From NCBI RefSeq assembly GCF_000784355.1, contig NZ_AXDV01000001.1:1-57676 (forward strand): a stretch of 57,676 nucleotides of DNA, read 5' to 3'. Position 1 is the stretch's first letter; every line of letters starts with the position of its first letter. Both the position numbers and the translations under genes were made by a program. This stretch comes from Methanolacinia paynteri (GTDB lineage: Archaea > Halobacteriota > Methanomicrobia > Methanomicrobiales > Methanomicrobiaceae). The notes below the pieces were generated by a model, which saw only the letters and a list, made by a program, of their open reading frames with translations, was not told the origin of the DNA and did no database searches. Shown here one piece after another: positions 1 to 57,676 of the stretch.

Positions 1-648
1 TTCATTATATTCTTTGTCTGTATGTGTGGCTGTACCGAAACCGGCGAACCCGTGCAGCCGGTAAATACAACCGTCTCAGTCGAAGATGCATGGGATCAGG
101 CGGCGGTTGATGTTCTTGTAAATGAGATGGTGTTCGAATTTGAAAACGAGCAGTCTGCCGATTTCAATAATTCTGTGGTTCTTATGAAACCGGCAGTAAT
201 AATCTGCGATCCCGATGGAAACCCTCTGCATTATCTTTTTTTTGTTGGGAAAAACGGTGAAACCGTTTCTACTGTTCGGGTGAGTGCCAATAAGTCGCTT
301 GGTAGAACCATAACCGGCATCGGTGATCTTGTTTACTACTGCGGCAATGAAACACTTAATCTGTCTGCGGAACTGGCAGGTTCCAAAACCGAATATTTCG
401 TCTGCGGCACTCCGGTACCGGAATATGGCGAAGATTATAACGAAATGATGGTTGATGCCTGGGAAGTCTGGAACCAGTACTCTATAAACGTTCTCAACGA
501 CCTGAAAGATGCCGGGATAAATATTTCGGAACCAATTCCCGTTGATGAACGCGAAACTGTCCGTGAAATTATTTATAATAACATCTGGAAGAGGGAAGAG
601 AGTATAGAGGAGTTCGAAAATAAATACCAGGTTGACTGGGCTTTTTGA
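1..648 (+). CDS. Probable lipoprotein, 5'-truncated
   Basis: The frame is open from the first base, so the true start lies before the window. The first residues are hydrophobic (FIIFFVC) followed by MCGC, which looks like the end of a lipoprotein signal peptide with a lipid-modifiable cysteine. The mature part is acidic, soluble in composition and has no domain I recognise. A Met at base 22 would give 208 residues but would discard the signal peptide. It is followed, tail to tail, by the leftward acetyltransferase gene. Function unknown; export by the Sec/lipoprotein route is an inference. Confidence 0.6.
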   Translation, partial: FIIFFVCMCGCTETGEPVQPVNTTVSVEDAWDQAAVDVLVNEMVFEFENEQSADFNNSVVLMKPAVIICDPDGNPLHYLFFVGKNGETVSTVRVSANKSLGRTITGIGDLVYYCGNETLNLSAELAGSKTEYFVCGTPVPEYGEDYNEMMVDAWEVWNQYSINVLNDLKDAGINISEPIPVDERETVREIIYNNIWKREESIEEFENKYQVDWAF

Positions 649-663
649 TATTAAATATTAAAC

Positions 664-1254
664 TCAATCCCATTTATTTTTCAAATCGCTGAAAAAAGAA
701 CTGTCAACCGATTCCTTCAAAAGACCGTAAAGCAGCTGGTCATGATAATCCCCGCGTGCGTGCCAGTACTTCTTCCTCCGTCCTTCAAATTCAAAACCGC
801 TTTTTTCCATGATCTTTTGTGATGCAAAATTTCCTTCGGCGGTATCTCCGTTGAGACGATAGGCGTCAGTGAATGTGAATACATAGTATACAAGGAATTC
901 ACATGCCTCTGTTCCAAAACCCTTCCCATGATATTTATCGTCAATCTGGTAGCCGATCAGGAATGCACCGGGAGAATATTCAACGGGAAGGATAGCACAC
1001 TGGCCGGCGAATTCCCCGGTTTCTTTTGAACGGATTGTGAAAACAGGTGCTTCAGGAATCTTTTCATTCAGCAGGGCGGCTGAAACCGATTCGATCAACG
1101 GAGTGAAATATGCTGTTGTTGCTTCAGGAGTGTTCGGTCCGAAGAAGAGCCATCTGCAGACTGTTTCCTTTGCAAGCATCCTGCAGATGTTGTCAATGTC
1201 GTCGTGTCTTATGTATGAGACGGAGATCTTCTCCCCGGACCATTCTGTTTTCAT
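664..1254 (-). CDS. GNAT-family N-acetyltransferase (RimJ/RimL-like)
   Basis: A 196-residue protein of usual single-domain GNAT length. The acetyl-CoA pyrophosphate-binding signature is visible around residue 110 as YHGKGFGTEA, followed by the typical beta-bulge and a NFASQKIMEKSGFEFEG segment that matches the end of the RimJ/RimL-type fold. Proteins of this type acetylate N-terminal or side-chain amines of ribosomal proteins or small molecules; the substrate here cannot be read from sequence. It is 17 bases downstream of hmgA on the same strand and may be co-transcribed with it. Confidence 0.85.
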   Translation of the reverse strand: MKTEWSGEKISVSYIRHDDIDNICRMLAKETVCRWLFFGPNTPEATTAYFTPLIESVSAALLNEKIPEAPVFTIRSKETGEFAGQCAILPVEYSPGAFLIGYQIDDKYHGKGFGTEACEFLVYYVFTFTDAYRLNGDTAEGNFASQKIMEKSGFEFEGRRKKYWHARGDYHDQLLYGLLKESVDSSFFSDLKNKWD

Positions 1255-1271
1255 ATCCTAAAAAATGGAAA

Positions 1272-2477
1272 TTACCTTCCAAGCTGCTTGTGAGCTCTTG
1301 CAAGATGCCCTGCACCAAGAGCACCTATGAGATTAAGTTCTCCTGCAAGAACAGCGGCAGCGATTATCTCCGCAAACTTCCTTGAATTTGCACCTGATGT
1401 TTCCCCTCCGCCTGCACACCCTAGAAGACTCAGGGCTTCCCTCTGGGTATCTAATCCTGTTCCCCCGCCGACAGTTCCTACCTGAAGCGAGGGAATCGTC
1501 ACCGAAACATACACCCCTCCTTCAGCCTGTTCTACGGTTGTTATTGTATTCGAACCCTCGACGACATGGGCGGGGTCCTGCCCGCATGCAAGAAAGATTG
1601 CTGCGATAATATTTGCCGCATGAGAGTTGAAGCCGAGCGAGACAGCCCTTGCAGACCCGATGAGGTTCTTTCTCATATTGACCTCGGTCATCGTCCTGGA
1701 ATCAGTCTTTAAGGTTGATTTTATCAGGTCATCAGGGAGGAAGACTCCTGCAACAACAGTCTTTCCCCTTCCTAGTATGACATTTATTGCTGAAGGCTTC
1801 TTGTCAGTACACATATTTCCTGAAAGAGCAACGAGCACAACCCCTGTCTCCTCCTGTATCTTCGCCGCTACTTTCTCGCTTGCGATTGTGACCATGTTCA
1901 TGCCCATTGCATCGCCGGTAAAGAACTCGATCCTGGCATGTAAGTTTGTCCCTGTCACAAAACAGCGGATATCAAGGAGTTTTCCATGCGACGTGGTAGT
2001 CTCTGCAATCTCTTTCAGGAGAGGGATATTCTCCTCGATCCACCTTGCCGCTTCTGTAGCGTGAATGACGTTCTTCGCAGCAAAAACCGGTGCTCTCGTC
2101 ATACCGTCACGCTGTATTCTGACATCCGCTCCGCCTGCGAGTGTTACTACCTTGCATCCCCTGTTTATCGATGCGATAAGTGCTCCTTCCGTTGTTGCAA
2201 GCGGGATATAAAATTCATCATCTGCATATTCTCCGTTGACCTTCAGTTTTCCTGCAACACCGACTGGAACCTGCACCGCACCTATCATATTTTCGCAGTT
2301 TTTCTCGGCGGCCCTGTCAATATTTATCGTGAAATCGCCGATCTTATCGAGTTTCTTTCCGCTCTCCATCTCTATAAAGGCCCTTCTTACCGCTACTGCG
2401 TCTTTCGGGGGCATCTCTTTCTCGAGCGAATGGAGCTTCAGCTTTCCTTCCTTCAGTCCAGAGAGATAATCATTCAT
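1272..2477 (-). CDS. hmgA: 3-hydroxy-3-methylglutaryl-CoA reductase (NADPH)
   Basis: Class I HMG-CoA reductase, 401 residues, makes mevalonate for archaeal isoprenoid lipids. Visible family motifs are ENMIGAVQVPVGVAG near residue 60, TTEGALIAS with the catalytic Glu near 95, GDAMGMNM, the catalytic Lys in MCTDKKPSA, the catalytic Asp in GQDPAHVVEG, GTVGGGTGL, and a C-terminal AHKQLGR segment carrying the catalytic His. It is transcribed divergently from the Trm5-like gene with only 44 bases between the starts. The preceding pathway enzymes (HMG-CoA synthase, thiolase) are in a separate leftward operon at about 9-11 kb. Confidence 0.96.
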   Translation of the reverse strand: MNDYLSGLKEGKLKLHSLEKEMPPKDAVAVRRAFIEMESGKKLDKIGDFTINIDRAAEKNCENMIGAVQVPVGVAGKLKVNGEYADDEFYIPLATTEGALIASINRGCKVVTLAGGADVRIQRDGMTRAPVFAAKNVIHATEAARWIEENIPLLKEIAETTTSHGKLLDIRCFVTGTNLHARIEFFTGDAMGMNMVTIASEKVAAKIQEETGVVLVALSGNMCTDKKPSAINVILGRGKTVVAGVFLPDDLIKSTLKTDSRTMTEVNMRKNLIGSARAVSLGFNSHAANIIAAIFLACGQDPAHVVEGSNTITTVEQAEGGVYVSVTIPSLQVGTVGGGTGLDTQREALSLLGCAGGGETSGANSRKFAEIIAAAVLAGELNLIGALGAGHLARAHKQLGR

Positions 2478-2521
2478 ATTGATTACTTATTGGTGAGGAG
2501 TATACATATTATAATGGTCTT

Positions 2522-3436
2522 ATGGCAAAGGAAAGCCGCTGTATAAAAATTTTAAAAAATGAAGGTGAGATGACAAGAAGGAAGCTCATCGAAGAGGGGC
2601 TCCTCGACAACTCCTTAAAACCGTTTTCGGACGAGTGTCACCTCTACATTCCTGTCACGGGCGATATTCCGGGAGCAGCGACTGAAATATTTGAAGAACG
2701 GGATATTTCCGCTCCTCTCCCGCGGCATGAACTTATCGGCGGAATAGCGATTATACAGGACTGCGACAGGGATGGGGCCCGAAGACTTCTCGATTCGCGC
2801 CCTGTGATACATACGGTGCTGTATTCGGAAGGGCCTGTTACAGGGGAGTACCGGACGAAGGATTATATCGTTCTTGCCGGAAAAAATACAACGAAAACCG
2901 ATTACACAGAATACGGGCAGAGGTTTTTAATAGATCTCTCAGCCGCATATTTTTCCGCCCGCCTCGCAAATGAAAGGCAGAGGATTGCTGCGATGATGAA
3001 AGACGGCGAGAGGCTTTTGGACATGTTTGCAGGTGTCGGGCCGTTTGCGATAACACTTTCAGGCAAATGTTCGGTGGTATATGCAAACGACATCAACCCT
3101 GCCGCGGTGAGTCTTCTTTACGATAACATCCGGCTCAATAAAAAGAAGAACATCCTTCCTGTGCTTGCCGATGCACGGTGTTTGGGGGGTATTTTCCCCC
3201 CGGGAAGTTTTGACCGGATAATTATGAATCTTCCAATGAAATCTTCTGAATTTATTGATATTGCCTTCAGGCTCTGCAGACCCGGCGGGATGATCCATTT
3301 CTATACTCTTCAGTCGGAGCCCGGGGAGATGGAGGAGGAGCTGGGAAAATATGAATGCGGCAAGATTTCGGAGAGGGTTGTTCGCTCCTACTCACCGTCC
3401 CAGCATCATGCAGTATATGATATCAGGGTAATTTAA
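2522..3436 (+). CDS. Trm5-like class I tRNA methyltransferase
   Basis: A 304-residue SAM-dependent methyltransferase. An N-terminal small domain precedes a Rossmann fold with SAM motif I LLDMFAGVGPFAI near residue 165, an acidic YANDINP motif, and the NLP catalytic motif (MNLPMKSS near 236) typical of Trm5/TYW2 enzymes. The overall architecture fits archaeal tRNA(guanine37-N1)-methyltransferase, which methylates G37 next to the anticodon and prevents frameshifting. A Taw2-type wyosine enzyme is the main alternative. Start ATG lies 44 bases from the divergent hmgA start. Confidence 0.82.
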   Translation: MAKESRCIKILKNEGEMTRRKLIEEGLLDNSLKPFSDECHLYIPVTGDIPGAATEIFEERDISAPLPRHELIGGIAIIQDCDRDGARRLLDSRPVIHTVLYSEGPVTGEYRTKDYIVLAGKNTTKTDYTEYGQRFLIDLSAAYFSARLANERQRIAAMMKDGERLLDMFAGVGPFAITLSGKCSVVYANDINPAAVSLLYDNIRLNKKKNILPVLADARCLGGIFPPGSFDRIIMNLPMKSSEFIDIAFRLCRPGGMIHFYTLQSEPGEMEEELGKYECGKISERVVRSYSPSQHHAVYDIRVI

Positions 3437-3501
3437 GCGGATCAGGAATTCGTAAATGCATTATATCATAACCGAGAAAGTACCCCTAATGGTGATCCCA
3501 A

Positions 3502-4350
3502 ATGGCAGATCTTGATCTTTCAGCTACAGGTTTGGATGCCTCAACGCTTGAGAGCAATTTTGAAACATTGTCTTCAGTAACTATAGAGGAGATCATCTTT
3601 GCTTTAATTGTTCTGGCCGTTGGATATATTATTGCGAAGATAATCGTAAACAGGATCGAACATTATTTTACTAAAAGTACAAAGATGCCCAAGCTGATGG
3701 CCATCAATATCGTGAAGGCCATAAAGGTATTTTTATACATTCTCGTAATCCTTTGTGCGCTCCAGGCATTAGGAATCGAAGTAAGCGTATTTATTGTCAG
3801 TATCTTTGCTTTCATCTCGATTATCATGAGTTTTGGTATGAAGGATACCATAAACAACCTTGCATCGGGCGTATGGATAGCCGCCTCGCGTGCATATGAT
3901 ATCGATGATGAAGTCGAGATCTCGGGAAAGCATGGCACCGTGATGGATATGAATGTCATGGCTACAGAGATCAAACAGCTCGACAATACAAGAATTATTA
4001 TTCCCAACGGAACCGTGTGGAACAGCCCAATTATCAATGTCACACGCATGCCGAAAAGGCTGATTGCGGTTGAGTACGGTGTTGCGTATAATACCGTAAT
4101 ACAGGACGCTATCGACGTCGCCCTCAAGGTTGCGGACGACCACCCAAAGCTCCACAAAGAACCGAAACCCATCGTCCGCTTCAGGGAGATGGCCGATTCT
4201 GCCGTTGTCCTTCAGCTCAGGGTGTGGGTTGATACCGATGACTACTACCAGGCCAAGTCAGATGTTTTGACAGGAATATACAACGGCCTCAACAAGGCAG
4301 GCATCGGAATTCCGTTCCCGCAGGTGGATGTCCATATGAAAAAAGATTAA
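3502..4350 (+). CDS. MscS-family mechanosensitive ion channel
   Basis: A 282-residue membrane protein. Hydrophobic helices lie at about residues 30-48, 70-90 and 95-112, the last being the pore-lining helix, followed by the MscS middle beta domain (AYDIDDEVEISGKHGTV) and the cytoplasmic alpha/beta domain ending VDVHMKKD. It opens under membrane tension to release osmolytes during hypo-osmotic shock. It is shorter than large MscS proteins, with no extra N-terminal domains. A T-run follows the stop codon directly. Confidence 0.92.
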   Translation: MADLDLSATGLDASTLESNFETLSSVTIEEIIFALIVLAVGYIIAKIIVNRIEHYFTKSTKMPKLMAINIVKAIKVFLYILVILCALQALGIEVSVFIVSIFAFISIIMSFGMKDTINNLASGVWIAASRAYDIDDEVEISGKHGTVMDMNVMATEIKQLDNTRIIIPNGTVWNSPIINVTRMPKRLIAVEYGVAYNTVIQDAIDVALKVADDHPKLHKEPKPIVRFREMADSAVVLQLRVWVDTDDYYQAKSDVLTGIYNGLNKAGIGIPFPQVDVHMKKD

Positions 4351-4368
4351 TTTTTTTTAAATTTTTTT
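4351..4368 (+). terminator. T-run terminator after mscS
   Basis: Eight Ts, a short A-run and seven more Ts start at the first base after the mscS stop. Archaeal RNA polymerase terminates efficiently at such U-tracts without needing a hairpin. Confidence 0.55.
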
Positions 4369-4885
4369 AAGCTATTACCCAACTGGTTAATGATTATTTA
4401 CCCTTCTGGCACCTGCCTGAAACAACATAGATTTTTCAGGTAAAATCAGGAGAGGGAATTAAATAATTATTTTTCAGTGAGAAACTGTAGACGCTGGTGG
4501 CATAAATTATTTAATATATTATACAAAATGCCTACTTGTGAGTAAGGGGGGGCAATACCTTTCCTCAAAGGAGATGGATAGTTCATTACCGGAATTAAAA
4601 TAGCCTCTAATCTCTTATCCTGCCTTCTGAAGTCTCCAATGATTGGCGCTTAGCCTGCAAAACCGTACATGGAACGGATATTAAAAAAATGTTTCAGTTT
4701 TGGGAGTTCTGGAACGTTTTTCAGCATTAAGACTCCCTTAAGCGGTCCGTATAGTTGCGCCTGTTCAATCGGATTGATCTTGCCCTTCTAAAATTAAAAA
4801 TTTGCATAGGGTAAGTGCCCGGTGCTTATTTGGAAAAAAATCCCTGAGGGATTTCAATAGTCAAAATTTGAGCAGGTAAAGTAAT
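4369..4885. other. AT-rich intergenic stretch with one palindrome
   Basis: About 500 bases without a convincing ORF on either strand. The only clear structure is a perfect 7-bp hairpin, AAATCCC-TGA-GGGATTT, at 4838-4854, which ends 31 bases before the ATG of the winged-helix gene and could be an operator or a leader hairpin. The rest is AT-rich with no recognised RNA gene or mobile element. Confidence 0.4.
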
Positions 4886-5695
4886 ATGCAGAATATATAT
4901 TGGGTAAGAATATTTCTTGTAATCATTCTCGCTTCAGGAGTTATTTCCGGTATTTCTTTAAAAACTTATTATTTGGAAATTTTACATGATTTGCCCGAAT
5001 TTGGGAATTCTGCAACATATGATCAAAACGGCTCTTATGAAAACGGATTATTTAAAATGAAGATTATATTCCAGATTCAAGAAAGCAACCAGATTCGATT
5101 TAATACTTTTTGTTTAAACTCCATTTTGAATTTTTTCCCGGATTTTGCATTTAAATCAAAGTTTTTTATTCCGTTTATCAAATTTCCATTCCTGATATTT
5201 ATTGCAGTAGATCGGAAAAAAATTCTTGAAAATAAAAGACGATTTGAGATTTATACTCTCATAAAAGAAAATCCCGGTATGTATTTTAGTGAAATTTCAA
5301 GAGAAACAAATTTTAAAAAAGGAACAGTTGAGTATCATCTTAAAATGATGGAATCCGGAGGAATTATTAAGCCTTTTCCTGAAAGTGGGAAACTATATTA
5401 TTTTATAAAAAACTCCCCGTATTCAAAGGAAGAAAAACAGTTAATTTTAATTTTACGTGATGAAACTCTCAAAAAAGTCATTATGGAGATTTACGAAAAT
5501 CCAAAAAACAACAACAAAAAAATTGCTGAAACAATTGGTTATTCTGAATCTACGGCAAGCAAACATCTTAAATTTCTTAAAAATCATGGCATTATTGAAT
5601 CAAGAACCCAAGGATGGTATACAATGTATGATATTAGTGACGAATTTCATGATTTGCTTGAGAAATATATTTATCCCGGACGCTGGGAAAAATAA
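4886..5695 (+). CDS. Membrane-anchored double winged-helix transcriptional regulator
   Basis: A 269-residue protein. Residues 8-26 form a hydrophobic N-terminal segment, and a second hydrophobic stretch lies near 92-108, so the N-terminal third may be outside or embedded in the membrane. Two winged helix-turn-helix domains follow: one around 115-180 (EISRETNFKKGTVEYHLKMM) and one around 190-260 (IAETIGYSESTASKHLKFL). This arrangement is common among sensory regulators of Methanomicrobia. Base composition is more AT-rich than the housekeeping genes nearby, as are the two exported-protein genes downstream, suggesting one accessory block. It may control those genes through the repeated promoter motif; that is inference. 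Confidence 0.8.
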   Translation: MQNIYWVRIFLVIILASGVISGISLKTYYLEILHDLPEFGNSATYDQNGSYENGLFKMKIIFQIQESNQIRFNTFCLNSILNFFPDFAFKSKFFIPFIKFPFLIFIAVDRKKILENKRRFEIYTLIKENPGMYFSEISRETNFKKGTVEYHLKMMESGGIIKPFPESGKLYYFIKNSPYSKEEKQLILILRDETLKKVIMEIYENPKNNNKKIAETIGYSESTASKHLKFLKNHGIIESRTQGWYTMYDISDEFHDLLEKYIYPGRWEK

Positions 5696-5887
5696 ATACT
5701 ATAGGAAATTTCAAGTGCGCATGAGCATGGGGCAAAATATCTTCACCATACTTGACTCATTTACTATGATGAAAATCATTTAATTCCCGGAAAATATTAA
5801 ATGATCTATTTTTTTTGGTTTATGATTTTGATAAAAGAACACGTCCTTTTTTTAAAGATAATACTTGTGGGACAAACTGTGAATTAG
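5696..5887. other. AT-rich intergenic stretch, no feature seen
   Basis: No supported ORF or RNA between the winged-helix gene and the promoter-like motif at 5888. An overlapping frame continuing from inside the regulator looks like a shadow. Confidence 0.3.
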
Positions 5888-5916
5888 TTTGCATTTTGTC
5901 TTAGAAATAATATATA
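5888..5916 (+). promoter_or_regulatory. Repeated promoter-like motif, copy 1
   Basis: Contains TTTGCA, then TTTGTC-N2-AGAAAT-N2-TATATA. The TATATA would serve as a TATA box for the secreted-protein gene whose start is 6046, leaving a long leader of roughly 110 bases. The same words recur at 6610-6640 and 7789-7816. Confidence 0.55.
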
Positions 5917-6045
5917 CCCCTAAATTATATTGCTGAATGAGGATGGCGGAGAAGAATTTCCGGGGCTTAAAGAAGTATTCTTACAAGTGTTTTTCCTTTG
6001 ATCTCCGAGTTATCAGAATTCGTTCTTATCCTCAGGAAGTAAAAG

Positions 6046-6489
6046 GTGAAAAAAATGAAACATTTCGGCTTAGGAAAAATTGCCCTGGTGGCCTTTATGG
6101 TCCTTGTGGCAGGAGCGGTTCTTGCAACACCTGTAAGTGCAGGTACAAATGTTGAGTTGTTAGGCTCGTTTGATTCATGGGGATATTACGTAGCTTCAAC
6201 CGGAGAATGGATTGATGACTCGGGTTATGATCAGTTCAGGGCCCGTGCAGATGTCTCGGAAGTACATGGGTACGACACTACAGGCTATATGTACATTGGA
6301 CTGTATGTGTCCGGTCCTGGTGGATATGGTAATATGATAAGAGTAGATAACACTTATCGGGGAAGCACAGGCTGGATAGGGACTTTAGGAGATTCATCTC
6401 AGCTCCGACAAGAGCATGATATAGAGAGCGTGCTTACGGCTTCAGGCGGAGGGACATCCGGAAGTTCAATATATACACTGACTCCTTAA
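6046..6489 (+). CDS. Small secreted protein of unknown function
   Basis: A 147-residue protein with a classical Sec signal peptide: basic MKKMKHFGLGK, a hydrophobic core, and a likely cleavage after PVSA near residue 28. The mature ~119 residues are rich in Gly, Tyr, Ser and Asp, have no cysteine and no recognised domain; YxxxYMYIGLYVSG-type segments suggest a beta fold. Start taken as GTG with AGGA eight bases upstream; an in-frame ATG at 6055, with AGGTGA before it, is almost equally good. It sits between two copies of a shared promoter motif and beside a lipoprotein gene. Confidence 0.65.
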   Translation: MKKMKHFGLGKIALVAFMVLVAGAVLATPVSAGTNVELLGSFDSWGYYVASTGEWIDDSGYDQFRARADVSEVHGYDTTGYMYIGLYVSGPGGYGNMIRVDNTYRGSTGWIGTLGDSSQLRQEHDIESVLTASGGGTSGSSIYTLTP

Positions 6490-6609
6490 TCTTTATTCGT
6501 GAATGAGATATATATCTGAATCAGGGATATATCCGGTACAGGTAAAAAACTCTGAAATCAAACCATTTTTTTCAGAAAATATCTTATGGCATGAATATAT
6601 TCCGATCGA

Positions 6610-6640
6610 TTTGCACTTTGTCTGAGAAATGGCATATAAT
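6610..6640 (+). promoter_or_regulatory. Repeated promoter-like motif, copy 2
   Basis: TTTGCA, then TTTGTC-N2-AGAAAT-N3-ATATAAT, 58 bases before the ATG of the lipoprotein gene. The ATATAAT is well placed as TATA box with a leader of about 35 bases. Confidence 0.6.
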
Positions 6641-6697
6641 GTCGGATTATAAATTGTCCTTAAGGCGGCAACAGCCGGAATCTGAAGTGGTAATATT

Positions 6698-7753
6698 ATG
6701 AAAAAAATGAAATTGGTCCTTTGCCTTTTACTAGTACTGATTCTTGCGGTCACGACTTCAGGATGTACTCTCGAATCAGAAGGACCGCTGGTCACGGAAA
6801 CACCGGCGTCTCAAAATATACACCAACAAACCACTGTCGGAACTTTTTCACCTGAGAACTCTTCGATTAAGGTGTCATGGCCTCAAGAAGAAAATCCCGT
6901 TCCTCCTTACAGAGAGGAAGAGATGGCAAAAATTGTAGAGGAGGCAAAACAGGAAATAATCAGGCTTTTTCCTAATGTTGAAAAGAATACACTCGACAAC
7001 TTTTCATGGGGCTCTCAATTTTATGGTGGCTATAGAGCGCCTGCAATAGTTTTTTCAGACGTTTTAGAATCTTCTGATAGCGATCAAAGAATTTTAAATA
7101 TAAAGTATGACCCGGAAAGGAGCACAATATGTACCTATGTACCTAATGTCACCAACTTTTACCTGGATGATGAAATTGTTATATCTGCTGAAGAGGCGAA
7201 AGAACGTGCACTTGAGTTCTACAAAAATGCAATGGGCGATGACTATGAGATTCATAAGGACAACCTCATAGTCCTAAGAGACGACGGGGAGGTCTTGAAT
7301 TCGGTTTTTCTTAACATGGAGGTTTATACTACCTATAAAGGAGTAGTTTATAATTATGATCATGCCCGGATAGTGTATGATATGCGGTTTGATAGAGTAA
7401 GGGATTACCTCAATTATCAAAGAGATCCCGAAATCCTGTCCCGGATCACCACATTGTCACCGACTCCGGATATCTCTCTTGATGAAGCAAAAGAGATACT
7501 TGAAGAGCGTTTAAAGGAGAACAGGAGTGGCAGCAAGGTTAACATTGAATACTGCCAACGTTATGGTTACTATGAGTTTCCATACCTTCAGTGGCATGAT
7601 CAACCCTACTTTATGGATATAGAAGGCGGTTCTGTTACAAGTCCGTTAAATCTAATTTGGGAACTTCCTTTCACCACAGAGGATGGAAAAATGTATTATG
7701 GAATTATCGATGCACATACCGGGGACATTATAGATGTCCGGGAGCAGTCCTAA
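6698..7753 (+). CDS. Lipoprotein with C-terminal PepSY-like region
   Basis: A 351-residue protein. Its start MKKMKLVLCLLLVLILAVTTSGC is a lipoprotein signal peptide with the modifiable Cys at residue 23, so the mature protein should be anchored to the outer face of the membrane. Repeated segments of the type 'SAEEAKERALEFYKNAMG' and 'SLDEAKEILEERLKEN' followed by 'YYGIIDAHTGDIIDV' resemble YcnI/PepSY-like modules that often inhibit or accompany peptidases; this is weak similarity by eye. The gene follows promoter motif copy 2. Function unknown. Confidence 0.65.
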   Translation: MKKMKLVLCLLLVLILAVTTSGCTLESEGPLVTETPASQNIHQQTTVGTFSPENSSIKVSWPQEENPVPPYREEEMAKIVEEAKQEIIRLFPNVEKNTLDNFSWGSQFYGGYRAPAIVFSDVLESSDSDQRILNIKYDPERSTICTYVPNVTNFYLDDEIVISAEEAKERALEFYKNAMGDDYEIHKDNLIVLRDDGEVLNSVFLNMEVYTTYKGVVYNYDHARIVYDMRFDRVRDYLNYQRDPEILSRITTLSPTPDISLDEAKEILEERLKENRSGSKVNIEYCQRYGYYEFPYLQWHDQPYFMDIEGGSVTSPLNLIWELPFTTEDGKMYYGIIDAHTGDIIDVREQS

Positions 7754-7788
7754 ACCATATATAATCTTTTTGAAAACCAAATCTATTC

Positions 7789-7816
7789 CTACTTTGTCAG
7801 AGAAATCAGATATAAT
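7789..7816 (+). promoter_or_regulatory. Repeated promoter-like motif, copy 3 (no gene behind it)
   Basis: TTTGTC-N2-AGAAAT-N3-ATATAAT, matching copies 1 and 2, but lacking the leading TTTGCA and followed by no ORF. Confidence 0.45.
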
Positions 7817-8131
7817 ATCACCAGCTTATTTTGAATAACAAATTCTTCAAATCAGTTTGGTAGGTAGAATCCAGCGCTGGCAACAAATCTGTACCTGAAT
7901 ATCCTTTTTATTCCTCGGGGTGAGGAAAATCAAAGCGTAAATTTTGCCGGTCATCATTTCCATTTAAAATAAATTTTATTGCCTTGGCTGATCAGAGATC
8001 GCATGGGAGATTAATATTCAAAATAAGCCTGTAAATATCAGAATAATAGACGAGGGATAAGGAATTGAAGTATACAAAATATTGAACAAAATTTCGCCGA
8101 GGACGGTTTGGGAGGTATTCCCTGAGTCTGT

Positions 8132-8156
8132 GAAGCGAACTTGCGCAAGGGTTGCC
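8132..8156 (-). repeat. Inverted fragment of the dispersed repeat
   Basis: Read on the minus strand this matches about 25 bases of the repeat copies at 22.4 and 43.5 kb (GGCAACCCTTGCGCAAG then TTCGCTTC). The match ends abruptly, so this is a truncated or decayed copy. Confidence 0.6.
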
Positions 8157-8199
8157 TTAAAAAAGAGAAGTCTCAAATGAAAAATGAATTTCATATTTT

Positions 8200-8715
8200 T
8201 TAATTCAAAACAAGAATCTGCAAGTTAAGGAAGGCGGCGAAAGTCACCCAGATGATGTATGGCACCAGAAGATATGATGCGTTTTTGTCGACCCTGTAAG
8301 AGGAGACGATCGTCAGAAGAATGAAAATCCATAGTAGTATTATGCATATGAACCCTGCAAACGGATTTTCAAACCCGAAGAAGAGATACGACCAGCCGAA
8401 GTTCAATACAAGCTGAATAAGGAAGATCGAAACTGCGATTCTTACTTCCTTTAATTTCAGGTCTCTGGCGAGAAGGAGGTACAGTGATATGCCCATCAGG
8501 ATATACAGGATAGTCCATACGATACCGAAAACAAATCCCGGCGGTGTTAGGTCCGGTTTAATAAGTTCTTCCGCGTACCAGGTTCCCTGTCCGGTTTTGG
8601 TAAAAATAGATCCAAGCCCGCCTGTTGCCAGGCAGACGAGGACAGACCCTGTAAACAGGAGGCCCTTTTTTATTTTTTCATCGTTCGGATTTGGTACTGC
8701 TGAATGATCTTCCAT
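8200..8715 (-). CDS. TspO/MBR family tryptophan-rich sensory protein
   Basis: Five hydrophobic helices and the family's conserved motifs: WYAELIKPDLTPPG-like loop, FGIVWTILYILMGISLYL, QLVLNFGWSYLFFGFENP and a final WVTFAAFLNLQILVLN. The family binds tetrapyrroles and other hydrophobic ligands in the membrane. I start at the internal ATG (8715, 171 residues) because AGGAGAGAGGG lies just before it; an in-frame TTG at 8748 lacks this. It is downstream of the mevalonate-entry genes on the same strand, only 43 bases behind the DUF35 gene, so read-through is likely. Confidence 0.88.
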   Translation of the reverse strand: MEDHSAVPNPNDEKIKKGLLFTGSVLVCLATGGLGSIFTKTGQGTWYAEELIKPDLTPPGFVFGIVWTILYILMGISLYLLLARDLKLKEVRIAVSIFLIQLVLNFGWSYLFFGFENPFAGFICIILLWIFILLTIVSSYRVDKNASYLLVPYIIWVTFAAFLNLQILVLN

Positions 8716-8758
8716 ATCGCCCTCTCTCCTAGGAGGGGATATGTTCAATATTAATATT

Positions 8759-9151
8759 TTATTTTAACGGGACAAATTTCGTCCCATATACTATCATGCC
8801 CGAGTCGCCGTCTGCAACAATCTTCCTGAACGTTGCCCTGACCGGCATCCCGATCTCCATATCCTCGATGTCGCACACGACCGGGGCTGTCATCCTGGTG
8901 CCTTCCTCAAGCTCGATTATTGCGATTGGATATGGTGTTTCGTAATCGTAGGGTGCACTTGCAGTCCTGATGATCGAAAAGGTTACAACCTTCCCCGTGC
9001 CCTTGAACTTGTGCTCCACCATCTTTCCGTCTCTCCTGCACTGCGGACAGACAGTCCGGGGTGGATAGTAGTAAGTGCCGCATGTCTCGCATTTCGATCC
9101 GATGAGATTATATCTCTGCGGCTGTTTTCTCCAGAAACGTGGGACTGACAT
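8759..9151 (-). CDS. DUF35 zinc-ribbon/OB-fold scaffold protein
   Basis: 130 residues: an N-terminal zinc ribbon (CETCGTYYYPPRTVCPQC, residues about 21-38) and a C-terminal OB-fold. In archaea such proteins bridge acetoacetyl-CoA thiolase and HMG-CoA synthase so that the thermodynamically poor thiolase product is passed directly to the synthase. Gene context is exactly that: the ATG shares one base with the thiolase stop, and HMG-CoA synthase is upstream. The role is therefore well supported by family knowledge plus context. Confidence 0.9.
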   Translation of the reverse strand: MSVPRFWRKQPQRYNLIGSKCETCGTYYYPPRTVCPQCRRDGKMVEHKFKGTGKVVTFSIIRTASAPYDYETPYPIAIIELEEGTRMTAPVVCDIEDMEIGMPVRATFRKIVADGDSGMIVYGTKFVPLK

Positions 9152-10323
9152 TAGTTTACCCTCCTGAATATGTTTGTAACGACCGTAGCACCCGTTCCGC
9201 CTACGTTATGTGTCATTCCGATCTCGGCTCCTTCAACCTGCCTTCCTGTGGCTTCCCCGCGAAGTTGTTCGACGACTTCGCAGACCTGCTTGATTCCTGT
9301 TGCGCCGACCGGGTGTCCGCATGCCTTCAGGCCGCCGCTCGGGTTTATCGGAAGTCTTCCGCCGAGTGCCGTTTCGCCTTCTTCGGTCATGATTCCCGCC
9401 TTTCCTTTCTCGCAGAAGCCGAGGTCTTCGATTGCACAAAGTTCCGCTATAGTGAAGCAGTCATGGACCTCTACGAGATCGATATCCTTCCTTTCGAGTT
9501 TTGCCATCTCAAAGGCACGGTTTCCTGCCGCGACCGTTGCATCGAGTGTGCTGATGTCGCGGCGGTCGTGAAGTGCGATCGTGTCCGTAGCCTGTGTCGA
9601 TGCAAGCACCTTGACAGGAGAATCGGTGAACTCCTTTGCTCTTTCAAGCGGACAGAGGATAACCGCTGCCGCACCGTCGGTAACCGGTGAGCAGTCCATA
9701 AGGCGAATCGGATCTGCCACAAGCGTTGAGTTCAGAACCGTATCGATAGTGATCTCTTTTCTGAACTGCGCGATAGGATTCCTTGCACCGTTGTAATGGT
9801 TCTTTACGGCAACCTGTGCGAGTTGTTCGCGTGTCAGGCCGTAGCGGTTCATGTAGTCCCTTGCGATCATTGCGTAGAGCGACGGGAACGTAACCCCGTA
9901 GATGCCCTCCCACTCGCGGTCGGCCGCACCGGCAAGAGCATCTGTCGTAACTCCTCCGTCGACATCTGTCATCTTCTCGACTCCCGCTGCAATTACTATA
10001 TCGGACATGCCGGATGCAACCGAGGTGTATGCCTGCCTGAATGCAAGTCCGCCGGATGCACAGGCCGCTTCGGTCCTTGTTGCGGGAATGTGCCTTGTAG
10101 ATGCAAGACCTACCGCATCTGCGATGAGGGCCGAGATATGCTCCTGGAGGATAAACCTGCCGCCGCTCATGTTCCCGACGAACATCTCGTCGATCTGGTT
10201 TCCGTCGACGTTTGCGTCTTCAAGTGATTTTATACCAGCCTCAACGCACATCTGCCTGAACGACGAATCCCATTTCTCACCGAAAGTAGTGAGACCTACT
10301 CCGATTACTGCTACTTCTCTCAT
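9151..10323 (-). CDS. Acetyl-CoA C-acetyltransferase (thiolase)
   Basis: A 390-residue archaeal thiolase that condenses two acetyl-CoA to acetoacetyl-CoA, the first step toward mevalonate. The nucleophilic Cys is in [14 protein letters not shown] near residue 87, and the C-terminal part holds [18 protein letters not shown] with the catalytic His. It overlaps the upstream synthase gene by four bases (ATGA) and the downstream DUF35 gene by one, indicating one transcript and probable translational coupling. Confidence 0.93.
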
Positions 10324-11369
10324 GCTGCCCTCACGATCTTGCCTTTGTGTTTTGCATAAACTGCATAGTCGACATACTTTTTGTGGTTGAGCAGATCCTC
10401 TACCGAGGGAGCTGCCTTCCTGTTGATGAGCGTCTCGATTTTATCTGTCACTGTTATATCGAATGCATCGCTGCCGGAACCGGATCCGTATGATGTGACG
10501 AATATCTTGTCACCCGGTTTTGCGATATCGAGCGTTGCCGAGAGTCCTACCGGTACTGCTCCCGAATAGGTGTTTCCGAGTCTCGGGACGGCGAGGCCGG
10601 GTTTGATCTGTTCGGATGTAAAGCCGAGCATTGCCGATACATTTCTCGGGAACTTTGCGTTGGGCTGATGGAACACCGCATAATCGTAATCCGACGGTTT
10701 TGTTCCCATGTGTTCCAGCATCATCTTTGCAGCACCTTGGATGTGCTTGAAGTATGCCGGCTCTCCGGAGAACCTTCCTCCGTGGCGGGGGTAACCCTGT
10801 CCTTCACGTCTCCAGAAGTCCGGAGTATCAGTTGTAAAAGAGCATGTGTGGTTAATCTCTGCAATCGGGTCCTTTTCACCGATTACAAATGCGGCTCCTC
10901 CTGCCGCAGCCGTATACTCCAGTGCATCTCCGGGGGCACCCTGGGCGACGTCGGCTCCGATTGCGATGCCGTATTTTATCATGCCGCTCTTTACAAGGCC
11001 CATGCATGTCTGGATGCCTGCCGTTCCCGCTTTGCACGCGAATTCGTAGTCCGCCGCTGTCATGACCGGCGTTGCGCCGATCGCCTCGCCGACTGTTGCA
11101 GCGGTCGGCTTTACCGCATATGGATGCGATTCGCTGCCGACATATATCGCTCCGATCTCGTCGGGGTTTACGCTTCTTCTTTCAAGGGCGAATCTTGCCG
11201 CATTGACTGAAATCGTAAGCGTATCCTCGTCAAGATCCGGGACAGCCTTCTCCTTAACGCCGAGACCTGCTGCGATCTCGGCTCCGTTTGCTCCCCATAC
11301 CCTCGCGATCTCTTCGGTTTTAATCCTGAATCGCGGGATATAGGCACCGTATGTAATAATTCCTACCAT
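10320..11369 (-). CDS. Hydroxymethylglutaryl-CoA synthase
   Basis: A 349-residue thiolase-fold enzyme of the archaeal HMG-CoA synthase type. Seen are the N-terminal [15 protein letters not shown], the active Cys in the [15 protein letters not shown] segment near residue 112, the [12 protein letters not shown] segment with the catalytic His, and [11 protein letters not shown]. It adds acetyl-CoA to acetoacetyl-CoA to give HMG-CoA, feeding HmgA encoded at 1.3-2.5 kb. First enzyme gene of the leftward operon, overlapping the regulator gene by seven bases. Confidence 0.94.
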
Positions 11370-12073
11370 GGTTCATCTCTTAGTATTTTAATAATCTCGT
11401 CAATTCCGTTTTCAGTACACAAAAGGGTGATCCTGTCCTTTTTTGCAAGTTCGGGGACAAGAGGATTGATTTTTTCCGGAGTAATTCCCTGGAGTATGAC
11501 GCATCTCGGCTTAAACGGTGTCACCCTGATTGCAATCATGGGGGACTTTCCGGTAGATACGTTGGTGAAAATCAGGGCTCGTTCTGTACTCCACCCGTAA
11601 ATTTTGTTGAATTCGCTCGAAGACAACTGAATAATTGCGTTAAGACTGTTGACAATCGTGTAACCGTAGATCTGGTGGTCAAGATCCCCGTTGATAAGTG
11701 TGCACCCGATGGAATCGCAGAATTTGTCGAGCTTTATCGGGGTGTCGTAATCATGCATATCGTAGATTACATCATCGTCAAAGTCGGAATAGAGGATGTT
11801 GGCGTACTTTTTCATGAACTTTCCGCCTGAATCCTCATCGATCGAGAGAATTGTCTCGACAATCTTTCCGACGACTGCGGTACCGGGGCTTTTTCTTCTT
11901 CCTCCTTCATAATCGGAGATTACGGAAGGCGATACTTCCAGCCTCTCGGCAAGAAGCCCGGGGGGGATATTGAAATTCATCCTCCATTTTTTAAGAGCCT
12001 CGCCGGGAGAATCCGAAAGGGTGATCTCACCCGCCATCTTTTCCGCAAGACGGTTCCGCAGCACGGATTTCAT
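11363..12073 (-). CDS. HTH (XRE-type) regulator of the mevalonate-entry operon
   Basis: An XRE-like helix-turn-helix near residues 25-65 ([25 protein letters not shown]) is followed by a ~150-residue C-terminal domain with no motif I can name. Homologues are, from memory, found next to HMG-CoA synthase in other methanogens, so autoregulation or control of isoprenoid synthesis is a reasonable inference. I chose the ATG at 12073 (236 residues); an in-frame TTG at 12118 would add 15 residues. Neither has a clear Shine-Dalgarno sequence, so a leaderless message is possible. It lies head-to-head with ribK. Confidence 0.82.
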
Positions 12074-12166
12074 AGGTATTATGGTGATCTTTTCATTAAT
12101 ATAATTAGCGAATGCCAATTCGTCGATTCACGAAATCATATGAACTCATGAAAACTCATATATGGT

Positions 12167-12859
12167 ATGCATATCAATTTTGATATTGCAATGATAAGTA
12201 ACGACGACCTGATGACATTGAAAAAGATCGCTCTCATGGGCGGTCTGAAATCCCAGGTCTGCCTCTCTTCCCAGGCCATGGGGGAACGGCTTGAGATCAG
12301 CCCGCAGACGGCTTCAAGGCGCCTGATAAGTCTGGAAAAAGAGAAATTAATCTCAAGAACGATCCGTCCCGACGGCCAGTATATAAGGATAAATGAATCC
12401 GGCGAAAAGATCCTCAGTGGTGAGTATTTTGACTATTGCAGGATCTTCGAGAAGACAGACGTAAGCTATCTGCTCCGGGGCGAAGTCATTAGCGGGCTTG
12501 GCGAGGGGCGCTATTATGTCAGTATTCCTCATTACATGAAGCAGTTCAGGGACAAACTCGGCTTTGAGCCTTTCCCCGGCACGCTAAATCTCCGGCTGGA
12601 TTCTGCCAGTCTTGAGACGAGAAAGGAGCTTGAGAAACTGGAATGGGTGGAAATTGAGGGATTTGTCGACAACGACCGGACATTCGGGAGCGCAAAATGC
12701 CTCCCGTGCCGCATAGAAGGATCGGCATCGGCGATAATTGTTCCCGGAAGAACCCATTACCCCGACGATATCATAGAACTGCTCTGCGAACACGGCCTGA
12801 GATCAAAACTCGGACTGAAAGATGGCGACAGAATAAAGGTTGAGATAACAAATGATTGA
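12167..12859 (+). CDS. ribK: CTP-dependent riboflavin kinase with N-terminal winged helix
   Basis: 230 residues. The first ~90 are a winged-helix DNA-binding domain (MGERLEISPQTASRRLISLEKEKL), and the remainder is the archaeal RibK domain (GRYYVSIPHYMKQF, GFEPFPGTLNLRL). RibK makes FMN from riboflavin using CTP instead of ATP. The fused DNA-binding domain suggests it also regulates flavin genes. The start could alternatively be the ATG at 12191. It overlaps ribB by eight bases, so the two are translated together. Confidence 0.93.
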   Translation: MHINFDIAMISNDDLMTLKKIALMGGLKSQVCLSSQAMGERLEISPQTASRRLISLEKEKLISRTIRPDGQYIRINESGEKILSGEYFDYCRIFEKTDVSYLLRGEVISGLGEGRYYVSIPHYMKQFRDKLGFEPFPGTLNLRLDSASLETRKELEKLEWVEIEGFVDNDRTFGSAKCLPCRIEGSASAIIVPGRTHYPDDIIELLCEHGLRSKLGLKDGDRIKVEITND

Positions 12860-13520
12860 AAAGGCAATAGAAGCGATGAAAAACGGGGAGATTATCCTCA
12901 TATACGATTTTGACAGCCGCGAAGGCGAAACAGACTTTGCAATAAGATCGGACGCCCTGACAAGAGAGGACATCTGCAGGATGAGAAAAGATGCCGGCGG
13001 TCTGATCTGTACGGCAATTCACCCGGAAGCTGCGGAGAAGATCGGGCTTCCTTTTGCAAGCGACGCCCTGAAGGAAACAGGCTTTGCCGAGAGGGATGGT
13101 GATATCCCTTACGATCCGAAGAACCATTCGTCATTCTCGATATGGGTCAATCATAAGGATACCTTCACCGGAATAACCGACAACGACAGGACTCTTACTG
13201 CAAACCGTCTCTCGGACCATGTAAAGAGTGCAATGAACGGCGGTAAACTGAATTTCTCTTCAGAGTTCAGGACTCCCGGCCACATGGCTCTTCTCCGGGC
13301 AAATGAGAAGCTGCTTGACCAGAGACGCGGACAGACCGAATTGTCAATTGCCATTGCTGAATTCGCAGGAGTCACACCCTGTGTAACAATCTGCGAGATG
13401 CTCGATGATAAAACCGGTAAGGCTCTCTCGAAAAAGGATGCTATGGAGTATGGCAAAAAACACAATCTGGTCTTTGTAAGCGGCGATGAAGTCCTGGAAT
13501 ACTGGAATAATAATCATTAA
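12852..13520 (+). CDS. ribB: 3,4-dihydroxy-2-butanone-4-phosphate synthase
   Basis: A 222-residue monofunctional RibB, with no GTP cyclohydrolase II domain. Diagnostic are YDFDSREGETDFA (acidic metal-binding loop), HPEAAEKIG, FTGITDNDRTLTA and RRGQTELSIAIAEFAG. It converts ribulose 5-phosphate to the four-carbon unit of riboflavin. It starts inside the end of ribK and forms the second gene of the ribKB operon. Confidence 0.95.
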   Translation: MIEKAIEAMKNGEIILIYDFDSREGETDFAIRSDALTREDICRMRKDAGGLICTAIHPEAAEKIGLPFASDALKETGFAERDGDIPYDPKNHSSFSIWVNHKDTFTGITDNDRTLTANRLSDHVKSAMNGGKLNFSSEFRTPGHMALLRANEKLLDQRRGQTELSIAIAEFAGVTPCVTICEMLDDKTGKALSKKDAMEYGKKHNLVFVSGDEVLEYWNNNH

Positions 13521-13631
13521 ATATAATCAGTCCAAACAACTATCCTATAATTTTTGGAAAAGGGGGATTTTGTTGTCGGAAATGCAAAATAACAATCAAT
13601 ACAATCTTATTTTTAATTGTCAAGTGTTACT

Positions 13632-14723
13632 ATGACATTATCTTCTCCCGGGGACTTTATGGATTCTGCAGATCGGGTGGTGTCGATTTTTTCCGGCCTC
13701 AGGGAAGAGATTGTAGTTGTTGTCGATCTTTCTTCCATGAAGATTGAAGGAGCCAACGACAAAGCTCAAAATTTGCTTGGATACGATTTGCAGGAACTTT
13801 CCTGCCTGAAGCTGTCCGATATAATAGCATGCTTCGGCACTCCTGATGTCGCAGGCCGGGAAGAGGAGTTGTTTTCAGGCAGAAGCTATTTTTCGGAATT
13901 TATATCAAGTAACTCAGGGAAGATCCCGGTATCCTTCTCCTTAAACAGGATTGAGACAGGCATTAAGGAATACGGGGTAATTATCGGCCGGAAGATGCCT
14001 GTTGGTTTGGAAACGCCGGGGGACACGGATTTTTCGCTCGCCAGTTTTATGAAGGTTCTTGACTCAATCAAGGAAGCCATTGTTGTTGTCGACCGGAATA
14101 TGAAGATCAGGCTCTACAATGCTCCTTTCAGGTTCATGGCCGAAAAGTTTGACTACAGGAATGAACTTATAGGGGCCTCGCTTCACGATGCTGCGGATTT
14201 CCTGACCGGAAAGCTGTCCCTCGAATATAAATATGTATTCAAGTCCGGGAAAAGACTTGATACGTCTGTAAAGAAAAAATTCTCTTCCAAGATGCTGTGG
14301 TATGAAGTGGTGAAGTCGCCGTTCATAGTCGACGGTGAGGTCACCCATGTAATTTCAGTTATAAGGGATATTACAAAGCAGCAGGAACTTGAAGAGATGA
14401 AAAAGGAGTCCATATTCCAGATTGAAAAGAATATGGAGCAGTTTGCCATATTAAATGATCATATCAGAAATCCGCTTCAGGCCATAGTAGGCCTTGCTGA
14501 ACTGGATGGCGGAAGCAACTCCGAAAAGATAATTGAGAATGCCCTTCAAATCGATGCTATTGTAAAGGAGCTGGATTCCGGGTGGATTGAATCGGATAAA
14601 ATCCGGGAGATGCTACTCCGCCATTATGGTCTGAAGATTAAGAGAAGGCCGAATGTCAGCAGTCCTATCGGGATGCTGACCGTAGTCGGAAAAAAACGGA
14701 ATGAAAAGTCTGATAACGATTAA
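13632..14723 (+). CDS. PAS sensor protein with degenerate H-box, no ATPase domain
   Basis: About 363 residues (a TTG at 13617 would add five). PAS-like domains lie near residues 20-120 (REEIVVVVDLSSMKIEGA) and 140-250 (IKEAIVVVDRNMKIRLYN, ending VISVIRDITKQQ). The C-terminal ~110 residues carry MEQFAILNDHIRNPLQAIVG, which aligns with a histidine-kinase H-box (SHELRTPL) but has Asp where the phosphorylated His should be. The helix pair then ends with LDSGWIESDKIREMLLRHYG and no HATPase domain follows. A paralogue is at 16.7 kb. It may act as a non-kinase sensor or dimerisation partner. No membrane segment is evident. Confidence 0.8.
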   Translation: MTLSSPGDFMDSADRVVSIFSGLREEIVVVVDLSSMKIEGANDKAQNLLGYDLQELSCLKLSDIIACFGTPDVAGREEELFSGRSYFSEFISSNSGKIPVSFSLNRIETGIKEYGVIIGRKMPVGLETPGDTDFSLASFMKVLDSIKEAIVVVDRNMKIRLYNAPFRFMAEKFDYRNELIGASLHDAADFLTGKLSLEYKYVFKSGKRLDTSVKKKFSSKMLWYEVVKSPFIVDGEVTHVISVIRDITKQQELEEMKKESIFQIEKNMEQFAILNDHIRNPLQAIVGLAELDGGSNSEKIIENALQIDAIVKELDSGWIESDKIREMLLRHYGLKIKRRPNVSSPIGMLTVVGKKRNEKSDND

Positions 14724-15398
14724 ATGAAGCATTACCCTTTTGAAATCATAATAAATCACAGGGAGGTTAATAGCAGCAGGATTCGTATAAGCCCCGACTG
14801 CAGGGTATATGTAACCGCTCCCCGGGGTGCCGATATTGAGGCATTGATCGATTCAAAAGTTGAATGGATTATGAAAAAGATCGGCGAACTGGATCGGCTG
14901 GCTTCCGAATATCAGACGGGTGACGGTAGTTTCATCTACAACGGCAGAATGTGGCACCCGGTCTTCTCCGAATCACGTCCTGTCACTTTCAGCTGGCCTA
15001 ATATCCATTATCCTTCTGTAGAAAAACTTCGAAAAGCTGTTTCGCAGGAACTGAAAGAGGATATTATCCATCGCCTCGATCACTATTCAAAAAAGATGGA
15101 TGTCGAATATTCAAGGGTTTCGATAAGGAACCAGAGAACAAGGTGGGGTAGTTGTTCAGGGAAGGGGAACCTGAATTTTAACATCCGCTCGATGGCGCTC
15201 CCGGAGACTATAAGGGATTATCTTGTCGTCCATGAGCTTTCACACAGGATTGAGATGAACCATTCTCCTGCTTTCTGGAAGAAGGTCTCGGAGTATTACC
15301 CGGGATTCCGGCAGGCTGAAAAAGAATTAAAGGCCTATTGGATTATAATTGCAAGGAGCAGAATATGGGGTTCGCTTCTTGGCTCTCAGGATATCTGA
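14724..15398 (+). CDS. YgjP/DUF45-type metallopeptidase
   Basis: 224 residues with the WLM/YgjP signature: INHREVNSSRIRISPDCRVYVTAP at the N-terminus, IRNQRTRWGSCSGKGNLNFN, and the zinc site VVHELSHRIEMNHSPAFW with HExxH-type geometry (HELSH, and a later His in NHS). These proteins are predicted zinc proteases, often linked to restriction or repair systems. The ATG follows the previous stop codon directly, so it is likely translated with the upstream PAS protein. Confidence 0.87.
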   Translation: MKHYPFEIIINHREVNSSRIRISPDCRVYVTAPRGADIEALIDSKVEWIMKKIGELDRLASEYQTGDGSFIYNGRMWHPVFSESRPVTFSWPNIHYPSVEKLRKAVSQELKEDIIHRLDHYSKKMDVEYSRVSIRNQRTRWGSCSGKGNLNFNIRSMALPETIRDYLVVHELSHRIEMNHSPAFWKKVSEYYPGFRQAEKELKAYWIIIARSRIWGSLLGSQDI

Positions 15399-15466
15399 GA
15401 CTTGGCAACTCCATTAACTTAATCTATTAATCTTGCAGTAATCAATCATATTGAAAGGGGATTGTA

Positions 15467-16624
15467 ATGACGGGGTACAACAGAGACGTAAGGAAATTCG
15501 TTTCACCGGAGTTTATTACCGGTATCGGAGCAAGGAAGTTCGCAGGAAGATATTCCTCTAATTTTAACCTGAAAAAAGTACTCATTGTAACGGACTCCTG
15601 TGTCAGAAGATGCGAATGGATCTCCCCGGTTATGGATTCTTTATGCGATAATGGAATTGATTATGAGGTCTTTTCATCGATAACCGAAAACCCCAGCGTT
15701 GATGAAGTCATGGACGGTTCCCGTGCCTTTAGAGATTCCGGCTGCGAAGGGATTGTCGCTGTCGGCGGAGGGAGCGTTCTGGACTGTGCCAAGGGAATAG
15801 GCATCATTGCCGAGAACAGCGGGCATATATCCGAATATATCGGCATCGATATGATCCGAAATCCGATGCCCCCGCTAATCTGTATTCCTTCTACAGCCGG
15901 AAGTTCGGCTGATGTCTCGCAGTATGCGGTTATATCGGACCGGGAGCAGCGAACAAAGAACCTTATAATCTCCAAATCTCTTGTCCCTGATCTCTCTCTT
16001 CTCGATCCTGAGCCGCTATCGACTCTTCCCGGGGATATTGCAAGAAGCAGTGCGATGGATGCGCTGATTCATGCAATGGAAGGTTACTGTTCAAACGGTT
16101 CATCTCCCGTTACCGATATGTTTGCTATGAATTCGATCGAAATGATCGCAGAAAACATAGCTCCTGATTACTGGAATGATCCGGACAGGCGTTTTAAAAT
16201 TATGATCGCGAGTCTCTATGCAGGCCTGTGCTTTTCCAATGCCGGTTTAGGCCTGGTACATTCCATGGCTCATGCATTAGGCGGATGGACCGGGATGAAT
16301 CACGGATTAGCATCGTTCATTGTGGTACGTGATGTGATTAAGTACAATATGGAGGCAGCACCTGACAGATACCGTAAAATCGCCGGTTATTTTGGGACAG
16401 ATACGGAGAGACCACCCGGTGATTCATCTGTTCCGGATATTATCGTAGACGGGATGATGGAGATGTTCGGTTATGATGAAAGACCGCCGCTGTCCGGTCT
16501 CGGTGTCTTAAAGGAAGACATCCCCGAACTTGTTCAAAGGACAATGAACGATCCCTGTATTGCGACCAATCCCCGGATACCACGTAAAAATGATGTAGAA
16601 GAGTTATATCTCAATCTTTTGTAA
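15467..16624 (+). CDS. Iron-containing alcohol dehydrogenase
   Basis: A 385-residue group III dehydrogenase. The NAD(P)-binding GGGSVLDCAKGIGI is near residue 95, and the metal ligands are in SSAMDALIHAMEGY (Asp, His), LVHSMAHALGG (His) and MNHGLASF (His). The start of the protein lacks a signal peptide. Substrate and direction of the redox reaction cannot be told from sequence; related archaeal enzymes reduce aldehydes or oxidise short alcohols. It stands alone, with about 70-110 bases on each side. Confidence 0.92.
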   Translation: MTGYNRDVRKFVSPEFITGIGARKFAGRYSSNFNLKKVLIVTDSCVRRCEWISPVMDSLCDNGIDYEVFSSITENPSVDEVMDGSRAFRDSGCEGIVAVGGGSVLDCAKGIGIIAENSGHISEYIGIDMIRNPMPPLICIPSTAGSSADVSQYAVISDREQRTKNLIISKSLVPDLSLLDPEPLSTLPGDIARSSAMDALIHAMEGYCSNGSSPVTDMFAMNSIEMIAENIAPDYWNDPDRRFKIMIASLYAGLCFSNAGLGLVHSMAHALGGWTGMNHGLASFIVVRDVIKYNMEAAPDRYRKIAGYFGTDTERPPGDSSVPDIIVDGMMEMFGYDERPPLSGLGVLKEDIPELVQRTMNDPCIATNPRIPRKNDVEELYLNLL

Positions 16625-16732
16625 AAGAAGCCTGAATTAAAGCAGATCAAATTTTTTAATCAATTGAGATCTTTTTTATCAACAATACACATATAGTCAT
16701 ATATGCAGCCCTGCATGCCGGGATGAGATACC

Positions 16733-17893
16733 ATGAGTGATCCTGAATACGATCAGTATGACGATTTAAGGAAGAAGATCCTCGGTCTTGGAGATTCATC
16801 TTTCAGGAAAACATATTATCCTGTCCTGAGGCACAAGCAGATGGAGCTTGAGCGTTTCCGTATAATTCTCGATCATGTAAATGACATGGTGTTTCTTATA
16901 TCATTTCCCGAATGCAAAGTCGTCGATTTTAGCCTCAGGGTGGCTGAAAAGCTTGGGTTCCGGCCCGAGGAGATCACGGGAAGTGAGATTTCGCGATTTC
17001 TTCATTATGATTCAGGAAAACCCGTTTCGCTGCATGAAATGAAAGACAAGGCCGAAAGAGTACTTATCAGGGCTGAGATCGAGTGCAAACAGGGCGAAAG
17101 GATTCCTGTCGAGGCAGACCTGAGTTTTACAAGTTATGGAGATGAGGTCTATTGTGCGGTGATTTGCAGGGATATTTCCGAGCGCATCCAGATGGAGAAG
17201 ATGATCTTCGAATCGGAATCCCAGTACCGGACGACAATAGAGGCGATCACCGACGGTATTCTTGTTGTAAACTCCTCGGGGCGATCGATAATCTGCAACA
17301 GGGCCTTTAGGGATCAGTACCTGCGTTTTGCAGGCAGGGTCTTTTCACCTAAAATAAATGCAAAGGATTTTTTCAGGAATATCGGGCTTTTTAAGGATGA
17401 CGAACTGGATTCATTCATGAGTTCGCGTGATTTTGAAGAAAAAACCGGCAAGATCCTCATGGGTGATAAAATGGCGGTGCTGAAGGTCCGGAAGATGCCG
17501 ATATCCCATGAATTCAGGCACGGGCTCTCTGTTCTGATCCTGAGTGACATTACCCAGAGCACAGTTCTTGATGAGATCAGGAGGGACGTATTCCATCAGC
17601 TGAATCACAATATGGAGCAGTTTGCCATACTTAACGATGAGATAAGAAATCCCCTTCAGGCACTCCTTGGAACAATAGAATTAGAAAATCCAATGCTTGC
17701 CGCTGCAATTCATCCCTTCATCAGCGAGATAAATACAATTGTTCGAAGACTTGATATCGGCTGGCTCGAGTCCGAGAAGGTACGCGGAATGATAAAAAAG
17801 CATTACGGGGTTTCTGTTCTGGACAAGGAGGAGATCGGGGACGCGGTATTATACCTGAAAGAGTTCGGGCATGATGAGGGAATGATCCTTTGA
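16733..17893 (+). CDS. PAS sensor protein with degenerate H-box, paralogue
   Basis: 386 residues. PAS 1 lies at about 40-150 (ILDHVNDMVFLISFPECKVV ... ISERIQMEKM) and PAS 2 at about 155-280. The C-terminal module contains MEQFAILNDEIRNPLQALLG and LDIGWLESEKVRGMIKKHYG, closely matching the protein at 13.6 kb. As there, the H-box His position is Asp, and the protein stops where an HATPase domain would begin. Separation from its paralogue by two unrelated genes suggests local duplication followed by insertion or rearrangement. Confidence 0.8.
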   Translation: MSDPEYDQYDDLRKKILGLGDSSFRKTYYPVLRHKQMELERFRIILDHVNDMVFLISFPECKVVDFSLRVAEKLGFRPEEITGSEISRFLHYDSGKPVSLHEMKDKAERVLIRAEIECKQGERIPVEADLSFTSYGDEVYCAVICRDISERIQMEKMIFESESQYRTTIEAITDGILVVNSSGRSIICNRAFRDQYLRFAGRVFSPKINAKDFFRNIGLFKDDELDSFMSSRDFEEKTGKILMGDKMAVLKVRKMPISHEFRHGLSVLILSDITQSTVLDEIRRDVFHQLNHNMEQFAILNDEIRNPLQALLGTIELENPMLAAAIHPFISEINTIVRRLDIGWLESEKVRGMIKKHYGVSVLDKEEIGDAVLYLKEFGHDEGMIL

Positions 17894-17897
17894 TCCT

Positions 17898-18344
17898 TTA
17901 ATCCGTCGAATCATCCTGGGGCTCTTTGCATCTCCTGATAAGTATCTGTTTCATAATATTTCTCGAACTGCAGAAGCCTTCTCCCGAATATCCTTCTATT
18001 CTGACAACTTCTGCGAAGATGCCGTTCTCTTCGAGATCGCATTTGAGTTTGTCTTCTTTGAAGAACTGGTTGAAGCCGAGGGTTATGATATCCGGCTGAA
18101 TCTCCCGGATAGGCTCGAAGATGTCCGTAGTCGATCCAAGCCTCGCGTAATCGACCGGCTTTAAAGACTGCACCATACGGAGGCGCTGCTGTTCGGGGAT
18201 TACCGGCTTCGGTTTGTGCCTGACGTTTTCATCCCTTGCAACAATCACATGAAGCTCATTGCCAAGTTTACGCGATTCTTCGAGATAGTGGATATGCCCC
18301 GGGTGCAGGATATCGAATGTCCCGGTGGCGACGACTCTCTTCAA
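17898..18344 (-). CDS. ribL: FAD synthase (archaeal CTP/ATP:FMN cytidylyl/adenylyltransferase)
   Basis: 148 residues from a TTG start that overlaps the upstream JAMM stop as TTGA. The nucleotidyltransferase signature GTFDILHPGHIHYL is near residue 10, followed by RDENVRHKPKP and a C-terminal GFCSSRNIMKQI (a variant of the ISTSxR motif). Archaeal RibL makes FAD from FMN. A longer frame beginning at 18389 would run into the upstream gene and lacks family support. It completes the RibB-RibK-RibL flavin set in this region. Confidence 0.9.
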   Translation of the reverse strand: MKRVVATGTFDILHPGHIHYLEESRKLGNELHVIVARDENVRHKPKPVIPEQQRLRMVQSLKPVDYARLGSTTDIFEPIREIQPDIITLGFNQFFKEDKLKCDLEENGIFAEVVRIEGYSGEGFCSSRNIMKQILIRRCKEPQDDSTD

Positions 18345-18712
18345 TCTACCACTTCCACGCTGCAGAGGCTCCCGTTCGCAAAGAAGCACCTCCAGTCATC
18401 TTCAGTATATGGGGCTCCGATTATGATATGATATTTCCCTACTGCAGGGAAGAACCTGAGGTCGGCATCCGAAGGCCTTATCGCACCGCTTGGGTGGGAA
18501 TGTGCGCTTCCGGCGATTCCAGTGCCAAGTGGCATCATGTCGGGCTGATATCTTGCACTGCTGCTGCCTGTGATCGTGCCCGGTGCGAGTTCAAATTCGT
18601 CTATAGTATCCCCGTTTTTTATCAGCAGGGCTAAAAATTCGGAAGGGTGACTGCTTTTGCCGAGTTCGAGTAGTATCATGAGCAGTTCTCGCTTTATTTT
18701 TATGTTGGGCAT
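18341..18712 (-). CDS. JAMM/MPN+ metalloprotease-like protein
   Basis: 123 residues from ATG 18712. The JAMM zinc site is complete: Glu25 upstream, then H71-S-H73-P ... S81-x-x-D84 (HSHPSGAIRPSDAD). Such small archaeal JAMM proteins cleave isopeptide or peptide bonds after ubiquitin-like SAMP proteins, or process sulfur carriers; the substrate here is unknown. The frame stays open upstream to 19084 but that part overlaps the UspA gene and is not protein-like. Translationally coupled to ribL through TTGA. Confidence 0.85.
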   Translation of the reverse strand: MPNIKIKRELLMILLELGKSSHPSEFLALLIKNGDTIDEFELAPGTITGSSSARYQPDMMPLGTGIAGSAHSHPSGAIRPSDADLRFFPAVGKYHIIIGAPYTEDDWRCFFANGSLCSVEVVD

Positions 18713-18808
18713 CTGTCTATTGATATAGACTATCAGGAAAGATAATTCTTTCAGATCGAAGGCCGGCGGAATCAAAATGTTTATCCCCTGAACTGGTGAG
18801 GATAGTTC

Positions 18809-19285
18809 ATGTACTCTAAAATTCTGGTGGCAATCGACGGGTCGAAGCCTTCTCTCAAAGCTCTCGGGAGAGCAATTGAGATCGGGAAGTGCTGGAACTC
18901 CGAGATTCATGCCGTATATGCAGTAAATCCCGGAATATACGGAACAACTGTTGTGGACCCGGCGATAGGAGTGTCCGATCCGGGTTCTGAAAGAATATTC
19001 AACATGCTCCAGGAAGAGAGCAAAAAAATTATTGAAGATGCAAAAGGCTTCACGGGGGATCAGGGTTACGATGTAAAATACCACGAAAAGCTCGGCGATG
19101 CAAGAAATGTCATACTGGATACAGCGAAGGAGCTGGGTGTCGATCTGATCGTCCTCGGTTCGACCGGTAAGGGAATGGCGAAACGGCTTGTTCTCGGCAG
19201 CGTCAGCTCATCAGTGGTCTTTCACAGCCCTGTATCAACCCTTGTTGTCCGTGATTCCGGGGAAAAGAAACAAAAAAGTAACTGA
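18809..19285 (+). CDS. Universal stress protein (UspA family)
   Basis: 158 residues, single Usp domain. The start KILVAIDGSKPSLKAL and the ATP-binding pattern G-x2-G-x9-G-S (GSTGKGMAKRLVLGS) near residue 115 are both present. Cytoplasmic nucleotide-binding stress protein of unknown target. Divergent from the JAMM gene; converges on the DHPS-like gene with seven bases between stops. A second UspA gene is at 29.5 kb. Confidence 0.92.
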   Translation: MYSKILVAIDGSKPSLKALGRAIEIGKCWNSEIHAVYAVNPGIYGTTVVDPAIGVSDPGSERIFNMLQEESKKIIEDAKGFTGDQGYDVKYHEKLGDARNVILDTAKELGVDLIVLGSTGKGMAKRLVLGSVSSSVVFHSPVSTLVVRDSGEKKQKSN

Positions 19286-19292
19286 ACTGGAA

Positions 19293-20711
19293 CTAAAATG
19301 GTCCGTCCTGTTCATAACTCCTGTTGAATTTCAGTGCGAGCTCCGCTTTGTAGAGCTCCTTCCCAAGATACGCGGCATGGTCCATGAGAGAAACCCTCTC
19401 CTCTTTCAGGAGCATGTGAAATATCTCTTCCCATTTTTTTCCTTTAACCGCTCTTCCTTTGTGGACTGCAAAGATAAACCCGTCCTCTATTCCTATTCTT
19501 ATATTCCCGGCAGGATCGAATACGAGTTCGTCTGTGATCCCGCCTGCTTTGTTACAGGTTGTATATGAAAGGGGCAATTCATGACGTCTTCTTTTCTCTT
19601 TTATACAGAACAGATCGATCCCGAGGTCCTTCGGGTACGGCCTGTTCGATGCGAGAACCATCATCTCGCATGCACGCCTCATCTCCCTGACCGAACCTTT
19701 TGTCTTGTCCGAGTGCTCGCTTGTGAATACGATCGATGCTCCTGCCTCCATCGCAAGTGCGGCCAGAAGTGCGTTTGCACCAGGGGAGTCGGCATCTATC
19801 AGCTCCACGACATTTCCCGCACCGAAAAATATTGGGTGCCCGCATGGGACAAAACCTGATAGTGACTGAAGAAGTCCGGACCCTGCAGGCTGCAGGAGAG
19901 GATCGGCGACGATCCTTTTGATCCCTGCTGCCCCGGCCATCTTTATATTCTCTTCAAGAGTGTTTTCATTCGGGACGATCACCGCGGCAGCACCGGCTTC
20001 TGCGACCTCTTTTCCTACAACGGGAATATTTCCATCGTGAAGCGAGAGTATCAAATCCGCATGGCCCAGTGCGGCTCTTATCAGTTCGGGATCCTGTGTG
20101 TCTGCGGCAAAGATGGTATGTATCCCGGATACTTCCTCAAATACCCTCAGGACATCCTCCGGTGTTGCATCGAACCCGAACCCGAGATCGATGATGTCGG
20201 CACCGGATTCAATGAATTCAAAGACTATGTCGCGGAGATTATCTGTCTTATGCGCATCCATGATCTCGGCGAGAACTTTCATTCTCGATCCCCCGCCGAT
20301 CCGTAAATTGCCTATATAAAAATCAGGTTGGGACCTCTCTTCTGTCTCACTGATCTTCGAATATGCCTCCTCTTTCTTTTTTGAAGCGATCAGTTCGTCG
20401 GCAGGTATCGTTCGTGAGAGTTCAAGTTCGTCGATATGGCCCAGGATCAGTTCGAGATCTGCGGCGTGCCGGGGTCCGAGGTATACAGGGGTGCCGAATT
20501 CATCCTCTACCCCTGAAAAATCCGCCGTGCACATGCCGGAAACAATCACCATATCGTATTTTACTTTACTTCCTGACAGGATTCCTGAAAGTTTTTTAGG
20601 TGCGAGGAATGCGGCGATCTTTCCTGCAACGGCTACATCGGCCCCAAATCTTTCCGCGGCTTTTTTTACCACCGGATATGCAATCTCGCCTGTCGGGAGG
20701 AGTATGCGCAT
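19293..20711 (-). CDS. Dihydropteroate synthase-like protein
   Basis: 472 residues. An extra ~130-residue N-terminal domain (MRILLPTGEIAYPVVKKAA) precedes a TIM-barrel DHPS-like region with NLRIGGGSRMKVLAEI, SGADIIDLGFGFDAT, and a C-terminal tail. Archaeal members of this family have been linked to methanopterin synthesis, where a pterin is joined to an aminobenzoate-derived arylamine. The presence of mptA at 44.7 kb, the first committed enzyme of the same pathway, fits. Exact reaction is unproven. Confidence 0.85.
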   Translation of the reverse strand: MRILLPTGEIAYPVVKKAAERFGADVAVAGKIAAFLAPKKLSGILSGSKVKYDMVIVSGMCTADFSGVEDEFGTPVYLGPRHAADLELILGHIDELELSRTIPADELIASKKKEEAYSKISETEERSQPDFYIGNLRIGGGSRMKVLAEIMDAHKTDNLRDIVFEFIESGADIIDLGFGFDATPEDVLRVFEEVSGIHTIFAADTQDPELIRAALGHADLILSLHDGNIPVVGKEVAEAGAAAVIVPNENTLEENIKMAGAAGIKRIVADPLLQPAGSGLLQSLSGFVPCGHPIFFGAGNVVELIDADSPGANALLAALAMEAGASIVFTSEHSDKTKGSVREMRRACEMMVLASNRPYPKDLGIDLFCIKEKRRRHELPLSYTTCNKAGGITDELVFDPAGNIRIGIEDGFIFAVHKGRAVKGKKWEEIFHMLLKEERVSLMDHAAYLGKELYKAELALKFNRSYEQDGPF

Positions 20712-20755
20712 ACCCCTTGAATTAATATGGCAAGGGAGAAAAATACTACTATCCG

Positions 20756-21424
20756 ATGCTGAAATGCGACCTTCATGTGCATACGAAATATTCCCGCGAC
20801 GGCGAGAGCAGTGTTGAGGATATTATCCGGATGGCGGAGAAACGCGGTCTTGATGTAATTGCCATTACGGATCACGACACTGTCGGGGGAGCGAAGTACG
20901 CACAGACAATAAAAACCGATATTCTGGTAATCCCCGGGGTCGAGATCTCGACAAAATCGGGTCATCTAATTGCGCTCGGCATAACCGAAACCGTTCCTGC
21001 GGGTCTTGATTTTTATGAAACCGTCGACCGTGCAAGGGCAATGGGAGCGTTTTTGATCCTCCCGCATCCTTTCCACCAGTTCAGGCATGGTGTGGGCACC
21101 AGGCTGAAGGATGCCATCGGAGCCGTTGATGCAGTCGAATCATTCAACAGCCGCTATATTATAGGATCTGCAAACAGGAAGGCGGAGAAGAAAGCAAAAA
21201 AGTTCAAAAAGCCGTGTGTTGCAGGAAGTGACGCCCATAATGCGAGGTTTATTGGGTACGGTGTGACGGTTGTAGATTCGGAGAAGGATATGCAGTCGAT
21301 ATTCGATGCAATATCCGCCGGCAGGATCTGCATTATCGGGAAGATGACTCCGCTTAAAAGCTATACCGGGCAATCTTTAAAGAACACCAAGCGAAAGATC
21401 GTCAGGAAAGTCAGGCATAAATGA
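20756..21424 (+). CDS. PHP-domain metal-dependent phosphoesterase
   Basis: 222 residues with the four PHP motifs: DLHVHTKYSRDG at residue 5, AITDHDTVGG near 38, GVEIST near 62, LPHPFHQF near 102 and GSDAHN near 160. These ligands bind a trinuclear metal site for phosphoester hydrolysis. The C-terminus is strongly basic (KNTKRKIVRKVRHK), possibly nucleic-acid binding. It overlaps truA by four bases (ATGA). It is 44 bases from the divergent DHPS-like gene. Confidence 0.9.
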   Translation: MLKCDLHVHTKYSRDGESSVEDIIRMAEKRGLDVIAITDHDTVGGAKYAQTIKTDILVIPGVEISTKSGHLIALGITETVPAGLDFYETVDRARAMGAFLILPHPFHQFRHGVGTRLKDAIGAVDAVESFNSRYIIGSANRKAEKKAKKFKKPCVAGSDAHNARFIGYGVTVVDSEKDMQSIFDAISAGRICIIGKMTPLKSYTGQSLKNTKRKIVRKVRHK

Positions 21425-22206
21425 GAATTGCATTTCTTGTATCGTATATAGGAACGAATTTTTACGGTTCCCAGCAGCAGCCGGGGATAAGGACGGTCGA
21501 AGGGGAATTTATCGGAGCATGTATCGATCTGGGGCTTTTTTCCGGCTGGAGAGATGCACGCTTCCAGTTTTCAGGAAGGACCGATGCAGGTGTGCACGCA
21601 AGATCCCAGATCTGCGCTTTTGATACAGATTATCCCGAGAGAGCAGTTTCGGCAATAAACAGGAAACTTCCCGGGGACATCAGGTGCAGGGGATGGGCCG
21701 GGGTTCCGGAAGGATTCAATCCGCGTTTTGAGGTTTCGGAGAGAGTCTACAGGTATTTTTTCCCTGATGGGAATCTTGACCGGGGTAAGATGTCGCTTGC
21801 TGCCGCATGTCTCCCCGGAGTACATGATTTCTCCCGTTTCGCCCGTGTCGAGGGGAAAAACCCCGAGAGGAAAATATTCTCGGCAGAGTTAATCCCGGAT
21901 AAGGAAGGGGTAATCTTCGAGATTCGCGGGGAGAGTTTTCTCTGGAATATGGTCCGGTGCATATCACATGCCCTTTGGCTGGTGGGAAGCGGTTCCGAGC
22001 CTTCGGATATAATTTCAGACGCACTATCAAATACGGGAGGGCCCCGTTTTCCCGCTGCACCTCCTGAAGGTCTTGTCCTTTGGGACTTAGTTACGGATCT
22101 GGAATTCGCTCCAATGGAAGGTCTTGAGAAGAGCGACAAATTCCTTGGCGATTTCAGGTGCAGGCATCACCAGCTTTTGAAGGCCGCTGAGTTTTTGGGA
22201 GAGTGA
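21421..22206 (+). CDS. truA: tRNA pseudouridine(38-40) synthase
   Basis: 261 residues. The catalytic Asp is in FSGRTDAGVHARSQ near residue 55. Other TruA signatures are the N-terminal RIAFLVSYIGTNFYGSQQQPG, YRYFFPDG, HDFSRFAR and SFLWNMVRCI. It isomerises uridines in the anticodon stem-loop of tRNAs. Translationally coupled to the PHP gene. A run of eight Ts follows the stop. Confidence 0.94.
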   Translation: MRIAFLVSYIGTNFYGSQQQPGIRTVEGEFIGACIDLGLFSGWRDARFQFSGRTDAGVHARSQICAFDTDYPERAVSAINRKLPGDIRCRGWAGVPEGFNPRFEVSERVYRYFFPDGNLDRGKMSLAAACLPGVHDFSRFARVEGKNPERKIFSAELIPDKEGVIFEIRGESFLWNMVRCISHALWLVGSGSEPSDIISDALSNTGGPRFPAAPPEGLVLWDLVTDLEFAPMEGLEKSDKFLGDFRCRHHQLLKAAEFLGE

Positions 22207-22207
22207 A

Positions 22208-22218
22208 TATTTTTTTTG
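22208..22218 (+). terminator. T-run terminator after truA
   Basis: A run of eight Ts begins four bases after the truA stop codon. Confidence 0.45.
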
Positions 22219-22393
22219 GAGCGAGAGAGGACGCTTGCCCTTCGTTTGTCTGGCCGGGAGAGAGTAAATTAGGATATTTTTAATCAATGAACAAAACTGT
22301 TTCAATAATTTAGGTGGGAACGGGTTTCAGGAGCAAAAGGGGATGCTCGTCCATCCCCCTCCCTTTTGAATCACAGTGAATATTTTTCCAGTG

Positions 22394-22714
22394 ACAACCC
22401 TTGCGCAAGTTCGCTTCGCGAACACGCCCTGACCTCAGGGCTTTGCGCTATTGCGATAACCCGGCCTGGATGCTACCCATCCGGGAACTCTAAAGATAAT
22501 TTTCATGAAATGAACCGGTGACCGAAGGTCGCCGTAGGTTTCGAAAGGGCGAGAGCCCTTCGGTTGCCTCGGCCGGGGGAAAATAATTCCAAAATGCATA
22601 TGGTGACCAAAGTTCGCCAGCTCTCTCTGGAGCAAAAGGGGGATGCTCGTTCATCCCTTTTGCGACTTATCGCCATGAGGGGGAGGGTAACAGGGAGGGG
22701 GAAACCTCACTCTC
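22394..22714 (+). repeat. Dispersed structured repeat, copy A
   Basis: Non-coding region between convergent genes. Stems visible: GTTCGC/GCGAAC (22409-22423); GCCCTG/CAGGGC (22426-22441); a long-range CCCGGCC/GGCCGGG (22460-22466 with 22571-22577) enclosing GGATG/CATCC (22468-22482), GACC/GGTC (22520-22530) and AAGGGC-GAGA-GCCCTT (22545-22560); then GCAAAAGGG/CCCTTTTGC (22632-22663) and a terminal GGGAG-type hairpin near 22693-22714. A partial extra copy of the GGGGATG/CATCCCC hairpin lies at 22330-22360. Copies B and C keep these stems with paired changes. Confidence 0.75.
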
Positions 22715-22778
22715 CCTTAAAATTTTATTTTAAAACTCATGACGAATACAAACTCAATAAAAAAAAGAAAATAAAAGG

Positions 22779-23624
22779 TTAAGTCGTGATGATATCCACT
22801 CCGGAAGGCTTCATAATGGATATAAGCCATCCGGGGATCGCCTGTGATGTCTTCAGGACTACCTTGAAATCATCCCTGTTTGTTACGACGCCAATATATG
22901 TTGCAGTGACTTCGTAATCGGCATCATAGATAGGCATTCCGAACATCGTGATTATTACATGTTTTGCCGGGAAAGTCGTCGATTCACCCAGAGAGATAGT
23001 CCGCCTGTCGTTGTTGATGGAAAGGGTTACTGCATTTCCGCTGCTGATCGCCTGGACGGGAATGGGGCCGAAGTCGATCTTCTGGCTGTCGGGAATGAGT
23101 ACATCATATGTCCCGGTATATGAGAGCGGGTAACCGTATGCATCGAGAACACTGTTTCCGGTAATCAGGCTGACGTATCCTCCCGCTGCGATTAGAATCA
23201 CAATAATAATAATCCCGAGAGCGATCTTTCCTCCGTGGCCCTTTTTCGGAGCTTCAGCCTTCTGCTGGGCGCGAACCTCTTTTTCGATCTGGGCTCTTTT
23301 TCTCTCGTCTTCGAGCCGGTTTCTCTCTTCCTCGCGGGCCCATTCGTCCTTTTCCTTCTTCTTCCTGGCTTCCTCGGCAAGACATTCTTTTTCGGCCTGC
23401 TTTTCTGCTTCTATCTTCTCGTATTCCTTAGCTTTTTCAGCGTTTTCCTTCTCGCGCTTCTCTCTTTCGATCCTTTCGCGTTCGTCTTTCCTTATCTTTT
23501 CTTCGTCAGCCTGGGAGAGTCCCGGTTTCGGTTCTTTCTCCTCCGGTGTGTCCGGGAGCTTGACCGCCTCTCCCACCTTCTTTGTAAAACCTTCAAGTGA
23601 TTTTTTGTCAGGTAGTTTAACCAT
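22779..23624 (-). CDS. Coiled-coil membrane protein of unknown function
   Basis: 281 residues in three parts. Residues about 30-135 are an almost unbroken charged Glu/Lys/Arg coiled coil. A single transmembrane helix lies near 141-158 (IALGIIIIVILIAAGGYV). The last ~120 residues form a predicted beta-rich outer domain with no cysteine. Topology is therefore cytoplasmic coiled coil, one membrane pass, and external domain. The J-domain gene is 67 bases upstream on the same strand and may be co-transcribed. No function can be named. Confidence 0.75.
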   Translation of the reverse strand: MVKLPDKKSLEGFTKKVGEAVKLPDTPEEKEPKPGLSQADEEKIRKDERERIEREKREKENAEKAKEYEKIEAEKQAEKECLAEEARKKKEKDEWAREEERNRLEDERKRAQIEKEVRAQQKAEAPKKGHGGKIALGIIIIVILIAAGGYVSLITGNSVLDAYGYPLSYTGTYDVLIPDSQKIDFGPIPVQAISSGNAVTLSINNDRRTISLGESTTFPAKHVIITMFGMPIYDADYEVTATYIGVVTNRDDFKVVLKTSQAIPGWLISIMKPSGVDIITT

Positions 23625-23691
23625 GTTGTATCACCTCGATGATATTGCTCTATATGTCGAATTAGCTATATTTAAATTGCGAAAAAAGTAG

Positions 23692-24243
23692 TTATTCCTC
23701 ATCACTTTTTCTGACGAGAAATGGTTTTCCATCTATGACTACATATTCGTCCCCTTTTTGAATGAAATGATCTGCATTCCTAAGTACTTTTTCTGCACCG
23801 TCTACAAGATATCTTTCCGGCCCTTCAACCTTAAATGATAATTTCCCGCCGATATCGATCAGGCCGTCGTCGTAGACGATATACTCCCTCTCCCCCATTA
23901 TGAGGTGGCGGGCGCCGGTCATAGCAACTTCAGCACCGTCGATCAAAAAATGCTCTTCCTTTTCGCAGGTATATTCATAATCGGCCATCAGGGAATATTC
24001 GTCCTTTTTTGGGAGTTCCTCCTCTTTGGATGGTTCATTCAGTTCCCTGTCATAGGCGCTTCTCTTTTCGGGGTCCGATAGCACCGAATAGGCGGCAGAT
24101 ATTTTTTCGAAAAGCTGTTTTGCATTCGGGTGCGTCGCCGTGTCCGGATGATATACCTTTGCAAGGCTGCGATATGCTTTTATTATCTCATCAGATTCTG
24201 CGTTTGCATCAAGACCCAGCACTTCGTAGTAATTCTGCGCCAT
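23692..24243 (-). CDS. J-domain protein with C-terminal repeat module
   Basis: 183 residues. Residues 4-65 are a J domain with the HPD motif (KVYHPDTATHPN) near 32-34 and the YSVLSDPEKRSAYD helix. There is no Gly/Phe region, zinc finger or DnaJ C-terminal domain, so this is not a canonical DnaJ. The rest has two ~30-residue repeats, 'FLIDGAEVAMTGARHLIMGE' and 'YLVDGAEKVLRNADHFIQKG', each followed by a short beta strand pair. It could recruit an Hsp70 to a membrane site through the neighbouring coiled-coil protein; that is inference. Confidence 0.82.
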   Translation of the reverse strand: MAQNYYEVLGLDANAESDEIIKAYRSLAKVYHPDTATHPNAKQLFEKISAAYSVLSDPEKRSAYDRELNEPSKEEELPKKDEYSLMADYEYTCEKEEHFLIDGAEVAMTGARHLIMGEREYIVYDDGLIDIGGKLSFKVEGPERYLVDGAEKVLRNADHFIQKGDEYVVIDGKPFLVRKSDEE

Positions 24244-24345
24244 CTGATTACAGGTATGTCTGCTATGAATTATTTAACAGGGTGCTGATATCAAAAGCCA
24301 AAATATCATTATAAATAGTGACAGATTATTACAGAGGTTTTTTAA

Positions 24346-25227
24346 TTGGCAGAGATACCGGATGATGAGTATATTTTAAAGACCACGTCCGCCTGTGCCG
24401 GGTGCAGTATCCCTCTCTGTCTCCGGTATATCACAAAGGCGGCCGGTCCCGATACGGTACTGGTGATTCCTGCATGCTGTACAAGTGTTATACAGGGTTT
24501 GTATCCTAATACCGCGGTTAACATTCCCGTATACAATGTTGCTTTCGCCTCGGCGGCAGCAGTTGCATCAGGAATGAGCGAGGCTTTCCGTGCGGCAGGA
24601 AAGAAGACAAACGTCATCTGTTTCGCAGGAGACGGCGGGACGGTGGATATCGGTATCCAGGCCCTCTCCGGCGCACTTGAGCGTGGAACGGATTTCTTAT
24701 ACGTGTGCTACGACAACGAGGCATACTCAAATACCGGTATGCAGAGATCGGGTGCGACTCCGCTCGGTGCGGCAACGACAACGACGCCGGCGGGAAAGAA
24801 AGAGTTCAAGAAGGACCTTGACGCGATTGTAAACGCACACAACCCGGTATATATGGCGACCGCGTGCAGTGCATATCCGCTCGACCTTTACAACAAGGTG
24901 GAAAAGGCACTCTCGATCACCGGGCCGAAGTTCATACACATTCTTGCACCGTGTCCGCCGGGATGGAGATACCAGTCCGATAAGACGATCTCTGTCGGAA
25001 AACTTGCAGTGCAGTCGGGCATGTGGGTTCTCTATGAGCGTGAGAACGGAAAGATAAGCCTGACCGGGGCATCGAAGGCTGCTGCAAAGAAGAGAATCCC
25101 CGTGGAAGACTACCTTAAGGCACAGGGAAGATTCAAGACCGCCTCAAAAGAGGAGATCTCCGAACTTCAGCAGGCGGTCGAAAATAATTTCAAAAGGATC
25201 GAAAAGGAGGTTGACGGGACATGCTGA
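24346..25227 (+). CDS. porB: Pyruvate:ferredoxin oxidoreductase, beta subunit
   Basis: 293 residues from a TTG start with GAGGT about eight bases upstream. It binds thiamine pyrophosphate (GDGGTVDIG ... YDNEAYSNTG near residues 92-130) and an iron-sulfur cluster through Cys residues in ACAGCSIPLC and ACCTSV near the N-terminus. The complex reversibly makes pyruvate from acetyl-CoA and CO2 with ferredoxin, the main carbon entry into biosynthesis in methanogens. First gene of a tight porBACD cluster. A 2-oxoisovalerate enzyme is a less likely alternative. Confidence 0.9.
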   Translation: MAEIPDDEYILKTTSACAGCSIPLCLRYITKAAGPDTVLVIPACCTSVIQGLYPNTAVNIPVYNVAFASAAAVASGMSEAFRAAGKKTNVICFAGDGGTVDIGIQALSGALERGTDFLYVCYDNEAYSNTGMQRSGATPLGAATTTTPAGKKEFKKDLDAIVNAHNPVYMATACSAYPLDLYNKVEKALSITGPKFIHILAPCPPGWRYQSDKTISVGKLAVQSGMWVLYERENGKISLTGASKAAAKKRIPVEDYLKAQGRFKTASKEEISELQQAVENNFKRIEKEVDGTC

Positions 25228-26333
25228 ATGTAGGAACAGGCAATAAGGCAGTGGCACTTGCGGTTAGAGATGCAAAACCCGGTGTAGTCGCTGCGTACCC
25301 GATCACCCCTCAGACCGAGATAGTCGAAGAGATTGCGAACCAGGTGAGTTCCGGAAAGCTGGGTGCGAGGTATATCCCCGTTGAGTCCGAGCACTCTGCA
25401 ATGGCCGCCTGCATCGGTGTTGCCGCGACCGGCACAAGAACATTTACCGCAACAAGTTCGCACGGTCTTGTCTACATGTGCGAGATGCTCCACTGGGCGG
25501 CCGGTGCACGCCTCCCGATCGTTATGGCGAATGCGAACCGTGCTCTCGGTCCCGGCTGGAATATCGGCGCCGAACATTCGGACTCCATGTCCATGAGGGA
25601 CTCCGGGTGGCTCCAGGTATATGCGTCGACCGTACAGGAGGCATACGATGCGACGATAATCGCGTTCAGGATTGCAGAGAATGAAAACGTTCTGCTCCCT
25701 GTGATGATCAACCTCGACGGTTTCCTCCTGACCCACGTCACGCAGGGATTCGAGACTGTCGATCCATCCGGGTTCCTGCCCCCCACAAACACCCCACACG
25801 CCATCGATATCAATAATCCTGGCGGCTACGGGACGCTCACCGCAAACACCGACCACTACAAGTTCCGCCACGACATCATGGTCGGAATGAAGAACTCCGT
25901 AGCAGTTATAGAAGATGCCCAGAAGGAATTTGAGAAACATTTCGGCAGGAAATACGAGATGTACGAGGAGTACATGACAGAGGATGCCGAAGTCCTTGTA
26001 ATTGCGATGGGAACAATAGGCAAGGAGATGGAGGTCGCGGTCGACAAACTTCGTGAAGAAGGAGTTAAGGCGGGTTCAATCCGGGTTCGCTGGTTCAGGC
26101 CGTTCCCTGACCTGAGGGAAAAATTCGAAGGGAAAGAGATCGTCGTAATCGACCGCGATTACTCGTTCGGCTTCGGCGGAATTCTTGCCAATGAACTCCG
26201 TGCGAAGACCTGCTGCAACCCTTACAGCGTCATCGCCGGCCTCGGCGGCCAGGATGTCACATATGACGATATCGCCGGGTTTGTCCGGGACAGGAAACCT
26301 GGCGAAGAGTTCTGGTTCGGGGTGAGCGAATAA
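25221..26333 (+). CDS. porA: Pyruvate:ferredoxin oxidoreductase, alpha subunit
   Basis: 370 residues. The N-terminus has the family's AAYPITPQTEIVEEIA motif and VESEHSAMAACIGVAATG; later segments include GPGWNIGAEHSDSM and a C-terminal RVRWFRPFPD that matches the CoA/substrate domain. It starts seven bases inside porB, so translation is coupled. Confidence 0.92.
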   Translation: MLNVGTGNKAVALAVRDAKPGVVAAYPITPQTEIVEEIANQVSSGKLGARYIPVESEHSAMAACIGVAATGTRTFTATSSHGLVYMCEMLHWAAGARLPIVMANANRALGPGWNIGAEHSDSMSMRDSGWLQVYASTVQEAYDATIIAFRIAENENVLLPVMINLDGFLLTHVTQGFETVDPSGFLPPTNTPHAIDINNPGGYGTLTANTDHYKFRHDIMVGMKNSVAVIEDAQKEFEKHFGRKYEMYEEYMTEDAEVLVIAMGTIGKEMEVAVDKLREEGVKAGSIRVRWFRPFPDLREKFEGKEIVVIDRDYSFGFGGILANELRAKTCCNPYSVIAGLGGQDVTYDDIAGFVRDRKPGEEFWFGVSE

Positions 26334-26860
26334 TGTACGAGATAAGGCTTCATTCAAGGGGCGGGCAGGGTGGTGTAACAGCCGCAAAGATCCTTGCTCA
26401 TGCTGCATTCCTCGACGGTAAATATGCAACTGCAACTCCTCTCTATGGTGCAGAGAGGCGCGGTGCACCTGTGGTTTCGTTCATCAGGATCGATGACAAG
26501 CCTATAAAGGTCTATTCGCAGGTAAGAAACCCCGATCTTGTAATTGTTCTCGATCCGGGAATCATGAACATGGTCGATGTTATGCAGGGCATCCACAAAG
26601 ACGGCAAAGTCCTGATCAACAGCCCGCATAAACCGGAGATGGATGGTCACAAGGTCTACAACATCGATCTTACGGGGATCGCATTATCTCTCGATCTCGT
26701 CGTGGCAGGAAACCCGATCCTCAACACCCCTCTTCTCGGGGCTCTTGCAAAGATCGGCCTGGTATCGAGGGAATCTGTCAGGAAGGCGATATCCGAGGCG
26801 TTCTCGGACGAGAGGAACGGGACAGCAGCCCTTAAGGCGTACGAGGAGCTGGTAATATGA
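26333..26860 (+). CDS. porC: Pyruvate:ferredoxin oxidoreductase, gamma subunit
   Basis: 175 residues, typical of the gamma subunit: RLHSRGGQGGVTAAKILA at the N-terminus, YGAERRGAPVVSFIRI and a nucleotide-fold core. Its ATG shares one base with the porA stop. Gamma helps bind CoA and hold the complex together. Confidence 0.92.
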   Translation: MYEIRLHSRGGQGGVTAAKILAHAAFLDGKYATATPLYGAERRGAPVVSFIRIDDKPIKVYSQVRNPDLVIVLDPGIMNMVDVMQGIHKDGKVLINSPHKPEMDGHKVYNIDLTGIALSLDLVVAGNPILNTPLLGALAKIGLVSRESVRKAISEAFSDERNGTAALKAYEELVI

Positions 26861-27099
26861 GTGCAAAACTTGCAATATCGAGACCTAAAGAGGGAGCCGC
26901 AGGAAAGACCGGCACCTGGAGAACTTTCAAGCCAGTAGTCGACAGGGAACTCTGCAACAAGTGCGGAAACTGCGAGAGGTTCTGCCCCGACGGAACTATC
27001 TCAAAAGAGTTCGAGATCGATCTCGAGTTCTGCAAAGGCTGCGGAATCTGTGCCGATGTCTGCCCCAAGAAGGCCATAAAGATGGTCAGGGAAGAATAG
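26857..27099 (+). CDS. porD: Pyruvate:ferredoxin oxidoreductase, delta (ferredoxin) subunit
   Basis: 80 residues with two [4Fe-4S] motifs, CNKCGNCERFCP and CKGCGICADVCP, that carry electrons from the TPP centre to ferredoxin. Overlaps porC by four bases (ATGA). It is the last gene of the operon; order is B-A-C-D, the reverse in outline of the common C-D-A-B arrangement. Confidence 0.93.
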   Translation: MSAKLAISRPKEGAAGKTGTWRTFKPVVDRELCNKCGNCERFCPDGTISKEFEIDLEFCKGCGICADVCPKKAIKMVREE

Positions 27100-27156
27100 G
27101 CAAAAAAATCCTGGAATTAAATTATAATCAATATTTTTTCGTGAAAGCTGTGGCGG

Positions 27157-27594
27157 CTAATTCTGCTCTCCCAGCTGTTTTTCTATATCGTTGCGGATTT
27201 TTTGGATATCTTCGAGAAGGAGGCGGAGTTTTACAGGATCGTTGACTTTCTCCCTTGACAATCCTTCACCGACAACTTCGTCATCAAGATACCTTATACC
27301 CCAGAACCCAAGTACCTTTAAAACGATAACCAGTTTATCACCCGCTTCCGTAAGCGAATATTCGACCTTCGGAGGAACTACCGGATATACTGTTCTTGTA
27401 ATAATGCCGTCACGTTCGAGTTCGCGAAGCTGCTTTACCAGCATCTTCTCGCTGATCGAGGGCAGTTTGTGTAATATTTCACTATAACGCAGTTTTCCGT
27501 CTCTTAATACAAGAACGATCAACAGTTTCCATTTTCCCCCGATTACATTGACTGCCGCTTCGACCCACGACCAGTATTCCTTGTTCTTTGCCAT
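27157..27594 (-). CDS. HxlR-family winged-helix regulator
   Basis: 145 residues. The family's core is clear: VNVIGGKWKLLIVLVLRDGKLRYSEI near residue 15 and LPSISEKMLVKQLRELERDGII, then VEYSLTEAGD. There is no cysteine near the N-terminus of the kind used by redox-sensing members. It is divergent from the MFS exporter, which is its likely target. Confidence 0.88.
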   Translation of the reverse strand: MAKNKEYWSWVEAAVNVIGGKWKLLIVLVLRDGKLRYSEILHKLPSISEKMLVKQLRELERDGIITRTVYPVVPPKVEYSLTEAGDKLVIVLKVLGFWGIRYLDDEVVGEGLSREKVNDPVKLRLLLEDIQKIRNDIEKQLGEQN

Positions 27595-27721
27595 TTCTGA
27601 CTTTCATTTTGGTTAGTATGTGATAAAATGGTGCGTATGGTGTATTAATCCGGAGAAGTCGATCTGTATAACGCATCCGGCTTGACAGTCTGAAATGTCT
27701 GCCGGGCGGAAGGAATACAGG
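27595..27721. promoter_or_regulatory. Divergent promoter region between HxlR gene and exporter
   Basis: 127 bases between two divergent starts. Contains direct GTATG words at 27616-27620 and 27635-27639 plus GTAT at 27642-27645, spaced about two helical turns apart, which could be operator half-sites. Confidence 0.35.
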
Positions 27722-29464
27722 ATGAATACAAAATCTACAAATAATCAGCAAAATTCCAACTTTGCCGAAGGGGGCGGCAGGAGGGGTATACAATATAAAT
27801 GGGTCGCACTCTCGAATACGACCATCGCAATGTTCATGGCAGCGGTGAACGGGAGCATCCTCCTGATCTCCCTGCCGGCGATCTTCAACGGCATCAATAT
27901 AAATCCCCTCACTTCGTTCCAGTACCTTCTCTGGATTCTGATGGGATATGGTGTGGTGACGGCGACGCTGCTCCTTAGTTTCGGGCGTCTCTCCGATATG
28001 TACGGACGTGTCAGGCTTTACAACATAGGCTTTGCAATATTTACGGTGGGTTCGGTCCTCCTCTTTTTTACACCGGATACGGGTGACGCCGGGGCGATTG
28101 AACTGATTGTCTTCAGGTTAATACAGGCGATAGGTGCGGCGTTTATATTCTCGAACAGTGCCGCGATACTCACCGATGCATTTCCGCCTGACGAGCGCGG
28201 GAAAGCGCTCGGCCTCAACCAGGTGGCAGCTATCGCCGGCCAGTTTATCGGCCTCATTATCGGCGGGCTGCTGGCTGTGTTCAACTGGAGGTATGTCTTC
28301 CTGATAAGTGTGCCGTTCGGGGTGATCGGTACGATCTGGGCATTTTTAAAACTCAAAGAGACTGACTGCCGGGAAAAGAGGCCCCAGAAGATCGATATAT
28401 GGGGAAATCTGGTATTTATCGGAGGTCTGACGATTTTCCTGATCGGCATAACCTACGCCCTGATACCATACGGGGATTCGCCGATGGGCTGGGGAAGTCC
28501 GTTCGTGATCGCCTCTCTTGTCGCGGGCTTCCTGCTGCTTGTCGCATTTCCGTTTATCGAGATGAGGGTGGAAGATCCGATGTTCAGGATAGATCTCTTC
28601 AGGGTCAGGAATTTTGCATTCGGCAATGCCGCCGGTTTTCTCTCCGCCCTTGCCCGCGGCGGAGTGATGATAATTCTGATCCTGCTTCTTCAGGGTATCT
28701 GGCTGCCACTGCACGGTTACAGTTTCGAATCTACTCCGTTCTGGGCGGGAATATACATGCTGCCGCTCACGATCGGTTTTGTTGTGATGGGGCCGATCTC
28801 AGGCATTCTCTCCGACAGGTACGGTGCACGCTGGCTGAGTACAGCGGGAATGGTGCTGGTCGGGATCTCGTTCCTGGTTCTTGCAGCACTCCCGTATGAC
28901 TTCGATTACCTGCCCTTTGCTCTGGCTCTGCTTATTATGGGTCTTGGAAACGGACTGTTCGCATCCCCCAATTCGGCGGCCATCATGAATTCGGTAGGAC
29001 CCGGCGAGCGTGGTGTCGCTTCCGGAATGATGGCAACCCTGATGAATTCGGGCTTCGTTCTCTCGATGGGAATGTTCTTCACGATCATAGTTGTGGAGCT
29101 TACCAAGGCGTTTCCCCCGGTGCTGACATCAGCTCTTACAGCCGCCAATGCAACATCGCTCATCGCCGACATGAGTGCGATACCACCGACAGGAGCCCTT
29201 TTCGCTGCGTTCCTGGGATATAATCCGGTGGAGATGATCATTGACGGGCTATCGCCTGCACTGGTTGCAAACATAGCGCCTGCAACGATTGCTACCCTGA
29301 CAAATACGGTCTGGTTCCCGACGACTCTCGCGGAGGCGTTCATGCCGTCGCTCGGTTTGTCGTTCTATATCGGGGCAGCACTTTCGTTTGTCGCCGCAGT
29401 CCTGTGTGCGATGAGGGGCAACAAATACATCGAGGAGCTCGACAACGCACCGGGGAAAGACTGA
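27722..29464 (+). CDS. MFS exporter, 14-helix drug:H+ antiporter type (DHA2)
   Basis: About 580 residues from ATG 27722, preferred over ATG 27695 because GGAAGG lies eight bases before it. Fourteen hydrophobic helices, motif A-like [16 protein letters not shown] in loop 2-3 and a second [11 protein letters not shown] in the middle, place it in the EmrB/QacA family. It probably exports a hydrophobic or toxic compound with proton influx. An insertion of about 60 hydrophilic/Ala-rich residues lies before the last helix ([14 protein letters not shown] region). Divergent HxlR regulator suggests inducible expression. Confidence 0.88.
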
Positions 29465-29539
29465 TGTCTTCAATCCGCAAGGCGTATCTGATGAGAAGAT
29501 AAATCAGGATTAAGACCGGGTAATGAAGGAGATATAAAA

Positions 29540-29971
29540 ATGGCAGGTAAGTTGTTTGGCAAAGTTCTGATTGCAACGGACGGTTCGGAGAACAACAGGA
29601 GTGCTCTTGAGGAGGGCATAAAAGTCGTTCGTGAATGCGGGGGTGCCGGTTACGCGGTTTATGTTATCGACTCCCACACGCTGTCCACGTCCTCGGCCGA
29701 GATCCCTGTAGGCGATGCCTGCGAGGTTTCGATGGACGAGGCGAAGAAAGCGTTCGATCTGCTGAAGTCCCTGTCTGGAGATGTTAAGTTTGAGACGAAG
29801 ATCCTTGACGGCAGACCGGGAATGGAGATCGTGAAGTTTGCCGAAAAAGAAGGAATAGACCTGATTGTTATCGGCACGAAGGGAAAGAAGGGGCTTGAGC
29901 GGCTGCTTTTGGGAAGCGTCGCGGAAGAAGTGATCCGCTCTGCTACCTGCAAAGTGCTTGTCGTGAAATGA
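29540..29971 (+). CDS. Universal stress protein (UspA family)
   Basis: 143 residues. KVLIATDGSENNRSALEEG at the N-terminus and the nucleotide-binding G-x2-G-x9-G-S pattern (GTKGKKGLERLLLGS) near residue 115 are intact. Shorter than, and only moderately similar to, the UspA at 18.8 kb. Preceded by GGAGAT about eight bases from the ATG and followed by a T-run. Confidence 0.92.
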   Translation: MAGKLFGKVLIATDGSENNRSALEEGIKVVRECGGAGYAVYVIDSHTLSTSSAEIPVGDACEVSMDEAKKAFDLLKSLSGDVKFETKILDGRPGMEIVKFAEKEGIDLIVIGTKGKKGLERLLLGSVAEEVIRSATCKVLVVK

Positions 29972-29985
29972 TTTTTTCTTTTTTT
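29972..29985 (+). terminator. T-run terminator after uspA
   Basis: Thirteen Ts interrupted by one C begin at the base after the stop codon. Confidence 0.5.
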
Positions 29986-30589
29986 GGGCCTTGGAGAAAT
30001 CCTCTAAGGAAATAGCGACTGAAAGATCGATCATATAGGAACTTAATTTTATTTTACCACAAATCTGACAATTGTAAAATGCTGCGGAGATACAACTGTC
30101 CAGATGGTCCTGACCAGGATTACCGCCTCGCAATTTCTGAAGTAGTTTGCAACTTTGCACACGTTTGTACAAACTTTGCACAAAGATTTTGCAAACCAAA
30201 TAACTGCAATAAAGAGATTTTTCGAATAATTACTCAAATATCTCTATTTTATCATTTAGTTTGCAAAAAAACTGAAACCACACAGAAGCCGACAGCAGGA
30301 TCTATGCAAAAAGCGTCCTGTGTGTGTACCGGTATTTTTGTGCAAACTAGAGCAATAATAATAAAAAAAATTATTATATGTACAATAATTTGAAAAATAT
30401 CTTAGAATTTCGTTTTTTTAATTTGCAAAACTTTTTGCAAATTGTGCGCAACGTTGTGCAAAGTTGCAAAAATAGATCCTTTAGAACCATCATGACAGAA
30501 CAAGAGGCTAAAGCACGAAAAAAAATTGATAGGTTTTCTACGGAGCGTTTTTTGTAGTGATTTTATACTTTTGAGGGCATAAGCCCATT
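29986..30589. other. AT-rich non-coding region with TTTGCA array
   Basis: No credible gene. TTTGCA/TGCAAA words occur at 30146, 30154, 30175, 30188, 30260, 30305, 30341, 30422, 30434, 30457 and 30465, in both orientations. A perfect 12-base palindrome GTTTGTACAAAC lies at 30163-30174. The density is far above that of neighbouring regions. It could be a protein-binding array, a replication or partition site, or relic DNA. Confidence 0.5.
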
Positions 30590-30875
30590 CGGGGCAGCCC
30601 CATGCTCAGTTCGCTTCGCAAGTTCCGCGAACTTTTGCAAAGATGATAGTACGGCCTGGACGCTACCCGTCCGTGTAGCTCTAAAATTTAATTTCATGAA
30701 ATGAACCGGTGACCGAAGGTCGCTCTCGGTCTCGAAAGGGCGACAGCCCTTCGGTTACCTCGGCCGTGAAAAAGTAATTAGCTAAAGTTTGGAGCAAAAG
30801 GGGATGCTTGTCCATCCCTTTTGCGACTTATCGCGATCAGGGGGATGGTTATAGGGAGGGGGTCCCCTCCCTGTA
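30590..30875 (+). repeat. Dispersed structured repeat, copy B
   Basis: Shares with copy A the stems ACGGCC/GGCCGT (30651-30656 with 30762-30767), GGACG/CGTCC (30658-30672), GACC/GGTC, AAGGGC-GACA-GCCCTT (30736-30751), GCAAAAGGG/CCCTTTTGC (30794-30824) and a perfect terminal hairpin GGGAGGGG/CCCCTCCC (30854-30871). Its 5' part is less similar to A and C (no GCCCTGA/TCAGGGC stem). Confidence 0.75.
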
Positions 30876-30969
30876 TTATAATTATTTTGTAAAAACTCCA
30901 GACAGAAGCTAAATATATCATTGAAATTTTATAATGAATCATCTGAAAAAAGAGTCAGGGTGTATCGCA

Positions 30970-32037
30970 ATGGATTTTCCAGAACAACTGAAATCGTTTA
31001 CTGCACGGATTCCTAAACTTTCGGAAAGCATTTTTACTGAAGAAGCAACTAAAACAGCTCTTGTAATGCCTTTTCTGAGTATCTTGGGTTATAACGTCTT
31101 TGATCCAACAGAAGTAATTCCTGAATTTACAGCAGATCATGGGACTAAAAAAGGAGAGAAAGTTGATTATGCTGTATGTCTGAACAACCAGCCTGAAATA
31201 TTGATTGAGTGCAAGGCACTGGGTTCAGATTTGAACAATAATCAGGCGTCCCAGTTGTTCAGATATTACAGTGTCACGAATGCCAGAGTTGGTGTTTTGA
31301 CGAATGGGGTAAAGTACAGATTCTTTTCAGATTTGGATTCTCCGAATAAAATGGATGCCAAACCATTCTATGAAGTTGATATGCTTAATTTAAGAGAAAA
31401 GGATGTTAATGAACTTAAAAGATTCACAAAAGAAGTATTTGATCCAAATGATCTAACATCCATTGCAATTTCTTTAAAGTACACAAATGAAATTATACAG
31501 ATTCTTCAGGATGAGTTGAATTCTCCTTCAGATGAGTTTGTAAAATTTTTTGCACGCCATGTCTACAATGGTCAAATTACAAAAAATGTTCTTGAAAAAT
31601 TCAGATATATAGTTAAAGATGCCAGAAACCAGTTCATCAACGAAAAAATTAACAGTCGCCTTAAGATGGCAATGTCTGAGACAAAGCCTGAGGAAAAGGT
31701 AGTGGAAGCTGATTCCGAGGATGAACCTGAAAACGATGACGGGATATTTACCACCGTTGAAGAATGGGAAGGTTTCTATATTGTTCGTGCCATCCTGAGA
31801 AGTATTACTGATGCGAATCGCGTCAATCTAAGGGATACAAAAAGCTATTGTGGTGTATTGTTTGATAATAGCAATAGAAAACCAATATGCCGCTTGAGAT
31901 TTAATTCAAAGCAAAAATACCTTGGAATTTTTGATGAAAATAAAAAGGAACAAAAAATTCCAATAAATGATCTGAGCGAGATATATGATCACGCAGATGT
32001 TCTAAAGAAAACCGTTGAATTTTACGATTCTGCCTAA
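30970..32037 (+). CDS. Orphan restriction-endonuclease-like protein (HSDR_N type)
   Basis: 355 residues from ATG 30970 (homologues, from memory, begin MDF; an ATG at 30934 is alternative). The N-terminal half is a type I restriction R-subunit N-domain: EEATKTALVMPFLSILGYNVFDP, then a PD-(D/E)xK nuclease core GEKVDYAVCLNNQPEILIECKALG near residues 60-85. No helicase domain, methylase or specificity gene is nearby. The C-terminal part (about 260-355) is a mixed fold with no name. AT-rich compared with neighbours, beside a dispersed repeat and a tRNA, hence probably acquired. Confidence 0.82.
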   Translation: MDFPEQLKSFTARIPKLSESIFTEEATKTALVMPFLSILGYNVFDPTEVIPEFTADHGTKKGEKVDYAVCLNNQPEILIECKALGSDLNNNQASQLFRYYSVTNARVGVLTNGVKYRFFSDLDSPNKMDAKPFYEVDMLNLREKDVNELKRFTKEVFDPNDLTSIAISLKYTNEIIQILQDELNSPSDEFVKFFARHVYNGQITKNVLEKFRYIVKDARNQFINEKINSRLKMAMSETKPEEKVVEADSEDEPENDDGIFTTVEEWEGFYIVRAILRSITDANRVNLRDTKSYCGVLFDNSNRKPICRLRFNSKQKYLGIFDENKKEQKIPINDLSEIYDHADVLKKTVEFYDSA

Positions 32038-32088
32038 AATGAATTATTTAAGAAATATATTCTTTTAGCTTGAAATTAAAAAACGACA

Positions 32089-32161
32089 CGCCCCCAACAG
32101 GACTCGAACCTGTGACATTCTGGTTAACAGCCAGACACTCTACCAACTGAGTTATGGAGGC
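32089..32161 (-). tRNA. tRNA-Asn (GTT)
   Basis: A 73-base cloverleaf on the minus strand. Acceptor stem GCCTCCA/TGGGGGC, D arm CTCAGTTGGTAGAG, anticodon stem TCTGG/CCAGA with loop CTGTTAA and anticodon GTT, T arm CACAGGTTCGAGTCCTGTT. Discriminator G; the CCA end is not encoded. No intron. Confidence 0.96.
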
Positions 32162-32223
32162 AGTACTTGCACTGTTCAACGTGCCTATAGATGTTGATTT
32201 TTCCGTTATTAAATATTATGGAT

Positions 32224-32517
32224 TTAACTTTCAGTTGCAGCCTTAATCTTTTTAAGGAGAGCAATTATTTCGTCGGTTTGTGTGTCGAGATTCTTCATAA
32301 GTTCGGCTGCCTTCGGGGTCGCGACAGCACCCGCCGGGGACGCCTGGATGTACCCCAGCTGCTCCAGGACCTTGAGGGAGTATCTTATCTTATGGGAGGG
32401 GATCTTCGTTATCTCCGAGAGTTTCAGGATGCCGATCGGCTGGTGCTCCGAGACTATCTTTATCACCTCTATATGCCTAAGGACGATCTCTGTCTCGGTC
32501 TTAAGTTTGTTCAGCAA
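32224..32517 (-). CDS. Small winged-helix protein, predicted regulator
   Basis: 97 residues. A winged helix occupies about 15-70 (GILKLSEITKIPSHKIRYSLKVLEQLGYIQ), followed by a short helical tail that may dimerise. Family not named; such small archaeal proteins are common. It follows the small membrane protein gene by 22 bases on the same strand. Confidence 0.78.
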   Translation of the reverse strand: MLNKLKTETEIVLRHIEVIKIVSEHQPIGILKLSEITKIPSHKIRYSLKVLEQLGYIQASPAGAVATPKAAELMKNLDTQTDEIIALLKKIKAATES

Positions 32518-32539
32518 ACGGGTGACCCCCTGGAAAAAT

Positions 32540-32767
32540 TTACTCCTGTTTCATAAGCCATGCCTTGTCCTTTTTATAGTGGCTCCTGAATAATACGGCC
32601 ATAACCGCCGCCACGATAAGGCACAATACTCCTATTGCAATGCTGTAAAACGGGATCAGCCCGAAAAAGGCCAGAATGGCGACTGCAACAAGTATGACGA
32701 TAACATTCAGCATTATCGTCAGTTTCGCGAACTTCATCTTGAATATCTTTTCCGCAGATGGATTCAT
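32540..32767 (-). CDS. Small membrane protein, two helices
   Basis: 75 residues from ATG 32767. Hydrophobic helices at about 17-36 (IMLNVIVILVAVAILAFFGL) and 40-61, with a basic C-terminus. The frame extends upstream but overlaps the M24 peptidase start, so the longer form is unlikely. Function unknown; probably co-transcribed with the winged-helix gene. Confidence 0.62.
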   Translation of the reverse strand: MNPSAEKIFKMKFAKLTIMLNVIVILVAVAILAFFGLIPFYSIAIGVLCLIVAAVMAVLFRSHYKKDKAWLMKQE

Positions 32768-32837
32768 TGCATTAAATTGTTTGGCATCATCTCGTAAAAT
32801 TACTTGTGTATCAAAGGTGAAGTATTCAGGGAACAAT

Positions 32838-33968
32838 ATGGAAGACCCAATCGACAAAGCACTTGAAAGGGCCGGCATGGCGGCATATCTCGCTTATGCC
32901 GATTCTTCCAACCCGGATATGATGTATCTTACGGAATTTCAGGTAAACGACCCGCTTGTATATCTCAAAAAACGTGGCGAGGGAGGCGTTCTGATCGTCC
33001 CGCAGATGGAGTACGACCGCGCTCTTCAGGAATCCCGCTGCGAAGTGATAAACCGTGGCGATGCCGGATTTTTCGACGACCTCGAAAAGCACAAGGACGG
33101 GCTTTCGGCGATGGCGTCGATGGTGTCCCGCCTTGCAGGAGACGGCATTCTCTTATCGCCGGATGTCCCCGTATCTTTTGCAAAAAAGATCGAAACCTTC
33201 TGTGGGACTGCCGTTGACGAGGGAACAGTCTCTGAGATGAGATCCGTGAAGACCCGGGCCCAGGCGGACAACATCAGGAAAGTCCAGAAGACAACCGAAG
33301 AAGCGATGGAGCTTGCCATCTCGCTTATAAAAAATGCCGAATGCAAAGACGGCGAATTGTATCTCGGGAGCGAACCCCTCACATCCGATTACATAAGAAA
33401 CGAGATGCACTGCTTCTTCTTAAGGAGGGGGCTTGTCGCAAGCGATACCATAGTATCCTGCGGGAAGGAGACCGCAATCCCGCACTGTATCGGCAACGGG
33501 GTAATACTTGAAAACGAGCCCGTTGTCATAGACGTATTCCCCTGTGACTCGAAGAGCGGCTATTATTCTGATATGACGAGGACGGTAGTAAGGGGAGAGC
33601 CCGATCCCGAGATCGAGGCGATGTATTCATGCGTCAGGGAAGCAAAAATACATGCAAAAGGAATGATTGCCGAAGGGCGGACCGGAAAAGAGATCCACGA
33701 ATATGTAGTGAACTTTTTCGACGAGAACGGCTATACTTCAGGGAAGGAAGGCTTCATTCATAGTCTCGGCCACGGGGTGGGGCTTGCAGTTCACGAAGGG
33801 CCGTCACTTTCGCCTTCCGGGGGAAAACTCGTCGAAGGAAATATCGTAACCGTGGAGCCCGGTCTTTACTATAAAAAGATCGGCGGGGTAAGGCTGGAAG
33901 ACATAGGAATGGTTACAAAAACCGGATTTGATTGCTTTACAGATTATCCGGAGGATATCAGAATATGA
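32838..33968 (+). CDS. M24-family Xaa-Pro aminopeptidase-like protein
   Basis: 376 residues from ATG 32838. An N-terminal creatinase-like domain (about 1-130) precedes the pita-bread metallopeptidase fold. All five metal ligands are visible: Asp in VIDVFPCDSK, Asp in YYSDMTRTV, His in IHSLGHGVGL, Glu in TVEPGLYY and Glu in VRLEDIGMV. It removes N-terminal residues preceding proline, most likely. Overlaps the next M24 gene by four bases. Confidence 0.9.
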   Translation: MEDPIDKALERAGMAAYLAYADSSNPDMMYLTEFQVNDPLVYLKKRGEGGVLIVPQMEYDRALQESRCEVINRGDAGFFDDLEKHKDGLSAMASMVSRLAGDGILLSPDVPVSFAKKIETFCGTAVDEGTVSEMRSVKTRAQADNIRKVQKTTEEAMELAISLIKNAECKDGELYLGSEPLTSDYIRNEMHCFFLRRGLVASDTIVSCGKETAIPHCIGNGVILENEPVVIDVFPCDSKSGYYSDMTRTVVRGEPDPEIEAMYSCVREAKIHAKGMIAEGRTGKEIHEYVVNFFDENGYTSGKEGFIHSLGHGVGLAVHEGPSLSPSGGKLVEGNIVTVEPGLYYKKIGGVRLEDIGMVTKTGFDCFTDYPEDIRI

Positions 33969-34843
33969 TCGATGATGAAATATTAAATAAATATCTTGAA
34001 GCAGGAAAGATAGCGAAAGAATGCAGGGAATTTGCAGCAGGGAAAGTAAAGGTCGGCGCCAAGATCCTGGATGTTGTCGTCGAGAGCGAGCAGAAGATAC
34101 TGTCAATGGGTGCCGGAATTGCATTCCCCCTGAATATCTCCCTCAACGAGGCCGCCGCTCACGATACCGCCTCTCCCGGTGACGAACGGGTCTTTAAGGC
34201 CGGCGATGTCGTCAAGGTTGATCTTGGGGTCCACATAGACGGGTACATCGCCGATACGGCGGTTACCGTCGATCTCGGGAAGAACGATCTCCTGGTGGAG
34301 GCCTCGAAGGCCGCGCTTCATGCGGCAATCGATATGGTCCGTCCGGGAGTAAGAACTGGGCAGATCGGTGCAGCAGTCCAGGCCGAGATCGAGAGCCGCG
34401 GGTACCGCCCCGTGGCAAACCTTACAGGCCACGGACTTGGTCAATACCTGCTCCACGGGATTCCGACGATCCCCAATGTCGGTATGCAGGGCGGGACAGA
34501 GCTCGAGGAAGGTATGGTCTTCGCAATCGAACCCTTTGCATCCACAGGTTCCGGGATTGTCTCGGACGCATCCCGTACCGAGATCTACAGCCAGATCTCG
34601 TCGCGTCAGATCAGGCTTCCTTCCGCAAGAAAGCTCATGAAAAAAGTTGCCGAACGAAACAGTCTCCCGTTCTCCAGGCACTGGTATTACGAAGAAAAAT
34701 CCGATCTGGCGATTGCCCAGTTGGTGAAGCAGAATATCCTCAGGGGTTATCCTGTACTTCATGACGTGGCAGGATCGCTTGTATCCCAGGCCGAGCATAC
34801 GATGATCGTTACGGATGACGGGTGCATTGTAACGACTGTTTAA
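33965..34843 (+). CDS. map: Methionine aminopeptidase, type II
   Basis: 292 residues from ATG 33965, which overlaps the preceding stop (ATGA). Ligand motifs are VVKVDLGVHIDGYIADTAVT (two Asp), LTGHGLGQYLLH (His), VFAIEPFAS (Glu) and VSQAEHTMIV (Glu), with the extra helical insert characteristic of archaeal/eukaryal type II enzymes around residues 185-245. Removes initiator methionine from nascent proteins. Pairing with a second M24 peptidase on one transcript hints at joint N-terminal processing. Confidence 0.93.
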   Translation: MIDDEILNKYLEAGKIAKECREFAAGKVKVGAKILDVVVESEQKILSMGAGIAFPLNISLNEAAAHDTASPGDERVFKAGDVVKVDLGVHIDGYIADTAVTVDLGKNDLLVEASKAALHAAIDMVRPGVRTGQIGAAVQAEIESRGYRPVANLTGHGLGQYLLHGIPTIPNVGMQGGTELEEGMVFAIEPFASTGSGIVSDASRTEIYSQISSRQIRLPSARKLMKKVAERNSLPFSRHWYYEEKSDLAIAQLVKQNILRGYPVLHDVAGSLVSQAEHTMIVTDDGCIVTTV

Positions 34844-34888
34844 TATTGTATTACAACGAATAATATTAAATTATTTTTTCAGTTTTCA

Positions 34889-34917
34889 GGATAATATAGC
34901 GTGAGATAATATTATCC
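34889..34917. promoter_or_regulatory. Inverted repeat upstream of the AAA ATPase gene
   Basis: Perfect 9-base inverted repeat GGATAATAT / ATATTATCC at 34889-34897 and 34909-34917, 11 bases apart, ending 31 bases before the ATG. Could be an operator or an RNA hairpin. Confidence 0.45.
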
Positions 34918-34948
34918 CGTTTGAGCAGTAAAATATGATGTTGTACAT

Positions 34949-36232
34949 ATGAATGCCGACGACAAGGAACTGGCGATCGATATTCTTGAGTTTCTCATAA
35001 CCGCGGATATTATCAATAAAAATGAAGAGCTCACGAAACTCGACCTGCCCAAAAAATACTGGAAATTTTTCGGCACCGGCGACTACAATACGGATATTGA
35101 CAGGCCAATAACAATCGGAGAGTCCCTCATCAGCAAGGTTTGCATTGCTGACAATGCAATAGAAATTGTCAAACAGAACCCCTTCGTCAAGTTCGATGAA
35201 TTCGGGAAGAGGTTCGGAATCACTACGCTTGACGCCGCAGCGGCATGGTTCCTCCGCCAGGCCGGGAAAGAGCGGATAATGAGAAATCCTGTTCTTGCCC
35301 GTTATTATGAGAAGGCCGGAGATGCCGGTATATCCTATAAAGAATCCCTTGAGAGCGTCCCTCGGTTCATCGATTCGAAGGAGTACCTTGAGGCGAAGGT
35401 AAACCATATCATCGGTGACGACGAGGAGCTCAAGGCGGCACGCGGGCTTATCATCATCAGTTCTCCCGAAGAGATCGAATATTCGCTCGACGATCTGGTC
35501 TGTACTCCCAAACAGGAAGAAGGGATCAAAAAGATCGAGATTGCACTGAAGAACAGGGAGTTCCTTAAGGAAAGAAGGATATTCGAGTTCGGAAAACTCC
35601 TCTTCGTCGGCCCGCCGGGAACAGGAAAGACATCGCTGGCTCTTGCAATGTCGAAGGCGCTTAAGATGCCGCTGCTCGAGGTCCGGCTTGCAATGGTAAC
35701 ATCGCAGTACCTTGGCGAGACTTCGAAGAACATCGATCGTATATTCGATATTGCAAGGAGACTTTCGCCGTGCATACTGTTTATCGACGAGTTCGATTTC
35801 GTTGCCAAGAGCCGCGTGACCGAGGACAACGGTGCTATGAAGCGTGCGGTCAACATGCTCCTTAAAAATATAGATACGGTCAGCTTCGTCAGGAACGGCG
35901 TGGTCCTGATTGGTGCGACGAATCACCCTGCCCTCCTCGACGAGGCGGCCTGGAGACGTTTTGACGATGTCATCGAATTCCCGCTTCCCGATTACGAGAT
36001 GAGGGTTGAGATCCTGAAAAAGATCACCAGCACTCTCGACTGCACCTGTGATTTTGAGGAACTTGCGGCAGAGACCGAAGGCTTTTCAGGTGCCGATCTC
36101 AGGATAATGATAAAGGAGTCCATAATCTCTGCTCTTATGAGGGACAGCTTCGAGCTTTCCGAATTCGATGTGGAGCAGGGTATGGGCAGCGTCCGTGAAA
36201 GGGACACGATTCGCCAGAGCGCCTCGATATGA
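34949..36232 (+). CDS. AAA-type ATPase, single domain
   Basis: 427 residues. The N-terminal ~185 residues are helical and unlike proteasome regulators; the AAA domain has Walker A GPPGTGKTS near 218-226, Walker B ILFIDEFD near 275, sensor I IGATNHP and the arginine finger region AAWRRFDD. The lid domain follows (GFSGADLRIMIKESI). Probably a chaperone/remodelling ATPase; substrates unknown. It overlaps the metallo-hydrolase gene by four bases, and the pair looks like an operon. Confidence 0.88.
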   Translation: MNADDKELAIDILEFLITADIINKNEELTKLDLPKKYWKFFGTGDYNTDIDRPITIGESLISKVCIADNAIEIVKQNPFVKFDEFGKRFGITTLDAAAAWFLRQAGKERIMRNPVLARYYEKAGDAGISYKESLESVPRFIDSKEYLEAKVNHIIGDDEELKAARGLIIISSPEEIEYSLDDLVCTPKQEEGIKKIEIALKNREFLKERRIFEFGKLLFVGPPGTGKTSLALAMSKALKMPLLEVRLAMVTSQYLGETSKNIDRIFDIARRLSPCILFIDEFDFVAKSRVTEDNGAMKRAVNMLLKNIDTVSFVRNGVVLIGATNHPALLDEAAWRRFDDVIEFPLPDYEMRVEILKKITSTLDCTCDFEELAAETEGFSGADLRIMIKESIISALMRDSFELSEFDVEQGMGSVRERDTIRQSASI

Positions 36233-36948
36233 AGATAACAATTCTCGGTACCGGCGATACTGTCGGAACCCCCCGTGTGGGGTGCGACTGCGGGGTCTGC
36301 ACCCTTGCAACCGAAGAAGGCCGTTCACGTCTCAGGACATCTTTTTTGATCGAGAATGAAGGAAAAAATATACTAATAGATACATCCCCCGATTTAAAGG
36401 AGCAGCTGATCCGGACAGGTGCGCCGAAGATAGGCGCTGTGCTTTGGACACATGCACATTACGATCATATCGCGGGATTCAACGAGTTCTACAGGGTGCA
36501 GGACTTCCCGCCTGCATATACGCCTGAAAAAGTGATGGATGATATCTCAGGCTTCTTTCATTTTTTGAGATTTAAGAAGAACATCGTCGAACCGTACGAG
36601 CCTTTCATCCTTTTCGGGATGGAGATCACGTTTGTTACAGTCAATCACCCCCCTATAGACACCTATGGGATTGTAATCCGTTACAACGGGAAAAAGATCG
36701 GTTACACTTCAGATACGAACCCGAACCTTCCTGAAAGGACGGTGAAGGAACTGATGAACTGTGATCTTCTTTTCTTAGACGCCCTGATGCTCCCTGACGT
36801 CCACATCGGAAAGCACATGAATATAGCCGAAGCAGAAGACCTTGCACAAAAACTCTCGCCGAAAGAGTACTATTTTGTCCACATGAGCCACAGGATTCCT
36901 ATGTCATACCCGCACGCCGCCACGGATTTTATGACATTCGAGTTCTGA
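36229..36948 (+). CDS. MBL-fold metallo-hydrolase (PhnP-like)
   Basis: 239 residues. The N-terminus has an additional GCDCGVCTLA cysteine motif, as in PhnP, which binds a structural zinc. The catalytic metal site is THAHYDHIAGF near 80, with a later MSHRIPMSYPH that includes further ligands. PhnP-like enzymes hydrolyse cyclic phosphodiesters, but no phosphonate genes are present, so the substrate is open. ATGA overlap with the AAA ATPase suggests co-function. Confidence 0.87.
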   Translation: MKITILGTGDTVGTPRVGCDCGVCTLATEEGRSRLRTSFLIENEGKNILIDTSPDLKEQLIRTGAPKIGAVLWTHAHYDHIAGFNEFYRVQDFPPAYTPEKVMDDISGFFHFLRFKKNIVEPYEPFILFGMEITFVTVNHPPIDTYGIVIRYNGKKIGYTSDTNPNLPERTVKELMNCDLLFLDALMLPDVHIGKHMNIAEAEDLAQKLSPKEYYFVHMSHRIPMSYPHAATDFMTFEF

Positions 36949-36972
36949 TTTTTGTGGCTGATTCGACCAATA

Positions 36973-36980
36973 CTTATATA
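36973..36980 (+). promoter_or_regulatory. Probable TATA box for rpoL
   Basis: CTTATATA, 30 bases before the rpoL ATG; transcription would begin only about ten bases before the start codon. Confidence 0.45.
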
Positions 36981-37010
36981 CTCGTATAAAATCCAAGAAT
37001 ATGGGTACCT

Positions 37011-37280
37011 ATGGAGATAAAAGTAATAGAACTAAAGGACGATCTCGCACGCATAATGTTTGTCGGGGAAGGGCATACCTTCATGAATGTACTTGTGGAT
37101 GAGATTCTGAAGAATCCCGAAGTCGATGTCGCAAACTACAGCAGTGAGTTCCATTTTACAGATCCTGTACTTCTTGTAACTACAAAGAATGGTAAAAATC
37201 CGCTCGATGCAATCCGTGAAGCTGCATCTGCAATTTCCGGCAATTGTACAGGGCTTATTGAGACTCTTAACAATTCCTGA
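37011..37280 (+). CDS. rpoL: DNA-directed RNA polymerase subunit L
   Basis: 89 residues, the usual length of archaeal Rpo11. Conserved features are IELKDDLARIMFVGEGHTFMN at the N-terminus with the EGHT motif, and FHFTDPVLLV followed by the helix that pairs with subunit D in the assembly platform. A lone gene, convergent with the aIF2-beta gene. Confidence 0.94.
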   Translation: MEIKVIELKDDLARIMFVGEGHTFMNVLVDEILKNPEVDVANYSSEFHFTDPVLLVTTKNGKNPLDAIREAASAISGNCTGLIETLNNS

Positions 37281-37299
37281 AAAAAAATATAAAAAAAAT
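37280..37299 (-). terminator. T-run terminator for the aIF2-beta gene
   Basis: Read on the minus strand, two runs of eight or so Ts separated by ATA lie directly after the aIF2-beta stop codon. Confidence 0.5.
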
Positions 37300-37300
37300 A

Positions 37301-37918
37301 TTATTTTCTGATTGGTTCCGTAAAGGCGATAGTGCCTGCAACTCTTGTTATCTTCACCCTGACCTTCTGGCCCGGTTTCGTATTTGCAACGTAAAGCGTA
37401 TATTTGCCGACCTTTGCAACGCCGTCTCCTCTTTTGGAGAGGAACTGGATCTCGGCATCGATCTCTTTTCCTTCCTCGACAAGATTTGCGGTTGCGTCTC
37501 CCCTGGCTCTCCTCTTCCTTACAGGTCTGTGCCCTCCGCATGCATCGCACCTGAGCATCATGATCCTTCCGTCTTTCACGAGCCTTGTATCGGGTTTCCC
37601 GCACTCTGAACAGATCACGTAATCTTCGGTATACTTATTCACAAGATCTGCAATAAGATCGCGATCGAATTTTCCGTTGAATATTGCACGGTTCCCGTCT
37701 ATCTTGCCGGCCGTTCCAAGCTCTCCAAGCAGGTATTTCATAACATGGTCGGGCTCTCTTCTGAGGGTGGAGACGATATCGGAAAAATTTTCAAGAACCG
37801 TTGTTTTCCCCTCAATGTACACCCTGGCTTCGGGTACCTGAAAACGTCCCTCATCACCGGAAGTCTCCGTGATGTTGCTGTATGCCTTTTCTAAAAGGGC
37901 TTCATAAGGGTCTGTCAT
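37301..37918 (-). CDS. Translation initiation factor aIF2, beta subunit, with TRAM domain
   Basis: 205 residues from ATG 37918. The core ends with a zinc ribbon, [12 protein letters not shown] ... LRCDACGG, near residues 102-125. The final ~60 residues are a TRAM domain ([29 protein letters not shown]) that binds RNA and is fused to aIF2-beta in many methanogens. Together with alpha and gamma subunits it delivers initiator tRNA. The open frame continues upstream to 38083 but that part lacks homology. Mitochondrial-type IF2 is unrelated. Confidence 0.93.
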
Positions 37919-38111
37919 GTCTAATAATATTGATGCTTTAAATAGATATAACTCACTTTGCTGACCTCCTCCCAGGCAAAGAATAAAAATTCGAATCTGC
38001 AAAAGATTGAATATCACTTCTGAACTTCGTTTAGACAGGGGAAACAAAACATGTACTTTTAATGGTAAAAAGGAACAATACATCCGATAGTTACCTTAGG
38101 AGGAATTATTT

Positions 38112-40658
38112 TTGAAGGTGATGGAGCCGTTTTTGGAAATAATCGGTGAAGAGTCCGGCAAAAAGGATATTTCTTATCTGGCTATGATCGGGCTTGTCAT
38201 TTTCATGGTCGTGCTTTCCGAAACTGCTCTGGTCTTTACAACCAGCGGTCTTTTTCTCCTTTTGTCCAATCTCTTCTATTTCCCGCTGATCTATATAAAC
38301 ATGAAATGCTATGAACGGGGCCTTGCAGTCAACTCTGCTTTGGGTGCAGTATATTTTATAATATCCCTGTTTCTGGTTCATTTCGATGTTGTAGATATCC
38401 TGATTGCATTCTCAATGACAGTGACATATATTGCGGTCGGGATCAGCATAGCAATGATATCAAAGACGAACAATGAGAATAAAAATATCCTGATCGACAG
38501 CATCAGCAATTATGAAAATTTCTTCGAGGAGATCCAGGATGCAGTTCTTGTCTACAATTCTTCAGGGGAGATTCTCGGCGTCAACAATGCTGCATCAAGA
38601 TTATTCGGCCTGGAAAAGAAGTACCTTACTTTTCTTAAAATTGAGGACCTGGGGAATTTCATTGAAAAGGATGATCTGAAAAAAGCGTTCTACGATATCA
38701 GCCCCTCCAAAAGCGGTTTTACGGATACCCGGCTGAAACAACAGGGTGGGAATACAATCTATGTCGAAATTCTCTCGAGCGCTGTAGATCCGTCAAAAGG
38801 AATTATGAGGGCTTATATCCGGGATGTCACCTCCAGGGTTGTCGCAGAGGAGAAGATCCATGATAGCGAAGCGCGGTACCGGCACCTCACAAATCAACTG
38901 CCCGAGATGATATTCGAGCTGGATACCGATGGAAATTTCACATTTTCAACACGTTATTCTATCAATCTTGCCGGAAAAACACCTGAAGAACTTACAGGCG
39001 GGATGAAGTTCTGGGACATTCTGGTTGAAGATGACAGGGATCGTGCCCGTAAAAATCTGGAATGGTTCTATAAAGGGATGTTTCTGGGCGCAGTGGAATA
39101 CAGGCTGGCTAAACCCGACGGTGCCGTTATTCCTGTTATGGTTCATTTCAGCTATGATTTTGACGACAACAGTGCGGTGCAGGGGATCAGGGGCCTTGCT
39201 ATGGATATCAGCCAAAGGAAAAGGATGGAGATGGCCCTGCGCCGAAACGAAAAAAAATTCAGAAGTCTGTTTGAGAATTCAAATGACGCTGTTATCATAT
39301 TCGACAGGGACGGCTATATAATCGATATAAATACACGTCTTTGTCTTATGCTGGGCATAAGGAGGGATGAGGCAGTTTCCCAGACTCTTGAGTCCCGTTT
39401 TCCCGTGCCCGAATGGGGCAAAATATCGCAGATGTATGAAAATTCATCATCCGAAGGTGTCTGTTTCGAGTCCCGGATGCAGAATAAGGAAGGATCATTC
39501 ATCGATGTTGAGATAAGCTCCGGGATAATCGATCCCGGAGAAGGCCTTTATCAGGCGATCCTAAGGGATATATCCGAAAGGAAGCGTGCCGAAGCTGAGC
39601 TTGCCCTCAGCAGGGGCAGACTCAACCTGGCAATAGAGGGCGCCGGAATGTGTGTTTGGGACTGGGATCTGGAGAAAGACGAGATGGTCTTCGAAGGCAA
39701 GTATGAAGAGATGTTTGGCCTTTTGAACGGGAATGATAATAGTCACGGCGCTATATGGAGGGAAATTCTCCAGGAGGAGTTCTATACAAAGATTATGGAT
39801 CTGTATTCCAACTGCAATGACCCGGAGAAATCAGATCCGAAATCCGCACAATTCGAATCCGAGTATAAATTCAGGACATCTGCAGGGACATACAAATGGA
39901 TAGTAGTTCTCGGCAAAGTCGTGAAATGCAGTTCAGACGGGAATCCTATACGGATAACCGGTATAATGCAGGATGTATCCGATAAAAGAAGGTCGCAGAA
40001 TGCATTATATGAGGCAAATAAAAAACTCAATCTTCTCTCCAGTATAACCCGGCATGATATACTGAACCAGATCGCCGGCGTCAGGGGATTTACCGATATC
40101 CTGAGCAAAAGGCTTCCTGAGAAAAACTCAGAACTTCTGCATTACCTTGATATGATCAAGAAGGCCACATCCAATATCCAGGAACAGATTACTTTTACAA
40201 AGGATTACCAGAATATCGGCGTAGAAAGTCCTGCCTGGCAGAACCTTGAAAAGGTTATCGAATCTTCACGCTCAAAAGCCCAGCTCAGGGATATTGCGTT
40301 CTTCAATGAATGTCATGGCCTTGAAATTTATGCAGACCCGATGATTGAAAAGATCTTTTTCAACCTGCTGGATAATGCCATCCGCCACGGCGGCAGTGTA
40401 ACCGAGATTGATGTGAAATGCAGAAAAAGCAGGAATTTCCTCTTCATAATTGTTCGTGACAACGGGACTGGTGTACCCGTCGATCTTAAGGAAAAGATCT
40501 TCGATCATGGTTATGGCAGCAATACCGGACTCGGGCTGTTTCTTGTAAGGGAGATTCTCGGGATTACGGGTATGGAGATTAAAGAGGTGGGTGAACCCGG
40601 AAGCGGTGCGGTATTCGAGATAAAAATACCCGCCGATCATTTCAGACAGATCGGATAG
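38112..40658 (+). CDS. Membrane-bound multi-PAS sensor histidine kinase
   Basis: 848 residues from a TTG start with AGGAGGA about eight bases upstream. Four transmembrane helices span about 17-115, forming a small membrane sensor. Four PAS/PAC domains follow at about 135-245, 255-375, 385-495 and 500-630. A HisKA-like region carries LNLLSSITRHDILNQIAGVRG near 645 with a His, and the HATPase has NLLDNAIRHGG (N box), DNGTGVP (G1) and GLGLFLVREI (G2). Both phosphoacceptor and ATPase are intact. The response regulator 97 bases downstream is the probable partner. Confidence 0.88.
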   Translation: MKVMEPFLEIIGEESGKKDISYLAMIGLVIFMVVLSETALVFTTSGLFLLLSNLFYFPLIYINMKCYERGLAVNSALGAVYFIISLFLVHFDVVDILIAFSMTVTYIAVGISIAMISKTNNENKNILIDSISNYENFFEEIQDAVLVYNSSGEILGVNNAASRLFGLEKKYLTFLKIEDLGNFIEKDDLKKAFYDISPSKSGFTDTRLKQQGGNTIYVEILSSAVDPSKGIMRAYIRDVTSRVVAEEKIHDSEARYRHLTNQLPEMIFELDTDGNFTFSTRYSINLAGKTPEELTGGMKFWDILVEDDRDRARKNLEWFYKGMFLGAVEYRLAKPDGAVIPVMVHFSYDFDDNSAVQGIRGLAMDISQRKRMEMALRRNEKKFRSLFENSNDAVIIFDRDGYIIDINTRLCLMLGIRRDEAVSQTLESRFPVPEWGKISQMYENSSSEGVCFESRMQNKEGSFIDVEISSGIIDPGEGLYQAILRDISERKRAEAELALSRGRLNLAIEGAGMCVWDWDLEKDEMVFEGKYEEMFGLLNGNDNSHGAIWREILQEEFYTKIMDLYSNCNDPEKSDPKSAQFESEYKFRTSAGTYKWIVVLGKVVKCSSDGNPIRITGIMQDVSDKRRSQNALYEANKKLNLLSSITRHDILNQIAGVRGFTDILSKRLPEKNSELLHYLDMIKKATSNIQEQITFTKDYQNIGVESPAWQNLEKVIESSRSKAQLRDIAFFNECHGLEIYADPMIEKIFFNLLDNAIRHGGSVTEIDVKCRKSRNFLFIIVRDNGTGVPVDLKEKIFDHGYGSNTGLGLFLVREILGITGMEIKEVGEPGSGAVFEIKIPADHFRQIG

Positions 40659-40755
40659 AGAGAACCCGAATGCCGAAATGGTATAAATAGGAAACAAATT
40701 TTAACTTTCGGGTAGACAGCCTATCTGTTAAAATATTTCAATGAGGGATTGGTAA

Positions 40756-41127
40756 ATGCACGATAAAAAAATTCTCGTAGTTGAAGATGATGCGATAATT
40801 TCCGAACTTATCATGTGGCGGCTGAAGGATCTCGGTTATGCCAACTGCAAATTTGTTTCCTCGGGAGAAGAAGCTGTTGAGGAAGCCAGGGCGATGTCTC
40901 CCGATCTGATCCTGATGGATGTTACACTTGACGGCGATCTCGACGGAATCGATGCAATAAAAGAGATCAAGAAGTTTATTCCCGGAGTGCCTTTCGTATA
41001 TCTGAGCTCGCACATGGAGAACGATATAATTGAGCGTGCTCTTGAAACAAAGCCTTCGGGTTATATAGCAAAACCTTTCGAGGACTTTGAACTCAGAATG
41101 GGAATTGAAATCGCTCTCATGAAATAA
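40756..41127 (+). CDS. Single-domain response regulator
   Basis: 123 residues, CheY-like receiver with no output domain. Acidic pocket VEDD near residue 10, phosphorylation Asp in LILMDVTLDGDLDG near 52, conserved Ser in VYLSSH and Lys in YIAKPF near 103. Its adjacency to the kinase at 38.1 kb suggests a cognate pair. The output route is unknown. Confidence 0.9.
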   Translation: MHDKKILVVEDDAIISELIMWRLKDLGYANCKFVSSGEEAVEEARAMSPDLILMDVTLDGDLDGIDAIKEIKKFIPGVPFVYLSSHMENDIIERALETKPSGYIAKPFEDFELRMGIEIALMK

Positions 41128-41253
41128 TATACCAAAATCGAATTTTTACATGAAAATCGCGTTGTGATTTACATGAAACAGTCAATGAAACTTTTGTTTC
41201 ATAAACGTTTTTAATCAATATTATCTCGTCTGAAAACCAGATATTTCTGCAGT

Positions 41254-43326
41254 ATGCTATCGCCCTGTGATGAGGAATATATTGAAAAGAAGCTCGGGAG
41301 GAAACTCACAGCTCTTGAATACGCATGTTTTGAAAACCTATGGAGTGAACACTGCTCTTACCGCTCCACGAAGCCTCTGCTGAGGACACTCCCGACCGAC
41401 GGAGAAAACGTTCTCCTCGGCCCCGGGGACGATGCGGCAATCGTGAAATTCTCCGATGAGATCGCACTTTCAATAGGGATGGAGTCGCATAATCATCCAA
41501 GTTACGTGGACCCTTACGACGGTGCCGCTACAGGGGTTGGAGGAATCGTCAGGGATATCATCTCGATGGGTTCAAGACCTATTGCCCTTATGGATCCTCT
41601 CTTCTTCGGTGAGATATCGGGCGAGAAGAACAGGTACATCTTCGAACATGTAGTTGCAGGTATCGGTGATTACGGAAACTGTATAGGTGTCCCTGTGGTG
41701 AGAGGAGATCTTGTCTTTGATAAAAAATATGCGGGGAATCCTCTTGTTAATGTGGTCTGCGTAGGAATCGTTCATCCTGATAAATTCCTTACCGCCCGCG
41801 TGAAACAGCCGGGAAGCAGGCTCGTCCTTTACGGGTCTTCAACAGGCAGGGACGGTCTCGGTGGAGCGTCGTTTGCATCCCGCGATCTCTCAGAAGACTC
41901 GGAGGCCGAAGACAGACCGGCAGTTCAGGTGGGCGATCCCTACACGGAAAAACTCCTTATCGAAGCGACCCTTGAACTTGCCGAAACAGGAAAGATTCTC
42001 TCGTGCAGGGACCTCGGTGCAGCCGGGCTTGCGGGGGCATCTTCCGAGATGTCGGAGACCTTCGGTGCAAGGCTCTATGCCGACAGGGTTCACCTCCGCG
42101 AGGAGAACATGAACGAGGTTGAGATCTTCCTTGCAGAATCTCAGGAGAGGATGCTTGTCGAGGTCAGGCCTGAGAATGTTGCTGAGATTACCTCGATAAT
42201 TGAGAAGTACGATCTCAAATGGAGCGATATAGGTGAGGTCACCGAGGAGAAGAAGTACGTGATATCGTTTAACGGCGAGATCGTGTGCGACCTTCCGATC
42301 GATCTCCTTGTCGGCGGGGCGCCTGAGGAGGCATGGTCCGGGAGTTCCTATAATATTACGAAGGAGTATGTTAAACCGCGGGCTTCACTTAAGGAACTGT
42401 GCCTGAAAGTCCTCTCTCACCCGGAGATCGCAAAGAAGGACTGGGTAAGCCGCCAGTATGATCATGACGTTCAGCTGAGATCTGTTTCTGTCGAGGGAGG
42501 TGCAGCATGCCTGAAACTCGGTGATGCAGGATTGTATCTTTCGTGTGGGTGTTCCCCAAGGCAGATCTTCCTGAAGCCGTATGAGGGGACGGCCAATGCA
42601 GTGTATGAGAATGCCGCGAACCTTGCCGCGATGGGAGCAGAACCGCTCTGTATAGTGAACTGCCTGAATTTTGCAAGTCCGGTTCATGACGATGTGTTCT
42701 GGCAGATCAGCGAATCGGTTCGCGGCATGGGCGATATGTGCCGCAGTCTCGGAGTTCCTGTTGTCGGCGGTAACGTTTCCCTCTATAATGAGAGCGATGA
42801 ATTCGGAACCCAGATCCCTCCGACTCCCTGCATCGGTATGGTAGGGAAAGGTGCTGTTAGAATTTATACTCCAGCGTCTGCCGGGCAGAAACTCGCGCTG
42901 ATAGGGAAATGTGAAGGCGGCATGGGCGGCTCACTCCTTGATGAAATTACAGGTTGCGGCGGAGAAGCCCCTGCTATTCCGGACACTTCTGTCTTGGAGC
43001 TGGTAAGATCCCTTGTAAATATGGGTAAGGTATCGTCTGCAACCGATATTTCACACGGGGGTCTTCTGGCTGCGGTCGTGTCCTTTGCCGGAACTGCCGA
43101 CCTGAAACTTTCCGGTGATCCTGTTGAGACGCTCTTTTCAGAGAGTTATGGTCGCTTCCTTGTGGCTGTTGATAATGAAAAAAGTCTTGAAGGCATCGAA
43201 TACGAGATGATCGGAACTGCCGGTGGGGATTCGCTGAAGATCAGGTTCGGGAATGAAGATCTGGTTCTTGAAAGAGCTGAGATTGAATCTGTGCTGGAAT
43301 CGACTACGAAAATAATGCGATACTGA
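41254..43326 (+). CDS. purL: Phosphoribosylformylglycinamidine synthase, PurL subunit
   Basis: 690 residues, the size of the small-type PurL that works with PurQ and PurS. Visible are ENLWSEHCSYRSTKP near the N-terminus, GPGDDAAIV, SHNHPSYVDPYDGAATGVGGI and the second repeat with DISHGGLLAAV. It catalyses the fourth step of purine synthesis, FGAR to FGAM with ATP and ammonia. PurQ and PurS are not encoded nearby. A T-run follows the stop. Confidence 0.95.
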   Translation: MLSPCDEEYIEKKLGRKLTALEYACFENLWSEHCSYRSTKPLLRTLPTDGENVLLGPGDDAAIVKFSDEIALSIGMESHNHPSYVDPYDGAATGVGGIVRDIISMGSRPIALMDPLFFGEISGEKNRYIFEHVVAGIGDYGNCIGVPVVRGDLVFDKKYAGNPLVNVVCVGIVHPDKFLTARVKQPGSRLVLYGSSTGRDGLGGASFASRDLSEDSEAEDRPAVQVGDPYTEKLLIEATLELAETGKILSCRDLGAAGLAGASSEMSETFGARLYADRVHLREENMNEVEIFLAESQERMLVEVRPENVAEITSIIEKYDLKWSDIGEVTEEKKYVISFNGEIVCDLPIDLLVGGAPEEAWSGSSYNITKEYVKPRASLKELCLKVLSHPEIAKKDWVSRQYDHDVQLRSVSVEGGAACLKLGDAGLYLSCGCSPRQIFLKPYEGTANAVYENAANLAAMGAEPLCIVNCLNFASPVHDDVFWQISESVRGMGDMCRSLGVPVVGGNVSLYNESDEFGTQIPPTPCIGMVGKGAVRIYTPASAGQKLALIGKCEGGMGGSLLDEITGCGGEAPAIPDTSVLELVRSLVNMGKVSSATDISHGGLLAAVVSFAGTADLKLSGDPVETLFSESYGRFLVAVDNEKSLEGIEYEMIGTAGGDSLKIRFGNEDLVLERAEIESVLESTTKIMRY

Positions 43327-43335
43327 ATTTCAGTC

Positions 43336-43350
43336 TTTTTTTTCTTTTTT
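43336..43350 (+). terminator. T-run terminator after purL
   Basis: Eight Ts, a C and six Ts starting about ten bases after the purL stop. Confidence 0.5.
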
Positions 43351-43364
43351 ATTAGTGCCCTTTT

Positions 43365-43858
43365 TCAGAGGCAACCCTTGGATAAATTCACCTTTTTTTT
43401 ACTATCTTGCAAGGTGACCTAAGGTCTCCGTAGGTTTCGAAAGGGCGACAGCCCTTCGGTCGGCAACCCTTGCGCAAGTTCGCTCCGCTTTGCTTCGCGA
43501 ACACGCCCTGACCTCAGGGCTTTGCGCTATGGCGATAGCCCGGCATGGACGTTACCCTTTCGGGTAGCCTCGGCCGGGGGAAAACAAAATCGAAGATGGA
43601 TAAATCCATGACTGAGTGGTGCAGGATTTTAAAAAAGAGAGAGATCTTTGCTATTGATTTTTTGTGAAAGGTGACTAAGGCTGTTCCGGGTTTCGAAAGG
43701 GTAGTTAACCCTTTGGTTGCCTCAACCTGGAATAAAATCTTGGATCAAAACAGGCGGAGTTTGTTTGGAGCCAAAGGGGATGCTTGTCCATCCCCTTGGC
43801 GACTTATCACCATGAGGGGGAGAGTAATAGGGAGGGGGAATCCTCCCCCTCCCGAATT
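43365..43858 (+). repeat. Dispersed structured repeat, copy C (composite)
   Basis: The longest copy, between convergent genes. It holds two versions of the core hairpin: AAGGGC-GACA-GCCCTT at 43441-43456 and AAAGGGT-AGTTA-ACCCTTT at 43696-43714, the second enclosed by CCGGGTT/AACCTGG (43686-43730). Between them are GCCCTG/CAGGGC (43505-43520) and TACCC/GGGTA (43553-43566). The 3' end has GCCAAAGGGG/CCCCTTGGC (43770-43800) and a perfect 9-bp terminal hairpin (43830-43853). Modules are in a different order from copy A, as if one copy had inserted into another. Confidence 0.75.
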
Positions 43859-43874
43859 CTAGTACCAAATCAGT

Positions 43875-44345
43875 TTACAATTCCGCCGCTTTAATCATCT
43901 CATCAATCTTTCCGGAGTCTTCGGTCTCCTTCTCGCTGAAACCGTACGTACCAACCACATCCATCCCGGCATCTTCGAGTTTTTTTCTGAGGATGTTAAG
44001 CGTCTCTCCTTCCGAACCACGGTAAGTGGCGAATGCAACGGCCTTTTTGTCTTCTCCATCTTTGATTATGTCCAGTCCTGCATTGACCACAGGTGTCGGG
44101 TGCCCTCCCCATACGGGTGTTCCGATGACTATTGTGTCGTAGGCCGCGAGATCGATATTTGTAATGCCGATCTCGTCTCCCTGCTGCATCAGTGCTCTCT
44201 TTATTCCGGATGTATACATTCCGATTTTGGAGTACTTTTTCTCCGGCTTAAGTTCGAGGATGTCGGAATCGGTTTTTTCATGGATATACTCGGCGACTCT
44301 TTTTGTATTTCCGGTCTCCGAATGATATACGATCAGGCTTTTCAT
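43875..44345 (-). CDS. Flavodoxin
   Basis: 156 residues. FMN phosphate loop YHSETGNTKRVAEYI begins at residue 6, with later isoalloxazine-loop segments GTPVWGGHPTP and ATYRGSEGETL. A single-electron carrier that can replace ferredoxin when iron is scarce; direct partners are not evident. Lies alone, converging on repeat copy C. Confidence 0.9.
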   Translation of the reverse strand: MKSLIVYHSETGNTKRVAEYIHEKTDSDILELKPEKKYSKIGMYTSGIKRALMQQGDEIGITNIDLAAYDTIVIGTPVWGGHPTPVVNAGLDIIKDGEDKKAVAFATYRGSEGETLNILRKKLEDAGMDVVGTYGFSEKETEDSGKIDEMIKAAEL

Positions 44346-44594
44346 AGGTTATTCTCGGGCGCTTCCGATTAAAATGTTATTGCATAATGCTATGCAAAAG
44401 GTAAAATATGAGAATCCTTTATTCTGCGTATCCCGGATTTTGATGAAAAATGTAGATTTTGCTCTGTAGTTGCTTCTGCTTAAAAATCTTATAAAATGTG
44501 GCTGAATTTAAAATTTATCTAAAATTCAGGGTTTATTTTTAAAAAATCAAAAACAGGTTAACTTCATAAATATTATATCATCTTCAAAAAATAG

Positions 44595-44662
44595 TTACAG
44601 GGATTAGATACGATCACGCAACCTGTATGAATATGTTGCGGGCGTATCAGAGATACCTGTAA
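44595..44662 (+). promoter_or_regulatory. Three-helix hairpin in the mptA leader
   Basis: Nested perfect helices TTACAGG/CCTGTAA (44595-44601 with 44656-44662), GATACG/CGTATC (44607-44612 with 44643-44648) and CGCAAC/GTTGCG (44617-44622 with 44635-44640), capped by a 12-base loop and joined by internal loops of 5/7 and 4/2 bases. It ends 25 bases before the mptA ATG. It may be a cis-regulatory RNA or a large operator. Confidence 0.6.
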
Positions 44663-44687
44663 TGTTATGATCGAAGAGGTATATTCG

Positions 44688-45626
44688 ATGGATCTCCCGG
44701 ATACACAATCCACTTTACCAGAGGTTCGCATCAACCTGACAAGGGTCGGTGTGAAAAATGTCAAAAAGCTTATTGAAGTAGCAAGGCCTGGCAAGCGACC
44801 AGTAATTTTCATCTCCAATTTTGATGTCTTTGTAGATCTCCCGAGCAGCCTGAAGGGTGCGAACATGTCTCGCAACTTCGAGGTTATCGATGAGGTTCTC
44901 CAGAAGGCAGTCGAAGGAGAGGTAAAAGGCATCGAGGATGTCTGCAACTCGGTCGCACGAAAACTCCTGGATCACCATGAATATGCTGACAGGACAGAAG
45001 TCCTGATGACCAGCACCTTCATGGTAAGACGCGAAACTCCCGTATCAAAGACCGAATGCGATGAGGTTGTCAAAGTAGTTGCAAGTGCGGTTGCGAAGCG
45101 CAACAACGGAAAACCGATTATCAGGAAGAGTATAGGGGCCGAGGTTACCGGAATCACGGCATGCCCGTGTGCACAGAACATCATGAAAGAGATCGCCCAG
45201 AATAAACTTGCCGAACTCGGAATCGAGCAGGAGAAGATCGTCGAATTCCTTGATGCAGTGCCTATGGCGACCCACAACCAGAGAGGTCAGGGCTTCCTCA
45301 GCATTGAAATCGACGATGACCAGTGGGTCGATCTTGAAAAGATAATAAGCGTCCTGAAGAACTCGATGAGTGCAAAGATATACGAGCTCCTGAAAAGAGG
45401 CGATGAAAGCCATGTTGTTTTTTCAGCCCATAAGAATGCAAGGTTTGTGGAAGACTGCGTCAGGGAGATGGCGAAGAGCGTTCTGACAGAGTTCGATTTC
45501 CTTCCCGGGGATTCGCTTATAACGATTCGCCAGACGAATGAGGAGAGCATTCATCAGCACGATGCATATGCCGAGAGAAAGGCAACCATAGCTGAACTTA
45601 GAGCAGAGATCAACGAGTCGTTCTGA
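44688..45626 (+). CDS. mptA: GTP cyclohydrolase MptA (methanopterin synthesis)
   Basis: 312 residues from ATG 44688, chosen because GAGGT lies eight bases upstream; an ATG at 44667 has no Shine-Dalgarno sequence. Family signatures: LTRVGVKNVKKLI near the N-terminus, the FolE2-type GAEVTGITACPCAQ with the metal-binding Cys near 160, and the catalytic His region MATHNQRGQGFLS. It is an Fe(II)-dependent FolE2-type enzyme that converts GTP to a dihydroneopterin cyclic phosphate, the first step to methanopterin. A three-helix hairpin precedes it. Confidence 0.93.
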   Translation: MDLPDTQSTLPEVRINLTRVGVKNVKKLIEVARPGKRPVIFISNFDVFVDLPSSLKGANMSRNFEVIDEVLQKAVEGEVKGIEDVCNSVARKLLDHHEYADRTEVLMTSTFMVRRETPVSKTECDEVVKVVASAVAKRNNGKPIIRKSIGAEVTGITACPCAQNIMKEIAQNKLAELGIEQEKIVEFLDAVPMATHNQRGQGFLSIEIDDDQWVDLEKIISVLKNSMSAKIYELLKRGDESHVVFSAHKNARFVEDCVREMAKSVLTEFDFLPGDSLITIRQTNEESIHQHDAYAERKATIAELRAEINESF

Positions 45627-45724
45627 TCGGACCCAAACGGCGTGGTCTCACAAAAATCCACCTTTCTCCTTTATTTTAACCCTTGTTTTGCTCCCCCAAT
45701 GTGTGTTTATTGATATTTGTTGTT

Positions 45725-45780
45725 ACTTTCGCTTAGATTCGTAATACGACGCCAATGCAACAACGAAAGTTATTTTTAAG
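45725..45780 (+). promoter_or_regulatory. Probable frh operon promoter/operator
   Basis: An inverted repeat ACTTTCG/CGAAAGT lies at 45725-45731 and 45764-45770, beside GTTGTT/AACAAC words at 45719 and 45759, immediately upstream of a TATA-like TTATTTTTAA. The leader to the frhA start would be about 95 bases. Confidence 0.4.
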
Positions 45781-45898
45781 GACAAAACTGAAATTACCAA
45801 TTAGCGTACTGAGTTTCATGTACGTGTGTTGCAATAAACAAAATGTGTTTTACACCAGTATAGCCATTTGAACAAAATTTATAAATGAGGCGATAAAT

Positions 45899-47269
45899 TT
45901 GTCGAAAGTTGTAGAGGTTTCCCCAACCACAAGGCATGAGGGTCACACCAAACTCGTTTTAAAAGTCAATGATGACGGAATAATCGAGCGCGGTGACTGG
46001 CTCAGTATTACACCTGTAAGGGGTATCGAGAAACTCGCAATTGGAAAGACAATGCACCAGGCACCGAAGATCTCTTCACGTGTCTGTGGTATCTGTCCGA
46101 TTGCGCATACTCTTGCAGGTATTGAAGCAATGGAGGGTTCCATCGGCTGTGAAATTCCGGACGATGCATACCTCCTGAGAGTTATATTACAGTGTGCAAA
46201 CAGACTGCACTCACACGCACTGCACAACATCCTCACTCTGCCTGACATGTACCTGCCCGGTACAGATGTTCACATCAACCCGTTCACGGCAGAAGAGCCT
46301 GTACGCAGTGTTGCACTGCGCATCCAGAAGCTCCGTGAGATCGGTCAGACATTAGGTGAGATTGTAGGCGGCGAGCCGATTCACCCGTCCAACCCCCGTA
46401 TCGGTGGTATGTACAAGAACATCTCACCCCGTGCAAAGGCGAAGTGCTACGATCTCTTAAAAGAAGGTAAGGATCTTGCAAGAGAGCACATGGAGTTCAT
46501 GATCACGGTTCTTAAGGACTGGGATGCACGTCCAACTGCATCAGTTGCAGCAGGATATGAAGTCGAGAAGACCGAAAAGTTCGGTTTCCATGACCAGGGA
46601 TACATGGCAGTAGACCCGCTCTACGCAAGCACAAACCTGGATGCAGAACCCAAGTGGTACCCCGAGCGCTGGACCGAGGTCCGCCCCTGGGACTGGTATA
46701 TGGGCGAGCAGGAGATCACACTTGACGATCCAAACTACCCGAACCATGCAACCACACCTGCCGGAGGCAAAGCCTGGCCGCAGATGGAAGCATGCACAGC
46801 TGTCCCGATGTACGACGGAGCACCTGTTGAGGTAGGTCCCCGTGCACGTCTTGCAATCTTCCGTAACTATGACAGGAAGGGAGCAATGGGCCTGCAGATC
46901 GCACGCCAGATGGAATACATGGACTGTTTCTACAGTGCAATCGAGGCATTAGATGCACTCGACACATCAGGAAGCGTAATTGCAGACGAGATCCCGCAGG
47001 GAGACGGCTCGCTCGGATGGGCAGCAAATGAAGCCCCGCGTGGAGCCGACGTACACCTTGCAAAGGTAAAGGACGGACGCGTCCAGTGGTATTCGCTTCT
47101 CGTACCGACAACCTGGAACTTCCCTGTATGCAGCCGTGCACTTGAAGGAGCACCCTGGCAGCTTGCAGAGGTTATTGTTCGTGCCTACGACCCATGTGTG
47201 TCATGCGCTACACACATGATGGTGGTCGATGAAGAGAAGAAGGTAGTGGCCCAGAAGCTTGTTCAGTGA
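45899..47269 (+). CDS. frhA: Coenzyme F420-reducing hydrogenase, alpha subunit
   Basis: 456 residues from a TTG start with GAGG eight bases upstream. The two NiFe-ligating motifs are RVCGICPIAHT near residue 62 and DPCVSCATHMM near the C-terminus, which is followed by ~15 residues that the maturation protease removes. All four ligands are Cys, with no selenocysteine. With FrhG and FrhB it oxidises H2 and reduces F420, the hydride carrier for methanogenesis. First gene of frhADGB. Confidence 0.97.
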   Translation: MSKVVEVSPTTRHEGHTKLVLKVNDDGIIERGDWLSITPVRGIEKLAIGKTMHQAPKISSRVCGICPIAHTLAGIEAMEGSIGCEIPDDAYLLRVILQCANRLHSHALHNILTLPDMYLPGTDVHINPFTAEEPVRSVALRIQKLREIGQTLGEIVGGEPIHPSNPRIGGMYKNISPRAKAKCYDLLKEGKDLAREHMEFMITVLKDWDARPTASVAAGYEVEKTEKFGFHDQGYMAVDPLYASTNLDAEPKWYPERWTEVRPWDWYMGEQEITLDDPNYPNHATTPAGGKAWPQMEACTAVPMYDGAPVEVGPRARLAIFRNYDRKGAMGLQIARQMEYMDCFYSAIEALDALDTSGSVIADEIPQGDGSLGWAANEAPRGADVHLAKVKDGRVQWYSLLVPTTWNFPVCSRALEGAPWQLAEVIVRAYDPCVSCATHMMVVDEEKKVVAQKLVQ

Positions 47270-47280
47270 GTGTATTGTTG

Positions 47281-47829
47281 ATGTCTGACTGGTATGCCGA
47301 GAATATGATTGTCGGGTGCGGAAACCCGCTTCAAACGGATGACGGTTTCGGGCCGGCCGTAATAGCCGAACTTAAGAAACTCTCTCTGCCCGACAATGTG
47401 AAAATCTTGGATGCAGGGCTCGCAGGTCCGCATTATCTGTTTACGCTTATGGCGCAATCGGATATTCCTGTAAAAAAGATGGTAATACTGGATATTATGA
47501 ACTTTGGAGGAGAACCCGGAGAGATCACGAGAGTGACACCTGATGTTTTGTCGCCAGGTGCCTATACTGATCCTCATTCATGGGGTCTTCGCGAACCGTT
47601 GCAGATTCTTGCGGAAAAGACGGATATCGTTATATTCGGATGCCAGCCGGAGAGCATTGACATATCCCAGATGGATAATGAGGCTGATGAAGCTGAATTC
47701 TGGGTCACTGAAAGCGTTAGAAAGGCCATTCCGAAGGCGATGCGCCTTGCGCTTGCCGAAGTAGGGGTGGATTATGGGACTACTATCGCGTCTCAAGGAA
47801 ATCTTCAAAGGGAAAGAGCAGGAAGCTGA
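47281..47829 (+). CDS. frhD: F420-hydrogenase maturation endopeptidase
   Basis: 182 residues from ATG 47281 (a GTG at 47266 overlapping frhA is possible). The nickel-binding fold has VGCGNPLQTDDGFGPAVI at residue 10, a conserved Asp in ILDIMNFGG-type strand, and PHSWGLREPL with His. It clips the FrhA C-terminal peptide after NiFe insertion. Lies between frhA and frhG as is usual. Confidence 0.92.
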   Translation: MSDWYAENMIVGCGNPLQTDDGFGPAVIAELKKLSLPDNVKILDAGLAGPHYLFTLMAQSDIPVKKMVILDIMNFGGEPGEITRVTPDVLSPGAYTDPHSWGLREPLQILAEKTDIVIFGCQPESIDISQMDNEADEAEFWVTESVRKAIPKAMRLALAEVGVDYGTTIASQGNLQRERAGS

Positions 47830-48718
47830 AAAACCCGGAAAACCTGCAGCCGGAAAGGCCGCAGCCGGAGCCAAGCCTGCGAAAAAGCCCTCGGATGTGA
47901 AGGTAGAACAAAAGCTGGAAGAAAAAATTAAGGAGGAAAAGCCTGTGGTAAACAAAATTACCGTTGGACACGTTCACATGTCCGGATGTACCGGATGTCT
48001 TGTGTCACTTGCAGATAACTATGAAGGGCTGTTCAAGATTCTCGATGACTACGCAGATCTTGTATACTGTCTTACACTCGCTGATGTAAGGCACATCCCG
48101 GAAATGGATGTAGCCCTTGTAGAGGGATCTGTATGTCTTCAGGACGAGTGCTCGGTCCGTGAGATTAAAGAAACCAGGGAGAAGGCAAAAGTTGTCGTCG
48201 CCCTCGGTGGATGTGCAGCATATGGAAACGTTACAAGATTCTGCCGCGGCGGTCAGTGGAACCAGCCCCAGCATGAATCGTTTGTGCCGATCGGCGACCT
48301 GATCGACGTGGATGTATATCTCCCGTCCTGCCCACCAGGAGCAGAAGCAATCAGAAACGTCTGTGTCATGGCATACCTGCTTCTTCAGGGAACTGACGAG
48401 CAGAAGGCTCTTGCAGCAGCGTACCTTACGCCGCTCATGAACCTTGCAAAGCGCGGAACAGAGGCCTGCGGATGCGACCTCATGTATGATATCATCAACC
48501 AGGGTCTCTGCATGGGCTGCGGTACATGTGCAGCATCATGCCCTGTCCGTGCCATCACGATGGAATACGGAAGGCCCAACATCGACCGTGAGATGTGCAT
48601 CAAATGCGGTGCATGTTACGCACAGTGCCCACGCAGCGAATTCAGCTTCGATGTAATCAACCAGTTTGAAGGCATCATGGAAGCAATTGACGGTGCAATG
48701 GGAAAGGGAGGTGAGTAA
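47774..48718 (+). CDS. frhG: Coenzyme F420-reducing hydrogenase, gamma subunit, N-terminally extended
   Basis: 314 residues from ATG 47774, which overlaps frhD by 56 bases. Residues 60 onward are the FrhG core: GHVHMSGCTGCLVSLAD, LGGCAAYGN and PSCPPGAEA for the proximal [4Fe-4S] cluster and two ferredoxin motifs CMGCGTCAASCP and CIKCGACYAQCP. The first ~57 residues are extra: an amphipathic MGLLSRLKEIFKGKE helix and an Ala/Lys/Pro/Glu linker. An in-frame GTG at 47945 has AAGGAGG eight bases upstream and would give a normal ~257-residue FrhG. Either or both starts may be used. Confidence 0.9.
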   Translation: MGLLSRLKEIFKGKEQEAEKPGKPAAGKAAAGAKPAKKPSDVKVEQKLEEKIKEEKPVVNKITVGHVHMSGCTGCLVSLADNYEGLFKILDDYADLVYCLTLADVRHIPEMDVALVEGSVCLQDECSVREIKETREKAKVVVALGGCAAYGNVTRFCRGGQWNQPQHESFVPIGDLIDVDVYLPSCPPGAEAIRNVCVMAYLLLQGTDEQKALAAAYLTPLMNLAKRGTEACGCDLMYDIINQGLCMGCGTCAASCPVRAITMEYGRPNIDREMCIKCGACYAQCPRSEFSFDVINQFEGIMEAIDGAMGKGGE

Positions 48719-48719
48719 A

Positions 48720-49583
48720 ATGGTTCTTGGAAATTACAAGACAGCAGTCTCGGCACGTGCAGCAGATGCTGATATCCTTAAGTGCTCACAGGACGGAGGA
48801 ATTGTAACACAGCTCTTTACATATGCACTCGAAGAGGGCATTATAGACGGAGCTATCGTAGCAGCCCCCGGAGACGAGCCCTGGAAGCCCGAGCCCATCG
48901 TTGCAACAACGAAGGCAGAGCTTCTTGCAGCACGCGGCACAAAATACACGATCAGCCCGAACATGATGCTGATCAAGGAAGCAACCCGTTCATACGGTCT
49001 CGACAAAGTCGGTATCGTCGGAACACCGTGCCAGATGCAGGCACTCAGAAAGGCACAGCTCTATCCTATGGCAATGCGTAAGGTACCCGACAAGATTGCT
49101 CTTGCAATCGGTATCTTCTGCATGGAGAACTTCCCGTACATGGGTCTTGAGACAATCGTCGAGGACCACTGCCAGACAAAGATGGAGTCTGCAGTCAAGA
49201 TGGACATCGGAAAGGGCAAATTCTCGGTATACACCGAGCGCGGAGCGCTTTCACAGATTCCGCTCGCTGCAACACACAAGTACGAGCAGCCCGGATGCCA
49301 CGTATGTCTTGACTACGTAGCAAATCTTGCTGATGTATCTACAGGTTCAGTCGGCAGTCCCGACGGATGGAGCACAGTCTTTGTCCGCACAAAGAAGGGA
49401 GAGGACGTCTGGTCCAAGGCAATTGCCGCCGGTTACTTCGAGACAAAGGATATTGCAAGCGTCAAGCCAGGTCTCGACCTTGTCACGAAACTTGCAACAG
49501 GCAAGATCGACAAGAACAAGAAGACTCTCGAAGCACGTGCAACCCTTGGTGTCAACAAGGGCCTGCGCAACCCATACATCTAA
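48720..49583 (+). CDS. frhB: Coenzyme F420-reducing hydrogenase, beta subunit
   Basis: 287 residues from ATG 48720, next to the frhG stop. Family features are ILKCSQDGGIVTQL near the start, GTPCQMQALRKAQ, FCMENFPYMGLE and CHVCLDYVANLADVSTG with the Cys of the [4Fe-4S] cluster. It holds FAD and the F420 site. Followed by a T-run that ends the operon. Confidence 0.96.
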   Translation: MVLGNYKTAVSARAADADILKCSQDGGIVTQLFTYALEEGIIDGAIVAAPGDEPWKPEPIVATTKAELLAARGTKYTISPNMMLIKEATRSYGLDKVGIVGTPCQMQALRKAQLYPMAMRKVPDKIALAIGIFCMENFPYMGLETIVEDHCQTKMESAVKMDIGKGKFSVYTERGALSQIPLAATHKYEQPGCHVCLDYVANLADVSTGSVGSPDGWSTVFVRTKKGEDVWSKAIAAGYFETKDIASVKPGLDLVTKLATGKIDKNKKTLEARATLGVNKGLRNPYI

Positions 49584-49584
49584 A

Positions 49585-49598
49585 TTTTTTTCTATTTT
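49585..49598 (+). terminator. T-run terminator of the frh operon
   Basis: Seven Ts, CTA and four Ts immediately after the frhB stop. Confidence 0.5.
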
Positions 49599-49753
49599 CA
49601 CAAAATTCGTTGATTTGATTTAGTATTTCTCTATCATAAGCCGATTATGCCAATTATGTCAATTATTAATTCCAGTTGAACGAAGATTTCGATATAAAAC
49701 AGGTACGGCTTTATAGAATAATCAATCAAATAATTCCATTGAGGAATTTTATT

Positions 49754-50116
49754 ATGGTGATGATTCTTGTAACCGATGATTCTGCCTTTCAGAGGAATAT
49801 TATCATATCTATATTGAAGGATCACGGGTATGAATACAGGGAGGCAGCGAACGGTATTGAGGCAGCTGAAGCTGCCTTAAAGTACAGGCCGGATCTCATT
49901 CTTCTTGATATCTATATGCCCGATTCGGGAGGATTTGATTTTATGGAGGAAGCGGGCAGACTGGAACTGGACATTCCTGTGGTTATCCTGACTTCCGATA
50001 TCCAGGATACGACCCGGGAAAAATGTCTTGAGCTTGGAGCATCCGGTTTTCTCAACAAACCAGTTGTAAAGGAAGACCTTTTGGAAAAAATTTCAGATCT
50101 TGTTCATGTAGGATGA
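49754..50116 (+). CDS. Single-domain response regulator
   Basis: 120 residues from ATG 49754, preferred over an upstream TTG because GAGGA is eight bases before it. Receiver residues are intact: DDS near 8, phosphoacceptor Asp in LILLDIYMPDSGG near 53, Thr in ILTSDI and Lys in FLNKPV near 103. The CheC gene starts one base after its stop, and the kinase follows, so this is the regulator of a three-gene cassette. Confidence 0.9.
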   Translation: MVMILVTDDSAFQRNIIISILKDHGYEYREAANGIEAAEAALKYRPDLILLDIYMPDSGGFDFMEEAGRLELDIPVVILTSDIQDTTREKCLELGASGFLNKPVVKEDLLEKISDLVHVG

Positions 50117-50117
50117 T

Positions 50118-50726
50118 ATGATGAGCTATGCGATCACGGAGAGTGATATCGATGCATTCCGGGAACTGATTAATATCGGACTTGGACGTTCTGCCGGAAT
50201 ACTGAATAAAATTACCAGATCACATGTCACTCTCAGCATTCCTGATGTAAAAATAATACCTGTCGGCAGACTGGATGAAATTCATAATTGTGATACAGAC
50301 GGGGAACTCGCCACTGTAAGCCTTGATTATTCCGGTTCTTTCTCTGGAAGAACTGCTGTTGTTTTCCCCCAGGACAGCGGTGCAAAACTTGCAATGGCTG
50401 TCACCGGCGAGAACGAAGGTTCTCCTGAACTCGATGCTATGAAAGTCGAGGTCTTAAAGGAAGTTGGAAACATCCTCGTGAGCGGAGTGATGGGGTCGAT
50501 CAGCAACGTCCTTAAAACCAGTTTGTCGTATTCTATCCCCGTTTACAGCGAGTCCGAGATTGAGGATCTCATCAGGAGCTGCAAGAAATTCACTGAAGAG
50601 TTTATCATAATCGGACGTGCGAATTTTATAATCAGGGACCTTGAGATATCCGGGAATATCATTATGATCCTCGAGATGGGCTCACTGGAGCGTCTGCTTA
50701 ACAGTGTACGGAATGTCAATGGCTGA
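50118..50726 (+). CDS. CheC-like response-regulator phosphatase
   Basis: 202 residues. Two CheC active-site helices: FRELINIGLGRSAGILNKIT near residues 12-31 with Glu and Asn, and LKEVGNILVSGVMGSISNVL near 115-134. CheC proteins dephosphorylate CheY-type receivers. Here it directly follows a lone receiver and precedes a kinase, without any other chemotaxis gene in the window, so it probably resets that receiver. Confidence 0.88.
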   Translation: MMSYAITESDIDAFRELINIGLGRSAGILNKITRSHVTLSIPDVKIIPVGRLDEIHNCDTDGELATVSLDYSGSFSGRTAVVFPQDSGAKLAMAVTGENEGSPELDAMKVEVLKEVGNILVSGVMGSISNVLKTSLSYSIPVYSESEIEDLIRSCKKFTEEFIIIGRANFIIRDLEISGNIIMILEMGSLERLLNSVRNVNG

Positions 50727-50740
50727 ACGGGGCTTACAAG

Positions 50741-51856
50741 ATGAATATTCCTGAAGATTTTGGTGTACTGATCAACCTCCCCGTAGGTGTCTGCGCAGTC
50801 GATACCAATTTAAATATAAGGTTCTGGAATCACCGGCTGGAGTTGTGGACAGGTTTAACTATGGAAGAAGTCTTCGGCAGACCACTGACGGAGTTGTTCC
50901 CTCATCTTGAAGACGACTTTTTTCTGGATAGATTAAATGATTCGATATACCGGCATATCCCCCAATATTTCTCTTCCAGCCTTGGTTTGTCGATAATCCC
51001 CGAGGATAAGGCGTCCGGAAGGTCGATGGAGCAGAGGACTTCAATCGTTCCGTATCAGCGTGATGACGGAAGTGATGAATATGCACTTCTTATTATCGAG
51101 GATATCTCCGACCTGAAAAAAGAGGTCGAGGCTTACCGGAAGATGAAGGACCGTGCCATAATAGCCCTGAACGAGCAGATAAAGGCTGAAAAGGAGGTAT
51201 TCGAGGCTAATGGCGAGGCTGATCTATATCTTGAAGTAATGTCTCATGACCTGAATAATTACAATAACATAGTGCTCGGTTATGCATCCCTTCTTGAGCA
51301 CACCGATGACCCGAAGATTCAGAAATATTCTAAAGGAATTGTCCTTGCGGCAGAGAGGAGTTTTCAGATTATCCAGTCTGTCAGTGCTGTCAGAAAGTTA
51401 AAGGCATCTTCATCTTCCAATGTTCCGGTCCTTCTCGATAATGCTGTAAATGAAGGAATGAAGCGTTATTCGCATGTTGATATAAGCTACAAGATCACAG
51501 GAGCAAAAGTTAAGGCCGGGAGCCTTCTTCCTGAGGTATTTGCCAATCTCTTCGGGAATAGTTTGCGCAACGGCGGAATGGATACAAAAATTGCAGTTAT
51601 CGTCGAAGATCTGGGTGATCGGTTTCTTATCCATATCGATGATAATGGACCGGGATTATCCGTCGAAGAAAAAAATTCAATCCTGCACAGGGATGAAAAG
51701 GAAGGCAACGAGTATCAGTTAAGAAGTACAGGGCTTCAGTTGTATATCGTCAACAAACTTCTCGAAAGATACGGTACATATCTGACGATAGGCGAATCGT
51801 CTTTTAAGGGTATAAACGAAGGTTCCAGATTTTCATTCAGTCTTAAAAAAGGATAA
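50741..51856 (+). CDS. PAS sensor histidine kinase
   Basis: 371 residues, soluble. One PAS domain at about 10-130 (GVCAVDTNLNIRFWNHRLE ... EDISDLKKEV), an H-box LEVMSHDLNNYNNIVLGYASL near 170 with the phosphoacceptor His, and an HATPase with NLFGNSLRNGG (N box), DDNGPGLS (G1) and STGLQLYIVNKLL (G2). Fifteen bases behind cheC on the same strand, so it is the likely phosphodonor of the upstream receiver. Confidence 0.88.
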   Translation: MNIPEDFGVLINLPVGVCAVDTNLNIRFWNHRLELWTGLTMEEVFGRPLTELFPHLEDDFFLDRLNDSIYRHIPQYFSSSLGLSIIPEDKASGRSMEQRTSIVPYQRDDGSDEYALLIIEDISDLKKEVEAYRKMKDRAIIALNEQIKAEKEVFEANGEADLYLEVMSHDLNNYNNIVLGYASLLEHTDDPKIQKYSKGIVLAAERSFQIIQSVSAVRKLKASSSSNVPVLLDNAVNEGMKRYSHVDISYKITGAKVKAGSLLPEVFANLFGNSLRNGGMDTKIAVIVEDLGDRFLIHIDDNGPGLSVEEKNSILHRDEKEGNEYQLRSTGLQLYIVNKLLERYGTYLTIGESSFKGINEGSRFSFSLKKG

Positions 51857-51857
51857 A

Positions 51858-52340
51858 TTAATTTTTCCAGATGTCGACGGGATCGATCTTTGCATCGATT
51901 ATCAGATCAAAGTTGAGAATATCCGTCCATTTCTCTTTTTCGAACATGCTCATGAAGCAGATTCCTGCAGCTTTTGAATTATATTTGCCGATTGTCTTCT
52001 TTACGTCATCAGCCGATACGGGGACATTGGGCATGGCAAGGCCGCCCATAATCACGACGAGCGAAGGATCGATCTTTTCAGGTTCGCCATTGGCCTGCAG
52101 GCCCACATTTTCTTTATTTTCAAGGGTAACAGCTTTCTTTTCGTCAAGAAGAGGTACGAAAATAATTTTGCACCCAAGATCTCTCACTGCATAACCGAGA
52201 AGCTCTACAAAAGGCGTACATGTTCCGGGACACCCGTAAAACACAATCTGGTCTTTTTCATTCAGTTCAAGCGATTTTATAAATTCCTTGAACGGCCTGA
52301 GCATTCCTGGAACGCCTCTTAGTGATTCGACTTTCTCCAT
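51858..52340 (-). CDS. DUF2124-like methanogen protein
   Basis: 160 residues, Rossmann-like with alternating hydrophobic strands. VFYGCPGTCTPFVELLGYA near residue 33 contains two conserved Cys in a CPGTC motif. From memory it resembles DUF2124 proteins found across methanogens; no function is assigned. It ends one base from the kinase stop (convergent). Confidence 0.75.
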   Translation of the reverse strand: MEKVESLRGVPGMLRPFKEFIKSLELNEKDQIVFYGCPGTCTPFVELLGYAVRDLGCKIIFVPLLDEKKAVTLENKENVGLQANGEPEKIDPSLVVIMGGLAMPNVPVSADDVKKTIGKYNSKAAGICFMSMFEKEKWTDILNFDLIIDAKIDPVDIWKN

Positions 52341-52459
52341 ATAATATGATTGGCGGAACCACTAAAAGGGTTTTTTTATCCCATTATCCTGAAAAGCAAA
52401 TGAAATTTTTTACGTAAGCAAGAATTATACATTGTAACTTTTATATTATTATTAAGGTT

Positions 52460-53059
52460 ATGGGGATTGGTGTTCGTCATGGGAGTGAGGGATTTACCGG
52501 CCTGGAAGCTGCACTGGTTCTTGTGGCTTTCATCGTAGTTGCAGCCGTGTTTTCATATGTCATACTAGGTGCAGGTTTTTTTTCGGTTCAAAAGTCGCAG
52601 CAGGTTATATACTCTGCAGTAGAAGAATCCTCGTCGCCTTTAATCCTTGAAAATCCAATTTATGGTCTTAAAAATGAAAGTTCAGGAAAAATAAGTTCTC
52701 TTGTAATGACTATAGGTAAGAAATACGGCACCGGCAATCCTCTTGATATATCCAAAATGACCGTTATATGGTCGGATGAACATAATGTTGTAACTATACC
52801 TAAATCAGATCCGCTTTATTCTGATAATCCGGCACCCGGCACATGGGGTGTAACCGATAAGCAGGGTGATCCTGAATTCCCGTTATATCTTGAGAGCGGT
52901 GAGTATGCGACCATCGTAATCAGCCTGTCCCCCGAAAATGAAGTGTCCGGAAGGAAATCTTTTTCATTTGAGCTTATAACGACCGGCAATACCCTCTCTT
53001 TCAGCAGCATCGTGCCACGGAAGATAGACACGGTTACAACTCTTTATCAAAATAGCTGA
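52460..53059 (+). CDS. Archaellin (archaeal flagellin)
   Basis: 199 residues. A class III signal peptide: short charged RHGSEG leader followed by FTGLEAALVLVAFIVVAAVF, to be cleaved after Gly. The mature N-terminal helix and the beta-rich body with SSIVPRKIDTVTTLY end match archaellins. Cleaved by preflagellin peptidase and assembled in the rotating archaellum. No other archaellum gene (flaI, flaJ, flaH) is nearby, so this is a detached archaellin gene or related adhesion pilin. Confidence 0.82.
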   Translation: MGIGVRHGSEGFTGLEAALVLVAFIVVAAVFSYVILGAGFFSVQKSQQVIYSAVEESSSPLILENPIYGLKNESSGKISSLVMTIGKKYGTGNPLDISKMTVIWSDEHNVVTIPKSDPLYSDNPAPGTWGVTDKQGDPEFPLYLESGEYATIVISLSPENEVSGRKSFSFELITTGNTLSFSSIVPRKIDTVTTLYQNS

Positions 53060-53079
53060 ACCGGGTTAATTGGCCCGGA

Positions 53080-53730
53080 TCATATGTACTGGTAAGCAGC
53101 TACGACTCCGAAGATTAAAGAAATGATGATGCTTACCAGTGCGATCTGGAATGACCCGTCATTTCTCCGGTACATCCTGTTTAGTTCGCCGTCCCTTGCT
53201 TTGATCAACCTTGAGAGCTCCTTAAGCTTCTCATTGATATGATACTGGTCGTTTTTTGCAAGGAATATCGTGATGTCGTTCAGTATGTTTCTCTCAAGAG
53301 GCGGAAGGTCTGCAAAAGGTGCCTGGATGTCGTTTTCAGAGATAATTTTGTCCAGAATCTTCTTCCATTCCTGTATCTCGCTTTCGTTTGTAGTTTGCGG
53401 GATAATCTTTTCGTCCTTTGACAGAAGGGCTATAAGGTACTCCCTCATATACCTGGAAAGCCCGTAACGGTAGTTCATATCTTCGTCGCTTAATGAGGCC
53501 GTAGCTTCGTAGATATTTACGATATCATCCAGTGTTTTTATCGACTCAAGCTGGAATCCTACTGTTAAACTCCTGAAGAACCTTGTTTTGAATTTTTTCT
53601 CCTGCCTGATATCGTCCCTGTCCCGTACTCTTCCCGACTGCCGTCTTTTGACCATTACGAGTGCTGCAATGATAAAGATCAGGTAAATCGCGAGGAAGAG
53701 GATTATGATCTCCTTAGAAGTCAATATCAT
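53080..53730 (-). CDS. Membrane protein with two end helices, unknown function
   Basis: 216 residues with a transmembrane helix at each end (about 8-27 and 196-214) and a ~165-residue helical, charged cytoplasmic middle region. No recognised motif. Converges on the archaellin gene with 20 bases between stops; divergent from the transporter. Whether it is related to archaellum function is not known. Confidence 0.7.
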   Translation of the reverse strand: MILTSKEIIILFLAIYLIFIIAALVMVKRRQSGRVRDRDDIRQEKKFKTRFFRSLTVGFQLESIKTLDDIVNIYEATASLSDEDMNYRYGLSRYMREYLIALLSKDEKIIPQTTNESEIQEWKKILDKIISENDIQAPFADLPPLERNILNDITIFLAKNDQYHINEKLKELSRLIKARDGELNRMYRRNDGSFQIALVSIIISLIFGVVAAYQYI

Positions 53731-53849
53731 ACCTAAATACTCCCAGTAATTGTCTATTTGGATCAGGTAATAACACTATTTAATTGGTTTTTCTTATGGC
53801 GTTTAGAGAAGGGAATTTGTTAAATAGTATCTGAGAGATGATCATTTAA

Positions 53850-54890
53850 ATGCAGAGACTGCCCGATTTCGGATTATTGCTGATCTATTTTATTATTCTG
53901 ATTGTGGCAGTATCCGCGATTGCGGTTTTCTCGACCCTGATTGGAGTACTGATTGTCGCTGCAGCCTTTGCAATTGTCCTTATGCCTGCACAGAGGTACC
54001 TGGGACTGAAGATGAGGGCCGGGATCTCTGCCGCGATTATCACGACCCTGGTTGCGGTTTTTATAGTTGTGGCATTCTATGTCACTGCTGTTGTAATAAT
54101 CAATGATTCCGGCTTTTTCCTCAATATGATCAAATCCATAACTGCATGGCTGAACTCTCTTCTCTTTAACATCAAAGCTGAACAAATCTCCGGAACTTTT
54201 GCCATCTCTTCTGACATCTTTCTCCAGATCCTTGAAAAAACAGAAGACTGGTCATTGCAATTGCTGTCTATGGCACCCCAGATTATAATGAAAACTTTCA
54301 TTCTTTTCCTTTCAATGTACCTCTTTCTTGTATTTGGGGATAATATCCACTCGGATTTTATATCTATAATGCCGCGTTCAGTGATGCCGTCTATAAAAAT
54401 CTTTGAAAAGTCGATAGTCGACATGCTTTATGCGGTGTTTAATGTTCATATTGTAGTCGCCTTTATAGTGTTCATAGCCTCATTTCCTGTATTCTACATC
54501 CTCGGCTATGATCATATCCTTTTCTTTGCAGTCCTTTCTACTGTACTCGCTCTTATTCCTGTGCTGGGGCCTGTGGTTATGATCGCCTTCCTTGCCCTGT
54601 ATGCGATCTCTATCTCGGACTGGCAGGGCCTGGTAATTATTATTGCCATTGCATGGCCTCTGCTTTGTGCCATTCCCGACTGGTGGATCAGGCCGTTTTT
54701 GATGGGGAAACGCACAAAAATAAGTGGTGTTATTATGTTCATTGCCTTCTTCGGTGGAATAATGGCTATGGGCGTGGTCGGTTTCATCATAGGGCCTGTG
54801 ATCGTGGCGCTGGTTATTGCATGCTACAGGATAATTATTGCAGGTCATGTCATTCCTGCAGATCCGGTTCCCCGTGATTCAGGCAGCTGA
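53850..54890 (+). CDS. AI-2E/PerM-family membrane transporter
   Basis: 346 residues with about eight hydrophobic helices and the family's C-terminal signature: LPVL-type loop in LALIPVLGPVVMIAFLALY, WPLLCAIPDWWIRPFLMGKRTKISG and a final GVVGFIIGPVIVALV. Bacterial relatives export AI-2 or act as Na+/H+ antiporters; the substrate here is unknown. Start ATG 53850, no strong Shine-Dalgarno sequence. Confidence 0.88.
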   Translation: MQRLPDFGLLLIYFIILIVAVSAIAVFSTLIGVLIVAAAFAIVLMPAQRYLGLKMRAGISAAIITTLVAVFIVVAFYVTAVVIINDSGFFLNMIKSITAWLNSLLFNIKAEQISGTFAISSDIFLQILEKTEDWSLQLLSMAPQIIMKTFILFLSMYLFLVFGDNIHSDFISIMPRSVMPSIKIFEKSIVDMLYAVFNVHIVVAFIVFIASFPVFYILGYDHILFFAVLSTVLALIPVLGPVVMIAFLALYAISISDWQGLVIIIAIAWPLLCAIPDWWIRPFLMGKRTKISGVIMFIAFFGGIMAMGVVGFIIGPVIVALVIACYRIIIAGHVIPADPVPRDSGS

Positions 54891-54982
54891 AAGTTCTTTC
54901 TTTCGTGAGCGCCTGGCGGACTGAATTTAATTTCCAAAATTATTAATATTATTCTACCCTTTTTAGAGGTAGGTGAAAAATT

Positions 54983-55162
54983 ATGGATTGGCTTGGTGCA
55001 ACAGCACTTTTAATCGGACTTATTCTTGTAATCTTCGGTATAGGGCTCACTTTTTCGATAGATGCCGTTCAGATGATAATCGATAAATTCCTGGGGCTTT
55101 TAGCTTTATTGATTGGAATTATCCTGATGGCAGGCGGATATATGCTTATCCGCGAACAATAA
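54983..55162 (+). CDS. Small two-helix membrane protein (59 aa)
   Basis: Read directly: MDWLGATALLIGLILVIFG ... GGYMLIREQ. Two hydrophobic helices separated by a short DAVQMIIDKF loop. Good Shine-Dalgarno AGAGGTAGGTG about eight bases before the ATG. Codon use is like its neighbours. Function unknown. Confidence 0.65.
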   Translation: MDWLGATALLIGLILVIFGIGLTFSIDAVQMIIDKFLGLLALLIGIILMAGGYMLIREQ

Positions 55163-55276
55163 TCATTTTATGCCGAATTCAAAATAGCTATATGCTTATA
55201 TTCAAAACTCTATATTTGGTATAATTAACCTGATTGTCATCGATGACTGACATGCATCCGGTTGTGGAGAGTAAAT

Positions 55277-57676
55277 GTGATCAAGGTACTTCATGTCGAC
55301 GACGAGCCCGCACTTGTTGAAATAACAAAGGGTTTCCTGGAGAAAAGCGGTGAATTTGAGGTTACTACCTTTACCTCTGCAGTTGATGCAATAAAAGATC
55401 TTGAAACTACATCATATGATGTTCTGATATCCGATTATGAGATGCCCGCTCTTGACGGGATCGAATTTTTAAAACGTCTGAGAGCAAAAGGAATTGATAC
55501 TCCTTTTATTATCTTCAGCGGCAGGGGACGCGAGGATGTCCTGATAGAGGCCATTAACAACGGTGCCGATTTTTATCTGCAGAAGGGAGGAAAACCAAAG
55601 GCCCAGTTTGCAGAACTTGAAAACATGATCCGGCAGTCTGTCAGCAGGAAGATGGCCGAGAAGGAACTCAAAAAGAGCGAAGAGCGCTATCGTGCCGTTG
55701 TCGAAAGCCAGACAGAATTGATATGCCGTTTTCTTCCGAACGGAACAATAATCTTTGCGAATGATGCCTTCTGCAATTATTATGGTATTGCATATGATGC
55801 ACTTATAGGGCATAAACTCAATCACGATGTTCCTGAGGAAGAGATTCCTTCCTTAAAAAGGCATTTTTCAGATCTGACTCCTGATGATCCGATAGGGGAT
55901 GTTGAACACAGGGTTATTCTTCCCAATGGCGAGGTTCGCTGGCAACAGTGGAGTGACCGGGCGATCTTTGATGATTCCGGAAAACTCAGCGAATTTCAGT
56001 CAGTTGGGAGGGATGTCACCCAGCAGAAGCTAATGCAGATCGATCTCCAGGAGAAGGTGAATTATGTCCAGGCTTTAATGGACACTATGCCTGCTCCGGT
56101 CTTTTATCGCGACACCAAAGGCATTTATCACGACTGCAATCGTGCCTTCGAGGAGTTTGTTGGCCTCCCAAAGGAAAAGATCAAAGGGATGACGATCCAT
56201 GAATTTTTCGACAAGGATTTTGCCGACCATTATGCAATGCGTGACCAGGAGATCGTCAGGAATCCTCATATACAGCAGTATGAGTATGCTGCAAATAACA
56301 GCAGAGGAGAGATTATCGACGTTCTGTTCTCCAAGACCGCAAGGTTCGCAGCCGACGGGACAGTCGACGGTATAGTGGGGGTAATTGTCGATATCAGCGA
56401 CCGGAAGAAGATGGAGAGGGAGCTCAAAAAAGAGTTCAACTATGTCCAGGCCTTAATGGACACTATGCCTGCCCCGGTCTTCTACCGTGATACCAAAGGC
56501 GTTTATCATGACTGCAACCGTGCCTTTGAGGAGCTTGTCGGACTCTCTAAGGCCGAGATTATCGGCAAGACGATTCATGACTTTTTTGAAAAGGATCTTG
56601 CCGATCACTATGCAATGATGGACCAGAAGATCGTCGATAACCCGCATGTCCAGCTTTACGAGTATGAAATAAACAATGCCAAAGGTGAGAGATCCGATGT
56701 CCTCTTCTCGAAGACCGCAAGATTCGCCGCTGACGGTACTGTCGACGGCATAGTGGGAGTTATCATGGATATCAGCGATCGGAAGAAGATGGAAAGAGAG
56801 CTGATAGAGGAGGTAAACTTCGTCCAGGCATTGAAGGATACCATCCCCGCTCCGGTCTTCTACCGTGACGTCAACGGGATATATCATGACTGCAATCGTG
56901 CTTTCGAAGAGCTGGTAGGGCTTTCCAGGGATGAGATTATCGGCAAAACGATCCATGATTTCTTCAACAAGGATCTCGCGGATGTTTATACGCTTAAGGA
57001 CCAGGAGATCATCCAGAATCCGCATGTCCAGCAGTATGAATATGCGATCAACAACTCCAAGGGCGAGATAATCGACGTGCTGTTCTCCAAGACTGCTCTT
57101 TTCAAGGCTGACGGGAGCGTTGCAGGTGTGGTCGGTGTTATCCTTGATATAAGCAACCGCAAACAGATGGAGAAGCAGCTGAGGGAAAGCGAGATCAAGC
57201 TTAGAACTCTTGCGGATTTCACGTACGATCTGGAGTCGTGGATGAGCCCGGAGAAAGAATTTATCTATATTTCCCCGTCATGCAAGAGAATTACGGGATA
57301 TCCTGCAGAAGATTTCTACAACTCTCCAATAGAGACTCTTCAAAAGATAGTTCACCCTGACGACTGGCCGCGTGTTTATAATCATTACAACACCATGAGC
57401 GAGGACATGCGTAATATCATCCAGTTCGATTTCAGGATTATCACCAAAGACGGTGAAATGAAATGGATATCGCATAATTGCCAGCCTGTTTATGATTCGG
57501 ATGGCAAGTGGGCCGGAAGGCGTGAAGCCAAAAGGGACATCACCTTCAGGAAAAAGATCGAGGAGGAGCTCTCGAAGGCCAATGCGAAGCTGAACCTCTT
57601 GTCAAGTGTCACCCGGCATGATGTCTTAAATCAGGTTACGGCTCTTTACGGGTATACCGAACTTGCCCGTGAACTT
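55277..57676 (+). CDS. Receiver-multiPAS sensor protein, 3'-truncated, with tandem PAS duplication
   Basis: Starts at GTG 55277 with GGAGA six bases upstream and runs off the window after 800 codons. Receiver at residues 1-120 (VLHVDDEPAL; Asp in VLISDYEMP). PAS 1 at about 130-255; then three tandem near-identical PAS domains at about 261-386, 387-512 and 513-638 (each with APVFYRD ... HDCNRAFEE and DVLFSKTA); then PAS 5 at about 645-765. It ends in a HisKA-like LNLLSSVTRHDVLNQVTALYG like that at 38.1 kb; an HATPase domain should follow outside the window. Confidence 0.88.
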   Translation, partial: MIKVLHVDDEPALVEITKGFLEKSGEFEVTTFTSAVDAIKDLETTSYDVLISDYEMPALDGIEFLKRLRAKGIDTPFIIFSGRGREDVLIEAINNGADFYLQKGGKPKAQFAELENMIRQSVSRKMAEKELKKSEERYRAVVESQTELICRFLPNGTIIFANDAFCNYYGIAYDALIGHKLNHDVPEEEIPSLKRHFSDLTPDDPIGDVEHRVILPNGEVRWQQWSDRAIFDDSGKLSEFQSVGRDVTQQKLMQIDLQEKVNYVQALMDTMPAPVFYRDTKGIYHDCNRAFEEFVGLPKEKIKGMTIHEFFDKDFADHYAMRDQEIVRNPHIQQYEYAANNSRGEIIDVLFSKTARFAADGTVDGIVGVIVDISDRKKMERELKKEFNYVQALMDTMPAPVFYRDTKGVYHDCNRAFEELVGLSKAEIIGKTIHDFFEKDLADHYAMMDQKIVDNPHVQLYEYEINNAKGERSDVLFSKTARFAADGTVDGIVGVIMDISDRKKMERELIEEVNFVQALKDTIPAPVFYRDVNGIYHDCNRAFEELVGLSRDEIIGKTIHDFFNKDLADVYTLKDQEIIQNPHVQQYEYAINNSKGEIIDVLFSKTALFKADGSVAGVVGVILDISNRKQMEKQLRESEIKLRTLADFTYDLESWMSPEKEFIYISPSCKRITGYPAEDFYNSPIETLQKIVHPDDWPRVYNHYNTMSEDMRNIIQFDFRIITKDGEMKWISHNCQPVYDSDGKWAGRREAKRDITFRKKIEEELSKANAKLNLLSSVTRHDVLNQVTALYGYTELAREL

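Follow-up and report, generated by a model that had tools for sequence, protein, structure and literature searches.

A modular, folded and probably mobile repeat in Methanolacinia and its relatives whose 3' tip is a described G-quadruplex repeat

Two described systems come close to the repeat that we report here. BOX elements of Streptococcus pneumoniae are built of separable modules with predicted stem-loops, are over-represented between convergent genes and are thought to be mobile (PMC3049150, from the parts of that paper available to us). The rPQS repeats of Chashchina et al. 2021 (PMC8044849, likewise available in part) occur in 12 of 20 Methanomicrobiaceae genomes. They are intergenic and strand-neutral, with about half placed tail-to-tail, 39% head-to-tail and 11% head-to-head. 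They are defined by four G-runs, loops of 1 nt, 3–5 nt and 1 nt (A), and a 3' C3TC3 tract, and the DNA oligonucleotides fold in vitro as G-quadruplex (G4), hairpin and triplex. Here we assign this archaeal G-quadruplex repeat, so far reported without an explanation, to a far larger folded element. The element is probably a modular non-autonomous mobile repeat of Methanomicrobiales, BOX-like in build, in which an AT-rich linker, itself not conserved, joins the folded 5' domain to the 3' module, likewise folded.

The window, a 57,676-nucleotide stretch of Methanolacinia paynteri DNA, contains three copies of the element, A, B and C. A first-pass annotation of the sequence had reported all three on the plus strand. 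A search with copy A against its own genome (hereafter G000) confirmed that they are present and homologous: it returned 81 matches in all, including copy B (E 1.3e-45) and the modules of copy C (E 3.9e-25 and 5.0e-23). The limits of the copies needed adjustment. Copy A keeps its start and extends to 22394-22717 (previously 22394-22714), copy B becomes 30575-30872 (previously 30590-30875), starting about 15 bp further 5', and copy C spans about 43413-43854 (previously 43365-43858). The recognizable parts are as follows.

8125-8154, minus strand: M1 fragment of 30 bp (nhmmer, E 2.8e-05)
22330-22365, plus strand: extra, incomplete H4-like hairpin, stray, upstream of copy A (direct reading; weak match 22327-22357)
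22394-22459, plus strand: copy A, 5' domain H2 (module M1 with an extra CGCCCTGACCTCAGGGC hairpin), ending GCGATAA (nhmmer, 22395-22459)
22460-22577, plus strand: copy A, H3, closing CCCGGCC (22460-22466) with GGCCGGG (22571-22577)
22518-22568, plus strand: copy A, M3 hairpin nested inside H3 (H3 helix supported in other copies)
22629-22717, plus strand: copy A, 3' module M4 with H4, TATC motif and G-rich/C-rich tip (R1, 92.7 bits)
30575-30640, plus strand: copy B, H1 and H2, short form (variant I)
30651-30772, plus strand: copy B, H3 (ACGGCC/GGCCGT), with nested M3 hairpin at 30709-30757
30791-30872, plus strand: copy B, 3' module M4 (R1, 87.6 bits)
43413-43464, plus strand: copy C, M3 hairpin in the place of H1
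43464-43538, plus strand: copy C, H2 (module M1), ending GCGATAG
43540-43578, plus strand: copy C, H3 in minimal form
43672-43721, plus strand: copy C, second M3 hairpin, inside the linker
43767-43854, plus strand: copy C, 3' module M4 (R1, 98.5 bits)

Copies A and C sit between convergent genes and copy B between divergent genes. The neighbouring genes are of ordinary types (Pfam search, E <= 0.001). A pseudouridine synthase gene adjoins A, a gene for an HSDR_N protein adjoins B, and the neighbours of C encode AIR-synthase-like and flavodoxin-like proteins; the two remaining immediate neighbours have no Pfam match at that threshold. A separate dispersed repeat, about 70 bp long and with the palindrome GAAAC..GTTTC at its core, lies at 41144-41212 of the window. 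It has at least 42 matches in G000, at least 41 in G001 and at least 40 in G014 (genomes introduced below), counting partial matches, with about 40 candidates scored per genome.

Profile searches on the collected loci resolve four modules, M1 to M4. Read 5' to 3', the element consists of H1, H2 (with an optional second hairpin), a GATAR motif, H3, the linker, H4, a YTATC motif and the tip. H3 closes with the helix CCCGGCC/GGCCGGG and in some copies carries the nested M3 hairpin. The AT-rich linker between H3 and H4 is unlike from copy to copy. H4 has a tandem GA internal loop in many copies, and the 3' tip reads GGGGGAGGG-loop-GGGAGGGGG opposite CCCCCTCCC. There are two 5' forms, a short one in which H1 is GGGCATAAGCCCC..GGGGCAGCCC and a longer one with M3 followed by M1; the 3' module M4 has a single form. 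Elements measure about 200-450 bp, and composites are longer. The modules are separable and vary in number and order, as the module strings of the elements record, and predicted minimum-energy folds were computed for the element. Three loci are unusual in their build. At L061:2489-2583 a 3' module has an M3-type hairpin in the place of H4, a natural module swap. At L217:1886-2401(-) two elements stand in tandem, with near-identical stretches of about 20 bp between them and on either side; an element may have been duplicated together with its spacer. The contig at L067 opens (positions 1-45) with a long near-perfect palindrome around H4, which may be an assembly artefact.

We modelled the 3' module in a covariance model (R1) built from 27 of 30 catalogued 3' modules, two more at contig ends being skipped. 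At E <= 0.001 it finds 57 matches in G000 and 73 in a close complete relative (G001), which we take to be Methanolacinia petrolearia; out of about 1000 candidates per genome, 150 were scored. A few of the weakest matches are members of a second family, described below.

The first-pass annotation proposed that the hairpins keep their pairing through paired base changes. This proposal is supported against shuffled and slid controls, which are not phylogenetic and do not fully remove the relatedness between copies, and again in the alignment of the second family. Among 34 short-form 5' domains (alignment A4), 97.9% of cells are paired, and six pairs comprising 29 cells have changed on both sides. 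None of 500 shuffles reaches the observed percentage, cell count or covariation score, and three reach the number of pairs; in the slid controls 28-53% of cells are paired. One measure does not exceed the shuffles: 492 of 500 reach the observed number of further pair types. The compensatory support comes from H2 (two pairs) and H3 (four pairs), and H1 has no compensatory change in these 34 domains. Of the 51 full-length 5' domains, alignment A3 takes in 49 and A4 takes in 34; those omitted have H2 in another register or with an insert. For H4, 36 hairpins (33 distinct) give 95.8% of cells paired and 26 cells with both sides changed. Again no shuffle of 500 reaches the percentage, cell count or score, 14 reach the number of pairs, and the number of further pair types is not above the shuffles (96 of 500). 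These 36 hairpins (alignment A5) are a single length class out of 67, and the length class of the window copies is catalogued separately; copies A, B and C are rows of neither A4 nor A5.

Particular helices can be traced from the window to the family. The base of H3 changes from CCCGGCC/GGCCGGG in A to ACGGCC/GGCCGT in B, and H4 changes from GCAAAAGGG/CCCTTTTGC to GCCAAAGGGG/CCCCTTGGC. Both changes are seen directly, and both helices covary in the family. The proposed change from GGATG/CATCC to GGACG/CGTCC is visible in A and B, yet it belongs to no family helix: 34 copies hold no compensatory cell there, and the pairing is no better than in shuffled alignments. The AAGGGC/GCCCTT hairpin is M3, which recurs in the family. 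Its loops had been described as GNRA, correctly for GAGA and incorrectly for GACA. We also set aside a long-range pairing between GATAR at the end of the 5' domain and YTATC in the 3' module, the core of which is already demanded by the search pattern. In 63 pairs, some of which match by chance, the flanking letters have no clear covariation by eye.

Selection on pairing may act through single-stranded DNA, a cruciform or RNA. An excess of G-U over A-C cells, tried as a sign of RNA, proved inconsistent: the 5' domain has 10 G-U and 17 A-C cells, and H4 has 10 and 2. The H4 count leans towards RNA or single strands. Strand statistics do not decide between the three forms.

Gene context was scored for 104 elements with scores of at least 60 in the G000 and G001 loci, 12 of which were dropped because they lacked an ORF on one side or both. 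A simple script, not annotation, supplied the ORFs, and sites common to both species were counted twice. The remaining 92 elements comprise 46 between convergent, 36 between tandem and 10 between divergent genes. Only 36 of 263 element-free gene pairs in the same loci are convergent. In the tandem gaps 15 elements are sense and 21 antisense, and across the 92 there is no clear orientation bias relative to the neighbouring genes. Overlap with a long ORF was found for 4 of the 92. The copies mostly avoid genes, in line with their earlier description as a dispersed, non-coding repeat. Their upstream flanks have no common motif that we could see beyond AT-richness.

The element has turned over between close species, which differ in its presence, form and orientation. 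At site A the flanks are collinear in G001 and the element there has the opposite orientation; in a third genome of the genus (G002, 84% complete) the gap is about 114 bp and element-free, the one site seen empty. At site C, G001 has a short-form element in the opposite orientation and G002 an element in the orientation of the window. At site B both genomes have a short-form element, and the neighbourhood is rearranged. Next to site B, G000 and G001 differ by the inversion of a stretch of about 480 bp, and not of the repeat alone (L116 ~1406-1888 versus window 29983-30465).

For 29 of 54 G000 elements tested, the G001 loci compared contain a partner element beside matching flanks. Sites sharing two flanks number 20, with 14 pairs in the same orientation and 6 inverted; those sharing one flank comprise 8 in the same orientation and 1 inverted. 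Two G000 contig ends (L065 and L066) map to a single G001 element and are counted twice among these sites. The 25 elements with no partner are a mix of true absence, uncompared loci and contig ends. The mean identity of 3' modules is 0.889 in 18 same-orientation pairs and 0.854 in 6 inverted pairs, compared with 0.811 over all 2,337 G000-G001 combinations. The 18 pairs were hand-picked and include one-flank pairs as well as window copy B, which is unpaired under the stricter flank rule; 8 of them are best matches among 57. In the inverted pairs (6 of 7, omitting window copy A, whose partner has a split 3' module) the 3' modules resemble each other more than chance would give (rank sum p 0.004) and the 5' domains do not (ranks 7, 23, 9, 24, 29 and 9 of 45 G001 loci). 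Inversion in place and replacement are therefore indistinguishable for these pairs. On the identities and ranks together, some copies look inherited and others flipped or replaced. As many sites are common with the relative, fresh insertion need not be the main present-day process.

R1 matches occur in 29 of 120 neighbourhood genomes, the window's own included (E <= 0.001). A sample of the phylum adds a wider view: at E <= 0.0001 at least 5 of 294 genomes match, again including its own, and all five belong to the same order; strict filters and few candidates per genome mean that weak matches are lost from this search. ISL3 insertion elements make 8-bp duplications, and a genome of another genus (G014) links the 3' module to such an element. 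Of 20 loci there with the left end of a MITE, 15 contain the intact element. It measures 382-384 bp, has imperfect terminal inverted repeats, is flanked by target-site duplications and carries the 3' module close to its left end. In 13 of these 15 loci the 8 bp on the two sides agree completely; in L259 and L263 they agree at 7 of 8 positions. One further left end (L266) leads to a 662-bp relative, which has an 8-bp duplication of its own and in which a broken frame encodes an ISL3 helix-turn-helix (PF13542, E 3.3e-10). The other four have no right end within 700 bp, and no full-length parent ISL3 element was found from the 20 left ends in G014. A 34-base pattern of the MITE left end is absent from G000, G001 and G002 at up to 3 mismatches, and the ISL3 link, seen in another genus, may have arisen by secondary capture. 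At L177, G014 further has an element of full layout whose stem sequences differ.

The second family, of 243-290 bp (25 full copies), has a similar layout and ends that pair, AACCCC with GGGGTT. We found at least 14 near-full copies in G000 (one in L059) and 15 in G001; examples are L055:3266-3535(-), L059:242-531(-), L179 and L180. It forms tandem arrays in G000 and in G001, where units lie about 330-360 bp apart and the last is partial. In an alignment of 23 of the 25 full copies (A6), 15 of 68 predicted pairs have compensatory changes. The layout, the H4 hairpin, the TATC motif and the weak R1 matches to some members suggest common descent with the window family. More distant elements (L155-L168, families f4 and f5), several of them carrying the motifs GCGATAG and TATCGC, and with a G-rich/C-rich tip, suggest an order-wide superfamily.

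The first-pass annotation left two readings side by side, a structured RNA and a hairpin-rich mobile element. The mobile element fits better than an RNA gene, given the absence of a clear orientation bias, the enrichment between convergent genes, the empty site and the inverted copies. With no strand preference relative to genes, and with the MITE link added to the inversions and the empty site, we favour a mobile DNA repeat, and the element probably acts as DNA. Copies would spread and be replaced through folded DNA, either because an enzyme acts on them in trans or because their hairpins drive recombination between one copy and another. Selection on the folds would then serve propagation and not the host. 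A multi-copy structured RNA, with copies transcribed, the folded RNA binding a protein or working in trans, and copy number set by need, would account for the compensatory changes in the 5' domain, H4 and the second family, for the RNA-like tandem GA loops and the G-U excess in H4, and for a second family of similar layout whose paired ends close the fold. We regard it as unlikely: the 5' domain favours A-C over G-U, upstream flanks share, as far as we could see, only their AT-richness, orientation to neighbouring genes has no clear bias, and copies are inverted and replaced at shared sites. It seems to us improbable that the host maintains the element as a DNA signal, for example a boundary or terminator separating convergent genes, that works through the G-quadruplex, hairpin or triplex tip. 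Half of the elements do lie in convergent gaps, the 3' end is strongly palindromic and the tip oligonucleotides take up these folds in vitro (PMC8044849, in the parts available), but such a signal leaves unexplained the elaborate 5' domain, the empty site in the third species, and the 36 of 92 elements in tandem and 10 of 92 in divergent gaps.

The ends of the element and the enzymes of its hosts bear on how a mobile repeat could move. Among 40 parsed elements of the window's genus, a few of them mis-parsed, we found no convincing target-site duplication; shared flank letters are in weak excess (10 of 300 permutations reach it), which includes one tandem duplicate with a 9-letter match. Nor did we see terminal inverted repeats by eye in the element ends. 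High-copy intergenic hairpin repeats that lack target duplications would suit REP/BIME-like repeats that a Y1 transposase of the RAYT type moves, or group II introns and other retro-elements moved by a reverse transcriptase. However, Y1_Tnp has no match in G000, G001 or G002 (the last 84% complete), and RVT_1 has none in G001 or G002 and one in G000. Neither enzyme is supported as the driver by these searches of three genomes, and this explanation, already disfavoured, is very improbable. Returning to the mobile DNA repeat, a bolder form of it is tentative and, in our judgement, rather unlikely: the repeat would represent a type of archaeal mobile element not described before, which encodes no protein and whose folded DNA (or RNA) uses its own secondary structure both to spread and to turn round at its site, with an undescribed enzyme recognising the fold or with template switching driven by the hairpins. 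If this were true, the second family, partly in tandem arrays, would be a sister lineage.

How does the element compare with known systems? At gathering score an Rfam search of the whole window returned tRNA only, and lax searches with site A and five loci gave only tRNA and sub-threshold matches. The earlier statement that it matches no known family therefore stands for RNA families. It fails for the 3' tip, the final few dozen bases of the element, which is the G-quadruplex repeat of PMC8044849 as described in the available parts of that paper. The consensus of alignments A1 and A2 matches the rPQS pattern, from which single copies depart. The likeness extends to the G-run pattern, the single A between the last two runs and the C3TC3 tract, to the Methanolacinia loops TCA(C/T)A, which agree with the present tip, and to the intergenic, about half convergent and strand-neutral placement that we find for our 92 elements. 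The difference is one of extent: the parts of that paper available to us describe only the tip and its C-rich partner, without the upstream H1-H4, the modularity, the covariation, the inversion or the MITE link. The literature matches listed, from a search outside which most subscription papers lie, give no account of the element beyond its tip. Because the tip is part of a larger element that has turned over between species, the question becomes what moves or flips that element, not what a lone quadruplex regulates.

REP/BIME sequences with RAYT are likewise many-copy, intergenic and palindromic; the present element is much longer, and its three host genomes have no Y1 transposase. ISL3-family MITEs resemble it in that the G014 3' module lies inside copies of 382-384 bp that have 8-bp duplications and imperfect repeats at their ends, whereas such ends are not seen on copies of the window's genus. 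The closest working analogue is BOX, also a composite modular repeat with stem-loops and enriched in convergent gaps. BOX differs in having terminal inverted repeats that resemble those of ISSpn2, of a kind not seen by eye in the window's genus, and it belongs to another domain of life; for the archaeal element the compensatory changes have been measured (BOX from the available parts of PMC3049150). For the archaea this is a BOX-like system, and one that allows compensatory evolution to be measured over about 100 copies in two close species.
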